From: Gemmatimonadota bacterium
Lineage (GTDB): Bacteria; Gemmatimonadota; Gemmatimonadetes; Longimicrobiales; Gaopeijiaceae
Direction: 5' to 3'
NCBI GenBank assembly: GCA_028873815.1
Contig: JAPPNN010000011.1
Location: 1-64,000, forward strand
Length of the DNA stretch: 64,000 nucleotides
This document shows, piece after piece, positions 1 to 64,000 of this stretch (its first letter is position 1; each line of letters starts with the position of its first letter). A model generated the notes under the pieces. That model made no database searches and was not told the origin of the DNA. It saw nothing but the letters and a program-made list of their open reading frames with translations. The translations under genes were made by a program, and so were the position numbers.

Positions 1-155
1 CCCGCTGGAAACCGGCCCCGCGTTCAGGCTCATTTGCCGTTGGACAAGACTTCGACTGGCGCGCAGTGGTGTTTTTCGTGCAGATTCGGTGTGTAAGACT
101 TGATTCCCCTTCGCGACGGTAAGTGCGAGTGCATCCGCACGGCATACGGTTCAAA

Positions 156-1250
156 ATGAAACGGTTGGCCGCTGCAGTTGCCGCCGGCCTGCTGGCGGCT
201 TGCAGCGAAGGGCCTCTGGGTCCCGGACCCTCGGGCCCCCTCGATATCGATCTGGCTTTGCCCTGGGTCGAGGGTTCCGTGGCCGCCGTCGGGGGCTCGC
301 CGGAGCGAATGGCCCGCGCGGTGGAGTTGGCCGCCGCCAACGACCGCATGCGCAGTCTGCTGGTGGTGAAGGATGGACGGCTGGTCGTGGAGGAGTACTT
401 TGGCGACGGGGCCGACGTCGAGTTGCACGATGTTCGGTCCGTGACCAAGAGCGTCGTCTCGGCGCTCGCCGGAATCGCGATCGAACGCGGGGACATCGGC
501 GGACTGGACGATCCGATCGGTGACTATCTGGACCCGTTGACGGTTTCGATCGACGCCGACAAGCGCGCGATCACCGTGGGGAATCTCCTCACCATGACCA
601 GCGGCCTGGAATGGGACGAGACGGGCGGGTTCGGATCGTACGTCGATTGGATCCGTTCGGGAGACTACCTCGGCTTCGTGCTGGAGAAGCCGCTGACGTC
701 GACGCCTGGCACCCGCTTCACCTACAACTCGGGCGCGGTGCATCTGCTCGGCGTCGTAATCGAGCAAGCGACCACCATGCACCTCCCCAACTTTGCCCAG
801 CATGTGCTCCTGGGCCCCATGGGCGTCGCGAGGAGCCGGTGGGAGAGTCTGGGCGGCGGGTTTCATAACGGCGGCGCGGGGCTCGATCTTCGGCCGCGGG
901 ACCTGGCAAGGTTCGGGCAACTCTATCTGCAGCGGGGGTCGAGCGGGGGACGGCAGATCATTCCCGCCGACTGGGTCGACCGGTCCACAATGGGCCGATT
1001 CGACTGGCGCATTGATTCCGGTACCCTGAAGGGAATCTCTTACGGATTCCTGTGGTGGGTCGCTCCCGACGCCCCCGAACCCATGTATTTCGCCTGGGGT
1101 CACGGCGGACAGTATGTCGTCGTCGTGCCGGGCCTCAATCTGGTCGTCGTCACGACCAACAACTGGTGGCGAATGGGCGAAGCAGCGGGGGACTACGAAA
1201 GGATGACCATGGACATCGTGGTCCAGCACGTTCTGCCCGCGTTCCGCTGA
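156..1250 (+). CDS. Serine hydrolase lipoprotein (class C beta-lactamase / PBP-like fold)
   Basis: A 364-residue exported member of the beta-lactamase/serine hydrolase family, which hydrolyses beta-lactams, D-Ala peptides or esters through an acyl-serine. I chose the ATG at 156 over an in-frame GTG 33 bases upstream because it gives a clean lipoprotein signal, MKRLAAAVAAGLLAAC, with the lipobox cysteine at residue 16. The family motifs are visible: SVTK (S95, K98) as the nucleophile motif, YNS around residue 190 and GHGG near the C-terminus as the third motif. The substrate cannot be told from the sequence. It is convergent with the ProX-like gene, 24 bases away. Confidence 0.85.
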   Translation: MKRLAAAVAAGLLAACSEGPLGPGPSGPLDIDLALPWVEGSVAAVGGSPERMARAVELAAANDRMRSLLVVKDGRLVVEEYFGDGADVELHDVRSVTKSVVSALAGIAIERGDIGGLDDPIGDYLDPLTVSIDADKRAITVGNLLTMTSGLEWDETGGFGSYVDWIRSGDYLGFVLEKPLTSTPGTRFTYNSGAVHLLGVVIEQATTMHLPNFAQHVLLGPMGVARSRWESLGGGFHNGGAGLDLRPRDLARFGQLYLQRGSSGGRQIIPADWVDRSTMGRFDWRIDSGTLKGISYGFLWWVAPDAPEPMYFAWGHGGQYVVVVPGLNLVVVTTNNWWRMGEAAGDYERMTMDIVVQHVLPAFR

Positions 1251-1274
1251 CGGCACTGCTCGGCCGGAAAGCGG

Positions 1275-1808
1275 TTATTCGTCCGGGAAGCGGATGATGT
1301 GGGGACGGTGGCCCTCCGCCGTCAGAAAGCGCAACAGGCCCGCGGTGGACAGCGTCGTGGTCTTCGAGTTGTCCAGGGGATGGAAGTTGAGCGGCTCCGC
1401 AGCCAGCAGATCCGCGTCGAGCGCCACCCGGACAATGCCGGTGACGTCGTTCAGGACCGCGAAGGGGGAGACGCTGCCCCGCCGGATCCCGAGGTAGCCG
1501 CCCAGACGCCGGGCGCTGCAGAAGGTGAGCCGCTTCGTGCCGAGTTCCGCCGCCAGCCACTTCAGGTCGAGCTTGCGGTCGGCGAGGCAGGACACCAGCC
1601 AGTGCCGTTCCTTCTTGTCGCGTACGAAGAGGTTCTTGGAGTGCGCGCCTGCGATACGCCCCCGCAGACGCTGCGCCTCCTCGACGGTGAAGACCGGATC
1701 GTGCGTCATCGTGCTGTGGGGGATCGCCAGGTCATCCAGGCGGCTGAATAGTTCACGCGGGCCCTTCGGGTTGTCGCCGGTGATCAGCAGTATCGGCTTG
1801 TTGTCCAT
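1275..1808 (-). CDS. Prolyl-tRNA editing protein, ProX/YbaK family
   Basis: A 177-residue freestanding YbaK/EbsC-fold aminoacyl-tRNA deacylase of the ProX type. This family hydrolyses Ala-tRNA(Pro) (or Cys-tRNA(Pro)) made by mistake by prolyl-tRNA synthetase, in the cytoplasm. Family landmarks are the early HDPVFTVEEA segment, the conserved AHSKNLFVRDKK lysine region, the GSVSPFAVLND segment and the C-terminal HPLDNSKTTTLS. The length matches the family. No tRNA synthetase gene lies nearby. The ribosome binding site upstream of the ATG is weak. Confidence 0.85.
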   Translation of the reverse strand: MDNKPILLITGDNPKGPRELFSRLDDLAIPHSTMTHDPVFTVEEAQRLRGRIAGAHSKNLFVRDKKERHWLVSCLADRKLDLKWLAAELGTKRLTFCSARRLGGYLGIRRGSVSPFAVLNDVTGIVRVALDADLLAAEPLNFHPLDNSKTTTLSTAGLLRFLTAEGHRPHIIRFPDE

Positions 1809-1919
1809 TAGCAGCTGCGTGGCGCCTGCGCGACTGTGGGGACCGTGGGGATCTGGTTACCGCCAAGGGCGGTATGTACGTTGAAACGTAAGCGTCGAGT
1901 ATCCAAAAGGGAGGCGGAC

Positions 1920-2390
1920 GTGTTTCGTGCCCGATCCAGATTGCTCATTGCGGTGCTGGCAGGCGTCTCCTTCACGCCGGGTTGTGGCGACGAAGAGGTT
2001 GTGGTGCCGGATCCGACGCCGCCCGATCTCACTGGAACGTATACCCTCCAGTCCTTTACCTCCGCGTTGGACCCCGGAACGACGCTCCTGCCCCCGGAAG
2101 TGTCGGGCAGTTTCACCGTGCAGCAAACCGCGGTCGCGGGCGGCGAAGCGACGGGCACGTTCACCAGTGATCTGACGCTGCCCTTCAGCGGCAACATCGT
2201 CGAACTCCCGGGCACGGGCACCTACGTCAATCGGCTCGACGGAACCTGGGAGCAGGAGTTCCTGACTGGGCCACTGGTCCAACTGAGCCCGCAGCAAACG
2301 GGGACGTACACCTTCGAGAACTCCGTTCTGACGGTAGTGGTGGAGCAACCGCCGCTCTCGGCCTCCACCACGGTGTGGCGGCGCCAATAG
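1920..2390 (+). CDS. Small lipoprotein of unknown function
   Basis: A 156-residue protein with a lipoprotein signal ending in FTPGC and then an acidic, proline-rich linker. The rest alternates beta-strand-like segments such as LTGTYTLQSF, VSGSFTVQQ and GTYTFENSVLTV, suggesting a lipocalin-like or small beta-barrel fold. I chose the GTG at 1920 because GGGAGG lies about 8 bases upstream; upstream in-frame starts have no such site. It ends 15 bases before the TonB receptor start, so the two are probably co-transcribed. No family was recognised. Confidence 0.7.
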   Translation: MFRARSRLLIAVLAGVSFTPGCGDEEVVVPDPTPPDLTGTYTLQSFTSALDPGTTLLPPEVSGSFTVQQTAVAGGEATGTFTSDLTLPFSGNIVELPGTGTYVNRLDGTWEQEFLTGPLVQLSPQQTGTYTFENSVLTVVVEQPPLSASTTVWRRQ

Positions 2391-2404
2391 CCGTGCGTGG
2401 GCAT

Positions 2405-4549
2405 ATGCGGGTCTGCAGTGAGCTGGTCGGACTCGCCGCCCTTTTCGTCGCCGGTCGCCTGGCGGCCCAGGAGGGTGCGCCGTTCCGTGGCGTCGTCGTC
2501 GACGCGGAAACGGGTACTGCCGTCGCGCAGGCTGAGGTGCTGGTCGTGGGTACGCCGCTCCGCACTTTCAGCGGCGGAGATGGGAGCTTCTCACTGGTTC
2601 TTCCCGGCCCCGGAGCGCATACGCTGGTCGTGGCGGCATACGGCTACGCCACCATCGAGCATTCCGTGGCTCCACAGGCGTCCGGCGATGATCCGGTCCG
2701 GATTGCGTTGAGCAGGCGATTGTTCGAGGTGCCGGAACTCACGGTCACGGCCAGCCGTGGCGCGGCCCGGCCCGGTGACGCTCCCACCAGCGTGGCCGTG
2801 ATCGGAGCAGAGGAACTGCAGCGCCGTGACGTGACGTCCCTCGACGAGGCACTCCCGTTCGCTCAGGGGGTGACCTTCAACGCGGGCCAGATGGACATTC
2901 GCGGTTCAACCGGCATTGCCCGCGGGGTGGGAAGCCGCGTCCTCATGCTGCTCGACGGCCACCGCATGCTCAGCGGTGTGAGTTCGGCGATCGACTTCGG
3001 GCTCCTCCCGATCCTGGACGTGGAACGGATCGAGATTGTGAAGGGTCCGCATTCCACCCTCTGGGGGACCAACGCCATGGGTGGCGTCGTCAACGTGATC
3101 ACGCGGCCCCTGGTGGTCGCAGCCGAGTCCGTGGTCCGGGGATACTACGGTGTCTTCGACACGCCCGGCGACGTGCACTTCACCGACGAGCGTCTGAACA
3201 TGCAAGGGCTTCAGCTACAGCACGCGCGCCGGATCGGCACGACCGATCTGACGCTCTTCGGCGGTCGCGAGAGATCCGACGGTTTCCGCCAGAACGGCAG
3301 CGTGGACCGCTGGCACCTGCGGGCGAAGGCGGTGTTCGGAGCGGAGTCCCTCGCCCCCTGGGCGATCTTTACGACCTGGAAGCGGGAAGACGCGCAGGAG
3401 TTCTTCACATGGCGTTCCGCAGATCGGCGGCTGGAAGTGGATCCCAGCCAGCTGGGCGACTGGATTCGCAATTCCGACCTCGTGGTTGGCCTGACGGGTA
3501 CGCCGCTGGTCAACTCCCGGCTCAAGCTGCAGATACGGCCGCAGATTCAGCACGTGCGCGTACAGAACCACTTTCACGACAACGAGGACTATCACCGCTC
3601 GACGCGGTACGGAACCGATGTTCAGTTCTCGCTGTTCGGCGCGGGACGCAACGCTTTCACCTTCGGCGGAGAGGCCGCCTATACCGGGGTGGCGTCGAAC
3701 TTTCTGGATCCGACGCCGAACGTCACCGATTTTGCGCTGTTCGCCCAGGACGACATCGCATTCTCCGAAAGCCTGCGCGGCTCCGTCGGATTGCGGCTGG
3801 ACAGGCACGCAGCCTCGTTCGTGGAGTCGGATCTGACCCTGAATCCGAAGATCGGGCTTGTCCTCCAAAGGAGCGATCGCCTGAGCTTCCGGACTTCGCT
3901 TAGCCGCGGCTATCGGGCCCCCTCCGTCTCCGAGCAGTTCACCTCCACGGTGGTGTTCGGCTTTCGCGTCGTTCCCAACCTGGAACTGCGCGGCGAATCC
4001 GCCTGGGCCGGCGAGGTCGGCCTGACCGCCAGTCCCCGCGATTGGCTGTGGTTCGATGCGGGTCTGTTCTGGAGCGAATACGACGGCCTGATCGAGGTAT
4101 CCGGTGCCCCGGGCCAGTTCCTGACGTTTCAGTTCCGCAACGTTGCCGAGGCTCGGGTAAGGGGCCTGGACGCCGGCGTGAGAGTCGGGCTGGTGTCGCG
4201 CAAGCTCAACTTCGAGACGAACTACCTCCTTCTCGACAGCAGGGACCTCAACACGGATCTCCGGCTGGCGTACCGCTCCCGGCACAACCTCACGACAACC
4301 CTCTCCGGCTGGACGGACCTGATCGCACTCGACCTGCGCTACCGCAGCCGGCCCGAGCAGGTTCTCGCGTTCCCCCTCGACGAGCGCGGAGCGATCACGC
4401 TTGTGGACCTGAGGTTCGGGATGGACGTCAGGGACATGGAAGTGCAGGCCAAGGTCTCCAACCTGCTGCAGGCCGAGTACGTCGACGTCCAGGAGCGCAA
4501 TCCGGGCGCCACGCGGAGCTTCCGCATCACCGTCACTTCCCGTTTCTGA
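2405..4549 (+). CDS. TonB-dependent outer-membrane receptor
   Basis: A 714-residue ligand-gated outer-membrane transporter. The order is signal peptide (residues 1-22, ending LAAQ), a carboxypeptidase-regulatory-like beta-sandwich (about 25-100), the plug (about 125-235, with RGSTG, LLDGHRML, VERIEIVKGPHSTLWGTNAMGGVVNVIT) and a 22-strand-type barrel ending in the aromatic RFITVTSRF-like C-terminus (observed end VTSRF). The substrate may be a siderophore, a vitamin or a small peptide; nothing in the sequence decides this. An ATG 30 bases upstream is possible but would put charged residues before the signal peptide. Confidence 0.92.
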   Translation: MRVCSELVGLAALFVAGRLAAQEGAPFRGVVVDAETGTAVAQAEVLVVGTPLRTFSGGDGSFSLVLPGPGAHTLVVAAYGYATIEHSVAPQASGDDPVRIALSRRLFEVPELTVTASRGAARPGDAPTSVAVIGAEELQRRDVTSLDEALPFAQGVTFNAGQMDIRGSTGIARGVGSRVLMLLDGHRMLSGVSSAIDFGLLPILDVERIEIVKGPHSTLWGTNAMGGVVNVITRPLVVAAESVVRGYYGVFDTPGDVHFTDERLNMQGLQLQHARRIGTTDLTLFGGRERSDGFRQNGSVDRWHLRAKAVFGAESLAPWAIFTTWKREDAQEFFTWRSADRRLEVDPSQLGDWIRNSDLVVGLTGTPLVNSRLKLQIRPQIQHVRVQNHFHDNEDYHRSTRYGTDVQFSLFGAGRNAFTFGGEAAYTGVASNFLDPTPNVTDFALFAQDDIAFSESLRGSVGLRLDRHAASFVESDLTLNPKIGLVLQRSDRLSFRTSLSRGYRAPSVSEQFTSTVVFGFRVVPNLELRGESAWAGEVGLTASPRDWLWFDAGLFWSEYDGLIEVSGAPGQFLTFQFRNVAEARVRGLDAGVRVGLVSRKLNFETNYLLLDSRDLNTDLRLAYRSRHNLTTTLSGWTDLIALDLRYRSRPEQVLAFPLDERGAITLVDLRFGMDVRDMEVQAKVSNLLQAEYVDVQERNPGATRSFRITVTSRF

Positions 4550-4565
4550 TTCCGGAAATGCCCAT

Positions 4566-5564
4566 ATGAAGAAGCCAACTGCCGTTGCACCGGCCTTGCG
4601 CGCCGCCGCCGCGAAGACGCTCTGCGCCCTCCTCATTCCGATTCCGATCGCGGGTCAGGAGTCTCCGGGTCGATCCGGCGCGCCCACGCTGCAGACGATG
4701 CCCGTCGATCCCCTGGTCGAGGCCGATTGGCTCATGCGGCACATCGGGGATGAGGAAGTCATCGTGATTGAGGCCGAACGGCGCGCCGGAGCATTCGCCG
4801 CAGAGCATATCCCCGGGGCCCGCCCGTTGCGGTTTGACGACATCGCCTGGGAGGGCGAGGAAGGCTGGATCGCCGAGTTTCGGGAGGTCGACGAGATTGC
4901 GGCCGCCCTGCGCGCGGTGGGCGTGCGGCGCGATTCGAGGGTCGTCATCTATGGCGCCAGCATGACGATGACCGCTCGGACCTGGGTTACGTTCGATCTG
5001 CTGGGTCTGGGGGACCGTGCGTTCGTGCTGAACGGGGGCCTCGAGGCCTGGAAGGCGGCGGGCGGCGAGGTTGCGACCGGACCGCCACCGGAGGTCGCGC
5101 CGGGAAACGTCGAACCCGCGCACCGGGTCGACTTCCGTGTGTCCGCGGACTGGATTCAGGCGCGGCTGGGCGAGGAGTCCCTGGTCCTGCTGGACGCCAG
5201 ACCCGATGACGAATACACCGGTGAGGACGGGGGCCTCGGCAACGGAGGCCGGCCGGGGCACATTCCGGGCGCGGCGCAGCTCTACTGGGAAGAGCTGATG
5301 GATCCGGACAACGACACCCGGTTCCGGCCCCGCACCGAGATCGCGCGCATCCTGGAGCGCCACGGTGCAGGGGAGGGGAAGACCCACGTCGTGTACTGCA
5401 TGATCGGGATGAGAGCCAGCGTGGACTACATGGCGGCGCGCATGATCGGGCTCGACATTCATTTCTACGACGGGAGCTGGCGCGACTGGGGCGACCGCCA
5501 CGACCTCCCCGTCGAAATGGGGCCGGATCCGCTGGATCGGAGCCGCGACGGCCCGCGCCCCTAG
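4566..5564 (+). CDS. Exported tandem-rhodanese sulfurtransferase
   Basis: A 332-residue thiosulfate/3-mercaptopyruvate sulfurtransferase-type protein with an N-terminal signal segment (to about residue 35) and two rhodanese domains. The N-terminal domain (about 50-170) has YGASMTMTA where an active loop would be and no cysteine, so it is structural. The C-terminal domain (about 195-320) carries the active loop YCMIGMRAS, with the cysteine that becomes the persulfide. Both DAR/AGAF-type entry motifs are present. It starts 16 bases after the TonB receptor, suggesting co-transcription, and acts in the periplasm if the signal is real. Confidence 0.87.
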   Translation: MKKPTAVAPALRAAAAKTLCALLIPIPIAGQESPGRSGAPTLQTMPVDPLVEADWLMRHIGDEEVIVIEAERRAGAFAAEHIPGARPLRFDDIAWEGEEGWIAEFREVDEIAAALRAVGVRRDSRVVIYGASMTMTARTWVTFDLLGLGDRAFVLNGGLEAWKAAGGEVATGPPPEVAPGNVEPAHRVDFRVSADWIQARLGEESLVLLDARPDDEYTGEDGGLGNGGRPGHIPGAAQLYWEELMDPDNDTRFRPRTEIARILERHGAGEGKTHVVYCMIGMRASVDYMAARMIGLDIHFYDGSWRDWGDRHDLPVEMGPDPLDRSRDGPRP

Positions 5565-5591
5565 CGGTTCCCGGAGGGGGTCCGAGGGGGT

Positions 5592-8500
5592 CTAGCGGCC
5601 GCCCGTCAACCGGTGCTGCACCATCGCCAGCGCGGGTACGATCATCATCAGTACGGCGGTCGCGAACAGGATGCCGAAGCCCAGGGAAGCCGCCATCGGA
5701 ATCAGGAACTGCGCCTGCAGGCTCGTCTCGAACACCAGCGGCGCGACGCCCAGAAAGGTGGTCACCGAGGTGAGGAAGATCGGACGGAAGCGTGCCTTCG
5801 CGCCCGCAATGATCGCCTCGCGGCCGGGCATGCCCCGGCGCAGCCGCTCGTTGATGAAGTCGATCATGACCAGCGAATCGTTCACGACGACGCCGCTCAG
5901 GCCGATCACCCCGAAGAGGGACATGATGGCCATCTGGAGCCCCAGGATCGCGTGGCCCAGCACCGCCCCGATGATCCCGAACGGGATGGCCGCCATGATG
6001 ATCAGCGGCTTGGTATAGGAGCCGAACGGAATCGCCAGGAGCGCGTAGATCGCGAGCAGCGCCAGGGCGAAGCCGCCGCCGAGCGCGCTGAACGATTCAA
6101 CCTGTTCCTGCCGTTCTCCACCGAACGAATAGGTCAGCCCCGGATTGGCGCTCACGAGTTCGGGGAGGATCGAACGGTCCAGGATGTTGGTCATCTCGTC
6201 GCCGGTGACGACGTTGCTGTTGACGTCGGCGGTGACGGTGAGCACCCGGTGACCGTCCTTGCGGCGGATGGTGGTGGGTGAGCGCCCGAATTGCACGGAA
6301 GCGACGCGCGCCAGGGGGACCTCGCCGCCTCCCGGGGTGCGGACCAGGTAGCCCTCCACGTCGGCAATGGCGTTCCGCTCTTCCTCGGGCAGCCGGACGT
6401 AAACGCGCATGTCTTCGCGGCCGCGCTGCACCCGCAGTGCTTCGTCACCGAAAAAGGCCGAACGGACCTGCCTGGCCAGGTTGTCGAGCGTGAGCCCCAG
6501 GGTTCGGGCCTCGGGGAGAAGATCGAGCTGGATCTCCCTCAGGCCCTGGTCCTGATCCGCCTGCACGTCGAACACTCCGGCGAATCCGCGGAGCCTGGCG
6601 ATGACGGTGTCGCCGATCGTGCCGAGACGGTCCGGGTCCGGGTGCGAGAGTTCAACGTGAACCGGGGCGCCGAAGCTGATCAGCTCGGCGGTGATGGTCA
6701 GTGACTTGGCCTCGGGAAGGGCGCCGACCGCCTCGCGCCACTCCTGTTGAAGGTCGGCTGCGGAAATGTCCCGGTCCTCGGGGCTCACAAGCTTGAACTC
6801 GACGGCCGCGATGTTCGCCTGCGGATTGGCTTGAGCGTCGGCCGGACCGACGGGGCCGCTTTGCCTGGCCGGCAGTCCGACCGTGACGTTGACGCCGGTC
6901 AGGACGCCGTCCACGCCGTCCGCGCCGTTTGCCGCGAGCCGTTCGAGCGCCTGGTATCCTGCCGACTCCAGCCGCCCGGCCACGTCCGACGTGCGCTGAA
7001 CCGGCGTGCCTTCGGGCATCTCCAGGCTGGCCGTCACGAGGTCCGCCTCCACCGAAGGCATGAAGTCGACCTTGATGATCCCCGCCGGAATCATCGCCAC
7101 GGAGATGACGATCATGCCGACGCCGCTGGCGATGACGATTCCGGGCCGGCCCGTCGCGAACCGCAGGCTCCGGTCGAGCGGACCGTTGATGAACCGCTTG
7201 AGCCCGGCTTCGACACGGGACCGCATCCGGTAGACCGGGTTGGGGTTCCGGCTGGCCATGGATCGGCCCCGGTTGGGGAGGTGGGAGAGATGGTTCGGAA
7301 GAACCAGGAGAGACTCGATCAGGGAGAAGAGAAGCACCGAGATGACGATGATGGGTATCTCGCCAACGATCCTTCCGATGGAACTGGGGATGAAAAAGAG
7401 CGGACAGAAGGCCACCGCGGTGGTCAGGATCGCGAAGATCACCGGCTTGGTCACCCTGCGGGCGCCGCGGATCGACGCGACGACGCCGCGGTCGCCCCGC
7501 TCCCGGGCCGCGTAGATGTTCTCGCCGACCACGATCGCGTCGTCCACGACGATCCCCACGGCGAGGATGAAGGCGAAAAGCGACATCAGGTTGATGGACA
7601 CGCCCAGCATGGCCATGACGCCGAACGTTCCCACGAATGAGACCGCGATCCCCACCGCCACCCAGAAGGCCAGCCTGATCTCCAGGAAGATCGCCAGCGC
7701 GAGAAGGACCAGGGTCAGCCCGAGCAGGCCGTTCTTCACGAGCAGTCCCAGCCGGTCCTGGAGGATGTCGGCGTCGTTGTTCCAGATCTCGAGCGCGACA
7801 CCCGCCGGGAGCGTGGGGATCACCTCCTCGTCGAGGTGCCGCTCGACGGCGTCCACGATCTCGAGAGCCTTCTCGTCGGCGGTTCGGAAGACCTCGACGT
7901 ATGCGGCCGGCTGTCCTCCGTAGCGGCCGACGAGGTCCACCTCGCGGAAGCCGTCGCGTACTTCGGCGATGTCGCCCAGCTGCACGACGGTTCCGTCGGC
8001 CCGGCTGACTACGATGATCTCCTCGAAGTCCTGTTGCGTGTAGTTCTGCCCCGTGGTGCGTATCCGTACCTCTTCGTCGCGCGTGTCGATGCTTCCCGCC
8101 GAGAGGTCGAGCGAGCCGCCCCGGACGGCCATCGAGATGTCGCGCAGCGTGAGTCCCAGCGCCCGCAGCCGCTGTAGCGGGACTTCGATCGAAATCTCGT
8201 ACTCGCGCACTCCGGTGGTCTCGACATAGGAGACTTCGGGCAGCGCGGAGAGCGCGTCCTCGGTACGGTAGGCGAGTTCCTTCAGCGTCCGCTCGGACAC
8301 CTCCCCGAAGAGGACGAGGCGGATGACACTCTGCCGGTTGGTCACCTCCGTGACTTCGGGTCGCTCGGCACCGGCGGGGAAGGTCTGGATCCTGTCGATC
8401 TGCGCCTTGATGTCGTCGAGGAAGCGATTCAGGTCCTCGCCCAGCTCCAGTTCGGCCACCACGGACCCGCGGCCCTCCGCTGCCGTGGACCGGATCTGCT

Positions 8501-8819
8501 TGAGCCCTTCGACGCCCTCGATCTGCTCCTCGATCTTGAGAATGATCGATTCCTCGACCTCGTCCGGTGTGGCGCCGGGGTAGGGGACCGAGATGCTGAC
8601 CCGGTCCAACGAGATCTCGGGAAAGACCTCCTGCACCAGCGTCGTCAGTGCGAAGAATCCGGCCAGGAGAATGAAGAACATCAGCAGGTTTGCCGCGACG
8701 CCGTTACGCGCCATGTAGGCGATCGGTCCTCCCCGCTCCCGCGGGCTGCCGCCGTCGTCCTGACTCACTGTTGCCAGCCGATCCGTGACCACAACGCGCT
8801 CGCGTGGTCGGCCGCCCAC
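5592..8819 (-). CDS. RND multidrug efflux permease (AcrB/HAE1 type)
   Basis: A 1075-residue inner-membrane proton/drug antiporter, the pump of a tripartite efflux complex. Residues about 40-60 form TM1 (NLLMFFILLAGFFALTTL), followed by the porter domain with the typical SVPYPGATPDEVEE segment. The TM4 proton relay IVVDDAIVVGENIY is present with both aspartates. A second, duplicated half ends in the usual hydrophobic TM8-12 block (GVVVNDSLVMIDFIN). It starts 13 bases after the adaptor stop codon. The N-terminal 30 residues are not conserved-looking, so the true start may be later. Confidence 0.92.
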   Translation of the reverse strand: MGGRPRERVVVTDRLATVSQDDGGSPRERGGPIAYMARNGVAANLLMFFILLAGFFALTTLVQEVFPEISLDRVSISVPYPGATPDEVEESIILKIEEQIEGVEGLKQIRSTAAEGRGSVVAELELGEDLNRFLDDIKAQIDRIQTFPAGAERPEVTEVTNRQSVIRLVLFGEVSERTLKELAYRTEDALSALPEVSYVETTGVREYEISIEVPLQRLRALGLTLRDISMAVRGGSLDLSAGSIDTRDEEVRIRTTGQNYTQQDFEEIIVVSRADGTVVQLGDIAEVRDGFREVDLVGRYGGQPAAYVEVFRTADEKALEIVDAVERHLDEEVIPTLPAGVALEIWNNDADILQDRLGLLVKNGLLGLTLVLLALAIFLEIRLAFWVAVGIAVSFVGTFGVMAMLGVSINLMSLFAFILAVGIVVDDAIVVGENIYAARERGDRGVVASIRGARRVTKPVIFAILTTAVAFCPLFFIPSSIGRIVGEIPIIVISVLLFSLIESLLVLPNHLSHLPNRGRSMASRNPNPVYRMRSRVEAGLKRFINGPLDRSLRFATGRPGIVIASGVGMIVISVAMIPAGIIKVDFMPSVEADLVTASLEMPEGTPVQRTSDVAGRLESAGYQALERLAANGADGVDGVLTGVNVTVGLPARQSGPVGPADAQANPQANIAAVEFKLVSPEDRDISAADLQQEWREAVGALPEAKSLTITAELISFGAPVHVELSHPDPDRLGTIGDTVIARLRGFAGVFDVQADQDQGLREIQLDLLPEARTLGLTLDNLARQVRSAFFGDEALRVQRGREDMRVYVRLPEEERNAIADVEGYLVRTPGGGEVPLARVASVQFGRSPTTIRRKDGHRVLTVTADVNSNVVTGDEMTNILDRSILPELVSANPGLTYSFGGERQEQVESFSALGGGFALALLAIYALLAIPFGSYTKPLIIMAAIPFGIIGAVLGHAILGLQMAIMSLFGVIGLSGVVVNDSLVMIDFINERLRRGMPGREAIIAGAKARFRPIFLTSVTTFLGVAPLVFETSLQAQFLIPMAASLGFGILFATAVLMMIVPALAMVQHRLTGGR

Positions 8820-8832
8820 TCGGCGGCCAAGC

Positions 8833-10008
8833 TCACCGCGTATTCCCCGTCTGAACCAGCATGCCCTCGGTCGCGATCTGGATCCCCCTGACGATGACCG
8901 GCTGGTCCGGCTCCAGCGCGCCGGTCACGTAGACCTGGTCCTCCGACCGCTGCAGCACCTGCACGGGTACGATGGTCACCTGCGTGCTTTGGCGCGTCGC
9001 CCAGACCTCGTTGCCAGTCCGCAGCGCGGCACGCGGCACCACGAAGTACCGGTCCGGAGCCACGCCGTCGATCCGCACTTCGACGAACTGGCCCACCAGA
9101 AGAGGAGGCCCCGATCCGGAAAACGGGTTCGGCACGCGCACGATCACGTCAATCGTGCGTGTCTGCTCGTCCAGCGCGGCCTCTGCGCGGTCCACGTACC
9201 CTTCCCAATCGTGGTTCGCCTGTCCGTAGCCCGCGGTCACGATAGCCCGCACGCTGCGGTTTCCGTCACCGGCGGCCAATCGCCACAGATCCGGAACCAG
9301 CGCGGCATCCGAGTCGGACAGCGGCACCACCACCTCGACCGCGTCGTCGGCGTACAGTCGGCCTACGCCCTGACCCGCAGCGACGAACTGTCCCACGTCG
9401 ACCGATTCGGTCCGCACGGCCCCGCTGAACGGCGCCAGCACCTCGGTGCGGGACAGGGCAAGTTCGGCGTCGGCCAGCGCGGCGCTGTCCCGCGCCAGCG
9501 CGGCGCGCGCGGCGGCGAGCTGTGGTTCCCGCAACGTCAGTGGACTTGCTTCGCCGGAGCGTGCGGCGTCGGGCTGGCGCCTCAGGAAGAGCGCATACTC
9601 TTCACGCGCAATGCGTGCATCCTCCTCGGCCTGCAGCAGCGCGACCTGCCCGGCTGCTACGTTGGCGCGCGCCTGCTGTACGCGGTTGCGGTAGTCGGCG
9701 TCGTCGATGCGAAAGAGAACGTCGCCGCTCCCGACGCGTCCGCCGCCCTGAAAGGCGGGCGACACCCACGCGACCTTGCCGTTGATCTGGGCCGCGACGT
9801 CGATCTCGGCGTGAGGCCGGACCGTGCCGGCGCCGAAGACCGGAATCGCGCCTTCGCCGGCGGTCGTGGGTACGGTCGTGACGAAGGGGATCTGCGACGG
9901 CGGTTCACGGAGCGGAGGTTCGGGCCTGAGCTGAAACATGATCACCGCGATGACGATCGCACCGAGCAGGATGCCCGAGGCTATCAAGGCGTTCTTGAAA
10001 CGACCCAT
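8833..10008 (-). CDS. RND efflux periplasmic adaptor (membrane fusion protein)
   Basis: A 391-residue HlyD/AcrA-family adaptor bridging the RND pump and the outer-membrane channel. It has an N-terminal membrane anchor (about residues 6-25), the half-lipoyl segment GTVRPHAEIDVAAQINGKV, an alpha-hairpin rich in Ala, Arg and Gln (about 110-200), a second lipoyl half with VLAPFSGAV, and a beta-barrel and membrane-proximal domain with FVVPRAAL. Its ATG directly follows the TAG of the outer-membrane gene with no base between, so translation is likely coupled. Confidence 0.92.
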   Translation of the reverse strand: MGRFKNALIASGILLGAIVIAVIMFQLRPEPPLREPPSQIPFVTTVPTTAGEGAIPVFGAGTVRPHAEIDVAAQINGKVAWVSPAFQGGGRVGSGDVLFRIDDADYRNRVQQARANVAAGQVALLQAEEDARIAREEYALFLRRQPDAARSGEASPLTLREPQLAAARAALARDSAALADAELALSRTEVLAPFSGAVRTESVDVGQFVAAGQGVGRLYADDAVEVVVPLSDSDAALVPDLWRLAAGDGNRSVRAIVTAGYGQANHDWEGYVDRAEAALDEQTRTIDVIVRVPNPFSGSGPPLLVGQFVEVRIDGVAPDRYFVVPRAALRTGNEVWATRQSTQVTIVPVQVLQRSEDQVYVTGALEPDQPVIVRGIQIATEGMLVQTGNTR

Positions 10009-11610
10009 CTATTTGCTCCCTTCGGAGTTGCGTGCATTGCCATCGGCGGCCGACCCCGCCACGGGGACCATTTCCAGCCCTTCCAGGGACTCGGGCGGCG
10101 CGGTCCATTCACCTCCCAGGGCGCGGTGCACCGCCAGACGGGCAAGCGCCAGGTCACGGCTTGCCCCGGACAGGGTCGATTCGACATTGAGAAGTGTGCG
10201 CAGCGCGTCCAGGTAGTCGGTGTAGCCGCCGACCCCCGATGCGTATCGCTCCGACTGGAGATCGACGGAGCGCTGGGCCTCCTCCCGCTGCGACACAAGC
10301 AAGGCGTGACGGCGGTCTTCGTTGGCCAGCGCGGCCAGCGCGGCTTCGACCTCGTAGACGGCCGTGACCACCGTGCGGCCGTACGCCGCCGCGGCCTGGC
10401 CGAACTGCGCATGCGCCAGCGCGATGTTCTGCCGGATGCGGCCGCCCTGGAAGATCGGGGCGGTCAGGTTGCCCAGCAGGTTGCGGAACCACTGGTCCAC
10501 GTTGAAGAGCCCGTCGGCCTGCGCTGACTGCACGCCGATCGTACCGGACAGCGACAGCGACGGCAGCAGTTCCGCCCTGCGCGCGCCGATCGCAAAGCGC
10601 GCCGCGTCCAGCCGCAGCCCCGCGGCCAGCACATCGGGCCGCTGGTAGAGCAGGTTCGCGGGGACGCCCGCCGCGACCGGATCTCCCAGGGGCACGGGCG
10701 CGAGCGAGTCGGGCAGAATCGCGTCGAGCTTCCCGCGGAACCCGCCCAGAAGAACCGCCATGCGCCCCTCGGCATCGGTCAGGAGGGTCTCCAGCTGGGG
10801 CAGCGTGGCCTGCGTGTTGCGGAGGTCCAGCCTGACCTGATAGAGCTCGAACGAGGTGACCAGCCCGCGGTCGTATCGCGTCTCGGCCAGTGCTTCGCGC
10901 TCCATCAGCACATCGATCGTCCGGCGGGCAAGTTCCGTGCGGTGACGCAGGTCCACGATCTCGAAGTAGGTCGAGATCGTTGTCGCGAGCACTCCGATGC
11001 GGGCCGCGTGGTAGTCCGACTCGGAGGCCATGTACTGGGCGCCCGCCGCACGGGCGTCGTTACGCGCGCGGCCCCAGAAGTCGAGCTCGTACGCGAAGTC
11101 GATGCCGAGCGAATAAGTCGTGAACGCAAGCCGATCCGGGAACTGAAAGCCTCCCGGCAGCGCCCCGTCCTCGCCACCCGCCAGCTTGCGGAACTGCTCG
11201 CCGAATCCGGCGTTGGCCGGCGTGTCCTGATCGGTGGCGGTGGCGCTGGCCTGCAGCGCCGGAAACAGTCCCGCCCTCGCGATCCCCGCCTGTGCCCGGG
11301 CCTGCTGTACGCGGGCCACCGCTTCGGCCAGATCGAAGTTTGCCGCGAGGACCGAGTCCACAACCGTGCTCAGCACGGGATCCTGAAAGATCTCCCACCA
11401 CTCGCGCGACTCATAGTCTCCTGGCAGCGAACTGCCCATGAAGTTGCCGGGCAGCTCGGCGACCGGCTCCGGAACCGCCGGCGGCGGCGCAAACGAGCAC
11501 GCCGACGACAGGAGGAGCGCGCCCGCGGCCACCAGCAACCGTCGGGCGCCAGGCCCGGGGATTCCAGTCCCGCCGCCAGCGCGGGCTGGTGAGGTCAGTG
11601 TCCGGTTCAT
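10009..11610 (-). CDS. RND efflux outer-membrane lipoprotein (NodT/OprM family)
   Basis: A 533-residue outer-membrane factor forming the exit duct of the efflux complex and first gene of the operon. The ATG at 11610 gives the signal GALLLSSAC with a lipobox and is preceded by GAGAGGG; upstream in-frame starts lack a signal. Two repeated OEP domains are seen, with typical coiled segments such as AVARVQQARAQAGIARAGLFP and QRPDVLAAGLRLDAARFAIG. The order channel-adaptor-pump is usual. No linked regulator was seen, and the 163-base divergent gap upstream presumably holds the promoter. Confidence 0.92.
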   Translation of the reverse strand: MNRTLTSPARAGGGTGIPGPGARRLLVAAGALLLSSACSFAPPPAVPEPVAELPGNFMGSSLPGDYESREWWEIFQDPVLSTVVDSVLAANFDLAEAVARVQQARAQAGIARAGLFPALQASATATDQDTPANAGFGEQFRKLAGGEDGALPGGFQFPDRLAFTTYSLGIDFAYELDFWGRARNDARAAGAQYMASESDYHAARIGVLATTISTYFEIVDLRHRTELARRTIDVLMEREALAETRYDRGLVTSFELYQVRLDLRNTQATLPQLETLLTDAEGRMAVLLGGFRGKLDAILPDSLAPVPLGDPVAAGVPANLLYQRPDVLAAGLRLDAARFAIGARRAELLPSLSLSGTIGVQSAQADGLFNVDQWFRNLLGNLTAPIFQGGRIRQNIALAHAQFGQAAAAYGRTVVTAVYEVEAALAALANEDRRHALLVSQREEAQRSVDLQSERYASGVGGYTDYLDALRTLLNVESTLSGASRDLALARLAVHRALGGEWTAPPESLEGLEMVPVAGSAADGNARNSEGSK

Positions 11611-11773
11611 GTGCCCTCTCGACCGTTGGTATCGTTCCAGCGCACGCCCCGCAGCGATCACGAAGCCACTCGCACGGGGCTGGCGTGATCGCCTTCCCAC
11701 ACGAAACTTTCCCGGGCGTCCAGCGCCGACGCAAGTACGACGAGCCTGCTTTCCCACGACAGCGAGAATACCA

Positions 11774-12946
11774 ATGACGATAACCCGAAGCGTGGCCATT
11801 CGCAGACTCCGCAATCCGGCGGCACTCCTCACGATCGTTTTTGTCGCGGCTTGCGACCCTCCGCAGGATGGCGGACGCCCGGAAACGGACGCCAACCAGG
11901 GTGACGCGCCGCCCGCCTTTCAGGTCGACGCGTCGTGGCCGCTGGAAATGCCGGACAAGTGGATCATGGGGTCCGTGACGGCGGTGTTCGTCGACGCCCG
12001 CGACCACGTTTGGGTGGCGCACTTGCCGGAAACGCTGACGCCGGAGGAGACTTCGGCGGTTCAGGATCCGCCCATCGGGAGCTGTTGCGTGCCCGCCCCG
12101 TCCGTGATCGAGTTCGATCCTGACGGACGTGTGGTACAGGGGTGGGGCGACCCCTCGCAGGACATCGCCGAGTATCCCCGCAATCCTCACGGTCTCTTTG
12201 TCGACCACAACGATTTCGTCTGGGTGGGCACCTTCCGACACCACCGCGTCATGAAGTTCACGCGCGGGGGCGAACTGGTCATGACCCTGGGCGAGTACGA
12301 CGTCACCAGCGGGAGCGACGACACCCGGCTGCTGGGCGGGCCGGCGGGCATCTGGGTGGATCCCGGCTCGAACGAGGTGTTCATCGCGGACGGCTATGCG
12401 AACCGCCGCGTTGTCGTCTTCGACGGCGAAACGGGCGAATACCGGCGTCACTGGGGTGCGTACGGCGACCCGCCCGACGACGAATACAGGTACGACTATG
12501 CCGGCCGCGATCCGGACGGCCCGCCACCGCTCCAGTGGTCGACCGTTCATGGGATCATCGGGTCCGCCGACGGCCTGATCTACGTGGCGGACCGGCGAGG
12601 CAACCGGATCCAGGTCTTCCGGCAGAGCGGAGAGTACGTTGCCGAGAAGACGATTGCACCGCGTACCCTGGCCTCCGGTTCAGCCTTTGTCCTGGCCTTT
12701 TCGCCGGATCCCGGGCAGCAATGGCTGTATCTTGCCGACGGGACCAACCACAAGGTCTGGACCCTGCGCCGGGAGGACCTGGAAGTGGTGGGGGAATTCG
12801 GGCGTGGCGGACGTCAGGCGGGCCAGTTCCTGCGCCCCCACGGCATGGACGTCGATTCGCGCGGCAACCTGTACGTCGGAGAAGCGTCGACGGGCCGCCG
12901 GGTGCAGAAGTTCACCGTGGTCCCGGGCGGCCAGGGAAGCTCCTAG
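11774..12946 (+). CDS. NHL-repeat beta-propeller lipoprotein, amidating-lyase-like
   Basis: A 390-residue lipoprotein: MTITRSVAIRRLRN, a hydrophobic core and the lipobox VAAC. The mature part is a six-bladed NHL propeller with repeated VDxxxxVWVA, GGPAGIWVDPGSNEVFIADGY, IYVADRRGNRIQVF and LRPHGMDVDSRGNLYVGE blades. Bacterial relatives are often annotated as peptidyl-alpha-hydroxyglycine alpha-amidating lyase family, but the enzymatic activity is unproven for them. The chosen ATG is the only one that gives a signal peptide. It is divergent from the RND operon and convergent with the DUF3224 gene. Confidence 0.8.
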   Translation: MTITRSVAIRRLRNPAALLTIVFVAACDPPQDGGRPETDANQGDAPPAFQVDASWPLEMPDKWIMGSVTAVFVDARDHVWVAHLPETLTPEETSAVQDPPIGSCCVPAPSVIEFDPDGRVVQGWGDPSQDIAEYPRNPHGLFVDHNDFVWVGTFRHHRVMKFTRGGELVMTLGEYDVTSGSDDTRLLGGPAGIWVDPGSNEVFIADGYANRRVVVFDGETGEYRRHWGAYGDPPDDEYRYDYAGRDPDGPPPLQWSTVHGIIGSADGLIYVADRRGNRIQVFRQSGEYVAEKTIAPRTLASGSAFVLAFSPDPGQQWLYLADGTNHKVWTLRREDLEVVGEFGRGGRQAGQFLRPHGMDVDSRGNLYVGEASTGRRVQKFTVVPGGQGSS

Positions 12947-12953
12947 GCTCAGG

Positions 12954-13367
12954 CTAGTCCAGCTCGTAGTCCAGGACCAGCGTGTGGGTTCCGTCCTGCG
13001 CGACGGCGATCTCCATCGTGCCGGTCAGGCCGACCAGGTCGCCGGTGCCGGACCCCGGGACGACGTGTCCCGCAGTCCTGGGGGGCGTGCCGGCCGCCAC
13101 CACTCCCCAGTGCTGCAGCACGAACGTACCGCTCTTGCCCGCCAGACGTCCCTCGATCCTTTCCGAGGCCACGTACCCCGCGTTCTCGCTGTTGCTGGCG
13201 GGATCGGCCCGACACATCAACAGTCGCGCGCGCCCCACGGCTTCGAGTTCGCCGCTGTAGCTCTTGAGCACCAGCGCTTCACCGAGGCTCGGGCCGTCGC
13301 CTTCCTCCCCGTACGGCGTCTCCTCCCAGCCCGTCACCTCGAACGCTGCTACGATCCGGCGGCCCAT
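12954..13367 (-). CDS. DUF3224-type small beta-barrel protein
   Basis: A 137-residue protein that looks like the DUF3224 family (allene-oxide-cyclase-like fold, role unknown): it starts with FEVTGWEETPY, has an internal SxSGELEAVGRARLLMC strand pair, and ends GTMEIAVAQDGTHTLVLDYEL. The ATG at 13367 overlaps the TGA of the upstream aminotransferase by one base, so the two are translationally coupled. A much longer in-frame extension upstream is the antisense-free shadow of the aminotransferase and was rejected. Confidence 0.75.
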   Translation of the reverse strand: MGRRIVAAFEVTGWEETPYGEEGDGPSLGEALVLKSYSGELEAVGRARLLMCRADPASNSENAGYVASERIEGRLAGKSGTFVLQHWGVVAAGTPPRTAGHVVPGSGTGDLVGLTGTMEIAVAQDGTHTLVLDYELD

Positions 13368-14554
13368 CAGATCGCCGCCGGTTCGGGCGCGGGAGTCGCC
13401 GCATCCGCCGCGGCCGCTCCCACACCTTCGAGTACCTGCTGCAGTGCCGCCGCAAAGGTGTCGACCGTACGATCCACGTGACCGAGCTTGTCCAGCCCGA
13501 AGAGCCCTATGCGGAAGGTGCTGAATCCCTCGGGCTCGCCGCACTGCAGGGGCACGCCAGCCGCGATCTGCACCCCCGCCCGCGCGAAAGCGGTCCCTTG
13601 CCTGATCTCGGGATCGTCGGTGTAGCACACAACGACCCCCGGCGCCTCGAATCCCGGTGCGGCCACGCTCTTGAAGCCGGGTTCCGCAAGAACCGACCGG
13701 ACGCGGTCGCCGAGCTCCCCCTGGCGCGCTCTGGCCCGCTCCAGGCCGAATGCCTGCAATTCAACCGTCGCGTCATGCAGCATGCGGAGTGCGTCGGTGG
13801 GCATGGTGGCGTGGTAGGTGTGCCCGCCCTCTTCGTAGCTCCTCATCACGTGGAGCCACCGCAGCAGGTCGCACGAGAAGCTCGTGTTGTCCGCCGGCTC
13901 CATCCTGGCCAGTGCGTCGGGACGCAGCATCACGAGCCCGGCGCAGGGCGATCCGCTCCAGCCCTTCTGCGGGGCGCTGAGCAGCACGTCGACACCGCAC
14001 TCCCTCATGTCGACCCACATTGCCCCCGACGCGATACTGTCGAGCACGAAAAGTCCCCCGACCGCGTGCGTCGCGTCCGCGACGGCACGCAGGTAGCCGT
14101 CCGGCAGCAGGATTCCGGCCGATGTCTCCACATGGGGCGCGAAGACGGCGTCGGGGCGCTCCGTTGCAATGGCCGCCGTGACCTCGGCAATCGGCGGCGG
14201 CGCGAACGCAGCCTGCGGACCGTCGCCAACGGGGCGCGCGGTAAGCACCGTCTCGGCGGAAGGGATGCCTCCGGCCTCGAAGATCTGTGACCAGCGGTAG
14301 CTGAACCAGCCGTTGCGAATGACCAGGCAGCGCTTCCCGGTTCCGAACTGGCGCGCCACCGCCTCCATGGCGTAGGTCCCCCCGCCGGGAACCACGGCGA
14401 CGGCTTCCGCACCGTACGTCGTCTTCAGTGTCCTGGAGAGATACTTCATGATGTCGCGGAACCGCTCCGACATGTGATTCAGTGACCGGTCGGTGAACAC
14501 GACCGAGTACTCCAGCAGTCCGTCGGGATCGATATGGGGATGCAGCCCGGGCAC
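13367..14554 (-). CDS. Class V PLP-dependent aminotransferase (alanine-glyoxylate/serine type)
   Basis: A 395-residue fold-type I PLP enzyme of the class V family. The N-terminal GGGTYAMEAVARQF region binds the cofactor phosphate; the DSIASGAMWVDM segment carries the aspartate that pairs with the pyridine nitrogen; and SAPQKGWSG holds the Schiff-base lysine. Related enzymes transfer amino groups between alanine or serine and glyoxylate or pyruvate; the substrate here is not fixed by sequence. It is the first gene of a two-gene unit with the DUF3224 gene. The C-terminal tail is alanine-rich and probably disordered. Confidence 0.85.
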   Translation of the reverse strand: MPGLHPHIDPDGLLEYSVVFTDRSLNHMSERFRDIMKYLSRTLKTTYGAEAVAVVPGGGTYAMEAVARQFGTGKRCLVIRNGWFSYRWSQIFEAGGIPSAETVLTARPVGDGPQAAFAPPPIAEVTAAIATERPDAVFAPHVETSAGILLPDGYLRAVADATHAVGGLFVLDSIASGAMWVDMRECGVDVLLSAPQKGWSGSPCAGLVMLRPDALARMEPADNTSFSCDLLRWLHVMRSYEEGGHTYHATMPTDALRMLHDATVELQAFGLERARARQGELGDRVRSVLAEPGFKSVAAPGFEAPGVVVCYTDDPEIRQGTAFARAGVQIAAGVPLQCGEPEGFSTFRIGLFGLDKLGHVDRTVDTFAAALQQVLEGVGAAAADAATPAPEPAAI

Positions 14555-14667
14555 TTCCGCCTCCTTGGATCGAGATGAGAAGTGATACGTTAGCCAGAGG
14601 ACCCCACGATGAGAATAGAGGGCGCATCGGCTCCGGCGACGGTGCGCAAGCGCATGCGAGGCAAGTG

Positions 14668-15441
14668 ATGATTCGGCGAGGCAGACTGTTGGTAGCGGCT
14701 GTTGCGGCGCTGCCGTTCCTTCTCGGCGGCTGCGGAGAGTCCGTCGCAGTACTCGGTTACGAACTGAGGCGCACGCTCCCTCACGATCCGTCCGGATACA
14801 CGCAGGGACTGCTGATCCACGACGGCGTGTTCTTCGAGAGCACGGGTCAATACGGGGAGTCGGATGTCAGGCAGGTCGACATCGCCACCGGCGAGGTGCT
14901 GCGCAGCCACGCGCTCTCGGACGAGCATTTCGGCGAGGGGATCGCTCTGGTGGACGACAAGCTGATCCAGCTCACCTGGAAGGCCGGGCTGGCCTTCGTC
15001 TACGACGCCGCGACGCTGGTCCCGGAGGGCACGTTCGCGTACGAGGGCGAGGGCTGGGGACTCTGCTACGACGGCGTGTCGCTGTTCATGTCCGATGGCT
15101 CGGACACCCTGCAGCGGCGTGATCCCGCAACCTTCGAACTGCTGGACCAGATCGACGTGAAGCGTTCCGGGTTCTCGGTGCGCAACCTCAACGAACTCGA
15201 ATGCGTCGGCGACGACATCTACGCAAACATCTATATGAGGGACGAGATCGTTCGGATCGACAAGGCGACCGGAGAGGTCACGGGACAGCTCGACGCCTTC
15301 GGACTCTCCGTGGCGAGCGGCCGTCCGGCGGAAGCGGGCGCGGTCTTCAACGGCATCGCCTACGACGCCTCCTCCGGCACGTTCTACGTCACCGGGAAGC
15401 TGTGGCCGTCGATGTTCGAAATCGTCGTCACGGAGGAGTAG
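14668..15441 (+). CDS. Glutaminyl-peptide cyclotransferase (plant/bacterial beta-propeller type)
   Basis: A 257-residue exported protein that probably cyclises N-terminal glutamine to pyroglutamate on secreted peptides. The lipoprotein signal ends LLGGC. The body matches the five-bladed propeller family: the YELRRTLPHDPSGYTQGLLI opening, FFESTGQYGESDVRQVD, FGEGIALVDDKLIQLTWK, GWGLCYDG, LNELECVGDDIYANIY and the final FNGIAYDASSGTFYVTGKLWP, all of which are family hallmarks. The ATG at 14668 was chosen for the signal peptide; the longer frame adds a charged, non-signal stretch. Confidence 0.87.
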   Translation: MIRRGRLLVAAVAALPFLLGGCGESVAVLGYELRRTLPHDPSGYTQGLLIHDGVFFESTGQYGESDVRQVDIATGEVLRSHALSDEHFGEGIALVDDKLIQLTWKAGLAFVYDAATLVPEGTFAYEGEGWGLCYDGVSLFMSDGSDTLQRRDPATFELLDQIDVKRSGFSVRNLNELECVGDDIYANIYMRDEIVRIDKATGEVTGQLDAFGLSVASGRPAEAGAVFNGIAYDASSGTFYVTGKLWPSMFEIVVTEE

Positions 15442-15469
15442 CTCCGCCTCCGCGACAGCTCCGCCCCCT

Positions 15470-16273
15470 CTATCCGAACAGCAACCGGTCGAGCCCGCGG
15501 ACCAGTCCCGTGACATCGCCGACCCGGCGCGCCGCCAGCAGCGTCCCCGCCACGTACGGCTCGGCGCTCTCGCCGGCGTCGTGGCGAATGGTCAGGTGCT
15601 CGCCGGGGAGGCCGAACAGTACCTCGACCGAAATGACGTAGCCGGGGAGCCGCACCGAATGCACCTGCGTGCCCCCGATGCCGGCGCCGCGGGTTCCCGG
15701 CACGCCCACGATCTCGTCCACGGGAACGTGGATGCGGTTGGGAGCGACGGTGTCCAGGTACTCCGCCAACTCCATCGCGGTGCCGCTCGGGGCGTCCGGC
15801 TTCCCGGCATGGGCGTAGTCGACGATCTCGCGGTGAGGCAGGTGGCGCGACGCGATCCCGGCCAGGTGCTTGAGACACGCGGCCGTCAGCGAGAAATTCC
15901 CCGCGGCGATCACTCCCGCACCGTGCGCGGTCGCCGCGGCCTCGATCTCCTCGTAGTCGGACGCTCCCAGGCCCGAGGTGCCGATCACCACCCGCGTGCC
16001 CGCCTTCAGCGCGGTCAGCGCGTGGTCCTTGACCGCCAGCGGATGCGTGTAGTCGATCCAGACGTCGGGTGCGCGGCACAGCGCGCTCGGGGGGTCGGCC
16101 GTGATCTCCACGCCCGCGCGCTCCTCCCACCCGAGTACTTCGCCGACATCCTTTCCCGCCGCCCGGCGCGCGACCGCCGCCACCAGTTCGAACTCGTGCG
16201 AATCGCGCACGGCCGCGGCCACCTCGCGCCCGGTCCACCCCGTGACACCCGCCAAGCATACCCGCAGGCTCAC
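15470..16273 (-). CDS. dapB: 4-hydroxy-tetrahydrodipicolinate reductase-like protein (DapB family)
   Basis: A 267-residue NAD(P)H-dependent reductase of the DapB family, in the diaminopimelate/lysine pathway. It has an N-terminal dinucleotide-binding loop (GVTGWTG), the DYTHPLAVKDHA strand, GTSGLGASDYEEI, GVIAAGNFSLTA and the KPDAPSGTA substrate loop. An oddity: in the catalytic stretch normally AHHRHK the sequence reads YAHAGK, so the second His and the Lys align but the first (catalytic) His is Ala. Divergent DapB homologues exist with this pattern, so the exact reaction is less certain. It overlaps the preceding aminotransferase by ATGA. Confidence 0.72.
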   Translation of the reverse strand: MSLRVCLAGVTGWTGREVAAAVRDSHEFELVAAVARRAAGKDVGEVLGWEERAGVEITADPPSALCRAPDVWIDYTHPLAVKDHALTALKAGTRVVIGTSGLGASDYEEIEAAATAHGAGVIAAGNFSLTAACLKHLAGIASRHLPHREIVDYAHAGKPDAPSGTAMELAEYLDTVAPNRIHVPVDEIVGVPGTRGAGIGGTQVHSVRLPGYVISVEVLFGLPGEHLTIRHDAGESAEPYVAGTLLAARRVGDVTGLVRGLDRLLFG

Positions 16274-17577
16274 CCGAACAGCTCCTGGAAGTCCGCGCTG
16301 CCCACAAACTCCGCGAAACCGGCATCGTCCTCTGCAGCCTCAGCGATCCTCTCCACCCCTCGACGGATGTCCTCCATGCTGTTGGCGATCGACAGCCGCA
16401 GGAAGTCCTGCCCCTCCGCACCGATCCTGCCGAACGACGCCCGGTCCATCGACGCCACCCCGTAGCGGTACAACAGGAACATCTGGAGTATGGCCGCCGG
16501 CGTCGCCCGCCCGCGTGCCTCGGCCGGCAGCCGCGCCCGCGCTTCGTACACCCCAAGCCGCTCACACATCCCCGACACGCCGGGGAAGACGTAGAACGCT
16601 CCCCTGGGCAGCCGGCACCCCACACCCGGGACGCCGTTCAGCGCCGGCACGACCCAGTCCCGCCGCCGCTCGAACTCCCGCACCATGCGCTCGACCTGCA
16701 CCGCCGACTCCGGGTCCTCGTACGCGGCCGCGCCCGCCTCTTGGAGGAACGGGGGCACGCACGACATGATGTTGATGTTGAACTGCTTGAAGATCGCGGC
16801 CTCCTCCTCGGTGGGCAGCACCGCCCATCCCAGGCGCCACCCGGTCATCGCGAATCCCTTGGAATGGCCGCTCGCCAGAACGGTCCGCTCGGGCATGCCC
16901 TCGTGCGACATGATGCTCTCGTGTTCGAGGCCGTCGAAGAGGATGTGCTCGTAGATCTCGTCGGCGTAGATGCGGATGTCGGGTCGGCAGCGCTCCCGCA
17001 CCAGCGCGGCGATCCCGGACAGGTCGTCGCGCGACAGCACGCCCCCCGTGGGATTCGAGGGCGAGCACAGGATGATCACCTTCGTCCGCTCTGTGATCAG
17101 CGGCTCGAGATCGTCCGCGGTGAAGGCGAAGTCGCGCTCGTCCGAGAGCAGCAGCGGTACCGGCACTGCACGCGCGAAGCGCACCCACGACTCGTAGATC
17201 GGGAAGCCGGGGGAGGGGTAGATGACCTCGTCGCCCTGGTCCACGTAGGTCTGCAGCGTGTAGCCGATCGGCGGCTTGGCCCCCGGTGTGACGATCACGC
17301 GGCCGGGCGCGACCTCCACGCCCCGCGTACGCGTCACATGGGCCGCGATGGCCTCGCGAAAGGGGAGGATGCCGGCGGGGTCGCAATACCCGGAATTCCC
17401 CGCGTCCAGCGCGCTGCTGGCGACGCGGTTGAGGTGCGGGGCACTGCGAAAATCGGGCGCGCCCAGGTTGAAGCGGATCACGTCCATTCCCCTGTCGACG
17501 CATCGCTGGATGTCGTCGCCGAGCTTGAAGGCGTTCTCCGTACCCAGGTGGCTCATGCGCTGGGCGATCAGTGACAA
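16270..17577 (-). CDS. Class I/II PLP-dependent aminotransferase
   Basis: A 435-residue fold-type I aminotransferase. Landmarks are FNLGAPDF near the N-terminus, SNPTGGVLSRDDL, YADEIYEHI (pyridine-contacting Asp) and SGHSKGFAMTGWRLGW (Schiff-base Lys). Its stop overlaps the start of the DapB-like gene, so an amino-acid pathway role, perhaps in diaminopimelate or aromatic amino acids, is plausible; substrate specificity is not readable. A 435-residue length is slightly above the 390-400 usual, the extra residues being a variable insert around 355-375. Confidence 0.85.
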   Translation of the reverse strand: MSLIAQRMSHLGTENAFKLGDDIQRCVDRGMDVIRFNLGAPDFRSAPHLNRVASSALDAGNSGYCDPAGILPFREAIAAHVTRTRGVEVAPGRVIVTPGAKPPIGYTLQTYVDQGDEVIYPSPGFPIYESWVRFARAVPVPLLLSDERDFAFTADDLEPLITERTKVIILCSPSNPTGGVLSRDDLSGIAALVRERCRPDIRIYADEIYEHILFDGLEHESIMSHEGMPERTVLASGHSKGFAMTGWRLGWAVLPTEEEAAIFKQFNINIMSCVPPFLQEAGAAAYEDPESAVQVERMVREFERRRDWVVPALNGVPGVGCRLPRGAFYVFPGVSGMCERLGVYEARARLPAEARGRATPAAILQMFLLYRYGVASMDRASFGRIGAEGQDFLRLSIANSMEDIRRGVERIAEAAEDDAGFAEFVGSADFQELFG

Positions 17578-17684
17578 GGTGCTCTCCTATGCCTGCGGAC
17601 ACGACCAGACTGGCAAGGCAAGCTGCGCACGCGGTATGATCAGAGCAACCCGCCCGTTCGGCCCCAGTCCCAGGAGGCAGTCCC

Positions 17685-18962
17685 GTGAAGCGTCGAACCA
17701 GCCGTCGCTCCTTCCTCACCGACGTGGCCGCCGGAGCTGTCGTCCTCCCCGCAGCCATCTCGCGCGCAACCGATCCTCCCGCGTGGCCTCCCACCGGTCC
17801 CGCCTCGCCGGCCGACGAGTCCTACTGGAAGCAGGTCCGCGCGCAGTTCTCGTTCACGGAGCAGCGCGTCCCGATGAACGCGGCCAACCTCTGCCCGTCG
17901 CCCCGCTCCGTGGCCGCTCGCGTGGAGGATCTCACCCGCGACATCGACCGTGACTGCTCGTCCAACAACCGCGCCAAGTTCCGCACCCTGACGGAGGCGT
18001 CCCGGGCGGCCGTCGCGGCCCAGCTCGGCGTCATCCCCGACGAGGTCGCGCTTGTCCGCAACACCAGCGAAGCCAACAACATCGTCAACAACGGCGTGCC
18101 GCTGAGCGCGGGTGACGAGGTGGTTGTTTGGGATCAGAACCACCCGACCAACAACGTCGCGTGGGACGTGCGTGCGGCGAGGTTCGGGATCACGGTGAGG
18201 AGGGTAGGCGTGCCACGTCACCCGGCTTCGGCCCAGGAACTCATCGACCCGTTCGTCGCGGCCCTGACCGCCCGGACCCGCGTCCTGGCGATTACCCACG
18301 TCTCGAACGTCAGCGGCGTGCGGCTGCCCGTGCGCGAACTCGTCGAGGCGGCCCACGCCCGTGGCATCCACGTCCACCTGGACGGCGCACAGAGCTGGGG
18401 CGCGCTCGATGTCGACCTGCGCGAACTCGGCTGCGATTCCTATTCCGCCTCTTCCCACAAGTGGTTCATGGGGCCCAAGGAGGCGGGCGTGCTTTACGTC
18501 AAGGAGGACCGGATCGCCGAGATCTGGCCCAACATCGTGGCGCCGGGGTGGGGCAGCGACGCCGATCCGGACGTCGAGGGCGCGCGCAAGTTCGAGTCGA
18601 TGGGCCAGCGCGACGACGCGTGCCTGGCCGCGGTCGGCACCACGGCCGACTTCCACGGCGCGATCGGCGGCCCGGCAACCGAGGCGCGGGTGACCGAGCT
18701 GGCCACCGCCCTGAAGCAGGGGCTCGCCGAGCTCGGGACGACCCTCGTGACCCCGATGGAACCCGAGTTCTCCGGCGGCGTGTGCATCATCGAGGTGCCG
18801 GGAGATCGCAGCGCGGCGCTGCGCCGCCTGTACGAGGAGCACGGAATCGCGGGGGCGGGCACGGGCGGACTCCGGCTGTGTCCCCACGTGTACAACACAC
18901 GTGAGCACGTGGCCAGGGCGGTCGAGGGCGTGAAGGCGCTGCGCGACGTGATTCTGGGGTAG
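17685..18962 (+). CDS. Tat-exported class V PLP enzyme (cysteine desulfurase/epimerase-like)
   Basis: A 425-residue class V PLP enzyme with a twin-arginine signal: the N-terminus has RRSFLTDVAAGAVVLPAA, so it should be folded with PLP in the cytoplasm and then exported. Cofactor motifs are NTSEANNIVNNG, HVSNVSGVRLPV, HLDGAQSWGALDVDL and the Schiff-base lysine in SASSHKWFMGPKEAG. The family includes isopenicillin-N epimerases and cysteine desulfurase-like proteins; the substrate is unknown. It is divergent from the aminotransferase/dapB pair. Confidence 0.82.
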   Translation: MKRRTSRRSFLTDVAAGAVVLPAAISRATDPPAWPPTGPASPADESYWKQVRAQFSFTEQRVPMNAANLCPSPRSVAARVEDLTRDIDRDCSSNNRAKFRTLTEASRAAVAAQLGVIPDEVALVRNTSEANNIVNNGVPLSAGDEVVVWDQNHPTNNVAWDVRAARFGITVRRVGVPRHPASAQELIDPFVAALTARTRVLAITHVSNVSGVRLPVRELVEAAHARGIHVHLDGAQSWGALDVDLRELGCDSYSASSHKWFMGPKEAGVLYVKEDRIAEIWPNIVAPGWGSDADPDVEGARKFESMGQRDDACLAAVGTTADFHGAIGGPATEARVTELATALKQGLAELGTTLVTPMEPEFSGGVCIIEVPGDRSAALRRLYEEHGIAGAGTGGLRLCPHVYNTREHVARAVEGVKALRDVILG

Positions 18963-18997
18963 AGGGGCGGCCTCCGGCCCACTCGCCGGGCGCACCG

Positions 18998-19021
18998 ATA
19001 CTAAACAATAATGTTTAGTGT
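18998..19021. repeat. ACTAAACA-N4-TGTTTAGT palindrome, copy 1
   Basis: Perfect 8-base arms (19000-19007 and 19012-19019) around ATAA, AT-rich in GC-rich surroundings. It lies six bases beyond the HNH gene stop. One of five related sites in the window. Confidence 0.8.
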
Positions 19022-19026
19022 CGGCT

Positions 19027-20091
19027 TCATCGGCTAGCCGCATGGCCCGAGGGGGCGTGCTCACCTCCTTCCCTCCGGCCCTCGCCCTTGCCCTCGCCGG
19101 CGTCCGGTCTGTTGCAAAACCAATCCAGCGCCCAGTCCCATTCGATGCGTTCGCCGTGCCACACGGTGCTGCCGGCCCAGGCCTCGATGTCCGTCCGGCC
19201 GTGCCAGCGGGCCAGCCCGAAGTCCTGGGGCGGGGGTGTCACCCCATTGCCGCCCGGCAGCAAGCCGCCGATGTCTGGAGCCTTGGGCGCCAGCGGCATC
19301 TCCACGCCCAGCGGGTTGAGGAACCGCAGCACACCCCTGTCGTCCGCCTCCACCCGCCAGCCCCCTTCGTGGACCGCGCGGTGATGCAGCGGGCACAGCA
19401 GCACCAGGTTGGCCATGGCGGTCTCGCCGCCCTCGGCCCAGGGGATGATGTGGTGGGCGTGGGTGCGGAGCCGCGATCCGCATCCGGGGAAGCGGCAGCC
19501 GCCGTCGCGGGCCTCCAGCGCCTTGCGGAGCCGCCAGTCCACGGTCCGCAGCCGGCGTCCGACGTCGAGCACGGAACCGTCCGCGCCCCGCTTGATCGGC
19601 ACGACCTCCGCATCGCTGGCGAGCCGCAAGGACGTTTCACCTGAAACGCGCCCGCCCTCCTCGGTGACCAGACCGGCCGGCACGCCGCCGTCCCCCTCGT
19701 AGGAGTGCACGACGAGCTGTACCCCAGGCTGCACCTGCTCCTCCAACCACAGCCCCAGCGCGTCGGCCCGGCGCTGCTCGGGGGTGGTCTCGTGCTCGGT
19801 TCCGGCCTCGCGCTGCTCGCGGTAGAGCTTCCGTTCGACCACTTCGAGCGCCCTCAGCAGCAGGCTTCCGACCTCGGGGCTGAGCCGGCCCCGGATCTCG
19901 TAGCCGCCGTCTTCGGCGGGGTACAGGTACAGGCGCCGCCGCTCGGCGCGCTCGGTCTGGGCGTCCTTGCTCCCGTTGATGCGCCGCGCATCCCGGACCA
20001 GCTTCTCGACGTGGGCGGTGGTGCCGTGGTCGGCGAAGGAGAGGAGTTCCTCCTCGTTCTCGGGTGTGGCCATGCGGGTCAGGGCCCGCAC
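19027..20091 (-). CDS. 5'-truncated DUF222-HNH endonuclease
   Basis: A 354-residue product from the GTG at 20091. It begins in the middle of the DUF222 domain: the frame continues upstream as LSYSK directly before VRALTR, the canonical family junction, but meets TAG after about 25 more codons that no longer look like DUF222, so about 100 N-terminal residues seem lost. The C-terminal HNH nuclease is intact: CRFPGCG, THAHHIIPWAEGGET, NLVLLCPLHHRAVHEGGW. Members are multicopy, mobile-like nucleases of unknown target. Flanking palindromes and a 32-base direct repeat suggest rearrangement. It may be a pseudogene or a nuclease-only remnant. Confidence 0.75.
   Translation of the reverse strand: MRALTRMATPENEEELLSFADHGTTAHVEKLVRDARRINGSKDAQTERAERRRLYLYPAEDGGYEIRGRLSPEVGSLLLRALEVVERKLYREQREAGTEHETTPEQRRADALGLWLEEQVQPGVQLVVHSYEGDGGVPAGLVTEEGGRVSGETSLRLASDAEVVPIKRGADGSVLDVGRRLRTVDWRLRKALEARDGGCRFPGCGSRLRTHAHHIIPWAEGGETAMANLVLLCPLHHRAVHEGGWRVEADDRGVLRFLNPLGVEMPLAPKAPDIGGLLPGGNGVTPPPQDFGLARWHGRTDIEAWAGSTVWHGERIEWDWALDWFCNRPDAGEGKGEGRREGGEHAPSGHAASR
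19621..19652 (-). repeat. 32-base direct repeat, copy inside the HNH gene
   Basis: Matches 20139-20170 at 28 of 32 positions. It contains GTTTCAGGTGAAAC (read on the minus strand) and encodes RVSGETSLRL in the HNH protein frame. Confidence 0.75.
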
Positions 20092-20138
20092 CTTGGAGTA
20101 GGAGAGCTTGCCCCCGCCATCGACCGGACCTCGGAGGA

Positions 20139-20170
20139 GAGCCGCAAAGACGTTTCCTGTGAAACGCGCC
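20139..20170 (-). repeat. 32-base direct repeat, copy upstream of the HNH gene
   Basis: Partner of 19621-19652. It contains GTTTCACAGGAAAC on the minus strand and would encode RVSQETSLRLSSEV in a different frame from the HNH gene, a likely relic of a second DUF222 gene. Confidence 0.7.
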
Positions 20171-20206
20171 TACCCATTTTCCCGACCAGACCCGGTGAAT
20201 CTCACC

Positions 20207-20232
20207 AATACTAAACAAAATGGTTCAGTATT
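20207..20232. repeat. ACTAAAC-type palindrome, copy 2
   Basis: Ten-base arms AATACTAAAC and GTTCAGTATT with one mismatch around a six-base spacer. Its centre lies 34 bases from copy 3. Confidence 0.7.
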
Positions 20233-20244
20233 TTCTCGACCATT

Positions 20245-20262
20245 CTAAACACAAATGTTTAG
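20245..20262. repeat. ACTAAACA-type palindrome, copy 3
   Basis: CTAAACA-CAAA-TGTTTAG, seven-base perfect arms, followed by TATT as in copy 2. Confidence 0.7.
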
Positions 20263-20388
20263 TATTTGCAGTAGCCCCTCGCCGGTCGGCCAGCGTCGGC
20301 TACCCCTCCACGGCCCCAGCTGCTTCGGGGCCCCGGCTCACCCCAGTCGCACAGCGCCTCACCCCCCGCCACCCCACTCCCCCACCAC

Positions 20389-20907
20389 CTACCGCCGCAC
20401 CGCAGTCCCCATTACCTCGAACCGGGCGCCGAAGAGCAGCGGCCCCGAACCCAGGAACGCACGGGCCGGAAACTCGCCGGTGAAGTAGGTGCGGTAGACG
20501 CTGTTGAAGGCGTCGTAGTCGGCTACGTCGGACGCGAACACCTGGACGACCACCAGATCGTCCATCGTCAGCCCCTCGCCCTCCAGGACGCCCTTGACGC
20601 CATCGAGGACATTGGTGGCCTCCTGTTCCGCAGTTTCCGGAACCTGGCCCCCCTCGAGCCCGAGCATGCCGGACACGTAGAAGGTGTTGTCGACCCACAC
20701 CGCTCCGCTGAACGGCAACACCCCGTCTCCGTCGGCGGCCGAGCGCGCGTTGACGAACTCGACTGCGGGCAAGGCGTCCTGCATTGGCATCTCGCCGGCC
20801 GTGCTGGCGTCTGCGCAGCCCATGGCCAGAACAGGGAGCGCGGCGGCCAGGGCCGCAACCGGGGACTTGCGCAGTATTGTCGAGGTCAGCGGAATTGTCG
20901 AATTCAT
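20389..20907 (-). CDS. Exported RidA/YjgF-family protein
   Basis: A 172-residue RidA fold protein. RidA family members deaminate reactive enamine/imine intermediates from PLP enzymes, usually in the cytoplasm. This one has a clear N-terminal hydrophobic signal ending LPVLAMGC, a likely lipobox, so it should be a periplasmic lipoprotein. Core motifs are GVLPFSGAVWVDNTFYVSGMLG, TEQEATNVLDGVKGVLEGEGLTMDDLVVVQVF and YRTYFTGEFPARAF. The otherwise conserved arginine of active RidA is not evident (FPARAFLGSGPLLFGARFEV has Arg residues but alignment is uncertain). The ATG at 20907 is the first that gives a signal. Confidence 0.82.
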   Translation of the reverse strand: MNSTIPLTSTILRKSPVAALAAALPVLAMGCADASTAGEMPMQDALPAVEFVNARSAADGDGVLPFSGAVWVDNTFYVSGMLGLEGGQVPETAEQEATNVLDGVKGVLEGEGLTMDDLVVVQVFASDVADYDAFNSVYRTYFTGEFPARAFLGSGPLLFGARFEVMGTAVRR

Positions 20908-21058
20908 TGGAACTTGCCTTTCGCGTCTGGAAGGGTGCCGGGCCACGGAGAGGACGGACAACCAAAAGCACTTTCGGTGTGTCCGAAGTGGTGGTGAGAT
21001 TAAGGCTGGCGCGTCCGGCACGGCAAGACCCCGGGCAGGGGTCGGAAGGACGGGAACC

Positions 21059-22306
21059 ATGAGACGCATCGTCCACGGAATCGCAGCCCTGGCGTTTGTC
21101 GGCTGTCGCGACGAGAGGCCACCCGCAGCGCCGGCCGCGGAGGTAGTCGACTCGGCGGGAGTCACCATCGTGACCAGCTTGCCCAGCGACGCCGCATACG
21201 CGGAACTCGCGTCGGAGCCGTCACTGTCTATCGGTGCCCTGGAAGGGCCGGAGGAAATCCTCTTCGACGGTGTCGTCAGCGTCGTCCGGGATGGCGACGA
21301 CAACCTCATCGTGGCCGACAATGGCGCCGGCGAGATCCGGGTCTTCGACTCGGAGGGCCGTCATCTGCGCTCCTTCGGATCTCGGGGCGACGGTCCCGGG
21401 GAATTTCAGGCGCTGGCCGGTGCGTGGCTGCTCGCGGACGGGACCATCGTCGCGGCGGACAGGCGCCTGCAGCGCATTTCGCGATTCGACTCCCAGGGAA
21501 CGCTTCTGGGCACCGGGACCCTTGCGGGCGTGGAGGGCATGGACATGATCACTCCCGTCGGACCCGCGGGTCCCGCGACCTTCCTGAGCCAGGTGCGGTC
21601 TTTGACGATGCCCGGCATCAGCGAATCGCCGCTGGAGAGTCTGGAGGAGGCCTTCGGAGGAGACGAGGCCCCACCGGAGTACTTCGTCAGGTACAGTCTG
21701 GACGGAGCGCCCATCGACACCGTGGCCCGCCATCCGGGCGAGAAGATGTCGGTCTCGGCTTCCGGCAGCGGCACCAGCATGTCCCTGAACCTCTTGAGGG
21801 TACCCTTCTCGCCGGAGCCGACGGCGCATGGATCCGACCGTGGCGTATCCGTTACCGCCGGCACCCGATACGAAGCCCGCGTGTTCGACGACACCGGCAC
21901 GCTGATCCGGATCGTCCGGGTTGCCGAACCCCCGACCCCGCGCACCGACGAGCACCTGGAATCGTATGTTCGCAACTCCGGCAACCCGTTCGCCCAGGAT
22001 GAGGCCTCCATTCGGACCATGGTCGCCAACTACCAGGAAATGCCCCTGCCGGAGACGCTCCCCGCCTACACCGATCTGCGCACCGCCGATTCGGGAGAGC
22101 TCTGGGCCCGCCGCTACCACCTGCGCGGCGCCCCGGCCTTCCGCTGGGATGTCTTCGGTGCCGATGGCCGCTACCAGGGGCGCGTAGAGGTCCCTGGCTC
22201 CTTCTCGATCGAGGAGATCAGCGGGGGCGAAGTCGTCGGCGTGTCGAGGGACGAATTCGGGGTCGAGCGCGTCGAAGTCCGCGAGCTTATCTTGAGTGGC
22301 CGGTAA
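21059..22306 (+). CDS. 6-bladed beta-propeller lipoprotein
   Basis: A 415-residue protein with a lipoprotein signal ending ALAFVGC and then a 6-bladed propeller of the type common in Gemmatimonadota and Bacteroidota. Blade motifs include DGDDNLIVADNGAGEIRVFDSEGRHLRSFGSRGDGPGEF and DGTIVAADRRLQRISRFDSQG. No catalytic residues are recognised; ligand binding or sensing is a guess. It shares its layout with three other propeller proteins at 49.6-53.3 kb. Divergent from the exported RidA gene across 151 bases. Confidence 0.8.
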   Translation: MRRIVHGIAALAFVGCRDERPPAAPAAEVVDSAGVTIVTSLPSDAAYAELASEPSLSIGALEGPEEILFDGVVSVVRDGDDNLIVADNGAGEIRVFDSEGRHLRSFGSRGDGPGEFQALAGAWLLADGTIVAADRRLQRISRFDSQGTLLGTGTLAGVEGMDMITPVGPAGPATFLSQVRSLTMPGISESPLESLEEAFGGDEAPPEYFVRYSLDGAPIDTVARHPGEKMSVSASGSGTSMSLNLLRVPFSPEPTAHGSDRGVSVTAGTRYEARVFDDTGTLIRIVRVAEPPTPRTDEHLESYVRNSGNPFAQDEASIRTMVANYQEMPLPETLPAYTDLRTADSGELWARRYHLRGAPAFRWDVFGADGRYQGRVEVPGSFSIEEISGGEVVGVSRDEFGVERVEVRELILSGR

Positions 22307-22365
22307 CAGGTGCCGGCGCCCAAGGGACCACGGGCCCAAGCGACTACGAACAGGGAGACCCAGGA

Positions 22366-22731
22366 ATGACCCCGAGCCTCGAATGGCGCTACCACCGCCC
22401 TGGCTGAACCAGTTGCAAGCGTACGCAGGAGTTTCTTGCGCAGAACGGAATCGACGCGGCTGAAACGAGAAGCGCGACGAAGAACCCGGTGACCGCCGAC
22501 CAGGCCCCGTCCCTGCTCGAAGGCATGACCGAACTCTGTGTGGCCAAGGGCAGGAAGGTGGTCCGCGTGGACCTCACCGGCGAGGATCGGCCGTCCGACA
22601 GCGAACTCGCGGCAATGATGACCAGCCGCTGGGGCAAGCTCAGGGCTCCCGCGATGCGGGTCGGCACCACGTTTGTGGTGGGGTACAACCGGGACATTCT
22701 CGCTTCGGTGTTCGGGACGGGAGGCGGCTGA
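22366..22731 (+). CDS. Predicted selenoprotein 1: ArsC/glutaredoxin-like, U-x-x-C
   Basis: Read through the TGA at 22405-22407, this is a 121-residue thioredoxin-fold protein with the opening EWRYHRPG-U-TSCKRTQEFL: Sec at residue 14 and Cys at 17, the place of the nucleophilic Cys in CxxC/ArsC-type proteins. The rest fits the same fold, ending LRAPAMRVGTTFVVGYNRDIL, the cis-Pro and the VG loop of ArsC/Grx-like domains. A good start (GGGAG and AGGA upstream of ATG 22366) precedes the TGA and has no use otherwise. A SECIS-like hairpin follows. Conventional calling would report only an 80-residue piece from a GTG at 22489. A nonsense mutation is the alternative. Substrate unknown. Confidence 0.85.
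22424..22440 (+). promoter_or_regulatory. Candidate bacterial SECIS of selenoprotein 1
   Basis: Hairpin CGCAGGA-GUU-UCUUGCG: seven pairs (one G-U), three-base loop starting with G, loop 23 bases after the UGA. This fits the published bacterial SECIS pattern (small stem, G in the first two loop bases, loop about 16-37 bases from the UGA). Confidence 0.8.
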
Positions 22732-22844
22732 GTCGACGGACACTGGCGATCCAACCGGATCGTCCACAGCTTCTTCGCTGGCAGTCCAGTCTTCCGACGC
22801 GAAGTCCCGGAAGTCTCAGAAGTCCCGGAACCGGAGAATCCACC

Positions 22845-25739
22845 ATGCGTCACGCGCGCCCCTGCACGACGGCCTTCACCCTCTCCCTCGCGTTCCTCGC
22901 GGCCGCCGCCCCGGCACTCGCGCAACAGAGGGCACTCGACCACGAGGACGCTCTTCACTGGAACACCATAGGCAGCCCCTCGCTGTCGCCGGACGGGAAC
23001 TGGCTGGTGTTCGTGCTGACCGCAATGGAGGGCGACCCCGTCCTGGTGGTCCGCGCCGCGAGCGAAGGGTCCGAGCCGCTGACCCTGAGGGGAACGAGCC
23101 CGCGGTTTACATCGGATTCCCGGTTTGTGGTGTACGAGGTGCCGCCGGTGGAAGCGGTGGTGGATTCGCTGCGGCGGGAGGGGAAGAGGGGTGACGCGCT
23201 GCCGAAGGACTCGCTGGGTGTCGTCGCCCTCGGCGGCGGCAGCGGCATGCAGGCGCGCACGGTGGGTGCCGTCGAGAGCCATAGGATGGCGGGCACCGGA
23301 AGCTGGGTGGCCTACGTGCCGGTCGAGGAGGAGGAAGAGGAGGAGAGTGCCGGAGAGGCCGAGGAGCTTGCGGAACCTGCTGAAGAGGAGGAGGAGGAGG
23401 GCGGCGAAGCGGACGACGGCGAAGAGAAGGACAAGGAAGAAGGGTCGGCTCTGGTGCTGTTGAGCCTGAATACCGGCGACGAGACGCGGTACGACATGGT
23501 CACGGACTACTTCTTCGGCGAGGACGCCGAGGTCTTCGCCTTCGCGACCTCCACCAGTGACGGCTCGGGCGACGGCGCGTACGTGGTCGACCTCGACGAC
23601 ATGACCCGCCACGCCGTGCTCGAGGGCGAGGGCAACTACAAGCAACTGGCGGTTGCCGACGACGGTTCCCAGGTCGCGTTCCTCTCCGACCGGGACGACT
23701 ACGCAGCCGATCAGCCCGAGTTCACGCTGTACCACGGAGCGGGCCCGTCCTGGTCGGGCGCCGCCATGGCCAATTCGGCCTCCGCCGGCGTGCCGTCCGG
23801 CTGGTGGGTCAGTGAAAACGGCGACGTCAGCTTTTCAGACGGCGGCGGCCGCATCCGCTTCGGCACGGCGCCGCGCCCCGAGCCCGAGGAAGAGGACGAC
23901 ACCCTGGACGAGGACAAGGTCACCCTCGACGTGTGGAACTGGCAGGATCCCTACCTGCAGCCGATGCAGCTCGTTCAGGCGAATCAGGAGCGCAACCGCA
24001 CGTACAGCGCGGTCGTGCACATGGACGACGGGTCGTCCGGCGGCCGGGTCGTCCAGCTGGGCACCCCCGAGGTGCCGACCGTGCGCTTCGCCGCGGAGGG
24101 CGACGCCACACATGCCATCGGAACGACGGACATGCCGTACCGCCAGCTCATCTCTTGGGACGGACGCTACAACGACATCTACGCGATCGACATCGGGACC
24201 GGCGAGCATCGCAGGATCGCCGAGAGGGTGAAGGGCTTCTTCGGCGCGTCGATGTCGCCGGCCGGTGGCTACATGTCGTGGTGGGACGGAGAGGCGCGGC
24301 ACTGGATGGTCGCCCCCGTCGATGGCGGCGAGGCGATGGCGGCCAGCAGCGACGTCCCGCACCCGGTCTGGAACGAACTCGACGATCACCCGGATCTGCC
24401 GCCGCCCTACGGGCCGGCCTTCTGGACCGAGGGGGACAACGCCCTCCTCTTCTACGACCGCTACGATGCCTGGCGCTTCGAGCCCGGCACCGGCGAGACC
24501 ACCAACCTGACCGGCGGCACGGGCCGTGCGTCGGGCACGCGGTTCCGGCACGCCCGCACGGACTTCGAGGAACCCGCCATCGCGGAAGGGGAGGCGCTCT
24601 GGCAGGCCTTCCACTACCTCGGCAAGCAGTCCGGCTTCCACCGCGGCCGCACCGACCGGACCGCCACGCCGGAGCCCGTCGTCATGGCGGACAAGACCTT
24701 CCGCTTCCGCGGGAAGGCCGAAGACGCGGACCGCTGGCTGATCACCCGCGAGGACTTCCGCGAGTTCCCCGACCTGTTGGTGACCGGCGGCGAAGGCGTC
24801 GACATCGACTTCTCCGGGATGGTCAGGATGTCCGACGCCAACCCCCAGCAGGCCGACTTCCGCTGGGGATCGGCCGAGATCGTCGAGTGGCACTCCAACG
24901 ACGGGACCCCGCTCCAGGGCATCCTCTTCACCCCCGACGACTTCGACCCGTCCACGCAGTACCCGATGATGGTCTACTTCTACGAGCGCATGTCCGACGG
25001 GATCCATCAGTACCGCTCGCCCCGGCCGGGTGGCTCGTCCGTCTCGGTGCCGTTCTACGTCAGCCGCGGCTACGTCGTCTTCATTCCCGACATCCCGTAC
25101 GAGATCGGCTATCCCGGCGAGAGCGCCCTCGACGCGGTGGTGCCGGGCGTACTGAGCCTCGTGGCCCGCGGTTTCGTCAAGGAAGACAAGATCGGGGTGC
25201 AGGGGCATTCGTGGGGCGGGTACCAGATCGCGTACATGGTCACCAAGACCAACCTGTTCGCGGCGGCCGAGGCGGGCGCACCCGTCAGCAACATGACCAG
25301 CGCCTACGGCGGCATCCGCTGGCAGTCCGGCATGAGCCGCATGTTCCAGTACGAGCGTACGCAGAGCCGGATCGGCGGCACGCTGTGGGAGTCCACGAAC
25401 GAGTACCTGCACAACTCGCCGGTCTTCTACGCCGACAAGATCCACACCCCGCTCCTGATGATGCACAACGACGAGGACGGCGCGGTTCCGTGGTACCAGG
25501 GGATCGAGATGTTCGTCGCCATGCGGCGGTTGCAGAAGCCGGTCTGGATGCTCAACTACAACGGCCAGGGGCACGGTCTGAGCCGCGAGGCCGACCGCAA
25601 GGACTGGGCGATCCGCATGCAGCAGTTCTTCGATCACTACCTTATGGACGCTCCCGCCCCGGTCTGGATGGAGGAAGGCGTGCCCGCGATCCTGAAGGGG
25701 AAGACCCTGGGGCTGGAAGTGAAGCGAAGGGTGTCGTAG
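22845..25739 (+). CDS. Secreted S9-family prolyl oligopeptidase-like peptidase
   Basis: A 964-residue exported serine peptidase. Signal peptide (residues 1-27, ALAQQ cut region), N-terminal propeller (to about 640) and C-terminal alpha/beta-hydrolase domain with the nucleophile in GHSWGGYQIAY (Ser 789), the acid in NDEDGAVPW (about 875) and the His in QGHGLSREADRKDW (about 909). An unusual Glu-rich insert (about residues 162-207, with runs of 6-7 Glu) interrupts the propeller. Family members cleave short peptides, often after Pro or Ala. It follows selenoprotein 1 by 113 bases. Confidence 0.9.
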   Translation: MRHARPCTTAFTLSLAFLAAAAPALAQQRALDHEDALHWNTIGSPSLSPDGNWLVFVLTAMEGDPVLVVRAASEGSEPLTLRGTSPRFTSDSRFVVYEVPPVEAVVDSLRREGKRGDALPKDSLGVVALGGGSGMQARTVGAVESHRMAGTGSWVAYVPVEEEEEEESAGEAEELAEPAEEEEEEGGEADDGEEKDKEEGSALVLLSLNTGDETRYDMVTDYFFGEDAEVFAFATSTSDGSGDGAYVVDLDDMTRHAVLEGEGNYKQLAVADDGSQVAFLSDRDDYAADQPEFTLYHGAGPSWSGAAMANSASAGVPSGWWVSENGDVSFSDGGGRIRFGTAPRPEPEEEDDTLDEDKVTLDVWNWQDPYLQPMQLVQANQERNRTYSAVVHMDDGSSGGRVVQLGTPEVPTVRFAAEGDATHAIGTTDMPYRQLISWDGRYNDIYAIDIGTGEHRRIAERVKGFFGASMSPAGGYMSWWDGEARHWMVAPVDGGEAMAASSDVPHPVWNELDDHPDLPPPYGPAFWTEGDNALLFYDRYDAWRFEPGTGETTNLTGGTGRASGTRFRHARTDFEEPAIAEGEALWQAFHYLGKQSGFHRGRTDRTATPEPVVMADKTFRFRGKAEDADRWLITREDFREFPDLLVTGGEGVDIDFSGMVRMSDANPQQADFRWGSAEIVEWHSNDGTPLQGILFTPDDFDPSTQYPMMVYFYERMSDGIHQYRSPRPGGSSVSVPFYVSRGYVVFIPDIPYEIGYPGESALDAVVPGVLSLVARGFVKEDKIGVQGHSWGGYQIAYMVTKTNLFAAAEAGAPVSNMTSAYGGIRWQSGMSRMFQYERTQSRIGGTLWESTNEYLHNSPVFYADKIHTPLLMMHNDEDGAVPWYQGIEMFVAMRRLQKPVWMLNYNGQGHGLSREADRKDWAIRMQQFFDHYLMDAPAPVWMEEGVPAILKGKTLGLEVKRRVS

Positions 25740-25749
25740 GGGACGCGCC

Positions 25750-26736
25750 ATGGCATCGGGAGTGGGGTGGGCCTGGCTGGCGGCGTCCGTCTTCGGGGTG
25801 GCTGCCGCCTGCACGCCGCCCGCCGCCGGGCCGCCGCCTGCGGGCGCCTTCGCGTTCGGCGTCTACGGGGACGGCCCCTACTATTTCTGGGAGAACGGAC
25901 GGTATCGGCGGCTGCTCGCGGATGTCGCGGCCTCCGACGTCGAGTGGTTCGTGCATATCGGGGACATCCTCTGGACTCCGTGCTCGGACGAGGCGTTCCG
26001 CGAGCGCCGGGCGTCTCTGGATGGACTGGAGCTCCCGGTGGTCTATACGCCCGGGGACAACGAGTGGACCGACTGTCACGAGAAGGCGCCCGGCGGCTAT
26101 GACACGCTGGAGCGCCTGGCCTCCCTCCGGCGCGTCTTCTTCGACGACCCGCACACCAGCCTGGGGGGCCGTCCGATGCTGCTCCTTTCGCAGGCGGCGA
26201 CGCCGGACTACGCCGATTTCCCCGAGAACGCGCGCTGGAGCCGGGGCGGCTTCGTCTTTGCCACGGTGCATATCGTCGGGTCCGCGAACGGTACGCTGAT
26301 CTTCGAGGGTCGCACCCCCGCGCACGACGCCGAAGTGCTGCGCCGTACCGAGGCCGCGGTGGCATGGCTGGATGGGACCTTCGCCGCGGCGCGCGCCGAC
26401 AGCGCGAAGGGCGTGGCGATCTTCGCCCACGGCAATGTTTCCCTGGAAAGGGGAGGTGCGTGGGGTGAGTGGGGATCCGAGCCCTACGAGCCGTTCGTGA
26501 CCGCACTGGAGAAGCAGGTCTCGGTCTTTCCTGGACCGGTCCTGTTCATCCACGGCGACTCGCACCAGCAGCGGGTCGACCAGCCGCTACATGACAGCGC
26601 GGGCGCGGTCCACGCCAACTTCACCCGCCTGGAGACCTTCGGCTCGCCGGACATCGGCTGGGTGCGCGTGGTGGTCGACACCGTCGGAGGGCGCTTTCTG
26701 GAGTTTGAGCCGCGGCTCATGCGGGGCTGGTTCTAG
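25750..26736 (+). CDS. Metallophosphoesterase-like lipoprotein
   Basis: A 328-residue exported protein, signal ending GVAAAC. Calcineurin-like signatures are partly visible: GVYGDGPYYF at the first metal-Asp position, HIGDILWTP (GD), PGDNEWTDCHE (GDNE, the metal-bridging Asn), FAHGNVSLE and VLFIHGDSHQQ near the C-terminus for the remaining metal His residues. The first motif (D-x-H replaced by GDGPYY) departs from the classic form, so activity needs caution. It starts 10 bases after the S9 peptidase stop, so the two are co-transcribed. Confidence 0.75.
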   Translation: MASGVGWAWLAASVFGVAAACTPPAAGPPPAGAFAFGVYGDGPYYFWENGRYRRLLADVAASDVEWFVHIGDILWTPCSDEAFRERRASLDGLELPVVYTPGDNEWTDCHEKAPGGYDTLERLASLRRVFFDDPHTSLGGRPMLLLSQAATPDYADFPENARWSRGGFVFATVHIVGSANGTLIFEGRTPAHDAEVLRRTEAAVAWLDGTFAAARADSAKGVAIFAHGNVSLERGGAWGEWGSEPYEPFVTALEKQVSVFPGPVLFIHGDSHQQRVDQPLHDSAGAVHANFTRLETFGSPDIGWVRVVVDTVGGRFLEFEPRLMRGWF

Positions 26737-26786
26737 CCTCGCGTCCCGTACTGGTCCCCCCCTCGCCCCCGGCTTACCTTCCAGCC

Positions 26787-27038
26787 ATGCCCATCTACGA
26801 GTACACCTGCGGGGACTGCGGCCTCGACTTCGAGCGCCTCGTGCTCGGCGGACGCACCCCGTCCTGTCCGGAGTGCGCCAGCGAGAACCTTGCGCGGCGC
26901 CTGTCGCTGCCTCGGGTCAAGTCCTCGACCACTCGCGAGATGGCGATGCGCGCCGCCAGAAAGCGCGACGCGGGTCAGGCCCGGGACCGGATGCACGAAC
27001 GCATCCGGTATGAAGAGAGCCACGACCGGCACGGTTGA
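26787..27038 (+). CDS. FmdB-family zinc-ribbon protein
   Basis: An 83-residue protein opening MPIYEYTCGDCGLDFERL, with a second knuckle CPECASEN: the zinc ribbon of the FmdB putative regulatory family. A basic, Arg-rich tail follows. Function in this family is unproven; it is often described as a regulatory protein. It stops just before the TTG start of the next gene. Confidence 0.85.
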   Translation: MPIYEYTCGDCGLDFERLVLGGRTPSCPECASENLARRLSLPRVKSSTTREMAMRAARKRDAGQARDRMHERIRYEESHDRHG

Positions 27039-27041
27039 GCC

Positions 27042-27536
27042 TTGAACCCGGTTCGACTGCTTGTGCTGTTCGCCCTGGCCGTTGCTGCGGCGGGTTGCGC
27101 ACGCGACCGGGGCGCCGGCGTTCTGGAGATCATCGCCGGTGAAGCCCGCTCGGCCATCGAGGCGTACGTCGACGCGGTGAACGCGATGGACCTCGATTCG
27201 GCCGGCACATTCTACTCGGACGCACCGGGATTCCAATGGGTCGAGGACGGCGCCGTGCGCTACGGCTCGACCCGGGAAGCGCGGGAATCGCTGGCAGCCC
27301 TGGGCGCGATGGCGTCGTCCACCAGGCTCACGCTCCGCGACCTGTCGGTGACGGCGCTCGGACTTGGCAGCGCGGTCGCCAGCTGTCACTTCGAGCAGGA
27401 CATCGGCATCGAGGGCGGGGGCGGGTTTTCGTACTCGGGGGCGATGACCATCGTGCTGCGCAACGACGACGGCCGCTGGCTCTTCGCCTCCGGTCACACA
27501 TCGACGGCGGTCACGGAACCCGGGGAACGCCCGTGA
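27042..27536 (+). CDS. SnoaL/NTF2-like lipoprotein
   Basis: A 164-residue protein with a lipoprotein signal ending VAAAGC, then an NTF2-like cone fold: AIEAYVDAVNAMDLDSAGTFYSDAPGFQWVEDG and the closing DGRWLFASGHTS. These domains bind small ligands or are enzymatically inactive; no catalytic residue is claimed. The start TTG at 27042 is used because the signal peptide begins right there. It overlaps the following permease by GTGA. Confidence 0.75.
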   Translation: MNPVRLLVLFALAVAAAGCARDRGAGVLEIIAGEARSAIEAYVDAVNAMDLDSAGTFYSDAPGFQWVEDGAVRYGSTREARESLAALGAMASSTRLTLRDLSVTALGLGSAVASCHFEQDIGIEGGGGFSYSGAMTIVLRNDDGRWLFASGHTSTAVTEPGERP

Positions 27537-29053
27537 CGAACGGCAATTCCAACGGCGGAGGCACGACCGGCACGCAACCCTCCCCGGGACTCAGCAGGCG
27601 GCTGGGGCTGCTCGGGCTGACCGCGACCGGCATCTGCGCGATGCTGGGTGCCGCGATCAACATCATCCCGATCATGCTGCAGCGGAACGTGCCGGGCATC
27701 GGGCCCCATGTTCTGCCCTCGTACCTCTTTGCCGCGATTCCGGCGCTGGTGGCCGCGCTCGCCTACGCCAGCCTGTCCTCGGCCATGCCGCGCGCGGGCG
27801 GCAGCTACATCTACGTGAGCCGCTCGCTCAGCCCCTACTGGGGATTCGTGGCGAGCTTCTCGCAGTGGTTCGGGCTCTCGATCGCGATCGGCGTCGTGTC
27901 CTACGTGCTCATCCCGTTCCTGAGGGACATCGCGGATGCCGTGGGATGGGCGGGAACAGCGGCGGCGCTCGACACCGGACCGATCCGGGTCGGTCTCGCG
28001 CTCGCGTTCCTGTGGACCTTCGTGATCGTCAACCTGCGCGGGCTCGGTGTGTACCAGGTCACGCTCGTGCCGATGATGTTCCTCATGTTCGCGCTGGGCA
28101 GCGTGGTCATCGTGGCCGGCTTCCTCTTCGATCACGGGGACTTCGGCGCAGCGTTGATGGCCACCGAGGGGCGGGCCGTCCCGCCCGAGCCCGCGGCTCC
28201 CTTCCGCCTCGGTACCTTCCTCGCGGCCGCCGCGCTGCTCTTCTCCAGCTTCATCGGCTTCGACTCCATCGCCCAGGCGGGCGGGGAAGCGCGCAACCCG
28301 GGCCGCAATCTGCCCCTTGCGACGGGGCTCGCGGTCGTTACGGTGGGCGCGTTCTACCTCCTCTTCACGGCCGCGATCTATCACGCGGTCCCGTGGAGCT
28401 TCGTGGCCCAGGAGGCGCAGCTCCGCGACCTGACCGCCCCCGGCCTGCTCGGCTACCTGCTTCCCACGGGATGGACGGTGGCGATCGTCGCGGGGGCGGC
28501 CGTGGCGCTCATCAACGACCTGCCCGCCATGCTGCTCGCCGTCTCGCGCCTCATGTTCGCGTGGGGCGAGGACGGGATCTTCCCGCGCGCCGTTGCAAGC
28601 GTGAACGCGCGCTGGCGGACCCCGCACGCGGCGCTCGTGGCGAGTGGCCTGATGGCGACGGTGGGCATCCTGGGAAGCCACCTGGCCGGCGATTTCTTCC
28701 TGGGGATCGACATCCTCGTCACCGCGATGCTGGTCAACTTTCTCCTGATGTGCCTGTCGCTGCTGAACCTGGCGCGCCGCAACCCGGAACGCGCGGCGCG
28801 GATGCAGGTCCTCAGGGCGCGTGCGGGCCAGCTCGTGGTGGGGACGGCGGGCGTCATTCTGCTCACCGTCTTTCTGGGCGTCCACATCAACAAGGATCTG
28901 AGCGCCGACGTGAGCGCCTGGTACTTCCACTCCACCTGGGTGTGGATCGGCGTGATGGCCGTCGCTTCGGCGATCTTCTTCGTGCGCGTGGGGCGAATGC
29001 GGAGGCAGGGCGCGGACACGGGCGCCCTCTTCCGGGAGCTGCCGCGCGGTTGA
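27533..29053 (+). CDS. APC-family amino-acid permease
   Basis: A 506-residue inner-membrane transporter with about 12 predicted helices. TM1 GLTATGICAMLGAAINIIPIM holds the broken-helix substrate site; AMPRAGGSYIYVSRSLSPYWGF is the conserved loop between TM2 and TM3; FIGFDSIAQAGGEARNPGRNLPLA matches the family TM6 region. The substrate (amino acid or polyamine) is unknown. The GTG at 27533 overlaps the preceding stop; an upstream in-frame extension is a shadow of the preceding gene. Confidence 0.87.
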   Translation: MTNGNSNGGGTTGTQPSPGLSRRLGLLGLTATGICAMLGAAINIIPIMLQRNVPGIGPHVLPSYLFAAIPALVAALAYASLSSAMPRAGGSYIYVSRSLSPYWGFVASFSQWFGLSIAIGVVSYVLIPFLRDIADAVGWAGTAAALDTGPIRVGLALAFLWTFVIVNLRGLGVYQVTLVPMMFLMFALGSVVIVAGFLFDHGDFGAALMATEGRAVPPEPAAPFRLGTFLAAAALLFSSFIGFDSIAQAGGEARNPGRNLPLATGLAVVTVGAFYLLFTAAIYHAVPWSFVAQEAQLRDLTAPGLLGYLLPTGWTVAIVAGAAVALINDLPAMLLAVSRLMFAWGEDGIFPRAVASVNARWRTPHAALVASGLMATVGILGSHLAGDFFLGIDILVTAMLVNFLLMCLSLLNLARRNPERAARMQVLRARAGQLVVGTAGVILLTVFLGVHINKDLSADVSAWYFHSTWVWIGVMAVASAIFFVRVGRMRRQGADTGALFRELPRG

Positions 29054-29084
29054 TGATCGGCTGGACCGAGGGCCCCTCTCGGCC

Positions 29085-30524
29085 ATGAAAGTCGAGCGCG
29101 CACCGCTGGGTCCGGGACTCGAGGTGTCCCGCGTCCTGACAGGACTCTGGCAGGTTGCCGACCAGGAGCGGGACGGGCGGGCGCTCGACCCGGATGCCGC
29201 CTCGCGGGCCCTCGACCCGCACGCCGATGCGGGCCTCACCAGCTTCGACATGGCGGACCACTACGGCTCCGCCGAAGTCATCGCAGGGCGCCTGGCTGCC
29301 CGCCGCGGCGACGTCCAGCTCCTCACCAAGTGGGTGCCCGAGCCGGGCCCCGCGAGCCCGGAGGCGGCGGCCGGCGCGGTGGAACGCGCATTGAAGCGGC
29401 TGGGGACCGACCGCATCGACCTCCTGCAGTTCCACCCGTGGAGCTACGCGGATCCGAGCTGGCTGGACAACCTCTTCCTGCTTGCCAAGCACCAGGCGGC
29501 GGGCCGGATCCTGCATTTGGGCCTCACCAACTGCGACGCCGTCCACCTCGACATGGCGATCCGGAGCGGCGTCCCGATCGTGTCCAACCAGGTGTGCTTC
29601 TCCCTGGTCGACCGCCGGGCGGCGGGCGCCATGTCACGGGTCTGCCGGGAGCACGGCGTGAAGCTCCTCGCGTACGGAACGCTGGCGGGCGGCCTGCTCA
29701 GCGACCGCTGGCTGGGCCGCGCGGAGCCGGCGATCGACGAATCGCTGACCTGGTCGCAGATGAAATACCGTCGCTTCGTCGACGAGGCGGGGGGCTGGGA
29801 CCGGTTCCAGGCGCTGCTGCAGACGGTGCGCGGGATCGCGGATCGGCTCGGCACCTCCATAGCCAACGTGGCCTGCCGCCATGTGCTCGATCAGCCTGCG
29901 GTCGCCGGCATCATCGTGGGCGCCAGGCCCGGCGAACGGAGCCACATCGAGGACAACCTCCGGCTCTTTCGATTCGCGCTCGACGCCCGGGCGCGCCGGG
30001 AGCTGGAAGCGGCGTGCGAGGCGCTCGATCCGATCCCGGGCGACTGCGGCGACGAGTACCGCCGACCCCCCTTCCTGACCGCCGCGGGAGACCTCAGCCA
30101 CCATGTCACGCACTTCCCCGCGCCCTGGCCGGTCACCTCCAGCCACGGGGCCGCGCGGGTTTCCACGGGGACGCCCTGGGAAGCGCTGGCGGGCTACAGC
30201 CGCGCCGTGCGCAAGGGCAACCGGATTCACGTGTCGGGCACCACCTCGAACCACGGTGGCCGGCTGATCGGCGGACGCGACGCGGCAGCCCAGACACATT
30301 TCATCATCGACAAGATCGACGGGGCGCTGCAATCGCTGGGCGGGTCGCTGGAGGACGTCGTCCGCACCCGGGTCTTCATTCGCGACGGCGTGGACTGGGA
30401 GCCGGTGGCACGGGCCCACGGGCTGCGCTTCGCCCACATTCGTCCCGCGAACACGCTCGTGCGCGCGAACACGGTGGGCGACGACCTTCTCGTCGAAATC
30501 GAAGCGGACGCGGAGGTCTCATGA
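29085..30524 (+). CDS. Aldo/keto reductase fused to RidA domain
   Basis: A 479-residue two-domain protein. Residues about 1-325 are an aldo/keto reductase barrel: DMADHYGSAEVI (catalytic Asp and Tyr), LLTKWVPEPGP (Lys), RIDLLQFHPW (His), and the NADP-binding GIIVGARPGERSHIEDNL. Residues about 345-479 are a RidA/YjgF domain (GNRIHVSGTTSNHGGRLIGG to RPANTLVRANTVGDDLLVEIEADA). The pairing suggests reduction of a carbonyl linked to clean-up of an enamine/imine product. It starts 31 bases after the permease and overlaps the HAD gene by ATGA. Confidence 0.87.
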   Translation: MKVERAPLGPGLEVSRVLTGLWQVADQERDGRALDPDAASRALDPHADAGLTSFDMADHYGSAEVIAGRLAARRGDVQLLTKWVPEPGPASPEAAAGAVERALKRLGTDRIDLLQFHPWSYADPSWLDNLFLLAKHQAAGRILHLGLTNCDAVHLDMAIRSGVPIVSNQVCFSLVDRRAAGAMSRVCREHGVKLLAYGTLAGGLLSDRWLGRAEPAIDESLTWSQMKYRRFVDEAGGWDRFQALLQTVRGIADRLGTSIANVACRHVLDQPAVAGIIVGARPGERSHIEDNLRLFRFALDARARRELEAACEALDPIPGDCGDEYRRPPFLTAAGDLSHHVTHFPAPWPVTSSHGAARVSTGTPWEALAGYSRAVRKGNRIHVSGTTSNHGGRLIGGRDAAAQTHFIIDKIDGALQSLGGSLEDVVRTRVFIRDGVDWEPVARAHGLRFAHIRPANTLVRANTVGDDLLVEIEADAEVS

Positions 30525-31165
30525 AGCCGCCCGGCGCGCGACGCCTACGCCCCGGGGTGATCCTCTTCGACCTTCTGTCGGCGCTGCTCGACTCGTGGTC
30601 GCTTTGGGACGACATCGCGGGGGGCCGCGCCCTGGGACGCCGCTGGCGCATGGAATACCTGAAGCTCACCTATGCTGCGGGCGCCTATGTCCGCTACCGG
30701 GACCTCGTCGCCGACTCGGCGGAGGCGGTCGGCCTGCCCGGCCGGGCCGCGCACGAGCTGGAAGCCCGGTGGGCTGAACTCGCGCCGTGGCCGGGTGCCG
30801 GCAGGGTGCTGCGCGAACTCGCGGCTGAGGGCAGACGGCTGGGCGTCGTGACCAACTGCTCCGAAGCCATGGGACAGCGGGCGGCCGACTTGGTGGACGC
30901 ACCATTCGAGGCCGTCGTCACCGCCGAGTCCGCAGGCTTCTACAAGCCCGACGCGCGCATCTACGCGGCCGGCGCGAAGGCCATGAACGCCGCGCCGGAC
31001 GAGGTTCTGTTCGTGGCCGGATCTCCCTTCGACGTCGTTGGAGCAAACGCCGCCGGCTTCGCGGTGGTGTGGCACAACCCGGCCGGCCTGAGGTCGCCCG
31101 CCGCGGAAGCGACCGCCAACGCAGTCTTCGACGACCTCCGGGAACTGGCAACGCTGCTGGCGTGA
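30521..31165 (+). CDS. HAD-family hydrolase (haloacid dehalogenase type II-like)
   Basis: A 214-residue HAD hydrolase. It has VILFDLLSALLDSW where the D-x-D/T nucleophile motif should sit (Asp then Leu-Leu instead of the usual second Asp), VVTNCSEA as the motif II Ser/Thr (TN), KPDARIY (Lys of motif III) and AGSPFDVVGANAAGF as the acidic motif IV, where the usual DD is replaced (SPFD). This resembles the L-2-haloacid dehalogenase subgroup. It overlaps the AKR-RidA gene and probably works on the same metabolite. Confidence 0.8.
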   Translation: MKPPGARRLRPGVILFDLLSALLDSWSLWDDIAGGRALGRRWRMEYLKLTYAAGAYVRYRDLVADSAEAVGLPGRAAHELEARWAELAPWPGAGRVLRELAAEGRRLGVVTNCSEAMGQRAADLVDAPFEAVVTAESAGFYKPDARIYAAGAKAMNAAPDEVLFVAGSPFDVVGANAAGFAVVWHNPAGLRSPAAEATANAVFDDLRELATLLA

Positions 31166-31259
31166 CTGCCGGCGGGGCTTACCTTCACTCTCTGCCTCGG
31201 GCCTGTTGCCGCCCCGGGTTTCTCACTGCCCCGGGCTTCCCCGGAGAAGGTTGACCCCG

Positions 31260-31940
31260 ATGTCCGCTCGCCGATGCCTGCCCTTGCCGCTCCTCCTTTT
31301 GCCCCTTGCCGCCTGCATGCCCGAGGCAACGCTGGAAACCGACGCCCAGAAGGCCAGCTACGGAATCGGCCTGAACATGGGACGGTCGCTCGTCGACGTG
31401 ATGGATCACGTGGACATGCCCGCGCTGATGAAGGGGCTCACCGATGGCCTGGGAGACGTGGATCCCGCGTTGTCGCAGGAGGAGATCCGGACCGCCATGA
31501 CGGCCTTCAGCGAGGCGGTCCAGGCTGCCGCCGCGGAGGAGGGCCGGGCGGAGGGGGATGCGTTCCTCGCCGAGAACGGGGCCAGGGAAGGGGTGGTCAC
31601 CACCGAGTCCGGCCTGCAGTACGAGGTGCTGGAGCAGGGCGACGGTCCCAGCGTCGAGTCGGGCCAGCTCGCCATTCTGCACTACCGGGGCACGCTCCCG
31701 GACGGAACCGTCTTCGACTCTTCCTACGACGACGACCCGGCCACCGACGACCAGCCGGCCAGCTTCGGCGTCGACAACGTCATCCCGGGCTTCTCCGAGG
31801 CGCTCAAGCTGATGGCGGTGGGCGGCCGTGTCCGGGTGGTGATTCCCAGCGAGCTGGCCTATGGCGAGGCTGGAGCGCCGCCCAACATCGGTCCCAACCA
31901 GGTGCTCATCTTCGAGATCGAGTTGCTGGGCGTGCAGTAG
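31260..31940 (+). CDS. FKBP-type peptidyl-prolyl isomerase lipoprotein
   Basis: A 226-residue exported isomerase. Lipoprotein signal ending LPLAAC, an FkpA/Mip-type N-terminal helical dimerisation region (KASYGIGLNMGRSL onward, residues about 25-115) and a C-terminal FKBP domain (about 125-226) with the typical VHY-like ILHYRGTLPDGTVFDSS, VIPGFSEALKLM and VIPSELAYGEAGAPPNIGPNQVLIFEIELL. It would speed folding of periplasmic proteins. The ATG at 31260 is the only start giving the signal. Confidence 0.9.
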   Translation: MSARRCLPLPLLLLPLAACMPEATLETDAQKASYGIGLNMGRSLVDVMDHVDMPALMKGLTDGLGDVDPALSQEEIRTAMTAFSEAVQAAAAEEGRAEGDAFLAENGAREGVVTTESGLQYEVLEQGDGPSVESGQLAILHYRGTLPDGTVFDSSYDDDPATDDQPASFGVDNVIPGFSEALKLMAVGGRVRVVIPSELAYGEAGAPPNIGPNQVLIFEIELLGVQ

Positions 31941-31944
31941 GCCC

Positions 31945-33246
31945 TCACGCCCTCCGCCCGGCGAGCAGGTAGAAGACGAGTCCGGCGCCGATCACCACCG
32001 GGGCCATCGCGGCCTCGGCCGGCCGGTCGATCGCAATGTACACCAGGGTCCACAGCGTCAGCCCGATGTAGACGAGCGGCGTCACCGGGAACCCCCAGGC
32101 GCGGTACGGCCGCGGCGCATCGGGCTCCCGCACGCGCAGAACGAGCACCCCGGCGACCGCCAACAGGCTGTTCAGCCCGAGGGTGAACCCGGCGAAGACG
32201 AGGATGGACTCGAACGAGGCCGTGACGATGAAGACGAGCGTCAGCGCGGCCTGGGTCACGATGGCGACCGCGGGTATCCCGTGCCGATTCACGCGGCCCA
32301 GCCGCCGGAAGGCGCTGTAGTCCTCGCCGATCACCTGGAGCACGCGAGGTCCCGCCATGACCATCGCGCTCACCGTGGAGACGAGCAGCGTGGCCAGGGT
32401 GACGCCCATGATCGCAGCGCCCATCGGGCCGAACACGTGGGTCGCGGCCACGTAGCCGACCTCCAGCCTTCCCTCCAGCTCGGCCATCGGGGCCGCGCGC
32501 AGGAAAGCGTAGTTCAGGGCGGCGTAGAGCACCATCACGAGCAGCGTGCCGGCGCCGAGCACCCGGGGCAGTGTGCGGCCGGGGTTGCGCACCTCTCCCG
32601 TGAGATAGGTGGCGGCGTTCCAGCCGGTGTAGGCGTAGGAGACGTAGATGAGCGACACGGCGAAAGCGCCGCTGAAGACGAGCGCGGCGTCGCCGGGAGC
32701 GGGCAGCAGCGACACGGGCTGCGGCGCGTCGACCATGGTGGCGGCGGCGATGCAGAAGGCGGCGATCAGCACGACCTTCACCGTCGTGAAGGAGCGCTGG
32801 AGGAAGCTGGAGTTGCGGTGGGTCGTGGCGTGGACCCAGGTGAGCGCGACGACCAGTCCCCCGCCGAGCCAGATGGGCGACAGGGAGGGGAACACCGAAG
32901 CGAGATAGGTCCCGAAGGTGATGGCGGCGAGTGCCGTCGGTGCCGCGAAGCCGATCGTGGCCGAGATCCAGCCCGAGATGAACCCCGCGACCGGATGGTA
33001 GATCCGCGACAGAAACGTGTATTCGCCCCCGGACCTGGGGATGGCCGCGCCTAGTTCGGCGTACGAGATCGCGCCGCAGAAGGCCGCAACGCCGCCGACC
33101 ACCCAGAGGAGGAGCAGGGGGAAGGTGGACTGCAGGTCGAGCAGCTGGAATCCCAGGCTGGTGAACACGCCGGTGCCGATCATGTTGGCGACCACCACCG
33201 ACATGGCGGCGTACGGTCCGTAGCCGCTCGCGCGCACGCCTTTCAT
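31945..33246 (-). CDS. APC-family amino-acid permease, second copy
   Basis: A 433-residue permease: TM1 MSVVVANMIGTGVFTSLGF, the AELGAAIPRSGGEYTFLSRIYHPVAGF loop of the family, and the YTGWNAATYLTGEVRNPGRTLPR TM6 region, which resembles cationic/neutral amino-acid exchangers. The ATG at 33246 is preceded by GGGAGGTGA, which decides the start. It is not closely similar to the 27.5 kb permease. Convergent with the FKBP gene, 4 bases apart, and divergent from the LOG-like gene. Confidence 0.87.
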   Translation of the reverse strand: MKGVRASGYGPYAAMSVVVANMIGTGVFTSLGFQLLDLQSTFPLLLLWVVGGVAAFCGAISYAELGAAIPRSGGEYTFLSRIYHPVAGFISGWISATIGFAAPTALAAITFGTYLASVFPSLSPIWLGGGLVVALTWVHATTHRNSSFLQRSFTTVKVVLIAAFCIAAATMVDAPQPVSLLPAPGDAALVFSGAFAVSLIYVSYAYTGWNAATYLTGEVRNPGRTLPRVLGAGTLLVMVLYAALNYAFLRAAPMAELEGRLEVGYVAATHVFGPMGAAIMGVTLATLLVSTVSAMVMAGPRVLQVIGEDYSAFRRLGRVNRHGIPAVAIVTQAALTLVFIVTASFESILVFAGFTLGLNSLLAVAGVLVLRVREPDAPRPYRAWGFPVTPLVYIGLTLWTLVYIAIDRPAEAAMAPVVIGAGLVFYLLAGRRA

Positions 33247-33280
33247 TGGCGCGTCACCTCCCGAGTTGCGAGATTGGGGT

Positions 33281-33874
33281 GTGAAGAAGCTACCCATTGT
33301 CGGCGTCATGGGCTCGGGCACCCGCGCCCACGCTGATCTTGCCGCGCCCTTGGGCCGCCGCCTGGCCGCGCTGGGGGTTCACCTCCTGACGGGGGGCGGA
33401 CGCGGGGTCATGGCATCGGTCTCTCGTGCGTTCGCCGAAGTGGAGGGGCGCGCGGGGCTGGTGATCGGAATTCTCCCGCACCTGGAACAGGATGGCGGGT
33501 CCGCCTCCCCGCCGGGCTATCCCAACCGCTGGGTCGAATTGCAAATCCGCACGCAATTGGGGAAGGAGGGCTCGGAGCCCGATTCCCGCAACCACGTCAA
33601 CGTGCTCACCTCGGATGTGGTCGTGGCGCTGCCCGGCAGCTCGGGTACGGCCTCGGAGGTCGACCTGGCCATCCGCTACGGCCGGCCCCTGATTCTGTTC
33701 GGCGATCTCGAGCGGGCGCAAAGCCTGCCCCGGTCGGTCGCCACCGCCTCGACCGTCGACGAGGTCATCGCCTTCGTGAGGCGCTCCGTGCTCGACGGGG
33801 ACCCGCCGCTCGCCGCCCAGCAGCAACAGTGGGAAGCGCCTCCGCCGCCTCCCGAGGGCGGTGCCCAGCAGTAG
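33281..33874 (+). CDS. LOG/TIGR00725-like nucleotide-binding Rossmann protein
   Basis: A 197-residue protein (start GTG 33281, or TTG 33266 five codons earlier) with IVGVMGSGTRAHADLAAPLGRRLA, LLTGGGRGVMASVSRAF (GGGxGxM) and ALPGSSGTASEVDLAIRYGRP (PGxxGT...E). These are the phosphate-binding and catalytic-site motifs of the lysine-decarboxylase-like LOG family and the TIGR00725 subgroup. Some LOG relatives are cytokinin-type phosphoribohydrolases; others bind nucleotides. The C-terminal tail is Pro/Gln rich (PPPPPEGGAQQ). Confidence 0.75.
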   Translation: MKKLPIVGVMGSGTRAHADLAAPLGRRLAALGVHLLTGGGRGVMASVSRAFAEVEGRAGLVIGILPHLEQDGGSASPPGYPNRWVELQIRTQLGKEGSEPDSRNHVNVLTSDVVVALPGSSGTASEVDLAIRYGRPLILFGDLERAQSLPRSVATASTVDEVIAFVRRSVLDGDPPLAAQQQQWEAPPPPPEGGAQQ

Positions 33875-33881
33875 TCCCGCG

Positions 33882-35057
33882 ATGCAACCGCCGCCGCCCT
33901 CCCGACCCTCCCGTCTGGGCGACATCGTCGGCTTCTCGATCGACCGGGTCGCGCAGGCCGCCGAGTCCGACGCGGAAGTCCTCCGCCTCGAAAACCTCGA
34001 CACCGACATCCCTCCGCCCCCGGCCGCGATCGACGCCACCCGCACCGCCGCCGGCCAGGACGACGCCAACAGCTATCTCCCCTTTCTTGGCAGCGCCGGC
34101 CTGCGCGCCGCGGCCGCCGCGCACGTGAGCCGGCTGAGCGGAGTCCCCTACGATCCCGACGCGCAGACCATCATCACGGCGGGCGGCACCGAGGGGCTGT
34201 TCAACGCGCTCCTCGCACTCATCGAGCCGGGCGATGAGGTCGTAGTCACCGATCCCACCTACGCGGGCATGCTCTACCGGGTCCGGCTGGCGGGCGGCGT
34301 GGTCCGTTTCGCGCCCTTCACGGTCCGCGGTGGCGGCTGGGCGCTGGACCTCGACCGCTTCCGCGACGCCGTCACCGACCGCACCCGCGTGATCTTCCTC
34401 ATGAACCCGTCCATCCCGTCGGGCGCGGTGCTGACCCGCGAGGACTGGGACGAAATCGCCCGCGTGTGCACGGAGCGCGGCATCTGGCTGCTCTACAACG
34501 CCGCGATGGAGCGCATCCTCTTCGACGGCCGCCCTTACATCCATCCGGCCGGCGTGGGCGGACTCGCGGACCTCACGATCACGGTCGGCTCTGTCTCCAA
34601 GGAATACCGCATGATCGGATGGCGTGTCGGCTGGGTGACGGGACCGCCCCGAGTCATGAACCGAATCGGTTTGGTGAGCATCTACAATGTCGTCACGCCC
34701 GTGGGGATCGCGCAGCCCGGCGCGCTGGCGGCGCTCGTCGATCCTGCGGGAGCCGGCGTGACCGACGCGGTCGCCGAGTGGGAACGCAGGCGCGACACCG
34801 TGCAGGCGGAGCTGGACGGGCTGCCCGTCGTGCGCGCGGACGGGGGCTGGTCGCTGCTGGTCGACACGGGAGCGCTCGGCTACGACGGGGCGGACGCGTC
34901 CGCGCGGTTGCTGGAGCGCGGCAAGTTGGCGGCCACGCCCATGACCCACTGGGGCCGGGAAAACGCGGCCCAGTTCGTGCGGATCGTCTTCAGCAACGAG
35001 CCGGTGGAGCGCTTGCGGGGGCTAGGGGAGCGGTTCAGGCGGGCCCTGCGGCTCTGA
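33882..35057 (+). CDS. PLP-dependent aminotransferase class I/II, putative
   Basis: A 391-residue aminotransferase, starting 8 bases after the LOG-like gene. TAGGTEGLFNALLAL for the phosphate-binding region, DPTYAGM, MNPSIPSGAVLTREDW in place of NPxNPTG, WLLYNAAMERILF (pyridine contact: Asn-Ala where DEaY is usual) and TVGSVSKEYRMIGWRVGW with the Schiff-base Lys. The D-to-N change next to the cofactor is unusual and might lower or change activity. Substrate unknown. Confidence 0.75.
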   Translation: MQPPPPSRPSRLGDIVGFSIDRVAQAAESDAEVLRLENLDTDIPPPPAAIDATRTAAGQDDANSYLPFLGSAGLRAAAAAHVSRLSGVPYDPDAQTIITAGGTEGLFNALLALIEPGDEVVVTDPTYAGMLYRVRLAGGVVRFAPFTVRGGGWALDLDRFRDAVTDRTRVIFLMNPSIPSGAVLTREDWDEIARVCTERGIWLLYNAAMERILFDGRPYIHPAGVGGLADLTITVGSVSKEYRMIGWRVGWVTGPPRVMNRIGLVSIYNVVTPVGIAQPGALAALVDPAGAGVTDAVAEWERRRDTVQAELDGLPVVRADGGWSLLVDTGALGYDGADASARLLERGKLAATPMTHWGRENAAQFVRIVFSNEPVERLRGLGERFRRALRL

Positions 35058-35061
35058 GAAT

Positions 35062-35081
35062 ACTTAACATTCTTGTTAAGT
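35062..35081. repeat. ACTTAACA-N4-TGTTAAGT palindrome, copy 4
   Basis: Perfect eight-base arms round TTCT, five bases after the aminotransferase stop. Arms differ from the other copies by one symmetric exchange. It is followed by GTTTCAGCTGATAC (35080-35093), a degenerate member of the second palindrome family. Confidence 0.7.
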
Positions 35082-35134
35082 TTCAGCTGATACGTGCGCC
35101 TTGGGCTCTCGGTTGGAACGTCCTGCCCCGGAAT

Positions 35135-35154
35135 ACTAAACCAAAATGTTTAGT
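35135..35154. repeat. ACTAAAC-type palindrome, copy 5
   Basis: ACTAAACC-AAAA-TGTTTAGT, seven paired bases per arm and one mismatch, preceded by AAT as in copies 1, 2 and 4. Confidence 0.75.
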
Positions 35155-35191
35155 GTTTGGCGCTCCCGACCCTAATCGGCGCCGGCCAACC

Positions 35192-36169
35192 CTATTCGGC
35201 GCCCGCCAGTTCGTCCAGCCAGGCCTGGATCGCGCGCTGGTGGTAGTTCGGGCTGAACATCATCCACTCGCCCAGTTCGGCGGGAACCACGTAGGCCGCC
35301 GCCGCGTCGTCCGAGTTGATGCCGCGTCGCCACGCGTTCCGCGCTGCCTCTTCGACCGAGTCGATGAGCGCGACGTATCGGGACATGACCGCGGCGTCCG
35401 CCAGCGGGCCATGGCCGGGTACGAAGGTGTCGGCGCCCATGGCCTGGAGCGCCCGGACCGAGCGCGACAGACGCGACGGCACCGCGTCCATGTAGTTGGG
35501 GAACATGGAGTTCCACACCAGGTCCCCACACCACACCGGTCCTTCGCCCCCGTCCACCTCTACCGAGAGGTCGCTCGCGGTGTGACCTTCGCGCGGCACG
35601 ACCGCCACCGTGCGGCTGCCGAGGTCGATCTCGACCGGGCCGTCCTCGGGCACGACCACCACGTCCGCCCACCGGGCCTTCGCGGCCCCGTCGCCGGGCG
35701 AGCCCTGCACCAGGTCGCGCGTCACGGCGGTGGCTCGCAGTTGCGGCGCGCTCTCGCCGTCCTCCGCGTACCCCGCGGGCCCGGCCGAATGGTCCCCGTG
35801 GTAGTGCGACACCACGACCTGCGTGGGCCACCGCCCGGTGAGCGCCCGGGCCTGCTCCGCCGCCCACGCCGCCCCCTCGGGCGTGGCGAACGCCTCCACC
35901 ACCAGCGTCCCGGACGACCCCCCGATGATGCCGCCGTTGCACACCGTCGTGTAGTCCCCGTTCAGCGGCGTGGAGATGATCGCGAACATCCCGTCACCCA
36001 GCTCCTCGATGCGCGCGAAGGGCGTCTGGGCGACGATCCGGCGCGCCTCCGCGCCGCTCCACCGGCGTAGCGCGGGTGCGCTCAGCAGGGGTCCCGCGGC
36101 GGCCAGGTACGAGGCGCAGCCGGCGGTGGCGGTGACGAAGCGGCGGCGGCTGATCCTGCTCATGCTCAT
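35192..36169 (-). CDS. Tat-exported metallo-beta-lactamase-fold hydrolase
   Basis: A 325-residue MBL-fold protein with a twin-arginine signal (ISRRRFVTATAGCAS). The zinc site is intact: SHYHGDHSAG (HxHxDH), REGHTASDLS (third His), GDLVWNSMFPN (bridging Asp) and PGHGPL (final His). Similar proteins are annotated as quinoprotein relay or detoxifying hydrolases. Substrate unknown. It starts inside the last codons of the transporter upstream (ATGA overlap), so the pair is coupled. Confidence 0.83.
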   Translation of the reverse strand: MSMSRISRRRFVTATAGCASYLAAAGPLLSAPALRRWSGAEARRIVAQTPFARIEELGDGMFAIISTPLNGDYTTVCNGGIIGGSSGTLVVEAFATPEGAAWAAEQARALTGRWPTQVVVSHYHGDHSAGPAGYAEDGESAPQLRATAVTRDLVQGSPGDGAAKARWADVVVVPEDGPVEIDLGSRTVAVVPREGHTASDLSVEVDGGEGPVWCGDLVWNSMFPNYMDAVPSRLSRSVRALQAMGADTFVPGHGPLADAAVMSRYVALIDSVEEAARNAWRRGINSDDAAAAYVVPAELGEWMMFSPNYHQRAIQAWLDELAGAE

Positions 36170-37470
36170 CGTGATTCAGTCCAATGCAGGTAGAGGTTCG
36201 ACACGATGCGCCCGCCCAGGAAGGCTACGACGGCTGCCGTGGCCCCGACCCATCCCAGCCCCCAGGCCAGCACGGGGAAGATGACCAGGATGCCCAGCAA
36301 TCCGAGGGTCGTGGCCATCGTGATCGCCTTGGTGCGGCGCATCAACACCATAATCGCGCTCTGGTGCGCCAGCCAGAAGCCGAGTCCGGGCACCGGGATC
36401 AGCACGAGCGCCGGGATTCTGGCGTATCCGGACAACTCGGGCGTCAGCCCCGAAACGGATTCGAACCAGACGCCGAAGAGCGGAGTGAGGACGATCAGCG
36501 CGTAGGCCGCGGTGGTCGCCAGACCCATTCGCACCGCGAAGCGTCCCACGGGCCGGCGGTGTTTGAAGTCGTTCCCGGTGAGCGCGATCGCGGCCTCCTG
36601 GTAGCTGAGGCCCGCGGCGCGGAACAGGAACGAGAGCGAGTGCACGACGGGAAGGACGGCCAGCGACTCGAGCGGATCGCGCGCGCGGCCCACGAAGAAG
36701 GTGAGCATGGGGTGCGTGGACAGCGCGACCAGCGATGTCAGCGCGAGGGGATAGTAGAAGGCGAGGATCGCCCGGTAGCTCATCGGCGCCGTCCCGCTCT
36801 CCTCGGGCGAGGTGGCGAGCACCCGCCGAAGCGCGCCGGTGGCCATGATGCGCGCCGCCACCGCCTCGACGCACACGCCCACGGTAAGGCTTGCGGCGCC
36901 CACCCAGGCACCGTGCAGGTCGGTGAACGCGGGCAGCGTGAATGCGGTGCCCGCCATGGACACCAGGCGGAAGATGGTGCCCACAGCAACCTGCCGCGTC
37001 TGGCCCCCGCTGATCATCACGCCGTGGATGAAGCGCCGGTAGCCGATCGCCGCCGGCCAGGGCAGGTAGATCCACAGCGCCCCGTAGATGATGTCGGCGA
37101 CCTCGCGGGGAAGATCGAGGAGTCCCAGGATCAGCGGCTCGAAGACGGCCGGTACCAGGAGCAGGACGACCAGCAGCGTGGAGAGCGCGTTGAGCCCGTG
37201 CGCGAAAAGACGCAGCTTGCGGTAGCTGTCCCGGTCGCGCACCAGTGCCGTGGCCGCGGTCATGAGCATGATCACCGGCGCCTCGACCAGGATGGCGATG
37301 GCAAAGACCACGCCGTGCGACGCCAGGTTGATCTTGGCTTCGGGCAGGCGCGCGATGGTGGCCGCGATGAGCGGGCCCTCGAGCGCCATCATGACCCAGG
37401 TCGCGGCCAGGGGAGACCAGAACCGCGCGATGTGGCCGGAAGTGAGCGTCCCGCCGGGAGCGGGGTTCAT
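36166..37470 (-). CDS. MOP-superfamily transporter, ANKH/MATE-like
   Basis: A 434-residue integral membrane protein with about 12 hydrophobic segments. The layout and phrases (RFWSPLAATWVMMALEGPLIAATIARL at the N-terminus; FYYPLALTSLVALSTHPMLTFFVGRA at the start of the second half) recall the ANKH/progressive-ankylosis branch of the MOP (MATE) superfamily. It could export small organic anions or be a flippase; the substrate is not readable. It shares its stop with the start of the MBL gene. Confidence 0.6.
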   Translation of the reverse strand: MNPAPGGTLTSGHIARFWSPLAATWVMMALEGPLIAATIARLPEAKINLASHGVVFAIAILVEAPVIMLMTAATALVRDRDSYRKLRLFAHGLNALSTLLVVLLLVPAVFEPLILGLLDLPREVADIIYGALWIYLPWPAAIGYRRFIHGVMISGGQTRQVAVGTIFRLVSMAGTAFTLPAFTDLHGAWVGAASLTVGVCVEAVAARIMATGALRRVLATSPEESGTAPMSYRAILAFYYPLALTSLVALSTHPMLTFFVGRARDPLESLAVLPVVHSLSFLFRAAGLSYQEAAIALTGNDFKHRRPVGRFAVRMGLATTAAYALIVLTPLFGVWFESVSGLTPELSGYARIPALVLIPVPGLGFWLAHQSAIMVLMRRTKAITMATTLGLLGILVIFPVLAWGLGWVGATAAVVAFLGGRIVSNLYLHWTESR

Positions 37471-37555
37471 GTTTAATCAGTCTCCGCGCGGACCGAAGAG
37501 CCGCTTGATTGGGGATGAACGACAGCAACTACGATAACGTCGCGGCAAACAGGCG

Positions 37556-38491
37556 ATGAGAGAGGCGGGCGCGGGCATGGGCCAGAGTGAAGCTCGGGTT
37601 GTGGACGCCTTCGGCGAACCCGGCGCCTGGGGCGAATGCCGCCCGGGCGGACGGGGCGCGCTCTGGCTGCGCGTGGCGCGTTCCTTTCCCGGCAGCCGGC
37701 CCTGGAGCCGGTTCGCGCTTCTCGCCCGCCGCGCCGCGCGCCGGCACCTTGCCGGCCCCGTCGACACGCGGGTCTGGGGGCAGCGCCTGCGCCTCTACCC
37801 GGACCGCTCGGTCTCGGAGGCCAGGATCCTGTTTCTGCCCCGTTCCTGGGACCGGGCCGAACGCAGGCTCCTCGCGAAGTGGGCGAGGCCGGGATTCACC
37901 TTCGTGGACGTCGGCGCCAACGTCGGCGGCTACTCCTTCTGGGTCCTGTCGCTGGTCCGCACCTCCGTGCGCGTCGTCGCAGTGGAGCCCAACCCCGATC
38001 TGGCGCGGCAACTCCGGTTCAACGTGGGCATCAACGGCGCGCAGGACCGCGTGCGCGTGTTGGAGGCGGCGGTTGGAGCGGTCCGAGACACGGGTGCGCT
38101 GGTTGTCCATCCGCGGAACTCGGGCGAGGGGCGGCTGGCCGAGGTGGGGGAGCGCCCGGAGTATGCGACTGCCCGGGATTCCACCGGAGCCGGTCGTGTC
38201 GCCCCGCCGACCATCCCGGTGCGCATCGTCACCCTGGCCGACATTGTCAGGGACGCGGGGCTCGACCGCCTCGACTGTCTCAAGGTCGACGTGGAGGGGC
38301 ACGAGCCCGATGTCATCCAGCCCTTCCTTCGTGACGCGCCACATGGACTGTGGCCTCGACACCTCATCGTCGAACTCAAGACCGGTCGGCGCGACGGGCA
38401 GCGGTCGGCCGAACTGGAATCCTGGCTCATTGCCCGTGGCTACCGCCTCGAATTGCGCACACGGCTGAACGGGCTCTTCCGGCTGGCCTGA
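37556..38491 (+). CDS. FkbM-family methyltransferase
   Basis: A 311-residue SAM-dependent methyltransferase. FVDVGANVGGYSFW is motif I, VVAVEPNPDLARQLRFNV motif II and LDCLKVDVEGHEPDVI the FkbM signature before the acceptor domain. FkbM proteins methylate hydroxyls of sugars or secondary metabolites. Start is ATG 37556; an in-frame ATG 21 bases on is also possible. It stands alone between a transporter and an outer-membrane protein. Confidence 0.83.
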   Translation: MREAGAGMGQSEARVVDAFGEPGAWGECRPGGRGALWLRVARSFPGSRPWSRFALLARRAARRHLAGPVDTRVWGQRLRLYPDRSVSEARILFLPRSWDRAERRLLAKWARPGFTFVDVGANVGGYSFWVLSLVRTSVRVVAVEPNPDLARQLRFNVGINGAQDRVRVLEAAVGAVRDTGALVVHPRNSGEGRLAEVGERPEYATARDSTGAGRVAPPTIPVRIVTLADIVRDAGLDRLDCLKVDVEGHEPDVIQPFLRDAPHGLWPRHLIVELKTGRRDGQRSAELESWLIARGYRLELRTRLNGLFRLA

Positions 38492-38597
38492 GGCCGCGTT
38501 CGGTGGCCGGAAGCCGCGGGGAGGTGGCCCGCATCGCGGGAGCCGGGCTATGTTGCAGCTGTCACCAACAGGGACGCACGCACGAGGAGTCCGCCAG

Positions 38598-39305
38598 ATG
38601 AAGTCGCTCTCCCGTCTCACCATCGCTTTTGCCGTCACCGGCCTGGTCACGATCGCCTCGTCCGAAGCCGGATCGGCGCAGGCGCGGCCGGAAGCTGTGA
38701 CGCGCGCATCCCAGCCGGACGGCTGGGCGATCTCGTTCGCCCCGAGGCTCGGGTATTTCCTGCCCCAGCACGGCGGGGACCAGAGCACCGCGCGGCGGCC
38801 CACCTACGGCATGGAACTGGCGGCGAAGCGCAGGGGCTCCTGGTACGGCGTCAGGGCGCTGTTCGAGCGCTCGACGCGCTGGACCCCGCGGAGCGATCCG
38901 GCAAGCAGCATCCTGTCCAACGGCCTGACCGTATTCGACGATGGTCAGGACTCGCAGTACTTCGAGACCGTGGTCGTGGATCTCATGGCCTACACTCCGT
39001 CATACGACGGCGTCCGGGCCTACATGTTCTCGGGCGTCGGCTCCAAGATCATCGGCTCTCCGGAGCAGACGCCCATCCTGCCCTATTCCCTTGTCGGCCA
39101 CCAGCGCGCACGCACGCTGCACGGCGGATTCGGAATCGAGGCGCCCGTGGGCGGCGGCGCGGCCGTCTTCGAGGTGGGCGACTACTACGGCAGGAACGGC
39201 GGCGAGGACCGCGTGCACGACATTCACATCACCCTGATGGCCCGCCTCTCGGGCGTCGGCGACTTCATCAGGACCCTTGTCACGGGCGAAGACTCGGACG
39301 GGTAG
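38598..39305 (+). CDS. Probable outer-membrane beta-barrel protein
   Basis: A 235-residue exported protein: signal peptide (to about residue 29, SAQA), then alternating amphipathic strands such as WAISFAPRLGYFLPQ, GVRALFERS, FETVVVDLMAYTP, RAYMFSGVGSKI and DIHITLMARLSGV, the pattern of an 8-10-strand barrel. GAGGAG sits upstream of the ATG at 38598, which decides the start. No named family. Confidence 0.6.
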   Translation: MKSLSRLTIAFAVTGLVTIASSEAGSAQARPEAVTRASQPDGWAISFAPRLGYFLPQHGGDQSTARRPTYGMELAAKRRGSWYGVRALFERSTRWTPRSDPASSILSNGLTVFDDGQDSQYFETVVVDLMAYTPSYDGVRAYMFSGVGSKIIGSPEQTPILPYSLVGHQRARTLHGGFGIEAPVGGGAAVFEVGDYYGRNGGEDRVHDIHITLMARLSGVGDFIRTLVTGEDSDG

Positions 39306-39363
39306 GCAACCGCGCGGCAGGTCGGCCGGGAGCGGTCCGCGAAGCGTGCGCGGCCCGCGGAGC

Positions 39364-40287
39364 ATGCGCGGTCTGCGGGTGGTGCGCCACGCGGATCCGC
39401 GCGCCTTCCTCGACCGGGCCGAGCCCTGGCTGCTGCAGCGCGAAGCCGAGAACAACCTGCCCCTCGGAGTGGCTGCCTCCCTGGTGGGCGCCCGCCCGGC
39501 GTCGTCGCCGGGTCCCGCGGCGGCATCCGCGCACTCAGCGGCGTCGCCCTCGGGTGTCGAGCCGGCATCCCCACCTCCTCTCTACTTCGCGACGATCGAG
39601 TCGGGCAGCGACGTGGTCGGGTGCGCCTTCCGCACGCCGCCCTACAAGTTGGGCCTGACGCACATGCCCCTGGACGCAATCGAACTTCTGTCCCGGGATG
39701 TGGCCGATGTGTACGAGGAGATACCGGCGGTGCTGGCGCCGAACCCGGTCGCCCGCGCCTTCGGCGACGCCTGGAGCAAACTCAGGGGTGTAAGCGCCAG
39801 GCCCGGAGCCCGGCAGCGAATTCACATCCTGGAGCGTGTGGTGCTCCCTGCGCGAATGGCTCCGGGAGCAATGCGGCCTGCACGACCCGCGGACATCCCG
39901 CTCGTCGCCGGGTGGCTGGAATCGTTCGTGCGGGAGAGCGGTCTGAGTGATCCTGGAGATCCCCTCGAGCACGCCCATCGGTTGTGTGGCCGGGAGCGAG
40001 GGAACCGCTTGCTGGCGCTATGGATGAATGAGGAGCCCGTCTCGATGGCCGGGTTCCCGGCGCGCACACGCCACGGGGTCCGAATCGGCTATGTCTACAC
40101 ACCCGACGAGCATCGCCGCCGGGGCTACGCCACCACGCTGGTGGCCCAGCTCAGCGGCCATGCGCTCGACTTGGGATTCAGCCACTGCGTCCTCTACACC
40201 GACCTCGCGAATCCCACGTCCAACAAGATCTACCGCGAGGTCGGGTACCGCCCGCTCCAGGATGTCATGGATGTCGACTTTGAGTAG
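39364..40287 (+). CDS. GNAT-family N-acetyltransferase
   Basis: A 307-residue two-part protein. The C-terminal half (about 195-307) is a GNAT fold: RIGYVYTPDEHRRRGYATTLVAQLSGHALD contains the R/Q-x-x-G-x-G/A acetyl-CoA loop (RRRGYA) and LYTDLANPTSNKIYREVGYRP the typical NxxS/Y end. The N-terminal half (about 1-190) is a second, degenerate GNAT-like domain, as in tandem FeeM/DUF-type acetyltransferases. Acceptor unknown. The upstream in-frame GTG at 39277 would add 29 residues of low complexity. Confidence 0.8.
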   Translation: MRGLRVVRHADPRAFLDRAEPWLLQREAENNLPLGVAASLVGARPASSPGPAAASAHSAASPSGVEPASPPPLYFATIESGSDVVGCAFRTPPYKLGLTHMPLDAIELLSRDVADVYEEIPAVLAPNPVARAFGDAWSKLRGVSARPGARQRIHILERVVLPARMAPGAMRPARPADIPLVAGWLESFVRESGLSDPGDPLEHAHRLCGRERGNRLLALWMNEEPVSMAGFPARTRHGVRIGYVYTPDEHRRRGYATTLVAQLSGHALDLGFSHCVLYTDLANPTSNKIYREVGYRPLQDVMDVDFE

Positions 40288-40296
40288 TCTTCTCGG

Positions 40297-41346
40297 ATGA
40301 TCGATCTCCGCAGCGACACGGTGACCCGCCCTTCGCCGGCCATGCGCGAGGCGATGGCCCAGGCCGTCGTCGGCGACGACGTCTACGGCGACGACCCGAC
40401 CGTCAAGCGCCTGGAGGCCCGGACCGCGGAGTTGCTCGGCAAGGAGGACGCCGTCTACATGCCGACCGGTTCGATGACTAACCAGGTGGCGATCCGCGCC
40501 CACACCGAGCCGGGCGACCTCGTCCTTATGGACGCCGCGTCCCACGTCGTGCGCTCGGAGGGGGGAGGGCCGGCGGCGCTGTCGGGGGTCACCGCTCAGC
40601 GCATTGCCGGCGATCGGGGCATCTTCACGGCCGATCAGGTGCGCGACGCGCTGGGAACGTCCCACCCGGGGTCGCCCTCCACGCTCGCCCCTCCACCGAC
40701 CCTGCTCTGCGTGGAGAACACCCACAACGGCGGGGGAGGCAGCATCTGGCCCCTGGAGCAAATCGACGCCGTCGTCGGCGTCGCCCGCGCCGCCGGGCTC
40801 GGTTGCCACCTCGACGGCGCGCGCGTCTGGAACGCCTCCGCCGCGACCGGGATCCCGCCGGCCCGCTACGCGCGCGACTTCGACAGCGTGTCGGTGTGTT
40901 TTTCGAAGGCGCTGGGTGCGCCGGTGGGTTCGGCCCTGGCCGGTTCCGAGGACTTTGTGCGGCGGGCGAGGCGGTTCAAGCAGCTGTTCGGCGGCGGGTT
41001 CAGGCAGGCCGGCGTCATCGCGGCGGGGGCACGGTACGCTCTGGAGCACCACCGCGAGTGCCTGAAGGAGGATCATGCCAAGGCGGGCCTCCTTGCCGAT
41101 GCGCTGGCCGGGCTCCCGGGCGTGGATCTGGTCCGGGACCACGTGGAGACCAACATCCTCCGCTTCTCCGTGCGCCCCCCGGCGGGCGACTTCGTGGACG
41201 CGTGCATCGAGCACGGCGTCAGGATGCTGGTGTCGGGACGCCACGATGTGCGGGCGGTGATGCACCGGGACATCTCGATGAGCGACGCCGAGCGAGCGGC
41301 TCAGGTCATCCGCGAAGTGATGCCGACGCTCGTTCCGTCAGGATGA
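40297..41346 (+). CDS. ltaE: Low-specificity L-threonine aldolase
   Basis: A 349-residue PLP enzyme that cleaves L-threonine/allo-threonine to glycine and acetaldehyde. The N-terminus MIDLRSDTVTRPSPAMREAMAQAVVGDDVYGDDPTV is the family hallmark (abridged here to the first stretch: MIDLRSDTVTRPSPAMREAM). PTGSMTNQVA, ENTHNGGGG, LDGARVWNA and the Schiff-base Lys in SVCFSKALGAPVGS follow. It starts 9 bases after the GNAT gene, with a likely common transcript, and overlaps the DUF6483-like gene at its stop by 9 bases, convergent. Confidence 0.9.
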   Translation: MIDLRSDTVTRPSPAMREAMAQAVVGDDVYGDDPTVKRLEARTAELLGKEDAVYMPTGSMTNQVAIRAHTEPGDLVLMDAASHVVRSEGGGPAALSGVTAQRIAGDRGIFTADQVRDALGTSHPGSPSTLAPPPTLLCVENTHNGGGGSIWPLEQIDAVVGVARAAGLGCHLDGARVWNASAATGIPPARYARDFDSVSVCFSKALGAPVGSALAGSEDFVRRARRFKQLFGGGFRQAGVIAAGARYALEHHRECLKEDHAKAGLLADALAGLPGVDLVRDHVETNILRFSVRPPAGDFVDACIEHGVRMLVSGRHDVRAVMHRDISMSDAERAAQVIREVMPTLVPSG

Positions 41347-41790
41347 CCGTCCGTTTCCGGAGCGCGTGGTCCCGGCGATCAGCGCTTCGATCTCCTTGAT
41401 GCGCTCGCTGGCCTCCGGGAATCCGGTCAGAAAGGCGCCCCGGGGCGCGACCAGCGTGAAGAGCGCGGCGGCCTTGGCGAGGGAGGAATGCGCCAACTGC
41501 GCGTCTCCCGAGGACAGCAGGCTTATCCCGTCCGTCATCAGCACCTCGGCCAGCAGCCAGCAGCGCGCAGGATCGACCTCGCCCGTGGGCGCCATCATCG
41601 CCGGGAGCGCGTCGATGGACGCCGCGCGGGCGAGGTCCAGATCCATGCCTGCGCCGGCCGCCGCGCGACGCAGGGTGTCCTCCACGTCGGCCGCCCGGGC
41701 CGAGCCGCCCAGGATCGCCCTGCGCAACGCGATCAGCACCGCGCCCAGCTCCTCGATCACCCGCAGGATGTAGTCGCGCTGCACCATCAT
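41338..41790 (-). CDS. DUF6483-like small helical protein
   Basis: A 150-residue protein rich in Ala, Leu and Arg, predicted helical, opening MMVQRDYILRVIEELGAVL. This opening is typical of the DUF6483 family (unknown role). It starts with an ATGA overlap with the DUF1854 gene, so it is the third member of the ABC unit. No signal peptide. The first ATG of the tandem pair at 41790 is used; the second at 41787 is equally possible. Confidence 0.65.
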   Translation of the reverse strand: MMVQRDYILRVIEELGAVLIALRRAILGGSARAADVEDTLRRAAAGAGMDLDLARAASIDALPAMMAPTGEVDPARCWLLAEVLMTDGISLLSSGDAQLAHSSLAKAAALFTLVAPRGAFLTGFPEASERIKEIEALIAGTTRSGNGRSS

Positions 41791-42263
41791 CCGGCGTACG
41801 CCCAGAGCCAATCGCGGCTCCCCGAATCCAGTGCCTCCGGATCGGGGACGTGATACAGGTCGCCGGCCAGGTCGCGAATCAGCAGGCCGCCGCCGGCAAT
41901 CTGCACGGGCCAGTCGTCCAGCCGCGTCTGGAACCGCCGTGACCCCTGGCGTGTTCGGACTGCCCAGTGCCGAATCTCAACCTCCTCGGAGACGTCTACA
42001 ACTGCGGTAATCTCCAGCAGGAATCCGGCCGCGACAAGCGCACGCTCGAGCGCGGCGCGCGACTTCTCGCCCAGCTCCGACACGTCGCGAACGTAGGCGA
42101 ACTCCTCTTCGTCATGGTCCCGCAGGGAGATGTGCCGGGCCGGATCGGACCACGGAAAGCACCGGTGAACCACGACCGGTGCGCTGCGTCCCCCGGCCTC
42201 GGCCCACAGCTGTCCGTCGGGCCGCCAGCGCAGCACGGCCCGGCCTTGGTCTGAAGTCCCCAT
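41787..42263 (-). CDS. DUF1854 protein, partner of the ABC exporter
   Basis: A 158-residue protein with the DUF1854 pattern: HRCFPWSDPARHISLRDHDEEEFAYVRDVSELGEKSRAALERALVAAGFLLEI and WAVRTRQGSRRFQTRL...LLIRDLAGDLYHVPDP. Close relatives in Burkholderiales are named cyanophycin-metabolism-associated because of their gene neighbourhood; no cyanophycin synthetase lies here. I prefer the ATG at 42263 over GTG 42284 because GAGAGGGAAA is right before it. The GTG gives a start just 1 base from the ABC stop. Confidence 0.8.
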   Translation of the reverse strand: MGTSDQGRAVLRWRPDGQLWAEAGGRSAPVVVHRCFPWSDPARHISLRDHDEEEFAYVRDVSELGEKSRAALERALVAAGFLLEITAVVDVSEEVEIRHWAVRTRQGSRRFQTRLDDWPVQIAGGGLLIRDLAGDLYHVPDPEALDSGSRDWLWAYAG

Positions 42264-42285
42264 TTTCCCTCTCGCTCTGCTCACT

Positions 42286-44595
42286 TCAATCGTCCTTTCG
42301 TATTTCGATCTGCAACTCGTAGAGCCTTCTATAGACTCCGTCCTCGATCGCCAACAGCTCTTCCTGGGTACCCGCTTCGGCGAGGTGCCCGTTCTTCATT
42401 ACGAAGATCCTGTCCGCTCGTGCCAACGTCGAAAGCCGGTGCGCGATCGCGAACACGGTTCTGCCGGAAACCAGCCGGTCGATCGCCTCCTGGATCTTGC
42501 GCTCGGTCTCGGTGTCGACCGCCGAGGTGGCCTCGTCCAGGATCAGGATCCGCGGGTCGTGAAGGATCGCGCGGGCGATCGACACGCGCTGGCGCTCACC
42601 CCCGGACAGCGTCTGTCCCCGTTCCCCGACCACCGTGTCGTAACCCAGCGGCAGCCGGCAGATGAAGTCGTGTGCATTGGCCGCCCGCGACGCCTCCACC
42701 ACCGCGTCGAGCGACGCGTCCGGGTCACCGTAGCGGATGTTCTCCAGGATCGAGCCGTGGAACAGGTACGGGTCCTGCAGCACGATCCCGATCTGGCGCC
42801 GGTAGTGTCCGGTGTCGAGCGTGCGGACATCGGTTCCGTCGATGAGCACGCGCCCGCCCGTGGCGTCGTAGAAGCGCGCGATGAGGTTCGTGACGGTCGT
42901 CTTCCCCCCGCCCGAGGGTCCCACGAGTCCGATCATCTCGCCGGGCTGGACCGAGAACGACACGCCCTTCACCACCTGCTTGACGCCGTCGTAGCCGAAG
43001 GTCACGGCGTCGAACTCCACCGCTCCGCGCACCGGCTCCAGCCGCACTGGCCGCGCCGCGTCACGCACCTCCGGCTCCGTGTCCAGCACCTCGAAGACGC
43101 GGTGGGCCGAACTCGTCGCCCGGTTCATCACCCGGGTCATCTGGCCGATGACCTCGATGGGCTGCACGTACATCGTCATGTACAGGAGGAACGACACGAA
43201 CGTGCCCGGCGTGAGGTTGCCCGGGCTCCCGGGTGTGCCCAGAAGCCGCGGCACGGCAAGCGCCCACACGGCCATGGTCATGACGTGAATCCCCAGCATC
43301 AGGGCGGGCCAGAAGACCGTCCAGACACGGTGAATGCGGTTGAATTCGCGCATGGCCGAGTCGTTGCTGTGATCGAAGCGCTGCTTCTCGCGGTCCTCCT
43401 GGTTGAACGCCTTCACCACGCGCATCCCGGGGATCGTGTCGGACAGGATGTCCGTGAGGCCCGACCACTTCCGCCACGCCCGCGCGAACAGGCGGTGGAT
43501 GCGCTCGCCGTGCCGGAAGATCGACCAGCACAACAGGGGCACGGGCAGGATCATGACCAGACCCAGGCGCCAGTCCAGGTTGAGCAGCACGGCGCTCAGG
43601 CCCATGAGCATGACGGCCGACAGCGACACGTCCACAATCCCGAAGGCCAGGAACTCCCACAGCCGGTCCGTGTCCGAGCTGACCCGCGTGATGAGGCCAC
43701 CCGTCTTCTTCCTGGCATAGAAGCTCAGGCTCAGACGCTGCAGATGCTCGTACAGTTCGGTGCGCAGGTCCCGCGCCACGTACTCGCCGAGCACGCTCAT
43801 CTGCTTCAGGCGGACGTGCGCCGCCCCCTCCCGCAACAGGTACATCAGCGCCATGCCGGCCACCGCGACCCACGCCGTCCGCAGGGCGTCGGCCATGGCG
43901 AGCGACCCCTCGCGGGCGGGCCTGACGACCTCGTCGATCAGGTAGCCCGCCAGGAAGGGCGGCACGAGGCTCACTCCGGTGATCAGGGCCGCCGCGGCGA
44001 AACCGGCCAGCAACCGCGTCTTGTACGGCCCCAGGTAAGAGAGCAGCCTCCACAGGACCGCCCTGCGGGTGCCCCCCACCAGCGCCTGTGCCTCGCGCAC
44101 GGGGCCGGCCACGCCTCTCTCGTAATCGAGGTCCGCGTCGGCGGGCGACGTTGCTTCGGCGTGGTCGACGGAAGTCACGGTGGCCGCCCGCTCGACACCG
44201 GCTTCGAGCACGAAGCGAAGATTCTCCATCGCGCGCCGCTGGCGGTGCGTGTAGCGCAGACTCGCCAGGGGCCGCTCACCCGCGGGCCCCAGGACCAGGA
44301 GGACCGTGCTGCTCAGCCCTGGGATCTCCCGGACGGCCTCGACGTCCCTGCGCTCGAAGGAGTCGATCCTCCACGAGCCGTCGCTGCGCCGGATCGCGGT
44401 CGCCCCCCGCGAGGGCCCCACCGCGAACCACCGCTCGGTGAGCGCCAAGGCCTCGTCCAGGTCGGCCATCGCGTAGAGCTGCACGGGCTCCCCGTCCCAG
44501 CGGTCCTCGATGCGCCGCCGCAACTCGGCGGGCATGCGCGCCGGCTGATCCGTGTAGCGCTCAATGATTCTCGTGTCTTGTGTCAGGTGTGACAT
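42286..44595 (-). CDS. ABC exporter (fused permease and ATPase) with N-terminal extra domain
   Basis: A 769-residue half-transporter. Residues about 1-170 form a non-standard cytosolic domain (AELRRRIEDRWDGEPVQLYAMADLDEALALTERWF); 190-470 is the six-helix ABC1 exporter domain; 515-769 the ATPase with Walker A GPSGGGKTT, signature LSGGERQRV, Walker B ILILDEATSA and H-loop IAHRLSTL. The N-terminal domain plus DUF1854 neighbour is the arrangement of the so-called cyanophycin-associated exporters. Substrate unknown. It is preceded by a strong hairpin that may attenuate it. Confidence 0.9.
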   Translation of the reverse strand: MSHLTQDTRIIERYTDQPARMPAELRRRIEDRWDGEPVQLYAMADLDEALALTERWFAVGPSRGATAIRRSDGSWRIDSFERRDVEAVREIPGLSSTVLLVLGPAGERPLASLRYTHRQRRAMENLRFVLEAGVERAATVTSVDHAEATSPADADLDYERGVAGPVREAQALVGGTRRAVLWRLLSYLGPYKTRLLAGFAAAALITGVSLVPPFLAGYLIDEVVRPAREGSLAMADALRTAWVAVAGMALMYLLREGAAHVRLKQMSVLGEYVARDLRTELYEHLQRLSLSFYARKKTGGLITRVSSDTDRLWEFLAFGIVDVSLSAVMLMGLSAVLLNLDWRLGLVMILPVPLLCWSIFRHGERIHRLFARAWRKWSGLTDILSDTIPGMRVVKAFNQEDREKQRFDHSNDSAMREFNRIHRVWTVFWPALMLGIHVMTMAVWALAVPRLLGTPGSPGNLTPGTFVSFLLYMTMYVQPIEVIGQMTRVMNRATSSAHRVFEVLDTEPEVRDAARPVRLEPVRGAVEFDAVTFGYDGVKQVVKGVSFSVQPGEMIGLVGPSGGGKTTVTNLIARFYDATGGRVLIDGTDVRTLDTGHYRRQIGIVLQDPYLFHGSILENIRYGDPDASLDAVVEASRAANAHDFICRLPLGYDTVVGERGQTLSGGERQRVSIARAILHDPRILILDEATSAVDTETERKIQEAIDRLVSGRTVFAIAHRLSTLARADRIFVMKNGHLAEAGTQEELLAIEDGVYRRLYELQIEIRKDD

Positions 44596-44620
44596 GCTTT
44601 CTGCTGGCTCCTCAAAAGAA

Positions 44621-44657
44621 ATCGGCCCCCCGGCGATGTGAGCGCCGGGGGGCCGAT
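44621..44657 (-). terminator. Intrinsic terminator or attenuator before the ABC gene
   Basis: A perfect 15-base-pair stem (44621-44635 with 44643-44657) and seven-base loop. On the minus strand it is followed by ATTTCTTTTGAGG, a T-rich tract, so it terminates minus-strand transcripts entering the ABC gene, whose ATG is 26 bases on, just after the RBS GAGGAG. This position suits an attenuator in the leader RNA. Confidence 0.65.
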
Positions 44658-44687
44658 TCGGTCCCGATGAACGTCTTGTCTACCGTT

Positions 44688-44753
44688 CTATGGCGCTCTC
44701 TCTCTGGTCGCGGCCGCGACGCGGTCCCTGGCGTTGTGGGTCGTCGGTCTCAT
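44688..44753 (-). other. Possible short leader ORF before the attenuator
   Basis: A 21-codon frame opening MRPTTHNARD and ending at a TAG about 31 bases before the hairpin at 44657. It contains five Arg codons. The ribosome binding site is weak, so its existence is a guess; an attenuation scheme needs a leader of this kind. Confidence 0.3.
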
Positions 44754-44857
44754 TGCTTCGCCGTGTGTCGAGAGTGAAGGTTGTCCACCTGCGTGAACCG
44801 GTTACTACGGGGCCGTCTCCGACAAGGTTTCGGCGCCCGGTGGGGAGAGGACATGCG

Positions 44858-45295
44858 ATGACGCCGAAGTGTTGGGCCGTGTTCGTGGCGCGGGTGATCC
44901 TGGGGCTCATCTTCTTCGCCGCCGGATTCTGGAAGGTGTTCCGGCTGGGAGCGGTCGAGCACGCCCGCGGCCTGTTCGTGGAACCCTACGCTGCCAGCCC
45001 GTTGCCCGAATGGTCGCTCTGGTTCACCGGCGTCGTGGTCCCGTACGTGGAGCTCATCGGCGGCGCGCTCATGCTGGCCGGCTGGAAGCGCTTTGCGGCC
45101 GCCGTCGGGTTGGGGTGCGTCCTGATCCTGGTCACCTTCGGGCACCTCCTGGCCGAGCCGCTGTACGCGTTCCACACCCACGTGATCCCGCGCGTCCTGC
45201 TGCTGATCGTAGTGCTGGCGCTCTTCGAAGAGGACCGGTTGAGTCTGGATTCGTGGCTGGCCGGGAGACGCCAGGCTGCCTCGCCTACCCCATGA
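44858..45295 (+). CDS. DoxX/MauE-type small membrane protein
   Basis: A 145-residue four-helix membrane protein: ARVILGLIFFAAGFWKVFRLG, WFTGVVVPYVELIGGALMLAG, AAVGLGCVLILVTFGHLL and RVLLLIVVLALFEE. It resembles DoxX/MauE-type quinone- or redox-linked proteins. The ATG at 44858 is used; a GAGAGGACATGCG stretch precedes it. It overlaps the MerB-like selenoprotein gene by ATGA, so the two are certainly co-transcribed and coupled. A link to mercury or redox supply is inference. Confidence 0.75.
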   Translation: MTPKCWAVFVARVILGLIFFAAGFWKVFRLGAVEHARGLFVEPYAASPLPEWSLWFTGVVVPYVELIGGALMLAGWKRFAAAVGLGCVLILVTFGHLLAEPLYAFHTHVIPRVLLLIVVLALFEEDRLSLDSWLAGRRQAASPTP

Positions 45296-45966
45296 CGCCG
45301 CCCGCCGAAGCCTTCGCGTGGCGCCTGCGCGGCCACCTCTACCGCCGGATCCGGGACACCGGGACGGTGCCTTCCCGCGGCGAGCTTGCCGCTGACCTCG
45401 GTGCGGCCGGCGCCGAGATCGACCGGGCCCTTCGCTTCCTCGCCGACGCCTGCGTGCTGGCGCTGGACGACGACGGCGAAGTCTGGATGGCCCATCCCTT
45501 CTCGGCGGTGCCCACGCCGTACCGGGTGGAGACGTTGATCGGTGCGTACTGGGCGAACTGCGCCTGGGATGCGCTGGCGATTCCGGTGCTTTTCGGCACC
45601 GATGGCCGCACGCGCACCAGCTGCCCGCATTCGGGCACGCGTTTTGACCTGACCATGACGCGTGGCCGGGCCGGGCCAAGTGGGGCTGTCGTCCGCCTGG
45701 CCGTGCCCCTGCGCGACTTCTGGGACGACATCGGCTTCACCTGAAGCAACATCGTAGCCTTCCGGTCGGAGGGGGATGCCAGAGCGTGGGAGCGGGGGCG
45801 GGGCGGGGATCCCGGCGCCATCGTGCCGGTCGAGGTGCTGGGCGAGTTAAGCCGGGAGTGGTACGCGGGGCGGCTGGACGACGCATGGCGGCCGTATTCG
45901 GGCCAGACAAAGCAGGCGCTGCTAAGGGATGCGGGGTTGAGCGGGGAGTTCTGGGAGCTGGGGTGA
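45292..45966 (+). CDS. Predicted selenoprotein 2: MerB-like alkylmercury lyase with Sec
   Basis: Read through the TGA at 45742-45744 this is a 224-residue protein of the alkylmercury lyase family (MerB cleaves C-Hg bonds by protonolysis). HPFSAVPTPYRVE is the family opening; ANCAWDALAIP has Cys90 and Asp93, matching catalytic Cys96 and Asp99 of MerB; FWDDIGFT-U-SNIVAFRSE has Sec151 exactly where MerB has Cys159. Past the TGA the family C-terminus continues for 73 residues (EWYAGRLDDAWRPYSGQTKQ and the final GLSGEFWELG). Without read-through the protein loses a third of its length and one catalytic residue. A nonsense mutation is the alternative. Confidence 0.87.
45758..45773 (+). promoter_or_regulatory. 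Candidate bacterial SECIS of selenoprotein 2
   Basis: Hairpin CCUUCC-GGUC-GGAGGG: six pairs (one G-U) and a GGUC loop, the same four bases as in the E. coli fdhF SECIS loop. The loop starts 19 bases after the UGA. Confidence 0.82.
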
Positions 45967-46177
45967 TTGCGGGGTCGCGATCGCATCAGTCCAGTAAGGA
46001 CGAGACGACCGCGCGCAACCAGCGTCAGCCCCCTGACCCCCGCACGCGTCCTCTTTGGCGCGAAACGACATCGGCGAGCCGGGGTTCCGGTTCGGCGGTG
46101 ATTGCGGGGACGCGCAGCCGGAAGCATCCTGCTAGCTGCCGTACCAACTCACGCTACAACCGCCACCGAGGCCACGC

Positions 46178-49100
46178 ATGAGCCGTTTCACCGCCGCCGC
46201 TACCGCCGTCTTCCGCAGGCTGCCCGCAACCCTGTCCGGGACGATGCGCGCCCGGGCCAATCCCGCGTCCCACACCGCCGCCCTCCTCCCCTCAACCAAA
46301 GTTGCCACACTGGCACTGGTCGCCCTCTGCACCCCCCTCCACGCCCAGTCCCCCACCATCGACGAGGCCCTCCTCTCCGCCCTCGAACTCCGGGGCATCG
46401 GCCCGGCCTTCATGTCCGGCCGGATCGCGGACGTGGCGGTCGACCCGACCAACCGGAGCGTCTGGTACGTCGCCACCTCCTCGTCGAACGTCTGGAAGAC
46501 CGAGAACCGCGGCACCACCTGGACGCCCATCTTCGACGAATACCCTGCGTACTCCACCGGCTCGATCGCCATCGACCCCACCGACTCCAACGTGATCTGG
46601 CTGGGGACCGGCGAGAACACGAGCCAGCGGAGCGTCGGCTGGGGCGACGGCGTGTACAAGAGCCTGGACGGCGGGCGGAGCTGGACCAACACCGGCCTGC
46701 GCACCTCCGAGCACATCGGCCAGATCCTCATCGATCCGCGCGACCCTGACGTGGTTTACGCGGCGGCGATGGGCGGGCTGTGGGCGCCCGGCGGTGACCG
46801 CGGCCTCTACAAGACCACCGACGGCGGCGCCAGCTGGACCCCGGTGCTCGAAATCAGCGAGAACACCGGCATCGCCGATGTGGCCATGGACCCGCGCGAC
46901 CCGGACGTTCTATATGCGGTCGCCTTCCAGCGCCGCCGCCACGTCGGCGTGCTGGTCGCCGGCGGCCCCGAGTCCGGCGTCTGGAAGAGCACCGACGGCG
47001 GCGAAACCTGGCGCGACATCACGAGCGGGCTGCCTCCCGGCGACCTCGGCCGCATCGCCCTGGCGGTCTCCCCGATCGACCCCGACGTGCTCTACGCAAA
47101 TGCCGCCGCCACCGAGGACAACAGCGGCTTCTACCGCTCGCCCGACCGGGGCGAGACGTGGGTGCGCATGTCCGACTACATCGTCGTCGACCCGCAGTAC
47201 TACGGCGAACTCTACCCGGATCCGCACCGCATGGACCGGGTGTACGCGGTCGACGTAATCATCCACGTCACCAACGACGGCGGGCGCACCTTCGACCAGG
47301 TCAACACGCGCTTCAAGCACGTCGACAACCACGAGATCGTCTTCGACCCGGACGACCCCGACTACATGCTCGTCGGCAGCGACGGCGGCCTCTACGAGAC
47401 CTTCGACGGCACCCGCACCTGGCGCTACGTCTCCGGCAACATGCCGCTGATGCAGTTCTACCGCGTCGGCATCGACAACAAGTCGCCCTTCTACACGGTC
47501 TACGGCGGCACGCAGGACAACTCGTCCGTCGGCGGCCCGTCGCGCACCGACAACGTGCACGGGATCCGCAACAGCGACTGGTTCATCACGCACGGCGGCG
47601 ACGGGTTCCAGGCGCGTATCGACCCCGACGACCCGAACATTGTCTACACGCAGTCCCAGTACGCGGGCATCGTCCGCTACGACCGGGCCAGCGGCGAGGA
47701 GCTCGACATCCAGCCGCAGCCCGAGGCGGGGGAGGGGGCGCTCCGCTGGCACTGGGACTCGCCGCTGATCATCAGCCCGCACAACTCGCACCGCATCTAC
47801 TTCGCGGCCCAGAAGCTCTTCCGCTCCGACGACCGCGCCGAGACTTGGACAGCCGTCAGCGGGGATCTCAGCCGCGGGCTGGACCGCAACCAGCGTCCGG
47901 TGATGGGCCGGATCTGGCCGCCCGAGGCCGTCTGGAAGAACGTCTTCACTTCCCCCTACGGGACGATCGTGGCGCTCGACGAGTCGCCTCTGGTCGAAGG
48001 GCTGCTGTATGTAGGGACGGATGATGGACTCGTGCAGGTCAGCGAGGACGGCGGTGGCAGTTGGCGCCGGCACGAGACGTTCCCGGCGGTGCCTGCGATG
48101 GCCTACGTGGCCGACGTGGTGGCGTCCCGGCACATGGGCGACCGGGTCTACGCCGTCTTCAACAACCACAAGGAGGGCGACTTCGCGCCGTACGTCGTGC
48201 GGAGCGACGACCGGGGCGCGAGCTGGACGAACATCACCGGGGACGTCCCCAACGGGCAGTCGAGCTGGACGCTCATGGAGGACCACGTCGACCCGGACCT
48301 GCTCTTCCTGGGCACCGAGTTCGGGCTCTTCGTGACGCGGGACAGGGGTGGGTCGTGGGTGCGCCTGCGCGGCGGACTGCCGACGATCGCGGTGCGCGAC
48401 CTGGAGATCCAGCGCCGCGAGGACGACCTGGTGCTCGCGACGTTCGGGCGCGGGTTCTACATCCTGGACGACTACTCCCCGCTCAGGGAGATGGACGAGG
48501 CGGTGGCGGGGGCGGGTGCGGTTGCGACGGGCGAGGCGGGCGCGGTCGGCGACGCGGGTGCGGCCGGCACGGCGACCCCGGCCCACCTCTTCCCCGTGAA
48601 GGACCCGTGGGCGTACATCCCGGCGCGCCCGCTGGGCGGGCAGGAGAAGGGGACTTTCGGCGACTCCTTCTTCACGGCGCCCAACCCGCCCTTCGGCGCG
48701 GTCTTCACGTACTACCTGCGCGAAAGCCACGAGTCGCTGAGGGAGCGTCGGCAGCGGCTGGAGCGGGAGACCCTGGCGCGGGGCGAGGACATCGCCTACC
48801 CCGACCAGGCCACGCTGACCGCCGAAGACATGGAGCGGCCTCCCGAAGTGTTCGTGGTGGTATCCGACGCGGCCGGCGATGTGGTGCGGCGTGTCCCCGC
48901 TCCGAGAAGGGCGGGGCTGCACCGTATTGCGTGGGATCTGCGGTACGCGTCGTTGCAACCGCCGTCGCCCGGTGGCGGCGAAGCGGACGGCCCCATGGTG
49001 GCCCCCGGCGAGTTCTCCGCGCGGGTCGTTCTGGCAACCGGCGACGGCTACCAGGATCTCACAGCCCCGCAGTCCTTCACCGTCAAGCCGCTCGGCACGG

Positions 49101-49597
49101 CCACCCTCGCCGCTGCCGACCGGGATGCGCTGCTGGCCTTCCAGCGCGAAGTCGCCGAGTTGCAGCGGGCCGCGGTCGCGGTGGACCGTGCGGCGCGGGA
49201 AACCTCGGAACGGCTGGCACTGCTGCGCCGTGCGGTACGCGCCGCCCCCGACGTGGACGCGGCACCCTACGAGACGCGTATCACCGCCTTCGAGGCGCGC
49301 CTCTTCGAGATCCGGCGCGTGCTGTCGCGAGACCGCACCGCCCTCGACCGGGCGGAATTCGCGCCGCCGTCGGTCATGCAGCGCGTCTCGCGCATCGTGG
49401 GCGCGCAGTTCAGGGCGACGTCCGCGCCCACGACCACTCAGCGCGACAGCTACGCGGTCGCGTCGGCGCAGCTGGCCGAGATGTCGGAAGCGCTGAGGGC
49501 GCTGGTGGAAGCGGACCTGGGCGCACTGGAGGCGGAACTCGGGGCCGCGGGCGTGCCGTGGACGCCAGGGCGGCCGATCCCGAGGTGGCTGCGGTGA
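46178..49597 (+). CDS. Secreted BNR/VPS10-type sortilin-like propeller protein
   Basis: A 1139-residue exported protein. A signal is present near residues 40-60 (ATLALVALCTPLHAQ), so the start may be ATG 46244 instead. Residues about 65-770 hold many BNR/Asp-box blades (SxDGGxxW: KSLDGGRSWT, KSTDGGETWRD, SPDRGETWV, SDDRGASWT) of the VPS10/sortilin-like fold, common in Gemmatimonadota. About 830-970 is an Ig/FlgD-like region, followed by a helical tail (about 985-1100). Such proteins are often called glycosyl hydrolases, but no catalytic pair is evident. It overlaps the next propeller gene by GTGA. Confidence 0.85.
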   Translation: MSRFTAAATAVFRRLPATLSGTMRARANPASHTAALLPSTKVATLALVALCTPLHAQSPTIDEALLSALELRGIGPAFMSGRIADVAVDPTNRSVWYVATSSSNVWKTENRGTTWTPIFDEYPAYSTGSIAIDPTDSNVIWLGTGENTSQRSVGWGDGVYKSLDGGRSWTNTGLRTSEHIGQILIDPRDPDVVYAAAMGGLWAPGGDRGLYKTTDGGASWTPVLEISENTGIADVAMDPRDPDVLYAVAFQRRRHVGVLVAGGPESGVWKSTDGGETWRDITSGLPPGDLGRIALAVSPIDPDVLYANAAATEDNSGFYRSPDRGETWVRMSDYIVVDPQYYGELYPDPHRMDRVYAVDVIIHVTNDGGRTFDQVNTRFKHVDNHEIVFDPDDPDYMLVGSDGGLYETFDGTRTWRYVSGNMPLMQFYRVGIDNKSPFYTVYGGTQDNSSVGGPSRTDNVHGIRNSDWFITHGGDGFQARIDPDDPNIVYTQSQYAGIVRYDRASGEELDIQPQPEAGEGALRWHWDSPLIISPHNSHRIYFAAQKLFRSDDRAETWTAVSGDLSRGLDRNQRPVMGRIWPPEAVWKNVFTSPYGTIVALDESPLVEGLLYVGTDDGLVQVSEDGGGSWRRHETFPAVPAMAYVADVVASRHMGDRVYAVFNNHKEGDFAPYVVRSDDRGASWTNITGDVPNGQSSWTLMEDHVDPDLLFLGTEFGLFVTRDRGGSWVRLRGGLPTIAVRDLEIQRREDDLVLATFGRGFYILDDYSPLREMDEAVAGAGAVATGEAGAVGDAGAAGTATPAHLFPVKDPWAYIPARPLGGQEKGTFGDSFFTAPNPPFGAVFTYYLRESHESLRERRQRLERETLARGEDIAYPDQATLTAEDMERPPEVFVVVSDAAGDVVRRVPAPRRAGLHRIAWDLRYASLQPPSPGGGEADGPMVAPGEFSARVVLATGDGYQDLTAPQSFTVKPLGTATLAAADRDALLAFQREVAELQRAAVAVDRAARETSERLALLRRAVRAAPDVDAAPYETRITAFEARLFEIRRVLSRDRTALDRAEFAPPSVMQRVSRIVGAQFRATSAPTTTQRDSYAVASAQLAEMSEALRALVEADLGALEAELGAAGVPWTPGRPIPRWLR

Positions 49598-50748
49598 GGC
49601 CATTTCCTTCGAGGCCCGGCCGTGGCGTTCTGCCGTCTCTGGTGTTTGCTGCGGCCATGGCTCACGGGGACGGCACGTGGCGCCCACTCCTTGCCCAAAC
49701 CCGGGTAGTGGATCTCTCGGATAGCCCCATCGCCACCATCGTCCCCTCCGAGTACGATCGGGGATTTCTGGAACGCATCGGAAATGTCGTGGTCACGGAA
49801 CTCGGGATATGGCTGGCGGACTACGGGCAGACCAAGGTCTTGAGGTTTGACGATCAGGGGAATCTGATGGCTGAATACGGTCGAGGCGGCGGTGGGCCCG
49901 GCGAGTTCGCGTCTGTCGGGAGGTTCCGAGTCGATTCAATCCTCACCGTGAACGACCCCCGCCAGGGTCGCGAAGTCCGTTTTGGTCTGGACGGCACCCA
50001 TCTGGAGACCCGCCAGAGCTTGCGTTTCAGGGACGGGACAGGACGCGAACGGCCGGTGAGGGGTTCCGCTCAACTCCGCAACGGAGTGCATGTTCTCCAC
50101 AGCGAGCCCGGATTCACCTGGCCCAGTGTCCAGAACAGTGAACCCTTCCAGAGAGTGGTCCTCGCCTACCCGGGGGTCGAACGCCTCGACACACTGTTGA
50201 GCTATCACTGGGGAGTCGCCGGATGGGGCACCGAGAGAAGGGCGGGTCTGCTCCGCACACCATTCGGAAACGGTGGTGCCTGGGAGCTTCTGGGTGACAC
50301 CGCAATCGTTCTGGCCGATGGCGTTGCCGGCACCTTGACGTTCGTCAGGCCAATGGGCGACTCGTTCGAAGCTGACACCATCGATCTGGAACTGGCTGGC
50401 CGCCCGATCAGTTCGCGAGACCTCGACCGCGCGAGGGCGGAAGACGATCTGCCCCGCGGGGCCGAACTCTTCGATGTCCCCGAGTATTGGTCGGTTGCAA
50501 CCAGACTGATCTTGGGCCAGGACGGCCAATACTGGCTTCGCCAGGCGGTCGAGGGTGACCAGGAGCACTGGATCGTCGTTGTGCTGGGCACGGGGGAGAA
50601 ATGGCGCATTGTTCTCCCCGAGCGGTTCCGGCTCAACGACGTTTGGGGTGGCTTGCTGTACGGAGTCGCCACGGATGAGCTGGATGTCCCGAGCGTGGGG
50701 GCGCTGGTGAACCCCGTCGGCACAAACCCGACTCCGGAGCCTGCATGA
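49594..50748 (+). CDS. Exported 6-bladed beta-propeller protein
   Basis: A 384-residue protein with a signal peptide (GVLPSLVFAAAMAHG) and propeller blades such as TELGIWLADYGQTKVLRFDDQGNLMAEYGRGGGGPGEF and a QGREVRFGLDG blade. It belongs to the same class as the two tandem lipoproteins downstream but is not a close copy. Start GTG 49594 overlaps the VPS10-like stop; the longer frame upstream is a shadow of that gene. Confidence 0.78.
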   Translation: MRPFPSRPGRGVLPSLVFAAAMAHGDGTWRPLLAQTRVVDLSDSPIATIVPSEYDRGFLERIGNVVVTELGIWLADYGQTKVLRFDDQGNLMAEYGRGGGGPGEFASVGRFRVDSILTVNDPRQGREVRFGLDGTHLETRQSLRFRDGTGRERPVRGSAQLRNGVHVLHSEPGFTWPSVQNSEPFQRVVLAYPGVERLDTLLSYHWGVAGWGTERRAGLLRTPFGNGGAWELLGDTAIVLADGVAGTLTFVRPMGDSFEADTIDLELAGRPISSRDLDRARAEDDLPRGAELFDVPEYWSVATRLILGQDGQYWLRQAVEGDQEHWIVVVLGTGEKWRIVLPERFRLNDVWGGLLYGVATDELDVPSVGALVNPVGTNPTPEPA

Positions 50749-52031
50749 GCAACGCGCGCTGCGCTTGGTCCACCCGGGTCGTGGCCACCACGATCCTCCT
50801 CACGGCCGCCGCCTGCGATCCCGCCGAAATACATACTTTACATACTTTAGACACCGACTCCACCGGAGTCCCCGTCGTCACCGCCGTCGCCCCTCTCTGG
50901 CAACCGGGCAACGCCTGGACGGTCGACGCGGAGCCGCTCGTCGAGATCGGGACCGTTTCCGGCGCCCTCGAGTACCAGTTCGGCGATGTCGCGGCCGCGG
51001 TGCGTTTGAGCAACGGCGACATCGTGGTCGCGGACCGGGGCGCCTCGGAACTGCGGAGCTACGACGCCGCGGGCAGGTTCCAATGGCGCGCGGGGAGATT
51101 CGGACAGGGGCCCGGCGAGTTCGAGAGCCTGGACTTTCTCGGGACCATCGCCGGCGATTCGCTGGTGACCTACGACGAGTGGCTGTTGCGCGTACAACTC
51201 TTCGACCCGGACGGGCGGATGGCGCGGAGCTTCGACCTGCGGCCGCAACGATTCGATTCCGACCGCGCTGAAAGCATGTCTTCCCCGGAAGACGTATCGG
51301 TTCCCGACAAGGCGGTGGGCATTGTGGGGCGCCAACTGATCGTTCGGTTCTTCGAGGTGGGAGACCGGAGGACTAGCGGAGTCGTGCGGCAAGGGGACGA
51401 CCGGGTGGTGGCCGTCGCACTGGGAGACGGCTCCGCCGCGGGCCTGATCGTGGTCGGCGGCGAGGAATCCCTGTTGCGCGGCGGTCGCTCGCAAGGCTTG
51501 TACGCCTTCGGGAACATGCCCGAATTCGGAGCCGCGGCGGACCGGGTCGCCGTCATTGACACAGAAGCGTACGTGGTCCGCGTACTCTCCCCGGCCGACG
51601 CGACCATCGAGCGGATCGTGCGGCGCGATGTCGAGCCGCGGGAGACGACCGACGCCCTCTTCGAGGAGCATCTGGCCGGAATCCTCGACCTGATCGGCAG
51701 CGTGCCCCCCGAGGAGGTCGATCGCGTTGAGCGGATGTGGCGCGGCTACCCCAGGGCCCCTGTGCTCCCTGTCCTGCGCGCCGTCCACGTCGACACCACC
51801 GGGCACCTCTGGCTGCAGCCCTACTACGTGGCGGGTGCACAACCCCCGCCCTTCGAGATCCATGCCCCCGACGGCACGTGGCTGGGCAGTGTCTCCGTGC
51901 CGCCCGGGCGCCGGCGGGCCTTCATCCAATACCAGGCCCCCTACATGGAGATCGGGGAGGACTACATCCTGGGCGTCTGGACGGACGAACTGGACGTGCA
52001 GTACGTGCGGATGTACCGGATCAACAAGTAG
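50745..52031 (+). CDS. 6-bladed beta-propeller lipoprotein, tandem copy A
   Basis: A 428-residue lipoprotein: signal ending TAAAC, then CDPAEIHTLHTLDTDS, a stretch coded by AT-rich DNA. The propeller has DIVVADRGASELRSYDAAGRFQWRAGRFGQGPGEFESLDF and a C-terminal QYQAPYMEIGEDYILGVWTDELDVQYVRMYRINK. It overlaps the preceding propeller gene by ATGA. Copy B follows and is about four-fifths identical by eye. Confidence 0.82.
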   Translation: MSNARCAWSTRVVATTILLTAAACDPAEIHTLHTLDTDSTGVPVVTAVAPLWQPGNAWTVDAEPLVEIGTVSGALEYQFGDVAAAVRLSNGDIVVADRGASELRSYDAAGRFQWRAGRFGQGPGEFESLDFLGTIAGDSLVTYDEWLLRVQLFDPDGRMARSFDLRPQRFDSDRAESMSSPEDVSVPDKAVGIVGRQLIVRFFEVGDRRTSGVVRQGDDRVVAVALGDGSAAGLIVVGGEESLLRGGRSQGLYAFGNMPEFGAAADRVAVIDTEAYVVRVLSPADATIERIVRRDVEPRETTDALFEEHLAGILDLIGSVPPEEVDRVERMWRGYPRAPVLPVLRAVHVDTTGHLWLQPYYVAGAQPPPFEIHAPDGTWLGSVSVPPGRRRAFIQYQAPYMEIGEDYILGVWTDELDVQYVRMYRINK

Positions 52032-52038
52032 CTGGCCA

Positions 52039-53322
52039 ATGCCCGATCCCGGACGAGCACTCGTGGCGTTATTCCCTCTGGCAGGCCTGCTCGCCACCGC
52101 CGCCTGCGACTCCGCCGAAATACATATTTTACACACTTTACACACTGACTCTGCCGGGATCCCCATCGCCACCGCCGTCGAGCCGCTATGGGGTCCGGAC
52201 GAGGGCTGGACGATCGAAGCGGAGCCCCTCGTCGAGATCGGGACGGTCACTGGCGCGCTCGAGTACCAGTTCAGCGAAGTCGTGGCCGCGGTGCGTCTGA
52301 GCAACGGCGACATCGTGGTCGCGGACCGCGGCGCCTCGGAACTGCGGAGCTACGACGCAACGGGGACCTTCCAATGGCGCGCGGGAAGGTTTGGACAGGG
52401 CCCCGGCGAGTTCGAGAGCCTGGACTTCGTCGGAAGCACGACTGGCGATTCGCTGGTGACCTACGACGAGGCGCTGATGCGCGTGCAGCTATTCGATGCC
52501 GGGGGACAGGTGTCGCGGAGCTTCGACGTCCATCCCCAGCGATTCGATTCCGGTCGCGCAGGCGACATGTCATCCCCGGAAGACCTGTCGTTTCCCGACA
52601 AGGCAGTGGGCATTGTTGAGCGCTACCTGATCGTTCGGTTCCTTGAGCTGAGAGGCCGGAGGACAAGCGGAGTCGTGCGGCAGTGGGACGACCGTGTGGT
52701 GGCAGTTGCACTGGGAACCGGCTCCGCCACGGGCCTCATCGTGGTCGGTGGCGAGGAAACCGTATTGCGCGGCGGCCGCTCGCAAGGCCGCTACGCCTTC
52801 GGCAACTACGCCGAATTCGGAGCCGCGGCCGATCGTGTCGGCGTCATCGATACAGAGGCCTACTCGGTCCGCGTGCTTTCCCCGGTGGACGGCACCATCC
52901 AGCGGATTGTCCGGCGCGACCTGGCACCGCGCGAAGTGACGGACGCTCTCTTCGAAGAGCACCTGGCCGGAATCATGGACATGATCGGCGACGTTCCACG
53001 CGAGGAGGTCGATCGCGTTGAACGGATGTGGCGGGACTTCCCCAGGGCCCCCGTGCTCCCCGTCCTGCGCTCCATCCACGTCGACGCCACAGGACACCTC
53101 TGGCTACAGCCCTACTACGTGGCCGGTGCCGAGCCCCCGCCCTTCGAGATCCACGCACCCGACGGCTCCTGGCTGGGCAGCGTCGCCGTGCCACCCGGGC
53201 TCGAGCGCGCGTTCATCCAGTACCAGGCGCCCTACATGGAAATCGGCGATGACTACATACTGGGCGTCTGGACGGACGATCTGGACGTGCAGTACGTGCG
53301 GATGTACCGGATCAACAAGTAG
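52039..53322 (+). CDS. 6-bladed beta-propeller lipoprotein, tandem copy B
   Basis: A 427-residue paralogue of copy A, eight bases downstream. Signal ends ATAAC; CDSAEIHILHTLHTDS follows, with the same AT-rich coding stretch (TTTTACACACTTTACACAC). The blades, DxVVADRGASELRSYDATG, GRFGQGPGEFES and the YVRMYRINK end are shared. Silent and conservative changes dominate, so both copies look functional. A role in binding a diffusible ligand or surface display is a guess. Confidence 0.82.
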   Translation: MPDPGRALVALFPLAGLLATAACDSAEIHILHTLHTDSAGIPIATAVEPLWGPDEGWTIEAEPLVEIGTVTGALEYQFSEVVAAVRLSNGDIVVADRGASELRSYDATGTFQWRAGRFGQGPGEFESLDFVGSTTGDSLVTYDEALMRVQLFDAGGQVSRSFDVHPQRFDSGRAGDMSSPEDLSFPDKAVGIVERYLIVRFLELRGRRTSGVVRQWDDRVVAVALGTGSATGLIVVGGEETVLRGGRSQGRYAFGNYAEFGAAADRVGVIDTEAYSVRVLSPVDGTIQRIVRRDLAPREVTDALFEEHLAGIMDMIGDVPREEVDRVERMWRDFPRAPVLPVLRSIHVDATGHLWLQPYYVAGAEPPPFEIHAPDGSWLGSVAVPPGLERAFIQYQAPYMEIGDDYILGVWTDDLDVQYVRMYRINK

Positions 53323-53339
53323 CCGGGACCCCGGAAAAA

Positions 53340-53355
53340 CGTTTCAGCTGAAACG
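53340..53355. repeat. CGTTTC-AGCT-GAAACG palindrome
   Basis: A perfect 16-base palindrome between two convergent genes. It shares the core with 35080-35093 and the GTTTC-N4-GAAAC pattern with the repeats at 19.6 and 20.1 kb. It could also be a weak terminator, since it follows AAAAA. Confidence 0.65.
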
Positions 53356-53406
53356 CGTCGCGCCTGGTCTGCCGCGGCAGGGGGAGCCTGCGCCAGCCGG
53401 GCTGCT

Positions 53407-53979
53407 CTAGTTCGAGGGCGGGCCGGGCACCTCGGGCGGGCTCGGCACCTCGGGCGGGCTGGGCACTTCGTCGTCGAGCCTGAAGAGCTGGGCCCGGATT
53501 CTCCAGTCGCGGCCCTGGCGGATCAGGACCGTCATGTGGATCCCCCCGACCGTCCGCGATCTCCGCGCTTCGCGCATCTGGAAGGTCAGCAGGCCGGAGA
53601 TGAGTCCCATGCGTCCGCTCGCGTCGAAGTCGGTAAAGGCCGCCTGCACCTCGCCGGTTCTCTCGAGGAGCGTCACCAGCTTCTCGCGGATCGCCTCGCG
53701 CCCCTGAACCGGGGCATCGTTGGTGAAGATGAAGGAGGCGTCCTCGGTGTAGAGTTCCAGCAGGGCGTCAAGGTCGTCCGCCGCCCACGCCGCGCGCCAC
53801 TTGGAGAGGACCTCGTTGGTGTGCTCCAGGACGTCGGCGTAGAACTCGGCCCTGGCCGCGGCCGCCGAGAATCCGTCGCTGCCCGGCGCTCCCGGGTGGC
53901 GGCGTGTCTGCCCCTCGGCGTCCGCTGGAAGCAGGCTCGCCGACAGCACGAGGGCGATTGGCAACAGGCCACGCGTCAT
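53407..53979 (-). CDS. SgcJ/DUF4440-type NTF2-like secreted protein
   Basis: A 190-residue exported protein: signal MTRGLLPIALVLSASLLPAD, then an NTF2-like fold: WRAAWAADDLDALLELYTEDASFIFTNDAPVQGREAIREKLVTLL and a closing RQGRDWRIRAQLFRLDDE. The C-terminal tail is three EVPSPP/EVPGPP-type repeats. Catalysis is not indicated; such domains often sit near detoxifying or sensory genes. The ATG at 53979 is the only start that gives a signal. Confidence 0.77.
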   Translation of the reverse strand: MTRGLLPIALVLSASLLPADAEGQTRRHPGAPGSDGFSAAAARAEFYADVLEHTNEVLSKWRAAWAADDLDALLELYTEDASFIFTNDAPVQGREAIREKLVTLLERTGEVQAAFTDFDASGRMGLISGLLTFQMREARRSRTVGGIHMTVLIRQGRDWRIRAQLFRLDDEVPSPPEVPSPPEVPGPPSN

Positions 53980-54140
53980 ACTCTGTATCCCATCCTCGGG
54001 CCGTGGACACACATGTTGAGCCGGCGACGTCCGTGTGGAACCGGCAGCCGCACCATCTAGAATACGCGTTCCGCCACGTCTCGCCAACTCGGCCGACCGG
54101 GGACCCATGGGCGGACCAGGCGCGCCAAGGTTGCAGAAAT

Positions 54141-54158
54141 ATTTAGGCTTGCCTAAAT
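54141..54158. promoter_or_regulatory. DtxR/IdeR-type iron box
   Basis: ATTTAGGC-TT-GCCTAAAT, a perfect 18-base palindrome of the DtxR/IdeR/MntR operator kind, 60 bases upstream of the DtxR-FeoA gene. It suggests iron- (or manganese-) dependent repression of this gene and feoB, and autoregulation. Confidence 0.8.
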
Positions 54159-54218
54159 TCGAGGCGATTCCTTACCACAACACTACGTCCAGCCGACCGC
54201 CCGGTCCCCAGAGTCCCC

Positions 54219-55250
54219 ATGACCGATCCGTTCCTCGCTCTCGCCGTCTTCACGGGCCTGGTTGCGCTTGGCTGCGTCGTCCTGTGGCCCGGCTCCGGCG
54301 TCGCCGCGCGGGTGCGGCGACTGGCCCGCCTGACCGAGCGTGTACGGCTGGAGGACATGCTCAAGCAGCTCTACAAACTCGAGTACGACCGACACCCCGC
54401 CACGGCGGATAGCGTCGCCGGAGGCGTTCAGATCCCGCGAAACCAGGCCATTCGGCTTCTGCAGCGGTTGGAGGAAGAGGGTATGGTGACGGCAAGCGGG
54501 ACCCGGTTCGACCTTACCGAGTCCGGTCGCGGCCAGGCCCTGCGGATTGTGCGGACTCACCGCCTGTGGGAGCGCTTCCTTGCCGACAGGACGGGGACGC
54601 GTCCCGAGGAGTGGCATGACCAGGCGGAAAACCGGGAGCACACGCTGTCGGCGGAGGAGACCGAGGACCTGGCGGCGTCGCTGGGGAATCCGGTCTACGA
54701 CCCGCACGGCGATCCGATCCCGACGGCCTCGGGCGAGATGCCCGCCCGGACGGGGGTGCCGCTGTCGTCTCTGAGAGCGGGAGATCAGGCGGTCATCGTT
54801 CACCTCGAGGACGAGCCTCCCGAGATTTACGGTCAACTTGTCGCGCTCGGGCTCGGGCTGATGGAGCCGGTGCGGCGATTGGAGGGCGAGGCGGGCAGGG
54901 TGCATTTCCAGACCAGCGACCGGCAGTACGAGGTTTCCAGTGCGCTGGCCCGCAACGTGACGGTTGAAATCGCGGAAGACGTGGCCGGGCCCCGCTGGTC
55001 CCGGACGCTGGCCGAAATCGAGCCGGGGGAGGTCGCTACCGTGGTCGGGATCTCGACCCGATGCCGTGGTCCGGCCCGCCGGCGCCTCCTGGACCTCGGG
55101 GTCGTGCCGGGCACGGTCGTGCGGCCCCGGATGCGCAGCGCGGGTGGCGATCCGGTCGCATACGACATCAGGGGCGCATTGATCGCCCTGCGCCGCGAGC
55201 AGGCCGCGCTGATCCATGTCAACGGCGAGTGGCTGGAGGACGGGTCGTGA
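54219..55250 (+). CDS. Membrane-anchored DtxR-type regulator with two FeoA domains
   Basis: A 343-residue metal-responsive regulator. Order: one hydrophobic helix (about residues 5-25, [20 protein letters not shown]), wHTH domain (about 35-105, with [16 protein letters not shown]), DtxR metal-binding/dimer region ([46 protein letters not shown]), then two FeoA/SH3-like repeats (about 185-255 and 265-338). The terminal TM segment and duplicated FeoA are unusual. A second gene, feoB, overlaps by GTGA, so it should control ferrous iron import. Confidence 0.85.
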
Positions 55251-57523
55251 CCGCCCAGGCGGCAGCCGCGACGCGCCATGGACCGGGGCCGCGACGCGAG
55301 CAGAACCTGATCCGTCTCGGTCTCAGCCCCCACAAGTGGGATCACCTGATCGCGCTGGCCGGCAATCCCAACGTCGGCAAGACGACCGTCTTCAACGCGC
55401 TGACCGGGCTCCGCCAGCATACCGGCAACTGGCCCGGCAAGACGGTGACCCGGGCCGAGGGCGCGTTCCTGTACGACGGAAGCCGGGTCAAGGTCGTCGA
55501 CCTGCCTGGTACCTATTCCCTCCAGGCCGGCAGCGTCGACGAGGAGGTCGCACGCGACTTCATTCTGTTCGGGCAACCGGATGTGACGGTCGCGGTGGTG
55601 GACGCCATGCGGCTGGAGCGCAACCTGAACCTGGTGCTGCAGATCCTGGAGATCACCGATCGCGTGGTCGTCTGCCTGAACCTGATCGACGAGGCCCGGC
55701 GGCACGGCGTGTCAGTGGATCCGGCGCGGCTGGAGAAGGAGCTCGGCGTGCCGGTGGTGCCGACCGTGGCGCGTCAGGGGGAGGGGATTGACGCATTGCT
55801 GCGCACGGCTTCCGAAGTGGCCACCGGCGCGCGCAAGACGGCTCCGCGCCGCCTGCGCTCGCATCCGGCCGGCGTGGAGGAAGCGGTCGACGCGCTCAAG
55901 CCCCTGATCGTGGACGCGTTCCCGGAGCTGCCCAACGCCAAGTGGGTGGCGCTGCGGCTGCTGAACGCCGACGAACGGGTGACCGAGGCCGTGCGCTCCG
56001 GCGAGATCGGCGATCTCAACCTGGATACGCCCCCGGAAGTGGCCGGTGGCGGCGAGGGGGCGACTGAGAACCGTCCGGCTCGCGCGTCACCACCCGAGGC
56101 GACCGCGGCCCGGGCGCGCATCCTCGATGCCGCCACCCGTCAGCGCTGGACCCTGCGGCCCGGCTTTCAGGACGCCGTTGCGGAGAACCTCTACCGGGAA
56201 GCCGCAAGGATCGGCGAGGCGAGCGTGCATCGGGGACTGAAAAAGGTGGGCGCGGGCCTGGACCGTCGCCTGGATCGCTGGCTTACGAGCCGCGTCCTCG
56301 GCTTCCCGCTCATGCTGGGCATCCTGGCGGTCGTCTTCTGGCTGACGATTGCCGGTGCGAACGTGCCTTCGGCGATGCTCGCCACGCTTCTGATCGACAC
56401 CCTGCACCCCATGCTGCTGAACTTCGGCGAATGGGCCCGAATGCCCTGGTGGCTGAGCGGATTTCTGTTCGACGGGGTGTACCGGGCGACCGCCTGGGTG
56501 GTGAGCGTCATGCTGCCGCCCATGGCCATCTTCTTCCCGCTCTTCACGCTGCTCGAGGACTTCGGGTACCTGCCGCGCGTCGCATTCAACCTGGACTCGC
56601 TCTTCAAGCGTGCTGGCGCCCACGGCAAACAGGCGCTGACCATGAGCATGGGCTTCGGCTGCAACGCGGCCGGGGTGGTCGCGACGCGCGTGATCGACAG
56701 TCCCAGGGAACGCCTGATCGCGGTCATCACCAACAACTTCTCCCTGTGCAACGGGCGCTGGCCGACTCAGATCCTGATCGCGACGATCTTCATCGGGGCC
56801 CTCGTGCCGCCGCACCTGGCGGGTGTGGTCGCCGCCGGCGCCGTCGTGACGATCGCCCTGCTCGGGATCTTCTTCATGTTCATCACTTCGTGGGGGCTGT
56901 CCAACACCGTGCTGAAGGGCGAGGCCACGACCTTTTCGCTCGAACTGCCGCCGTACCGCCCGCCACGGGTCCTGCAGACGCTGTACACGTCGATCATCGA
57001 CCGCACCCTGATCATCCTCTGGCGCGCGGTCCTCTTCGCGGTGCCCGCCGGCGCGGTGATCTGGCTGATTTCGAACATCGGCTTCGGCGGTGCCTCATTG
57101 GCCGAGCACGCGATCGACTGGATGAACCCCTTCGGCGTGCTGCTCGGGCTCAACGGGGTCATCCTGCTCACCTACATCATCGCGATCCCGGCCAACGAGA
57201 TCGTGATTCCGACCATCCTGATGCTCACCGTCCTGACCCTGGGGACGCCCGAACTCGGCGAGGGGGCCGGCGTGATGTTCGAGCGGGATTCGGTTGGGCA
57301 GATGGAGGGATTGCTGGTCGCGGGAGGGTGGGAGTTGCTGACCGGGGTCAACCTCATGCTGTTCAGCCTGCTGCATAACCCCTGCTCCACGACGATCTAC
57401 ACCATATACAAGGAAACGAAGAGCGGTCGCTGGACGGCTGTGTCCGCGCTGCTGCCGCTGGCGATGGGATTCGTGGTCTGCTTCCTGGTGGCGCAGTTCT
57501 GGCGGCTCGCCGGGGGCGTCTAG
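55247..57523 (+). CDS. feoB: Ferrous iron transporter FeoB
   Basis: A 758-residue inner-membrane Fe(II) transporter. N-terminal G protein: [16 protein letters not shown] (G1), DLPGTYSLQ (G3) and CLNLIDEA (G4, NxxD). The membrane part has the Gate motifs: [17 protein letters not shown] and the FNCNAAGVV-like [35 protein letters not shown] belongs to the second. A long linker (about residues 270-345) lies between G domain and membrane. Starts by GTGA overlap with the regulator. A proline-rich FeoC is absent; FeoA lies in the regulator. Confidence 0.93.
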
Positions 57524-58902
57524 CGGGGTGCCCCCGCGGCCTCCAGCATCTCCGGCACCCGGCAGAACTTGACCCGCGGACGCCCCTGAGCCTCTCCGGC
57601 CGCCGTTTCGCAGGCGTCCATGCGCGCCCACCCCTCCTTGTCGACCCAGCGAACGCCCCTCCGCTCCAGCAGCCGCGGAAGATCGTCCGCGCGTGAGCTT
57701 CTCCTCCCGGCGGTGACCCCCGCGCCCCGGTCCTCGGCCATAAGGGCGACCGTGCCTGCCGCGTCGGCCTTGTTCGTCCCGATCACCCCCGACGGCCCCC
57801 GCTTCGCCCAGCCGACGACGTATTCACCCGGGACGACCTCCGGGCCATCCGCCAGCGCCAGCACGCGGCCGCCGTCGTTCGGCACGATCCCCGCGCGCTC
57901 GTCGAAGGGCACGCCCGGCACCGGAGCGCCCCGGTATCCCACGGAGCGGATCAGCAGCCCGCACGGGAGCGTCTCCACCAAGCCGGTGCCCTCGGCGCGC
58001 TGGTAGCCGTCCTCCTGCGCGACCAGGCGGTTCCGCTCCACGCGCACGCCGCACACCTTGCCGTCCTTACCCACCACCTCGACCGGCGACACCAGAAAGC
58101 GGAAACGCACGACCCGGTCCCCGTCCCCAGGCTCGGCCTCGGCGTAGCCTCGTAGCGTGTTCATGTTGCGCTTGCGCACGGCGTTGTCCTCGATTTCGGC
58201 CGCGCTCGCGTCGTCCAACTCCAGTTCGGCGGCGTCCACCGTGGCCGAGACCCCGTCCAGGCGACCGAATTCCCGCAGCTCCGGGTTGGTGAACGACGCC
58301 TGCGCGGGACCCCGGCGACCCAGCAGCGTGACCCTCCTCACGCGGCTTTTGCGCAGCGCCGCCAGCGCGTGGTCGGCGATGTCGGTGGTCGCCAGGCGGT
58401 CGGGCGAGAGCACCAGGATGCGCGCCACGTCGATCGCGACGTTGCCGTTCCCGATGACCACCACGTCCTCGCAGTCGAGATCGAATGTCTCGTTCCGGAA
58501 GTGCGGATGGGCGTTGTACCAGCCCACGAACCGCATCGCGGCGTGGCTTCCGGCCAGATCCTCTCCCGGGATGCCCAGGCGGCGGTCGCTCTGCGCCCCG
58601 ACCGCGTAGACGATCTGGTCGTAGCGGGAGCGCAGATCCTCCAGCGTCACGTCTTCGCCAAGCGTGACGTTGCCGAAGTAGCGGACCTCGTCCCGGGCCA
58701 GAAGCTTCGCGTAGACGCGCGCGACCGACTTGATGGCCTGGTGGTCCGGGGCCACGCCGTCGCGCACGAGCCCGTAGGGCGCGGGCAGGTTGTTGATCAT
58801 GTCGATCGCGACGGGGTCGTCACGCTTCAGCAGCGCTTCGGCCGCGAAGAATCCGGCCGGTCCTGCTCCAATGATCGCGATGCGCGTCGGCGATGTCGTC
58901 AC
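57520..58902 (-). CDS. Ferredoxin/adrenodoxin-type NADP+ reductase (FprA-like)
   Basis: A 460-residue flavoprotein electron-transfer enzyme: FAD-binding [40 protein letters not shown]-binding [36 protein letters not shown] and the closing [18 protein letters not shown]. It moves electrons from NADPH to ferredoxin. Start GTG 58902 is chosen as the first codon before the Rossmann strand; an extra N-terminus to 59043 would overlap the cytochrome c gene. Convergent with feoB, sharing a CTAG at the ends. Confidence 0.85.
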
Positions 58903-59018
58903 GGTCTCGGGGGTCCCTGGGCTCGATGCGGCACATCTGCGGTTGACCGCCACCACGCCCGCAAGCGAGCTTCCGGTCGCACCACATGGAATGCACACTG
59001 ATCCGAGGAACGAAGATA

Positions 59019-59510
59019 ATGACTGGGAACAAGGGGCATGCACCGCTCCCTCAGGCCATCCTCGCGGCGACGCTCTTCACGGCGGCCGCCTGCGGTGGAG
59101 GCGATTCCGGCTCCGCAGGGTCGGGGGAAGCGTCGGACACGGACGCGAATCCGGCGTCGGCAGCCGCCACGGAGCCCGTTGACCTGCTGGCCGGACTCGA
59201 TCCGGCGCTCCTTCCGGAAGGCGTGACGGTCGCCATGGTCGAGCAGGGACGTGACCTCTTCAACGGCGGAGGAATCTGCTATACCTGTCACACCGTCGAG
59301 GCCACAGGCGGGCCGCTCGCGCCCGACCTTACCGACGACACGTGGATCAACGTGGACGGCGAGTACCAGTCGATCATCGAGCTGGTCAAGACCGGCGTCT
59401 CACAACCCATCGAGCATCCGGGCGCGATGCTGCCACGTGCCGGAATGCCGCTGACCGACGAGCAGGTGGAGGCGGTCTCCGCGTACGCATACATTCTGAG
59501 CCGATTGTAG
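59019..59510 (+). CDS. Lipoprotein c-type cytochrome
   Basis: A 163-residue cytochrome c. Lipoprotein signal ending TAAAC, a Gly/Ser/Asp-rich linker (about residues 25-60), haem motif CYTCH (about 98-102) and the distal Met in GAMLPRAGMPLTD. GAGGAACG precedes ATG 59019. It would carry electrons at the periplasmic face. Divergent from the ferredoxin reductase gene. Confidence 0.87.
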   Translation: MTGNKGHAPLPQAILAATLFTAAACGGGDSGSAGSGEASDTDANPASAAATEPVDLLAGLDPALLPEGVTVAMVEQGRDLFNGGGICYTCHTVEATGGPLAPDLTDDTWINVDGEYQSIIELVKTGVSQPIEHPGAMLPRAGMPLTDEQVEAVSAYAYILSRL

Positions 59511-59538
59511 GACTTCCGGGCGAACACACGCGGACACG

Positions 59539-60648
59539 CTAGGAGTCGAAGAGGTCTCCCTGGGTCCCTCCGTGCCTCCGGAAGGCCTTCGTCGAAAGCC
59601 GGGGCCCCTTCCCGTCCAGCCCCAGCTTGCGAGCGGTCGCGCGGAACAGTCGTTCAATCTGCTTCGCGTATTGTCCCTTGCCTCGAAAGCGGGTGTGAAA
59701 CCCGGAGTCGTTCAGCCTGCCGCCGCGCACCTCCCTGATCCTGTGGAGGACCTTGGCCCTCCGGTCGGGGAAATGAGCCTCCAGCCAGTTCTTGAAGTGG
59801 TCGGCCACCCCCAACGGCAGCCTCAGGAGCAGAAAGGACGCGTATGCGGCACCGGCTTCGGCGGCCGCCTCCAGGATAGCGGGTATCTCCTCGTCGTTCA
59901 GTCCGGGAATCACGGGGGCTACGAACACGCCGACCGGTATCCCGGCGGATGAGAGACTCCAGATCGCGTCGAGCCGCCTTGCCGGGACGGAGGTGCGGGG
60001 CTCCATCACGCGTTGCAGTTCGTTCTTCAGGGTGGTTACGGACACCGTCACGTTCGCGCAGTTGTGCGCTGACAGGTCTCCCAGCACATCGGCGTCCCTG
60101 GTCACAAGGTGGTTCTTGGTCACGATGGCCACCGGGTTGCGGAAGTCCCTCAGCACTTCCAGGCAGCCCCGGGTAAGGCCCAGGCGCCGCTCCACCGGCT
60201 GGTACGGATCGGTGACGCCCGACATGCCGATCAGCCTCGGCCGCCAGGAGCTCGCCGAAAGCGCCTCGCGCAGCAACTCGGGCGCCCGGTGCTTCACCAG
60301 GATCTTCCTCTCGAAGTCCAGGCCGGAAGAAAACCCGAGGTATTCGTGCGTAGGACGCGCGTAGCAGTAGACGCAGCCGTGCTCGCAGCCCCGATAGGGA
60401 TTGACCGACGCGTCGAAGGGAATGTCCGGACTGCGGTTTGTCGCTATGATCTCCCTCGTGGCATCGTTGAGGAACTCTGTGCGGGGAGGTTCACCTGCCA
60501 GGTCCGCGGGGTCGATCTCCGTGTGAACCGTTTCGAAACGGTTGGGAGGATCGTAAGGTACGGCACGTCCCTTGAGCCGATGGCGGATCGAAAGGCCCGC
60601 CCGAGGACGGCCCGGATCCCTCCGGAGTTTGACAGTTGGCATCCGCAT
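59539..60648 (-). CDS. PA0069-type radical SAM protein
   Basis: A 369-residue radical SAM enzyme. CEHGCVYCYARPTHEYLG carries the CxxxCxxC cluster motif; SGVTDPYQPVERRLGLTRGCLEVL and the VPVGVFVAPVIPGLND region are typical of the PA0069/SplB-related family. The reaction is unknown. Start is ATG 60648 (MRMPTVK, 60642 also possible); upstream residues of the longer frame overlap the SufE gene. Divergent from sufE. Confidence 0.8.
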   Translation of the reverse strand: MRMPTVKLRRDPGRPRAGLSIRHRLKGRAVPYDPPNRFETVHTEIDPADLAGEPPRTEFLNDATREIIATNRSPDIPFDASVNPYRGCEHGCVYCYARPTHEYLGFSSGLDFERKILVKHRAPELLREALSASSWRPRLIGMSGVTDPYQPVERRLGLTRGCLEVLRDFRNPVAIVTKNHLVTRDADVLGDLSAHNCANVTVSVTTLKNELQRVMEPRTSVPARRLDAIWSLSSAGIPVGVFVAPVIPGLNDEEIPAILEAAAEAGAAYASFLLLRLPLGVADHFKNWLEAHFPDRRAKVLHRIREVRGGRLNDSGFHTRFRGKGQYAKQIERLFRATARKLGLDGKGPRLSTKAFRRHGGTQGDLFDS

Positions 60649-60696
60649 GTCCCAATTTCGGACTTTATTCGGCTTTTTGCAAGGAGATCGCTCCGA

Positions 60697-61107
60697 ATGA
60701 CGCTGGAAGAGCTCGAAAAGAGGCTGAACAGCCTGGCCGACCGAACGCTGAGATACCACTACATCATTCAGCTGGGTCGGCGGCTGCCTCCCATGCCGAG
60801 CGAGCTGAAGACGGAGGCGAATCAGGTGCGCGGATGCATGAGTCCGGCCTGGCTCGCCGGTGGCCTGGAGGACGGTGACCCTCCGGTCCTCCGCTTCGTC
60901 GGGGATTCGGAGTCCGTCATCGTGAAGGGACTCTTCGCGATCCTGGCGGAGGTGTACAACGGCCACCCGCCGGAAGAGGCCCTGGCGGTGGACCTCTCCG
61001 ACGTCTTCGAACGGCTCAAACTGGGGGAAGCCCTGAGCCCGAACCGGCGCAACGGGTTCTATTCGATGGTCGAGAAGATCCGCAGGGTAGCCGCCTCGCT
61101 CGCCTGA
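60697..61107 (+). CDS. SufE-family sulfur acceptor
   Basis: A 136-residue SufE/CsdE-family protein accepting persulfide from a SufS-type desulfurase. The NQVRGCMSPAWLAGG segment has the reactive Cys (about residue 47); GLFAILAEVYNGHPPEEA and LSPNRRNGFYSMVEKIR complete the fold. AAGGAG precedes the ATG. No SufS gene is in this window. The radical SAM gene is divergent, 48 bases away. Confidence 0.9.
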   Translation: MTLEELEKRLNSLADRTLRYHYIIQLGRRLPPMPSELKTEANQVRGCMSPAWLAGGLEDGDPPVLRFVGDSESVIVKGLFAILAEVYNGHPPEEALAVDLSDVFERLKLGEALSPNRRNGFYSMVEKIRRVAASLA

Positions 61108-61116
61108 GATGGTCCG

Positions 61117-61557
61117 TCAGACGGCCTCGATCTCGTAGCCGATGCGCCAGTTGGTCATGTTCTCGGGGTCGTCGGAACCCTCGTCGCCGGGCTGAATCAA
61201 GGCGACATGCTCCCCGATGGGGCCCGTGAAGGTCCTCCGGTATGTGTCCAGCTGGTCGTTGGCGCTGAACTGGTCGAGTTCCTCACCCCGCAGTTCGACG
61301 ACCAGGTGATCGGTCACCTCGCCCTCGAACAGCACCTTGTCGAGGTTCTTCAGGCGGTTCCACCGCGGGCGGTCCGAGATCGAGTAGTGCCCCTGTCCGG
61401 GCATCCGGGTCTCCTGCACCTGACCGCCGTGGTTGTCCGTGATTACCTTCGCCCAAAAGACGAACTCGCCCTTCTCCTTGAAGAACGGCTCCAGGTTGTC
61501 GAGGATCTGCAGCCACCGCAGTGTAACCCTGATCCGCGTTCCGCCCTGTCCAGTCAT
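61117..61557 (-). CDS. Conserved-looking protein of unknown function
   Basis: A 146-residue protein without signal peptide. It opens RIRVTLRWLQILDNLEPFFKEKGEF and has the paired segments FWAKVITDNHGGQVQETRMP and HYSISDRPRWNRLKNLDKVLFEG, then HLVVELRGEELD, an apparent beta-sandwich, C2-like. No family was recognised. It lies 73 bases downstream (in reading order) of the AhpD-like selenoprotein gene on the same strand and probably shares its transcript. Confidence 0.55.
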   Translation of the reverse strand: MTGQGGTRIRVTLRWLQILDNLEPFFKEKGEFVFWAKVITDNHGGQVQETRMPGQGHYSISDRPRWNRLKNLDKVLFEGEVTDHLVVELRGEELDQFSANDQLDTYRRTFTGPIGEHVALIQPGDEGSDDPENMTNWRIGYEIEAV

Positions 61558-61630
61558 TTCCGCCTAGCTCCTTGGTTGTGGGCCCGAGGCACCCGGGCAA
61601 CGGTCGGCGTCAAGGTACGACAAAACGGGG

Positions 61631-62215
61631 TCACACGTCCAGACCCCATTCGCTGATGAAAGTCTCCGGCTCCACCCCCAGGCCATCTGCGATCCGCGTG
61701 ATGTAGTTGAAAAAGCCGACGACCTGCACGGCGTCGTGGATCGCCCGGTCGCTCAATCCCACACGCCGCAGTCGGTCCAGGTCTGCCTCGGTCATGCCCG
61801 TCTGTTTGCGCGTCAGCCTGGTCGCGTAGTCGCACAGTGCCCGGTCTGTCTGGGCAAGCGGCGCCTCGGGCCAGTCGGCCACGATCCGGTGCACCAGCGC
61901 ATCGCCCTCCTCATCGCCCATGCCCATTTCCTGGACCTCTGCCCGGAGGTCATGCGCGTGCGCCTGGGTTCAGTAGAAGCAATCCAGTTCGGCAGAGACC
62001 ACCGTGGCGAGGAGTTCGCGCTGGAATCGGGACAGGGGAGACGGGCCGAACATGATGGCTCCATACTGTGCCATGGTGGTCCGCAGGACCGGCGCATTCA
62101 GGCTCATCACCTGCACGATGTTCCAGACGCGGCCGGAGCGCGCCACCGCCGCCTCGAACTCCCGTCGGAGGAGCCCGGTGGCCTCCGCCGGCGGGATTTC
62201 CTCGATCCAGGCCAT
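61631..62215 (-). CDS. Predicted selenoprotein 3: AhpD-like peroxidase with C-x-x-U
   Basis: Read through the TGA at 61970-61972, this is a 194-residue AhpD/carboxymuconolactone-decarboxylase-type peroxidase (peroxidase-related enzyme family, about 190 residues). MAWIEEIPPAEATG is the family opening; the active site is ELDC-F-Y-U-T-Q-A-H: Cys79, Sec82 and His86, the C-x-x-C-x-x-x-H pattern of AhpD in which the second Cys is the attacking thiol. After the TGA the helical domain continues (ADWPEAPLAQTDRALCDYATRLTRKQTG and VQVVGFFNYITRIADGLG). Conventional calling gives two separate ORFs. A hairpin follows. Mutation is the alternative. Confidence 0.86.
61934..61951 (-). promoter_or_regulatory. 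Candidate bacterial SECIS of selenoprotein 3
   Basis: Hairpin GACCUC-CGGGCA-GAGGUC: six perfect pairs, six-base loop with G as second base, loop 24 bases after the UGA. Confidence 0.8.
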
Positions 62216-62407
62216 GGTTCAGCAGTCCGTGGATAAAGCCGCCCGAGCACCGAGAGCGGCGAGGCGCCGGGTCGGCAAGGCGCGACGAAAGGCCAGTAGC
62301 AGCGCTACGGGCCCGAGGAGCAACGCAGAGCGAAGCGGTCCGGCTCGGATGCATCGCCGCTCGAATGCCGGGGGGCTTTTGTCCACGGGCTGCTCAGTCC
62401 TTCCTCG

Positions 62408-63328
62408 TCACGTAACCGGCTCGAAACGCTGCAGCATCCGGGTGCGCAACGCAACCGCGAGTTCCTTGCGATCGGTGGCGCGCACCGGCGTGTCGCCGAA
62501 CCGGATTGTGCAGTACGCCCGCTTGAGTCCGAAGAGCGCCAGCGCGTGAGGCACGAAGCCGACCCCCTGCCACCAGCAGACCCGGTCGCGGGCCGACGGG
62601 CTTCCGGGAGGCGTTCCATACGATAGCGTCATCCAGTAGACGGGCATGTTGCGCTCGGCGGCGGCGGCCAGGAGCGCCGGCTTCAGCGGGCGAATGGTCG
62701 ATCCGTCGGTGGTTGTGGCCTCCGGGAAGATCAGGACACGGTCGCCGCGCCCCAGGGCCGCCTCAATGTCGCGCCGGACGCGGATCACGTCGCGCTTCCT
62801 GGCCCTGTCGACGAAAACGGTTCCGCCCAGTGCCGCCATGGCTCCCCAGAAAGGCCACCTTCGCACATCGGCTCTGGAAACGAAGACCATCGGCGCGACG
62901 GAGTTCACCGCCGCAATGTCCAGGTATCCGAGGTGGTTGGAGACGACCAGGGCTCCGTCGGGCGGGGGCGTCCCTTCCGCGGATACCCGGACGCCGGTGG
63001 CGAGCATCATGCCCCTCCCCCAGGTGCGCTGGGCTCGGCGCCGAATCCGGGCTCGCAGCCCTGGCCCCGCGGCCCTAAACGCCAGCGTCGGTGCCCAGGC
63101 CGCGAGCATCGCCGTGGCGACAGCGCTGGTCAACAGGAACACCACAACCGTGCGCCGGATCGCGCGGAGCCATTCGCCCGCCCATAGCTGCGGCAGCCGG
63201 GACATTTCGGGCGTGGTGTCGGGCCCTTCGGCTTCGGCGACCGTCTGCAAGCGCGCCCCGGCTCCTTCGTTCGGTGAAGTGGATGACGGATTCACGGAGA
63301 AGCTACAGCCGGTGCCCATGAGGCGCAT
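62408..63328 (-). CDS. PlsC-like 1-acyl-sn-glycerol-3-phosphate acyltransferase
   Basis: A 306-residue membrane-bound acyltransferase adding a second acyl chain to lysophosphatidate or a related lipid. VSNHLGYLDIAAVNS has the HxxxxD motif, IFPEATTTDGSTIRPLKPAL the FPEG-type motif with Ala replacing Gly, and VVFLLTSAVATAMLAAWAP a TM segment. Start is uncertain: ATG 63328 has an AGGG before it, while ATG 63205 removes 41 residues of low complexity. Divergent from the last gene. Confidence 0.8.
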   Translation of the reverse strand: MRLMGTGCSFSVNPSSTSPNEGAGARLQTVAEAEGPDTTPEMSRLPQLWAGEWLRAIRRTVVVFLLTSAVATAMLAAWAPTLAFRAAGPGLRARIRRRAQRTWGRGMMLATGVRVSAEGTPPPDGALVVSNHLGYLDIAAVNSVAPMVFVSRADVRRWPFWGAMAALGGTVFVDRARKRDVIRVRRDIEAALGRGDRVLIFPEATTTDGSTIRPLKPALLAAAAERNMPVYWMTLSYGTPPGSPSARDRVCWWQGVGFVPHALALFGLKRAYCTIRFGDTPVRATDRKELAVALRTRMLQRFEPVT

Positions 63329-63447
63329 GTGCCCTGGCAACCGCGGTGCGTGAAACAAACCGTTTCGGCGGCTCGTACCATCTGGAGCGTGGCTCGACCT
63401 TGCGAGCGTGGCCCGATGAATTCGTCCCAGGACCCGGAGAGAGACCC

Positions 63448-64000
63448 ATGTCCGACCCCTATTCGGAAGCGACTCGTCACGACCGGCGGGGAATGTCCCC
63501 GTTGGCAAAGATCATGGTCGTCGTGGCAGGGTGCGCCGCTTTGGGGATGACGGCGCTTGTCGTCGTGGGCTTGCTGCTGGTGCGCAAGGCGTCGGACAGG
63601 GCTGTCGATTTCCGCGAGAATCCGGCGGAGGCCTTCGCGGAAATGGCCGAGCGGTTCGCCGAGGACGTCACGGTCGTGGAGACCGACGAGAACGCGGAGC
63701 GGGTGGTTGTTCGCTTCGGCGACGAAGGCGAGCTGGTTACAGTGGACCTCGCTCAGGTAATGGACAGGGTCCGGGAAGGCGTTCGGTTTGAAGGCGAAGC
63801 GGGGGAATCCGGAGGGCGGATCCGGATCCGGACTGCGGACGGCGAGACCATTATCGAACTCCGGGGCGACGCGGACGGTGGTTTCCTGCGTATAGACTCG
63901 CCCGACGGCGCGATACGGTTCAGCGGAGGCGACGAGGCAGGAGAGCTTCCGAATTGGGTGCCGGTGTATCCCGGTGCGAGGGTGCGGAATGTGCTCTTTG
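63448..64000 (+). CDS. Anchored protein of unknown function, cut by the window end
   Basis: A partial gene, at least 184 residues, running off the window. GGAGAG lies upstream of the ATG. After a charged N-terminus there is one hydrophobic helix (about residues 24-50: MVVVAGCAALGMTALVVVG) and then a soluble, acidic region rich in DGET/ELRG-type strands, ending so far at ELPNWVPVYPGA, a phrase seen in some Gemmatimonadota proteins. No family can be named. Confidence 0.7.
   Translation, partial: MSDPYSEATRHDRRGMSPLAKIMVVVAGCAALGMTALVVVGLLLVRKASDRAVDFRENPAEAFAEMAERFAEDVTVVETDENAERVVVRFGDEGELVTVDLAQVMDRVREGVRFEGEAGESGGRIRIRTADGETIIELRGDADGGFLRIDSPDGAIRFSGGDEAGELPNWVPVYPGARVRNVLF

Follow-up and report, generated by a model that had tools for sequence, protein, structure and literature searches.

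The organomercurial lyase MerB is reported to require Cys96, Asp99 and Cys159 (PMC8261052; PMC4525700). A large survey screened MerB sequences for Cys96, Asp99, Cys117 and Cys159; it lists MerB in seven genomes of Chloroflexi, in one of Gemmatimonadetes and in none of Acidobacteria (PMC8261052). In a deep-ocean study, the residues required of merB were Tyr93 and Cys159 (PMC11308531). Selenocysteine (Sec, U) is described in SaoL (NF040728), a MerB-like organometallic lyase selenoprotein of the Sec-assisted organometallic system with the motif CU (PMC13188914). Also, a 2020 table of prokaryotic selenoprotein families contains the entry ‘Organic mercuric lyase MerB2’ (PMC7435645), which may be the clade described here or another one. 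Our search of the literature for Sec-containing MerB returned SaoL, an ‘alkylmercury lyase MerB-like protein’ with the same example accession, and the bare entry ‘MerB2’. Concerning other families, both the ArsC-like UxxC (NF041106) and the AhpD-like CxxU (TIGR01926) selenoproteins are already listed in the 2026 review PMC13188914.

We analysed a window (the whole stretch of 64,000 nucleotides from contig JAPPNN010000011.1 of a Gemmatimonadota bacterium) which contains a candidate selenoprotein gene of the ArsC/Spx-like, the MerB and the AhpD-like kind. The ArsC-like and AhpD-like selenoproteins belong to known families; the MerB homologue is the interesting one. The coordinates of all features are presented in Table 1.

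TGA codons of the window and the decoding machinery of the genome

An earlier note on this DNA had placed TGA codons in three redox genes, each at a conserved cysteine site, and all three codons were found in frame at those positions. The frames run on past the TGA to a further stop, and the read-through products, with Cys at the TGA, passed the cut-offs of their families: 108.2 bits against a cut-off of 85 for NF041106 (ArsC_rel_Se_1), 92.0 against 27 for Pfam PF03243 (MerB), and 119.6 against 81.8 for TIGR01926 (AhpD-like, with CxxU present). The TGA codons are aligned with the first Cys of the Spx CxxC, with Cys159 of solved MerB (numbered by the chain coordinates of the aligned structure) and with the second Cys of the AhpD CxxC, in agreement with the cysteine sites that had been proposed. 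Canonical MerB (PF03243; PDB 3f2f, 3f0o, 1s6l) and MerB2 (5c17) have Cys159; in the window MerB this Cys is thus replaced by a TGA codon. Two of the three genes, the ArsC-like and the AhpD-like, are in listed selenoprotein families.

The ArsC-like protein shares the UxxC of NF041106 and is an ordinary member of that family with no notable difference; it would serve as a UxxC thiol/selenol oxidoreductase. The AhpD-like protein has CxxU in common with TIGR01926. It also shares the CFYUT motif of NF041238 (AhpD_rel_CFYUT), against which it scores 70.5 bits, below the cut-off of 175, with a match to model positions 151–338 of 357 only; it would serve as a CxxU selenoperoxidase. The chemistry that had been attributed to these selenoproteins, on organomercurials and peroxides, is a prediction from family membership.

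Table 1. Features of the window, with likely Sec codons and SECIS-like hairpins listed under the gene they belong to
Feature	Position	Strand	Details
Predicted ArsC/Spx-like selenoprotein gene	22366..22731	+	121 aa read through, motif HRPGU-TSC; ends in TGA
Likely Sec codon TGA, ArsC-like gene	22405..22407	+	residue 14, first position of UxxC
SECIS-like hairpin, ArsC-like gene	22424..22440	+	7-bp stem, loop GTT from 23 nt after TGA
DoxX-family membrane protein	44858..45295	+	PF07681 27.1 bits against cut-off 23.6; stop overlaps MerB start (ATGA)
Predicted MerB-family selenoprotein gene	45292..45966	+	224 aa read through (FTUSNIVAFRSE), start ATG 45292; ends in TGA
Likely Sec codon TGA, MerB	45742..45744	+	residue 151, aligned with MerB Cys159
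SECIS-like hairpin, MerB	45758..45773	+	6-bp stem, loop GGTC from 19 nt after TGA
Predicted AhpD-like (peroxidase-related) selenoprotein gene	61631..62215	-	194 aa read through, CFYUT (CFYUTQAH); ends in TGA
Likely Sec codon TGA, AhpD-like gene	61970..61972	-	residue 82, second Cys of CxxC
SECIS-like hairpin, AhpD-like gene	61934..61951	-	6-bp stem, loop CGGGCA from 24 nt after TGA
Pfam-scanned TGA-ending frames	26787-27533, 123-1748, 40297-41844, 40021-41811, 59542-61557		rejected

The genome assembly which holds the window (4.29 Mb, 87 contigs, 86% complete) encodes selA (494 bits), selB (306 bits), tRNA-Sec (79.7 bits, anticodon loop CUUCAAA) and selD (381 bits; L015, G000 C5:31565-32488). 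These are the four genes that the earlier note had proposed to look for, and the objection that they might be absent fails. A TGA occurs once in frame within selD, which is therefore probably a selenoprotein itself. SelB would bind the hairpin and deliver Sec-tRNA. With the machinery present, and with the TGA codons and hairpins conserved in relatives as described below, the suggestion that this organism uses selenocysteine is supported, and the three in-frame UGAs, each with a conserved hairpin, are very probably decoded as selenocysteine. A second AhpD-like gene is found in the same genome (L183, G000 C67:2979-3509); it has an in-frame TGA in CFYU and scores 141.7 bits with TIGR01926.

Two database relatives of MerB (P0096 and P0107) have Trp at the MerB UGA and one (P0113) has Gly, seemingly the result of translation with a reassigned code. 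They are the evidence in favour of a global reassignment of UGA to Trp or Gly. Such a reassignment is extremely improbable: 26 of the 50 ORFs of the window end in a TGA which is not a Sec site (a 27th ends at the AhpD Sec codon), the three sites align with Cys, and TGA is also the final stop of each of the three read-through genes.

The window was also examined for a fourth selenoprotein. Ten TGA-ending frames, besides that of the AhpD-like gene, have an extension whose coding score is positive; five of them were scanned with Pfam and were rejected because they gave adjacent ordinary genes, a domain confined to one side, or no family match. In 26787–27533, for instance, the TGA lies between a SnoaL-like gene and a zinc-ribbon gene of the FmdB type that share one frame; this resembles read-through but amounts to two adjoining ordinary domains. 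The ORF scan behind this count missed the MerB gene, therefore its sensitivity is low and a further site is possible.

Relatives of the three genes and their co-occurrence with selA

We searched 395 genomes of the same phylum for the MerB gene (E <= 1e-8). Matches are found in 65 genomes: 51 have an in-frame TGA, 12 have the site covered without a stop, and in two the site is not covered. In all 51 genomes the TGA lies at the Cys159 column. The MerB alignment comprises 100 loci. The genome search contributed 51 loci of the U form and 13 of the Cys form; the others come from a second set, in which some of the same genomes recur. The Cys159 column of this alignment contains U in 83 loci, C in 14 and a gap in one, and is unreadable in two fragments. 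On the Gemmatimonadota side, the named U-form records are titled Gemmatimonadetes, Gemmatimonadota or Longimicrobiales. Those of other phyla are titled Acidobacteria, Terriglobia or Thermoanaerobaculia, and Chloroflexi, Anaerolineae, Thermomicrobiales or Ktedonobacteria. Two U-form records (L054 and L058) are titled Gammaproteobacteria; these titles are suspect because the proteins are identical to those of genomes of the same family (L025 and L030).

The 14 Cys-form loci include the canonical-type paralogues L176 and L178 and the Microbacterium protein L076. In ten MerB-like loci of the CAWC type (L164–L166, L168–L170 and L172–L175) Cys replaces Asp99 and Cys is also present at 159; these possibly represent another enzyme that arose inside the Sec clade. 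Based on a single FastTree topology of 79 distinct sequences (67 U and 12 C, fragments dropped), there are two parsimony state changes, and the CAWC/Cys clade is nested among the U forms.

The ArsC-like gene has matches in 82 of the 395 genomes, with a TGA inside in each of the 83 rows, and the TGA is found at one alignment column in all 30 aligned loci. The AhpD-like gene is matched in 137 genomes. Its alignment contains 35 loci (30 from among the matches listed, four picked for having no stop, and the paralogue of the window's own genome), and the site is U in 31 of them and Cys in four, all from selA-less genomes. Relatives in all three families keep the TGA and the sequence downstream of it, which disposes of the concern raised earlier that relatives might have a simple truncation at this place.

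The presence of selA was called at E <= 1e-60, and the following counts treat related genomes as independent. selA is found in 282 of the 395 genomes. It is present in 48 of the 51 MerB-TGA genomes versus 5 of the 12 Cys-form genomes (Fisher p = 1.3e-4), and in 79 of the 82 ArsC-TGA genomes, compared with the overall figure. Five TGA carriers are selA-negative (G339, G352, G390, G212 and G377; 73–89% complete) and account for three MerB-TGA and three ArsC-TGA genomes; all five have tRNA-Sec (69–78 bits), and SelB is over the cut-off in only two. Looking at the 11 selA-less Cys-form genomes (seven for MerB and four for AhpD), tRNA-Sec at E <= 1e-8 is absent in eight. The genomes G263, G039 and G055 have matches near 50 bits, where the family cut-off is 47; these would be other tRNAs, and they count against a perfectly clean split. 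SelB is a less clean marker than selA, as 6 of 16 genomes, of both the Cys and the TGA type, have sub-cut-off matches of 162–191 bits.

The genomes reached through named MerB loci contain selA in 21 of 23 cases. For the named U-form genomes the figure is 20 of 21 (L082 omitted, since its site is not covered), and the exception is a Terriglobia MAG (L070). By title, six of these 21 are Gemmatimonadota-type or mislabelled kin, and the others are mostly Acidobacteria and Chloroflexi. The genome of the Cys-form Microbacterium (L076) is without selA.

Hairpins downstream of the TGA codons

Hairpins were accepted if the loop had 3–8 nt, started about 15–37 nt after the TGA and had a G in the first two loop bases. 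The loop distances and the position of the G given in the earlier note were reproduced for all three genes (Table 1). Its argument that three independent coincidences are unlikely is too strong as put, because such hairpins are common in the window: the GC content is 68%, and a hairpin of -7 kcal/mol or better follows 157 of the 1292 TGA trinucleotides on both strands (12%). When the window copy was shuffled among synonymous codons, an equally good fold was obtained in 1416 of 5000 cases for MerB (28%), 1052 of 5000 for AhpD (21%) and 17 of 5000 for ArsC; the MerB and AhpD hairpins of the window copies alone are not significant. Hairpin energy was dropped as sole evidence, since the z-scores range from -0.75 to 1.33 and such hairpins are common among TGA triplets.

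Across the relatives, a hairpin of -4 kcal/mol or better is present in each distinct gene of the three families (67/67 MerB, 24/24 ArsC-like and 29/29 AhpD-like). Family-wide synonymous shuffles, which ignore relatedness and leave out the Cys AhpD homologues L179–L182, reached the observed mean hairpin energy in 0 of 500 cases in each family. The ArsC-like hairpin has an identical position in 24/24 distinct relatives, and in L112 two of its pairs are changed on both sides. Of the 29 distinct relatives of the AhpD-like gene, 28 share the geometry of its hairpin; only the own-genome paralogue L183 departs from it. In MerB, the hairpin lies 19 nt after the TGA with a 4-nt loop in 57 of the 67 distinct genes, and the loop is GGTC in 64 of them.

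The clearest hairpin signal for MerB is codon usage. The codons of the hairpin are frozen (TTC for Phe+6 in 66/66, CGG for Arg+7 in 65/67 and TCG for Ser+8 in 64/64), whereas at other conserved multi-codon positions the commonest codon reaches just 36–79%. The same codons are found in the 15 MerB loci titled outside Gemmatimonadota (TTC in 15, CGG in 13 and TCG in 15). A few Cys-form MerB genes (L164, L173 and L176) also have strong hairpins at the same stretch. Chance is untenable as an explanation of the three hairpins, because they are conserved in relatives and the MerB hairpin codons are frozen.

The database relatives of MerB bear on the possibility that the TGAs are real stops and the genes truncated or decaying. 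Among the best 120 of 1385 relatives, 117 span only 56–67% of the query, i.e. the part before the TGA, which favours real stops, as do the unremarkable hairpins of single copies; this coverage is also as expected for database entries ending at the TGA. Seven of the relatives were inspected: four end exactly at the TGA, and three long ones have Trp or Gly there. A protein search for close Cys orthologues with the C-terminal stretch alone gave one match, covering 28% of the stretch, among 677 candidates; such orthologues may nevertheless exist. Against real stops, the TGA is found at the same column in 83 MerB loci across three titled phyla with the downstream protein conserved, synonymous sites are frozen, and the Cys forms are concentrated in selA-less genomes. 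Truncation or decay is therefore very improbable, and the frozen SECIS codons provide a clean handle for re-annotating truncated database entries.

Competition at UGA is general in bacterial Sec decoding, and the MerB gene could accordingly have a dual output: a stop at low selenium, giving a MerB of about 150 aa with a role of its own, and read-through when selenium is available. This is quite improbable. Nothing specific speaks in its favour, and the short MerB would lack both the ligand at position 159 and a third of the fold.

Predicted function of the MerB homologue

Selenocysteine in the MerB homologue would likely occupy the mercury-binding Cys159 position. Cys96 and Asp99 are kept, together with the 159 position, in all 83 U-form loci, and Cys117 is kept in 72 of them. 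The predicted fold of the read-through MerB has a pLDDT of 95.5 and all its best matches are MerB, the closest solved folds being Hg-bound MerB2 and MerB; the comparison covered the chains ranked by Foldseek, and other families may match as well. For the MerB selenoprotein, organomercurial cleavage is a prediction to which we give about an even chance. In this reaction, the selenolate of Sec159 and Cys96 would bind the metal of the organomercurial and Asp99 would protonate the leaving carbon. Hg(II) would then pass to cellular thiols or selenols, because MerA at the curated level is usually absent: it is over the curated cut-off in 5 of the 52 MerB carriers, and the best match in the window's genome reaches 375 bits, below the cut-off of 454.45.

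Mercury is bound more tightly by selenium than by sulfur. With a selenolate at position 159, mercury binding should be both quicker and tighter; this may aid cleavage and could slow the release of Hg(II). Organomercurial lyase mimics of the selone type reportedly react more rapidly than the corresponding sulfur compounds (PMC11639659). A lyase in which Sec is a metal ligand would offer a natural test of why selenium serves mercury chemistry. A wider reading, which we hold tentatively and at a little below even confidence, is that Se-dependent organomercury lyases are widespread in Gemmatimonadota, Acidobacteriota and Chloroflexota, with Sec159 cleaving methylmercury without MerA, and that they are invisible to merB surveys because gene callers stop the protein at the UGA. 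If Sec enzymes do demethylate mercury, merB screens based on Cys159 would overlook a wide range of demethylating organisms in the environment.

The MerB selenoprotein could also be real without being an organomercury lyase, acting on another organometal or having a redox or metal-binding role, perhaps SaoL-like; this possibility, too, falls just short of an even chance. It is favoured by the low number of carriers with curated-level MerA and by the scores of the window copy with the NCBI MerB models, which are far below both cut-offs (48.6 bits against 193 for NF009710 and 38.6 against 200 for NF033555) and, like the MerA count, set it apart from canonical MerB. The weak matches to SaoL given below and the DoxX gene that overlaps upstream point in the same direction. 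On the other side stand the retained residues and the solved folds described above; also, in one large survey over half of the genomes with merB have no merA anyway (PMC8261052).

Concerning SaoL, both it and the window protein are MerB-like, and the window protein would, like SaoL, contain selenocysteine. The cut-off of NF040728, however, is 140 bits, and the four U-form proteins scanned score 29–41, with the window copy at 29.0. The motifs differ as well: SaoL has CU, whereas the MerB of the window type has Thr before U and A, R, S, N, K, T or G after it in 83/83 loci, and no Cys beside Sec was found in these 83 U-form loci. Judged by profile score and motif, the Sec159-MerB clade would be set apart from SaoL, and it may already have been described.

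As regards gene context, 36 MerB loci have flanking sequence, and a DoxX-like ORF is found at 10 of them, including the locus of the window. A conserved DoxX partnership was rejected on this count, and DoxX is therefore not a defining context of MerB. The arrangement of the three Sec genes was also compared within the genus (n = 11). In G017 the ArsC-like gene lies 2.8 Mb from MerB, and for the remaining same-genus genomes the arrangement is obscured by the end of a contig or the lack of a match. All three Sec genes share one contig in four genomes, that of the window and G347, G058 and G061, and their spacing is similar, the ArsC-like gene lying 22–23 kb and the AhpD-like gene 14–22 kb from MerB.
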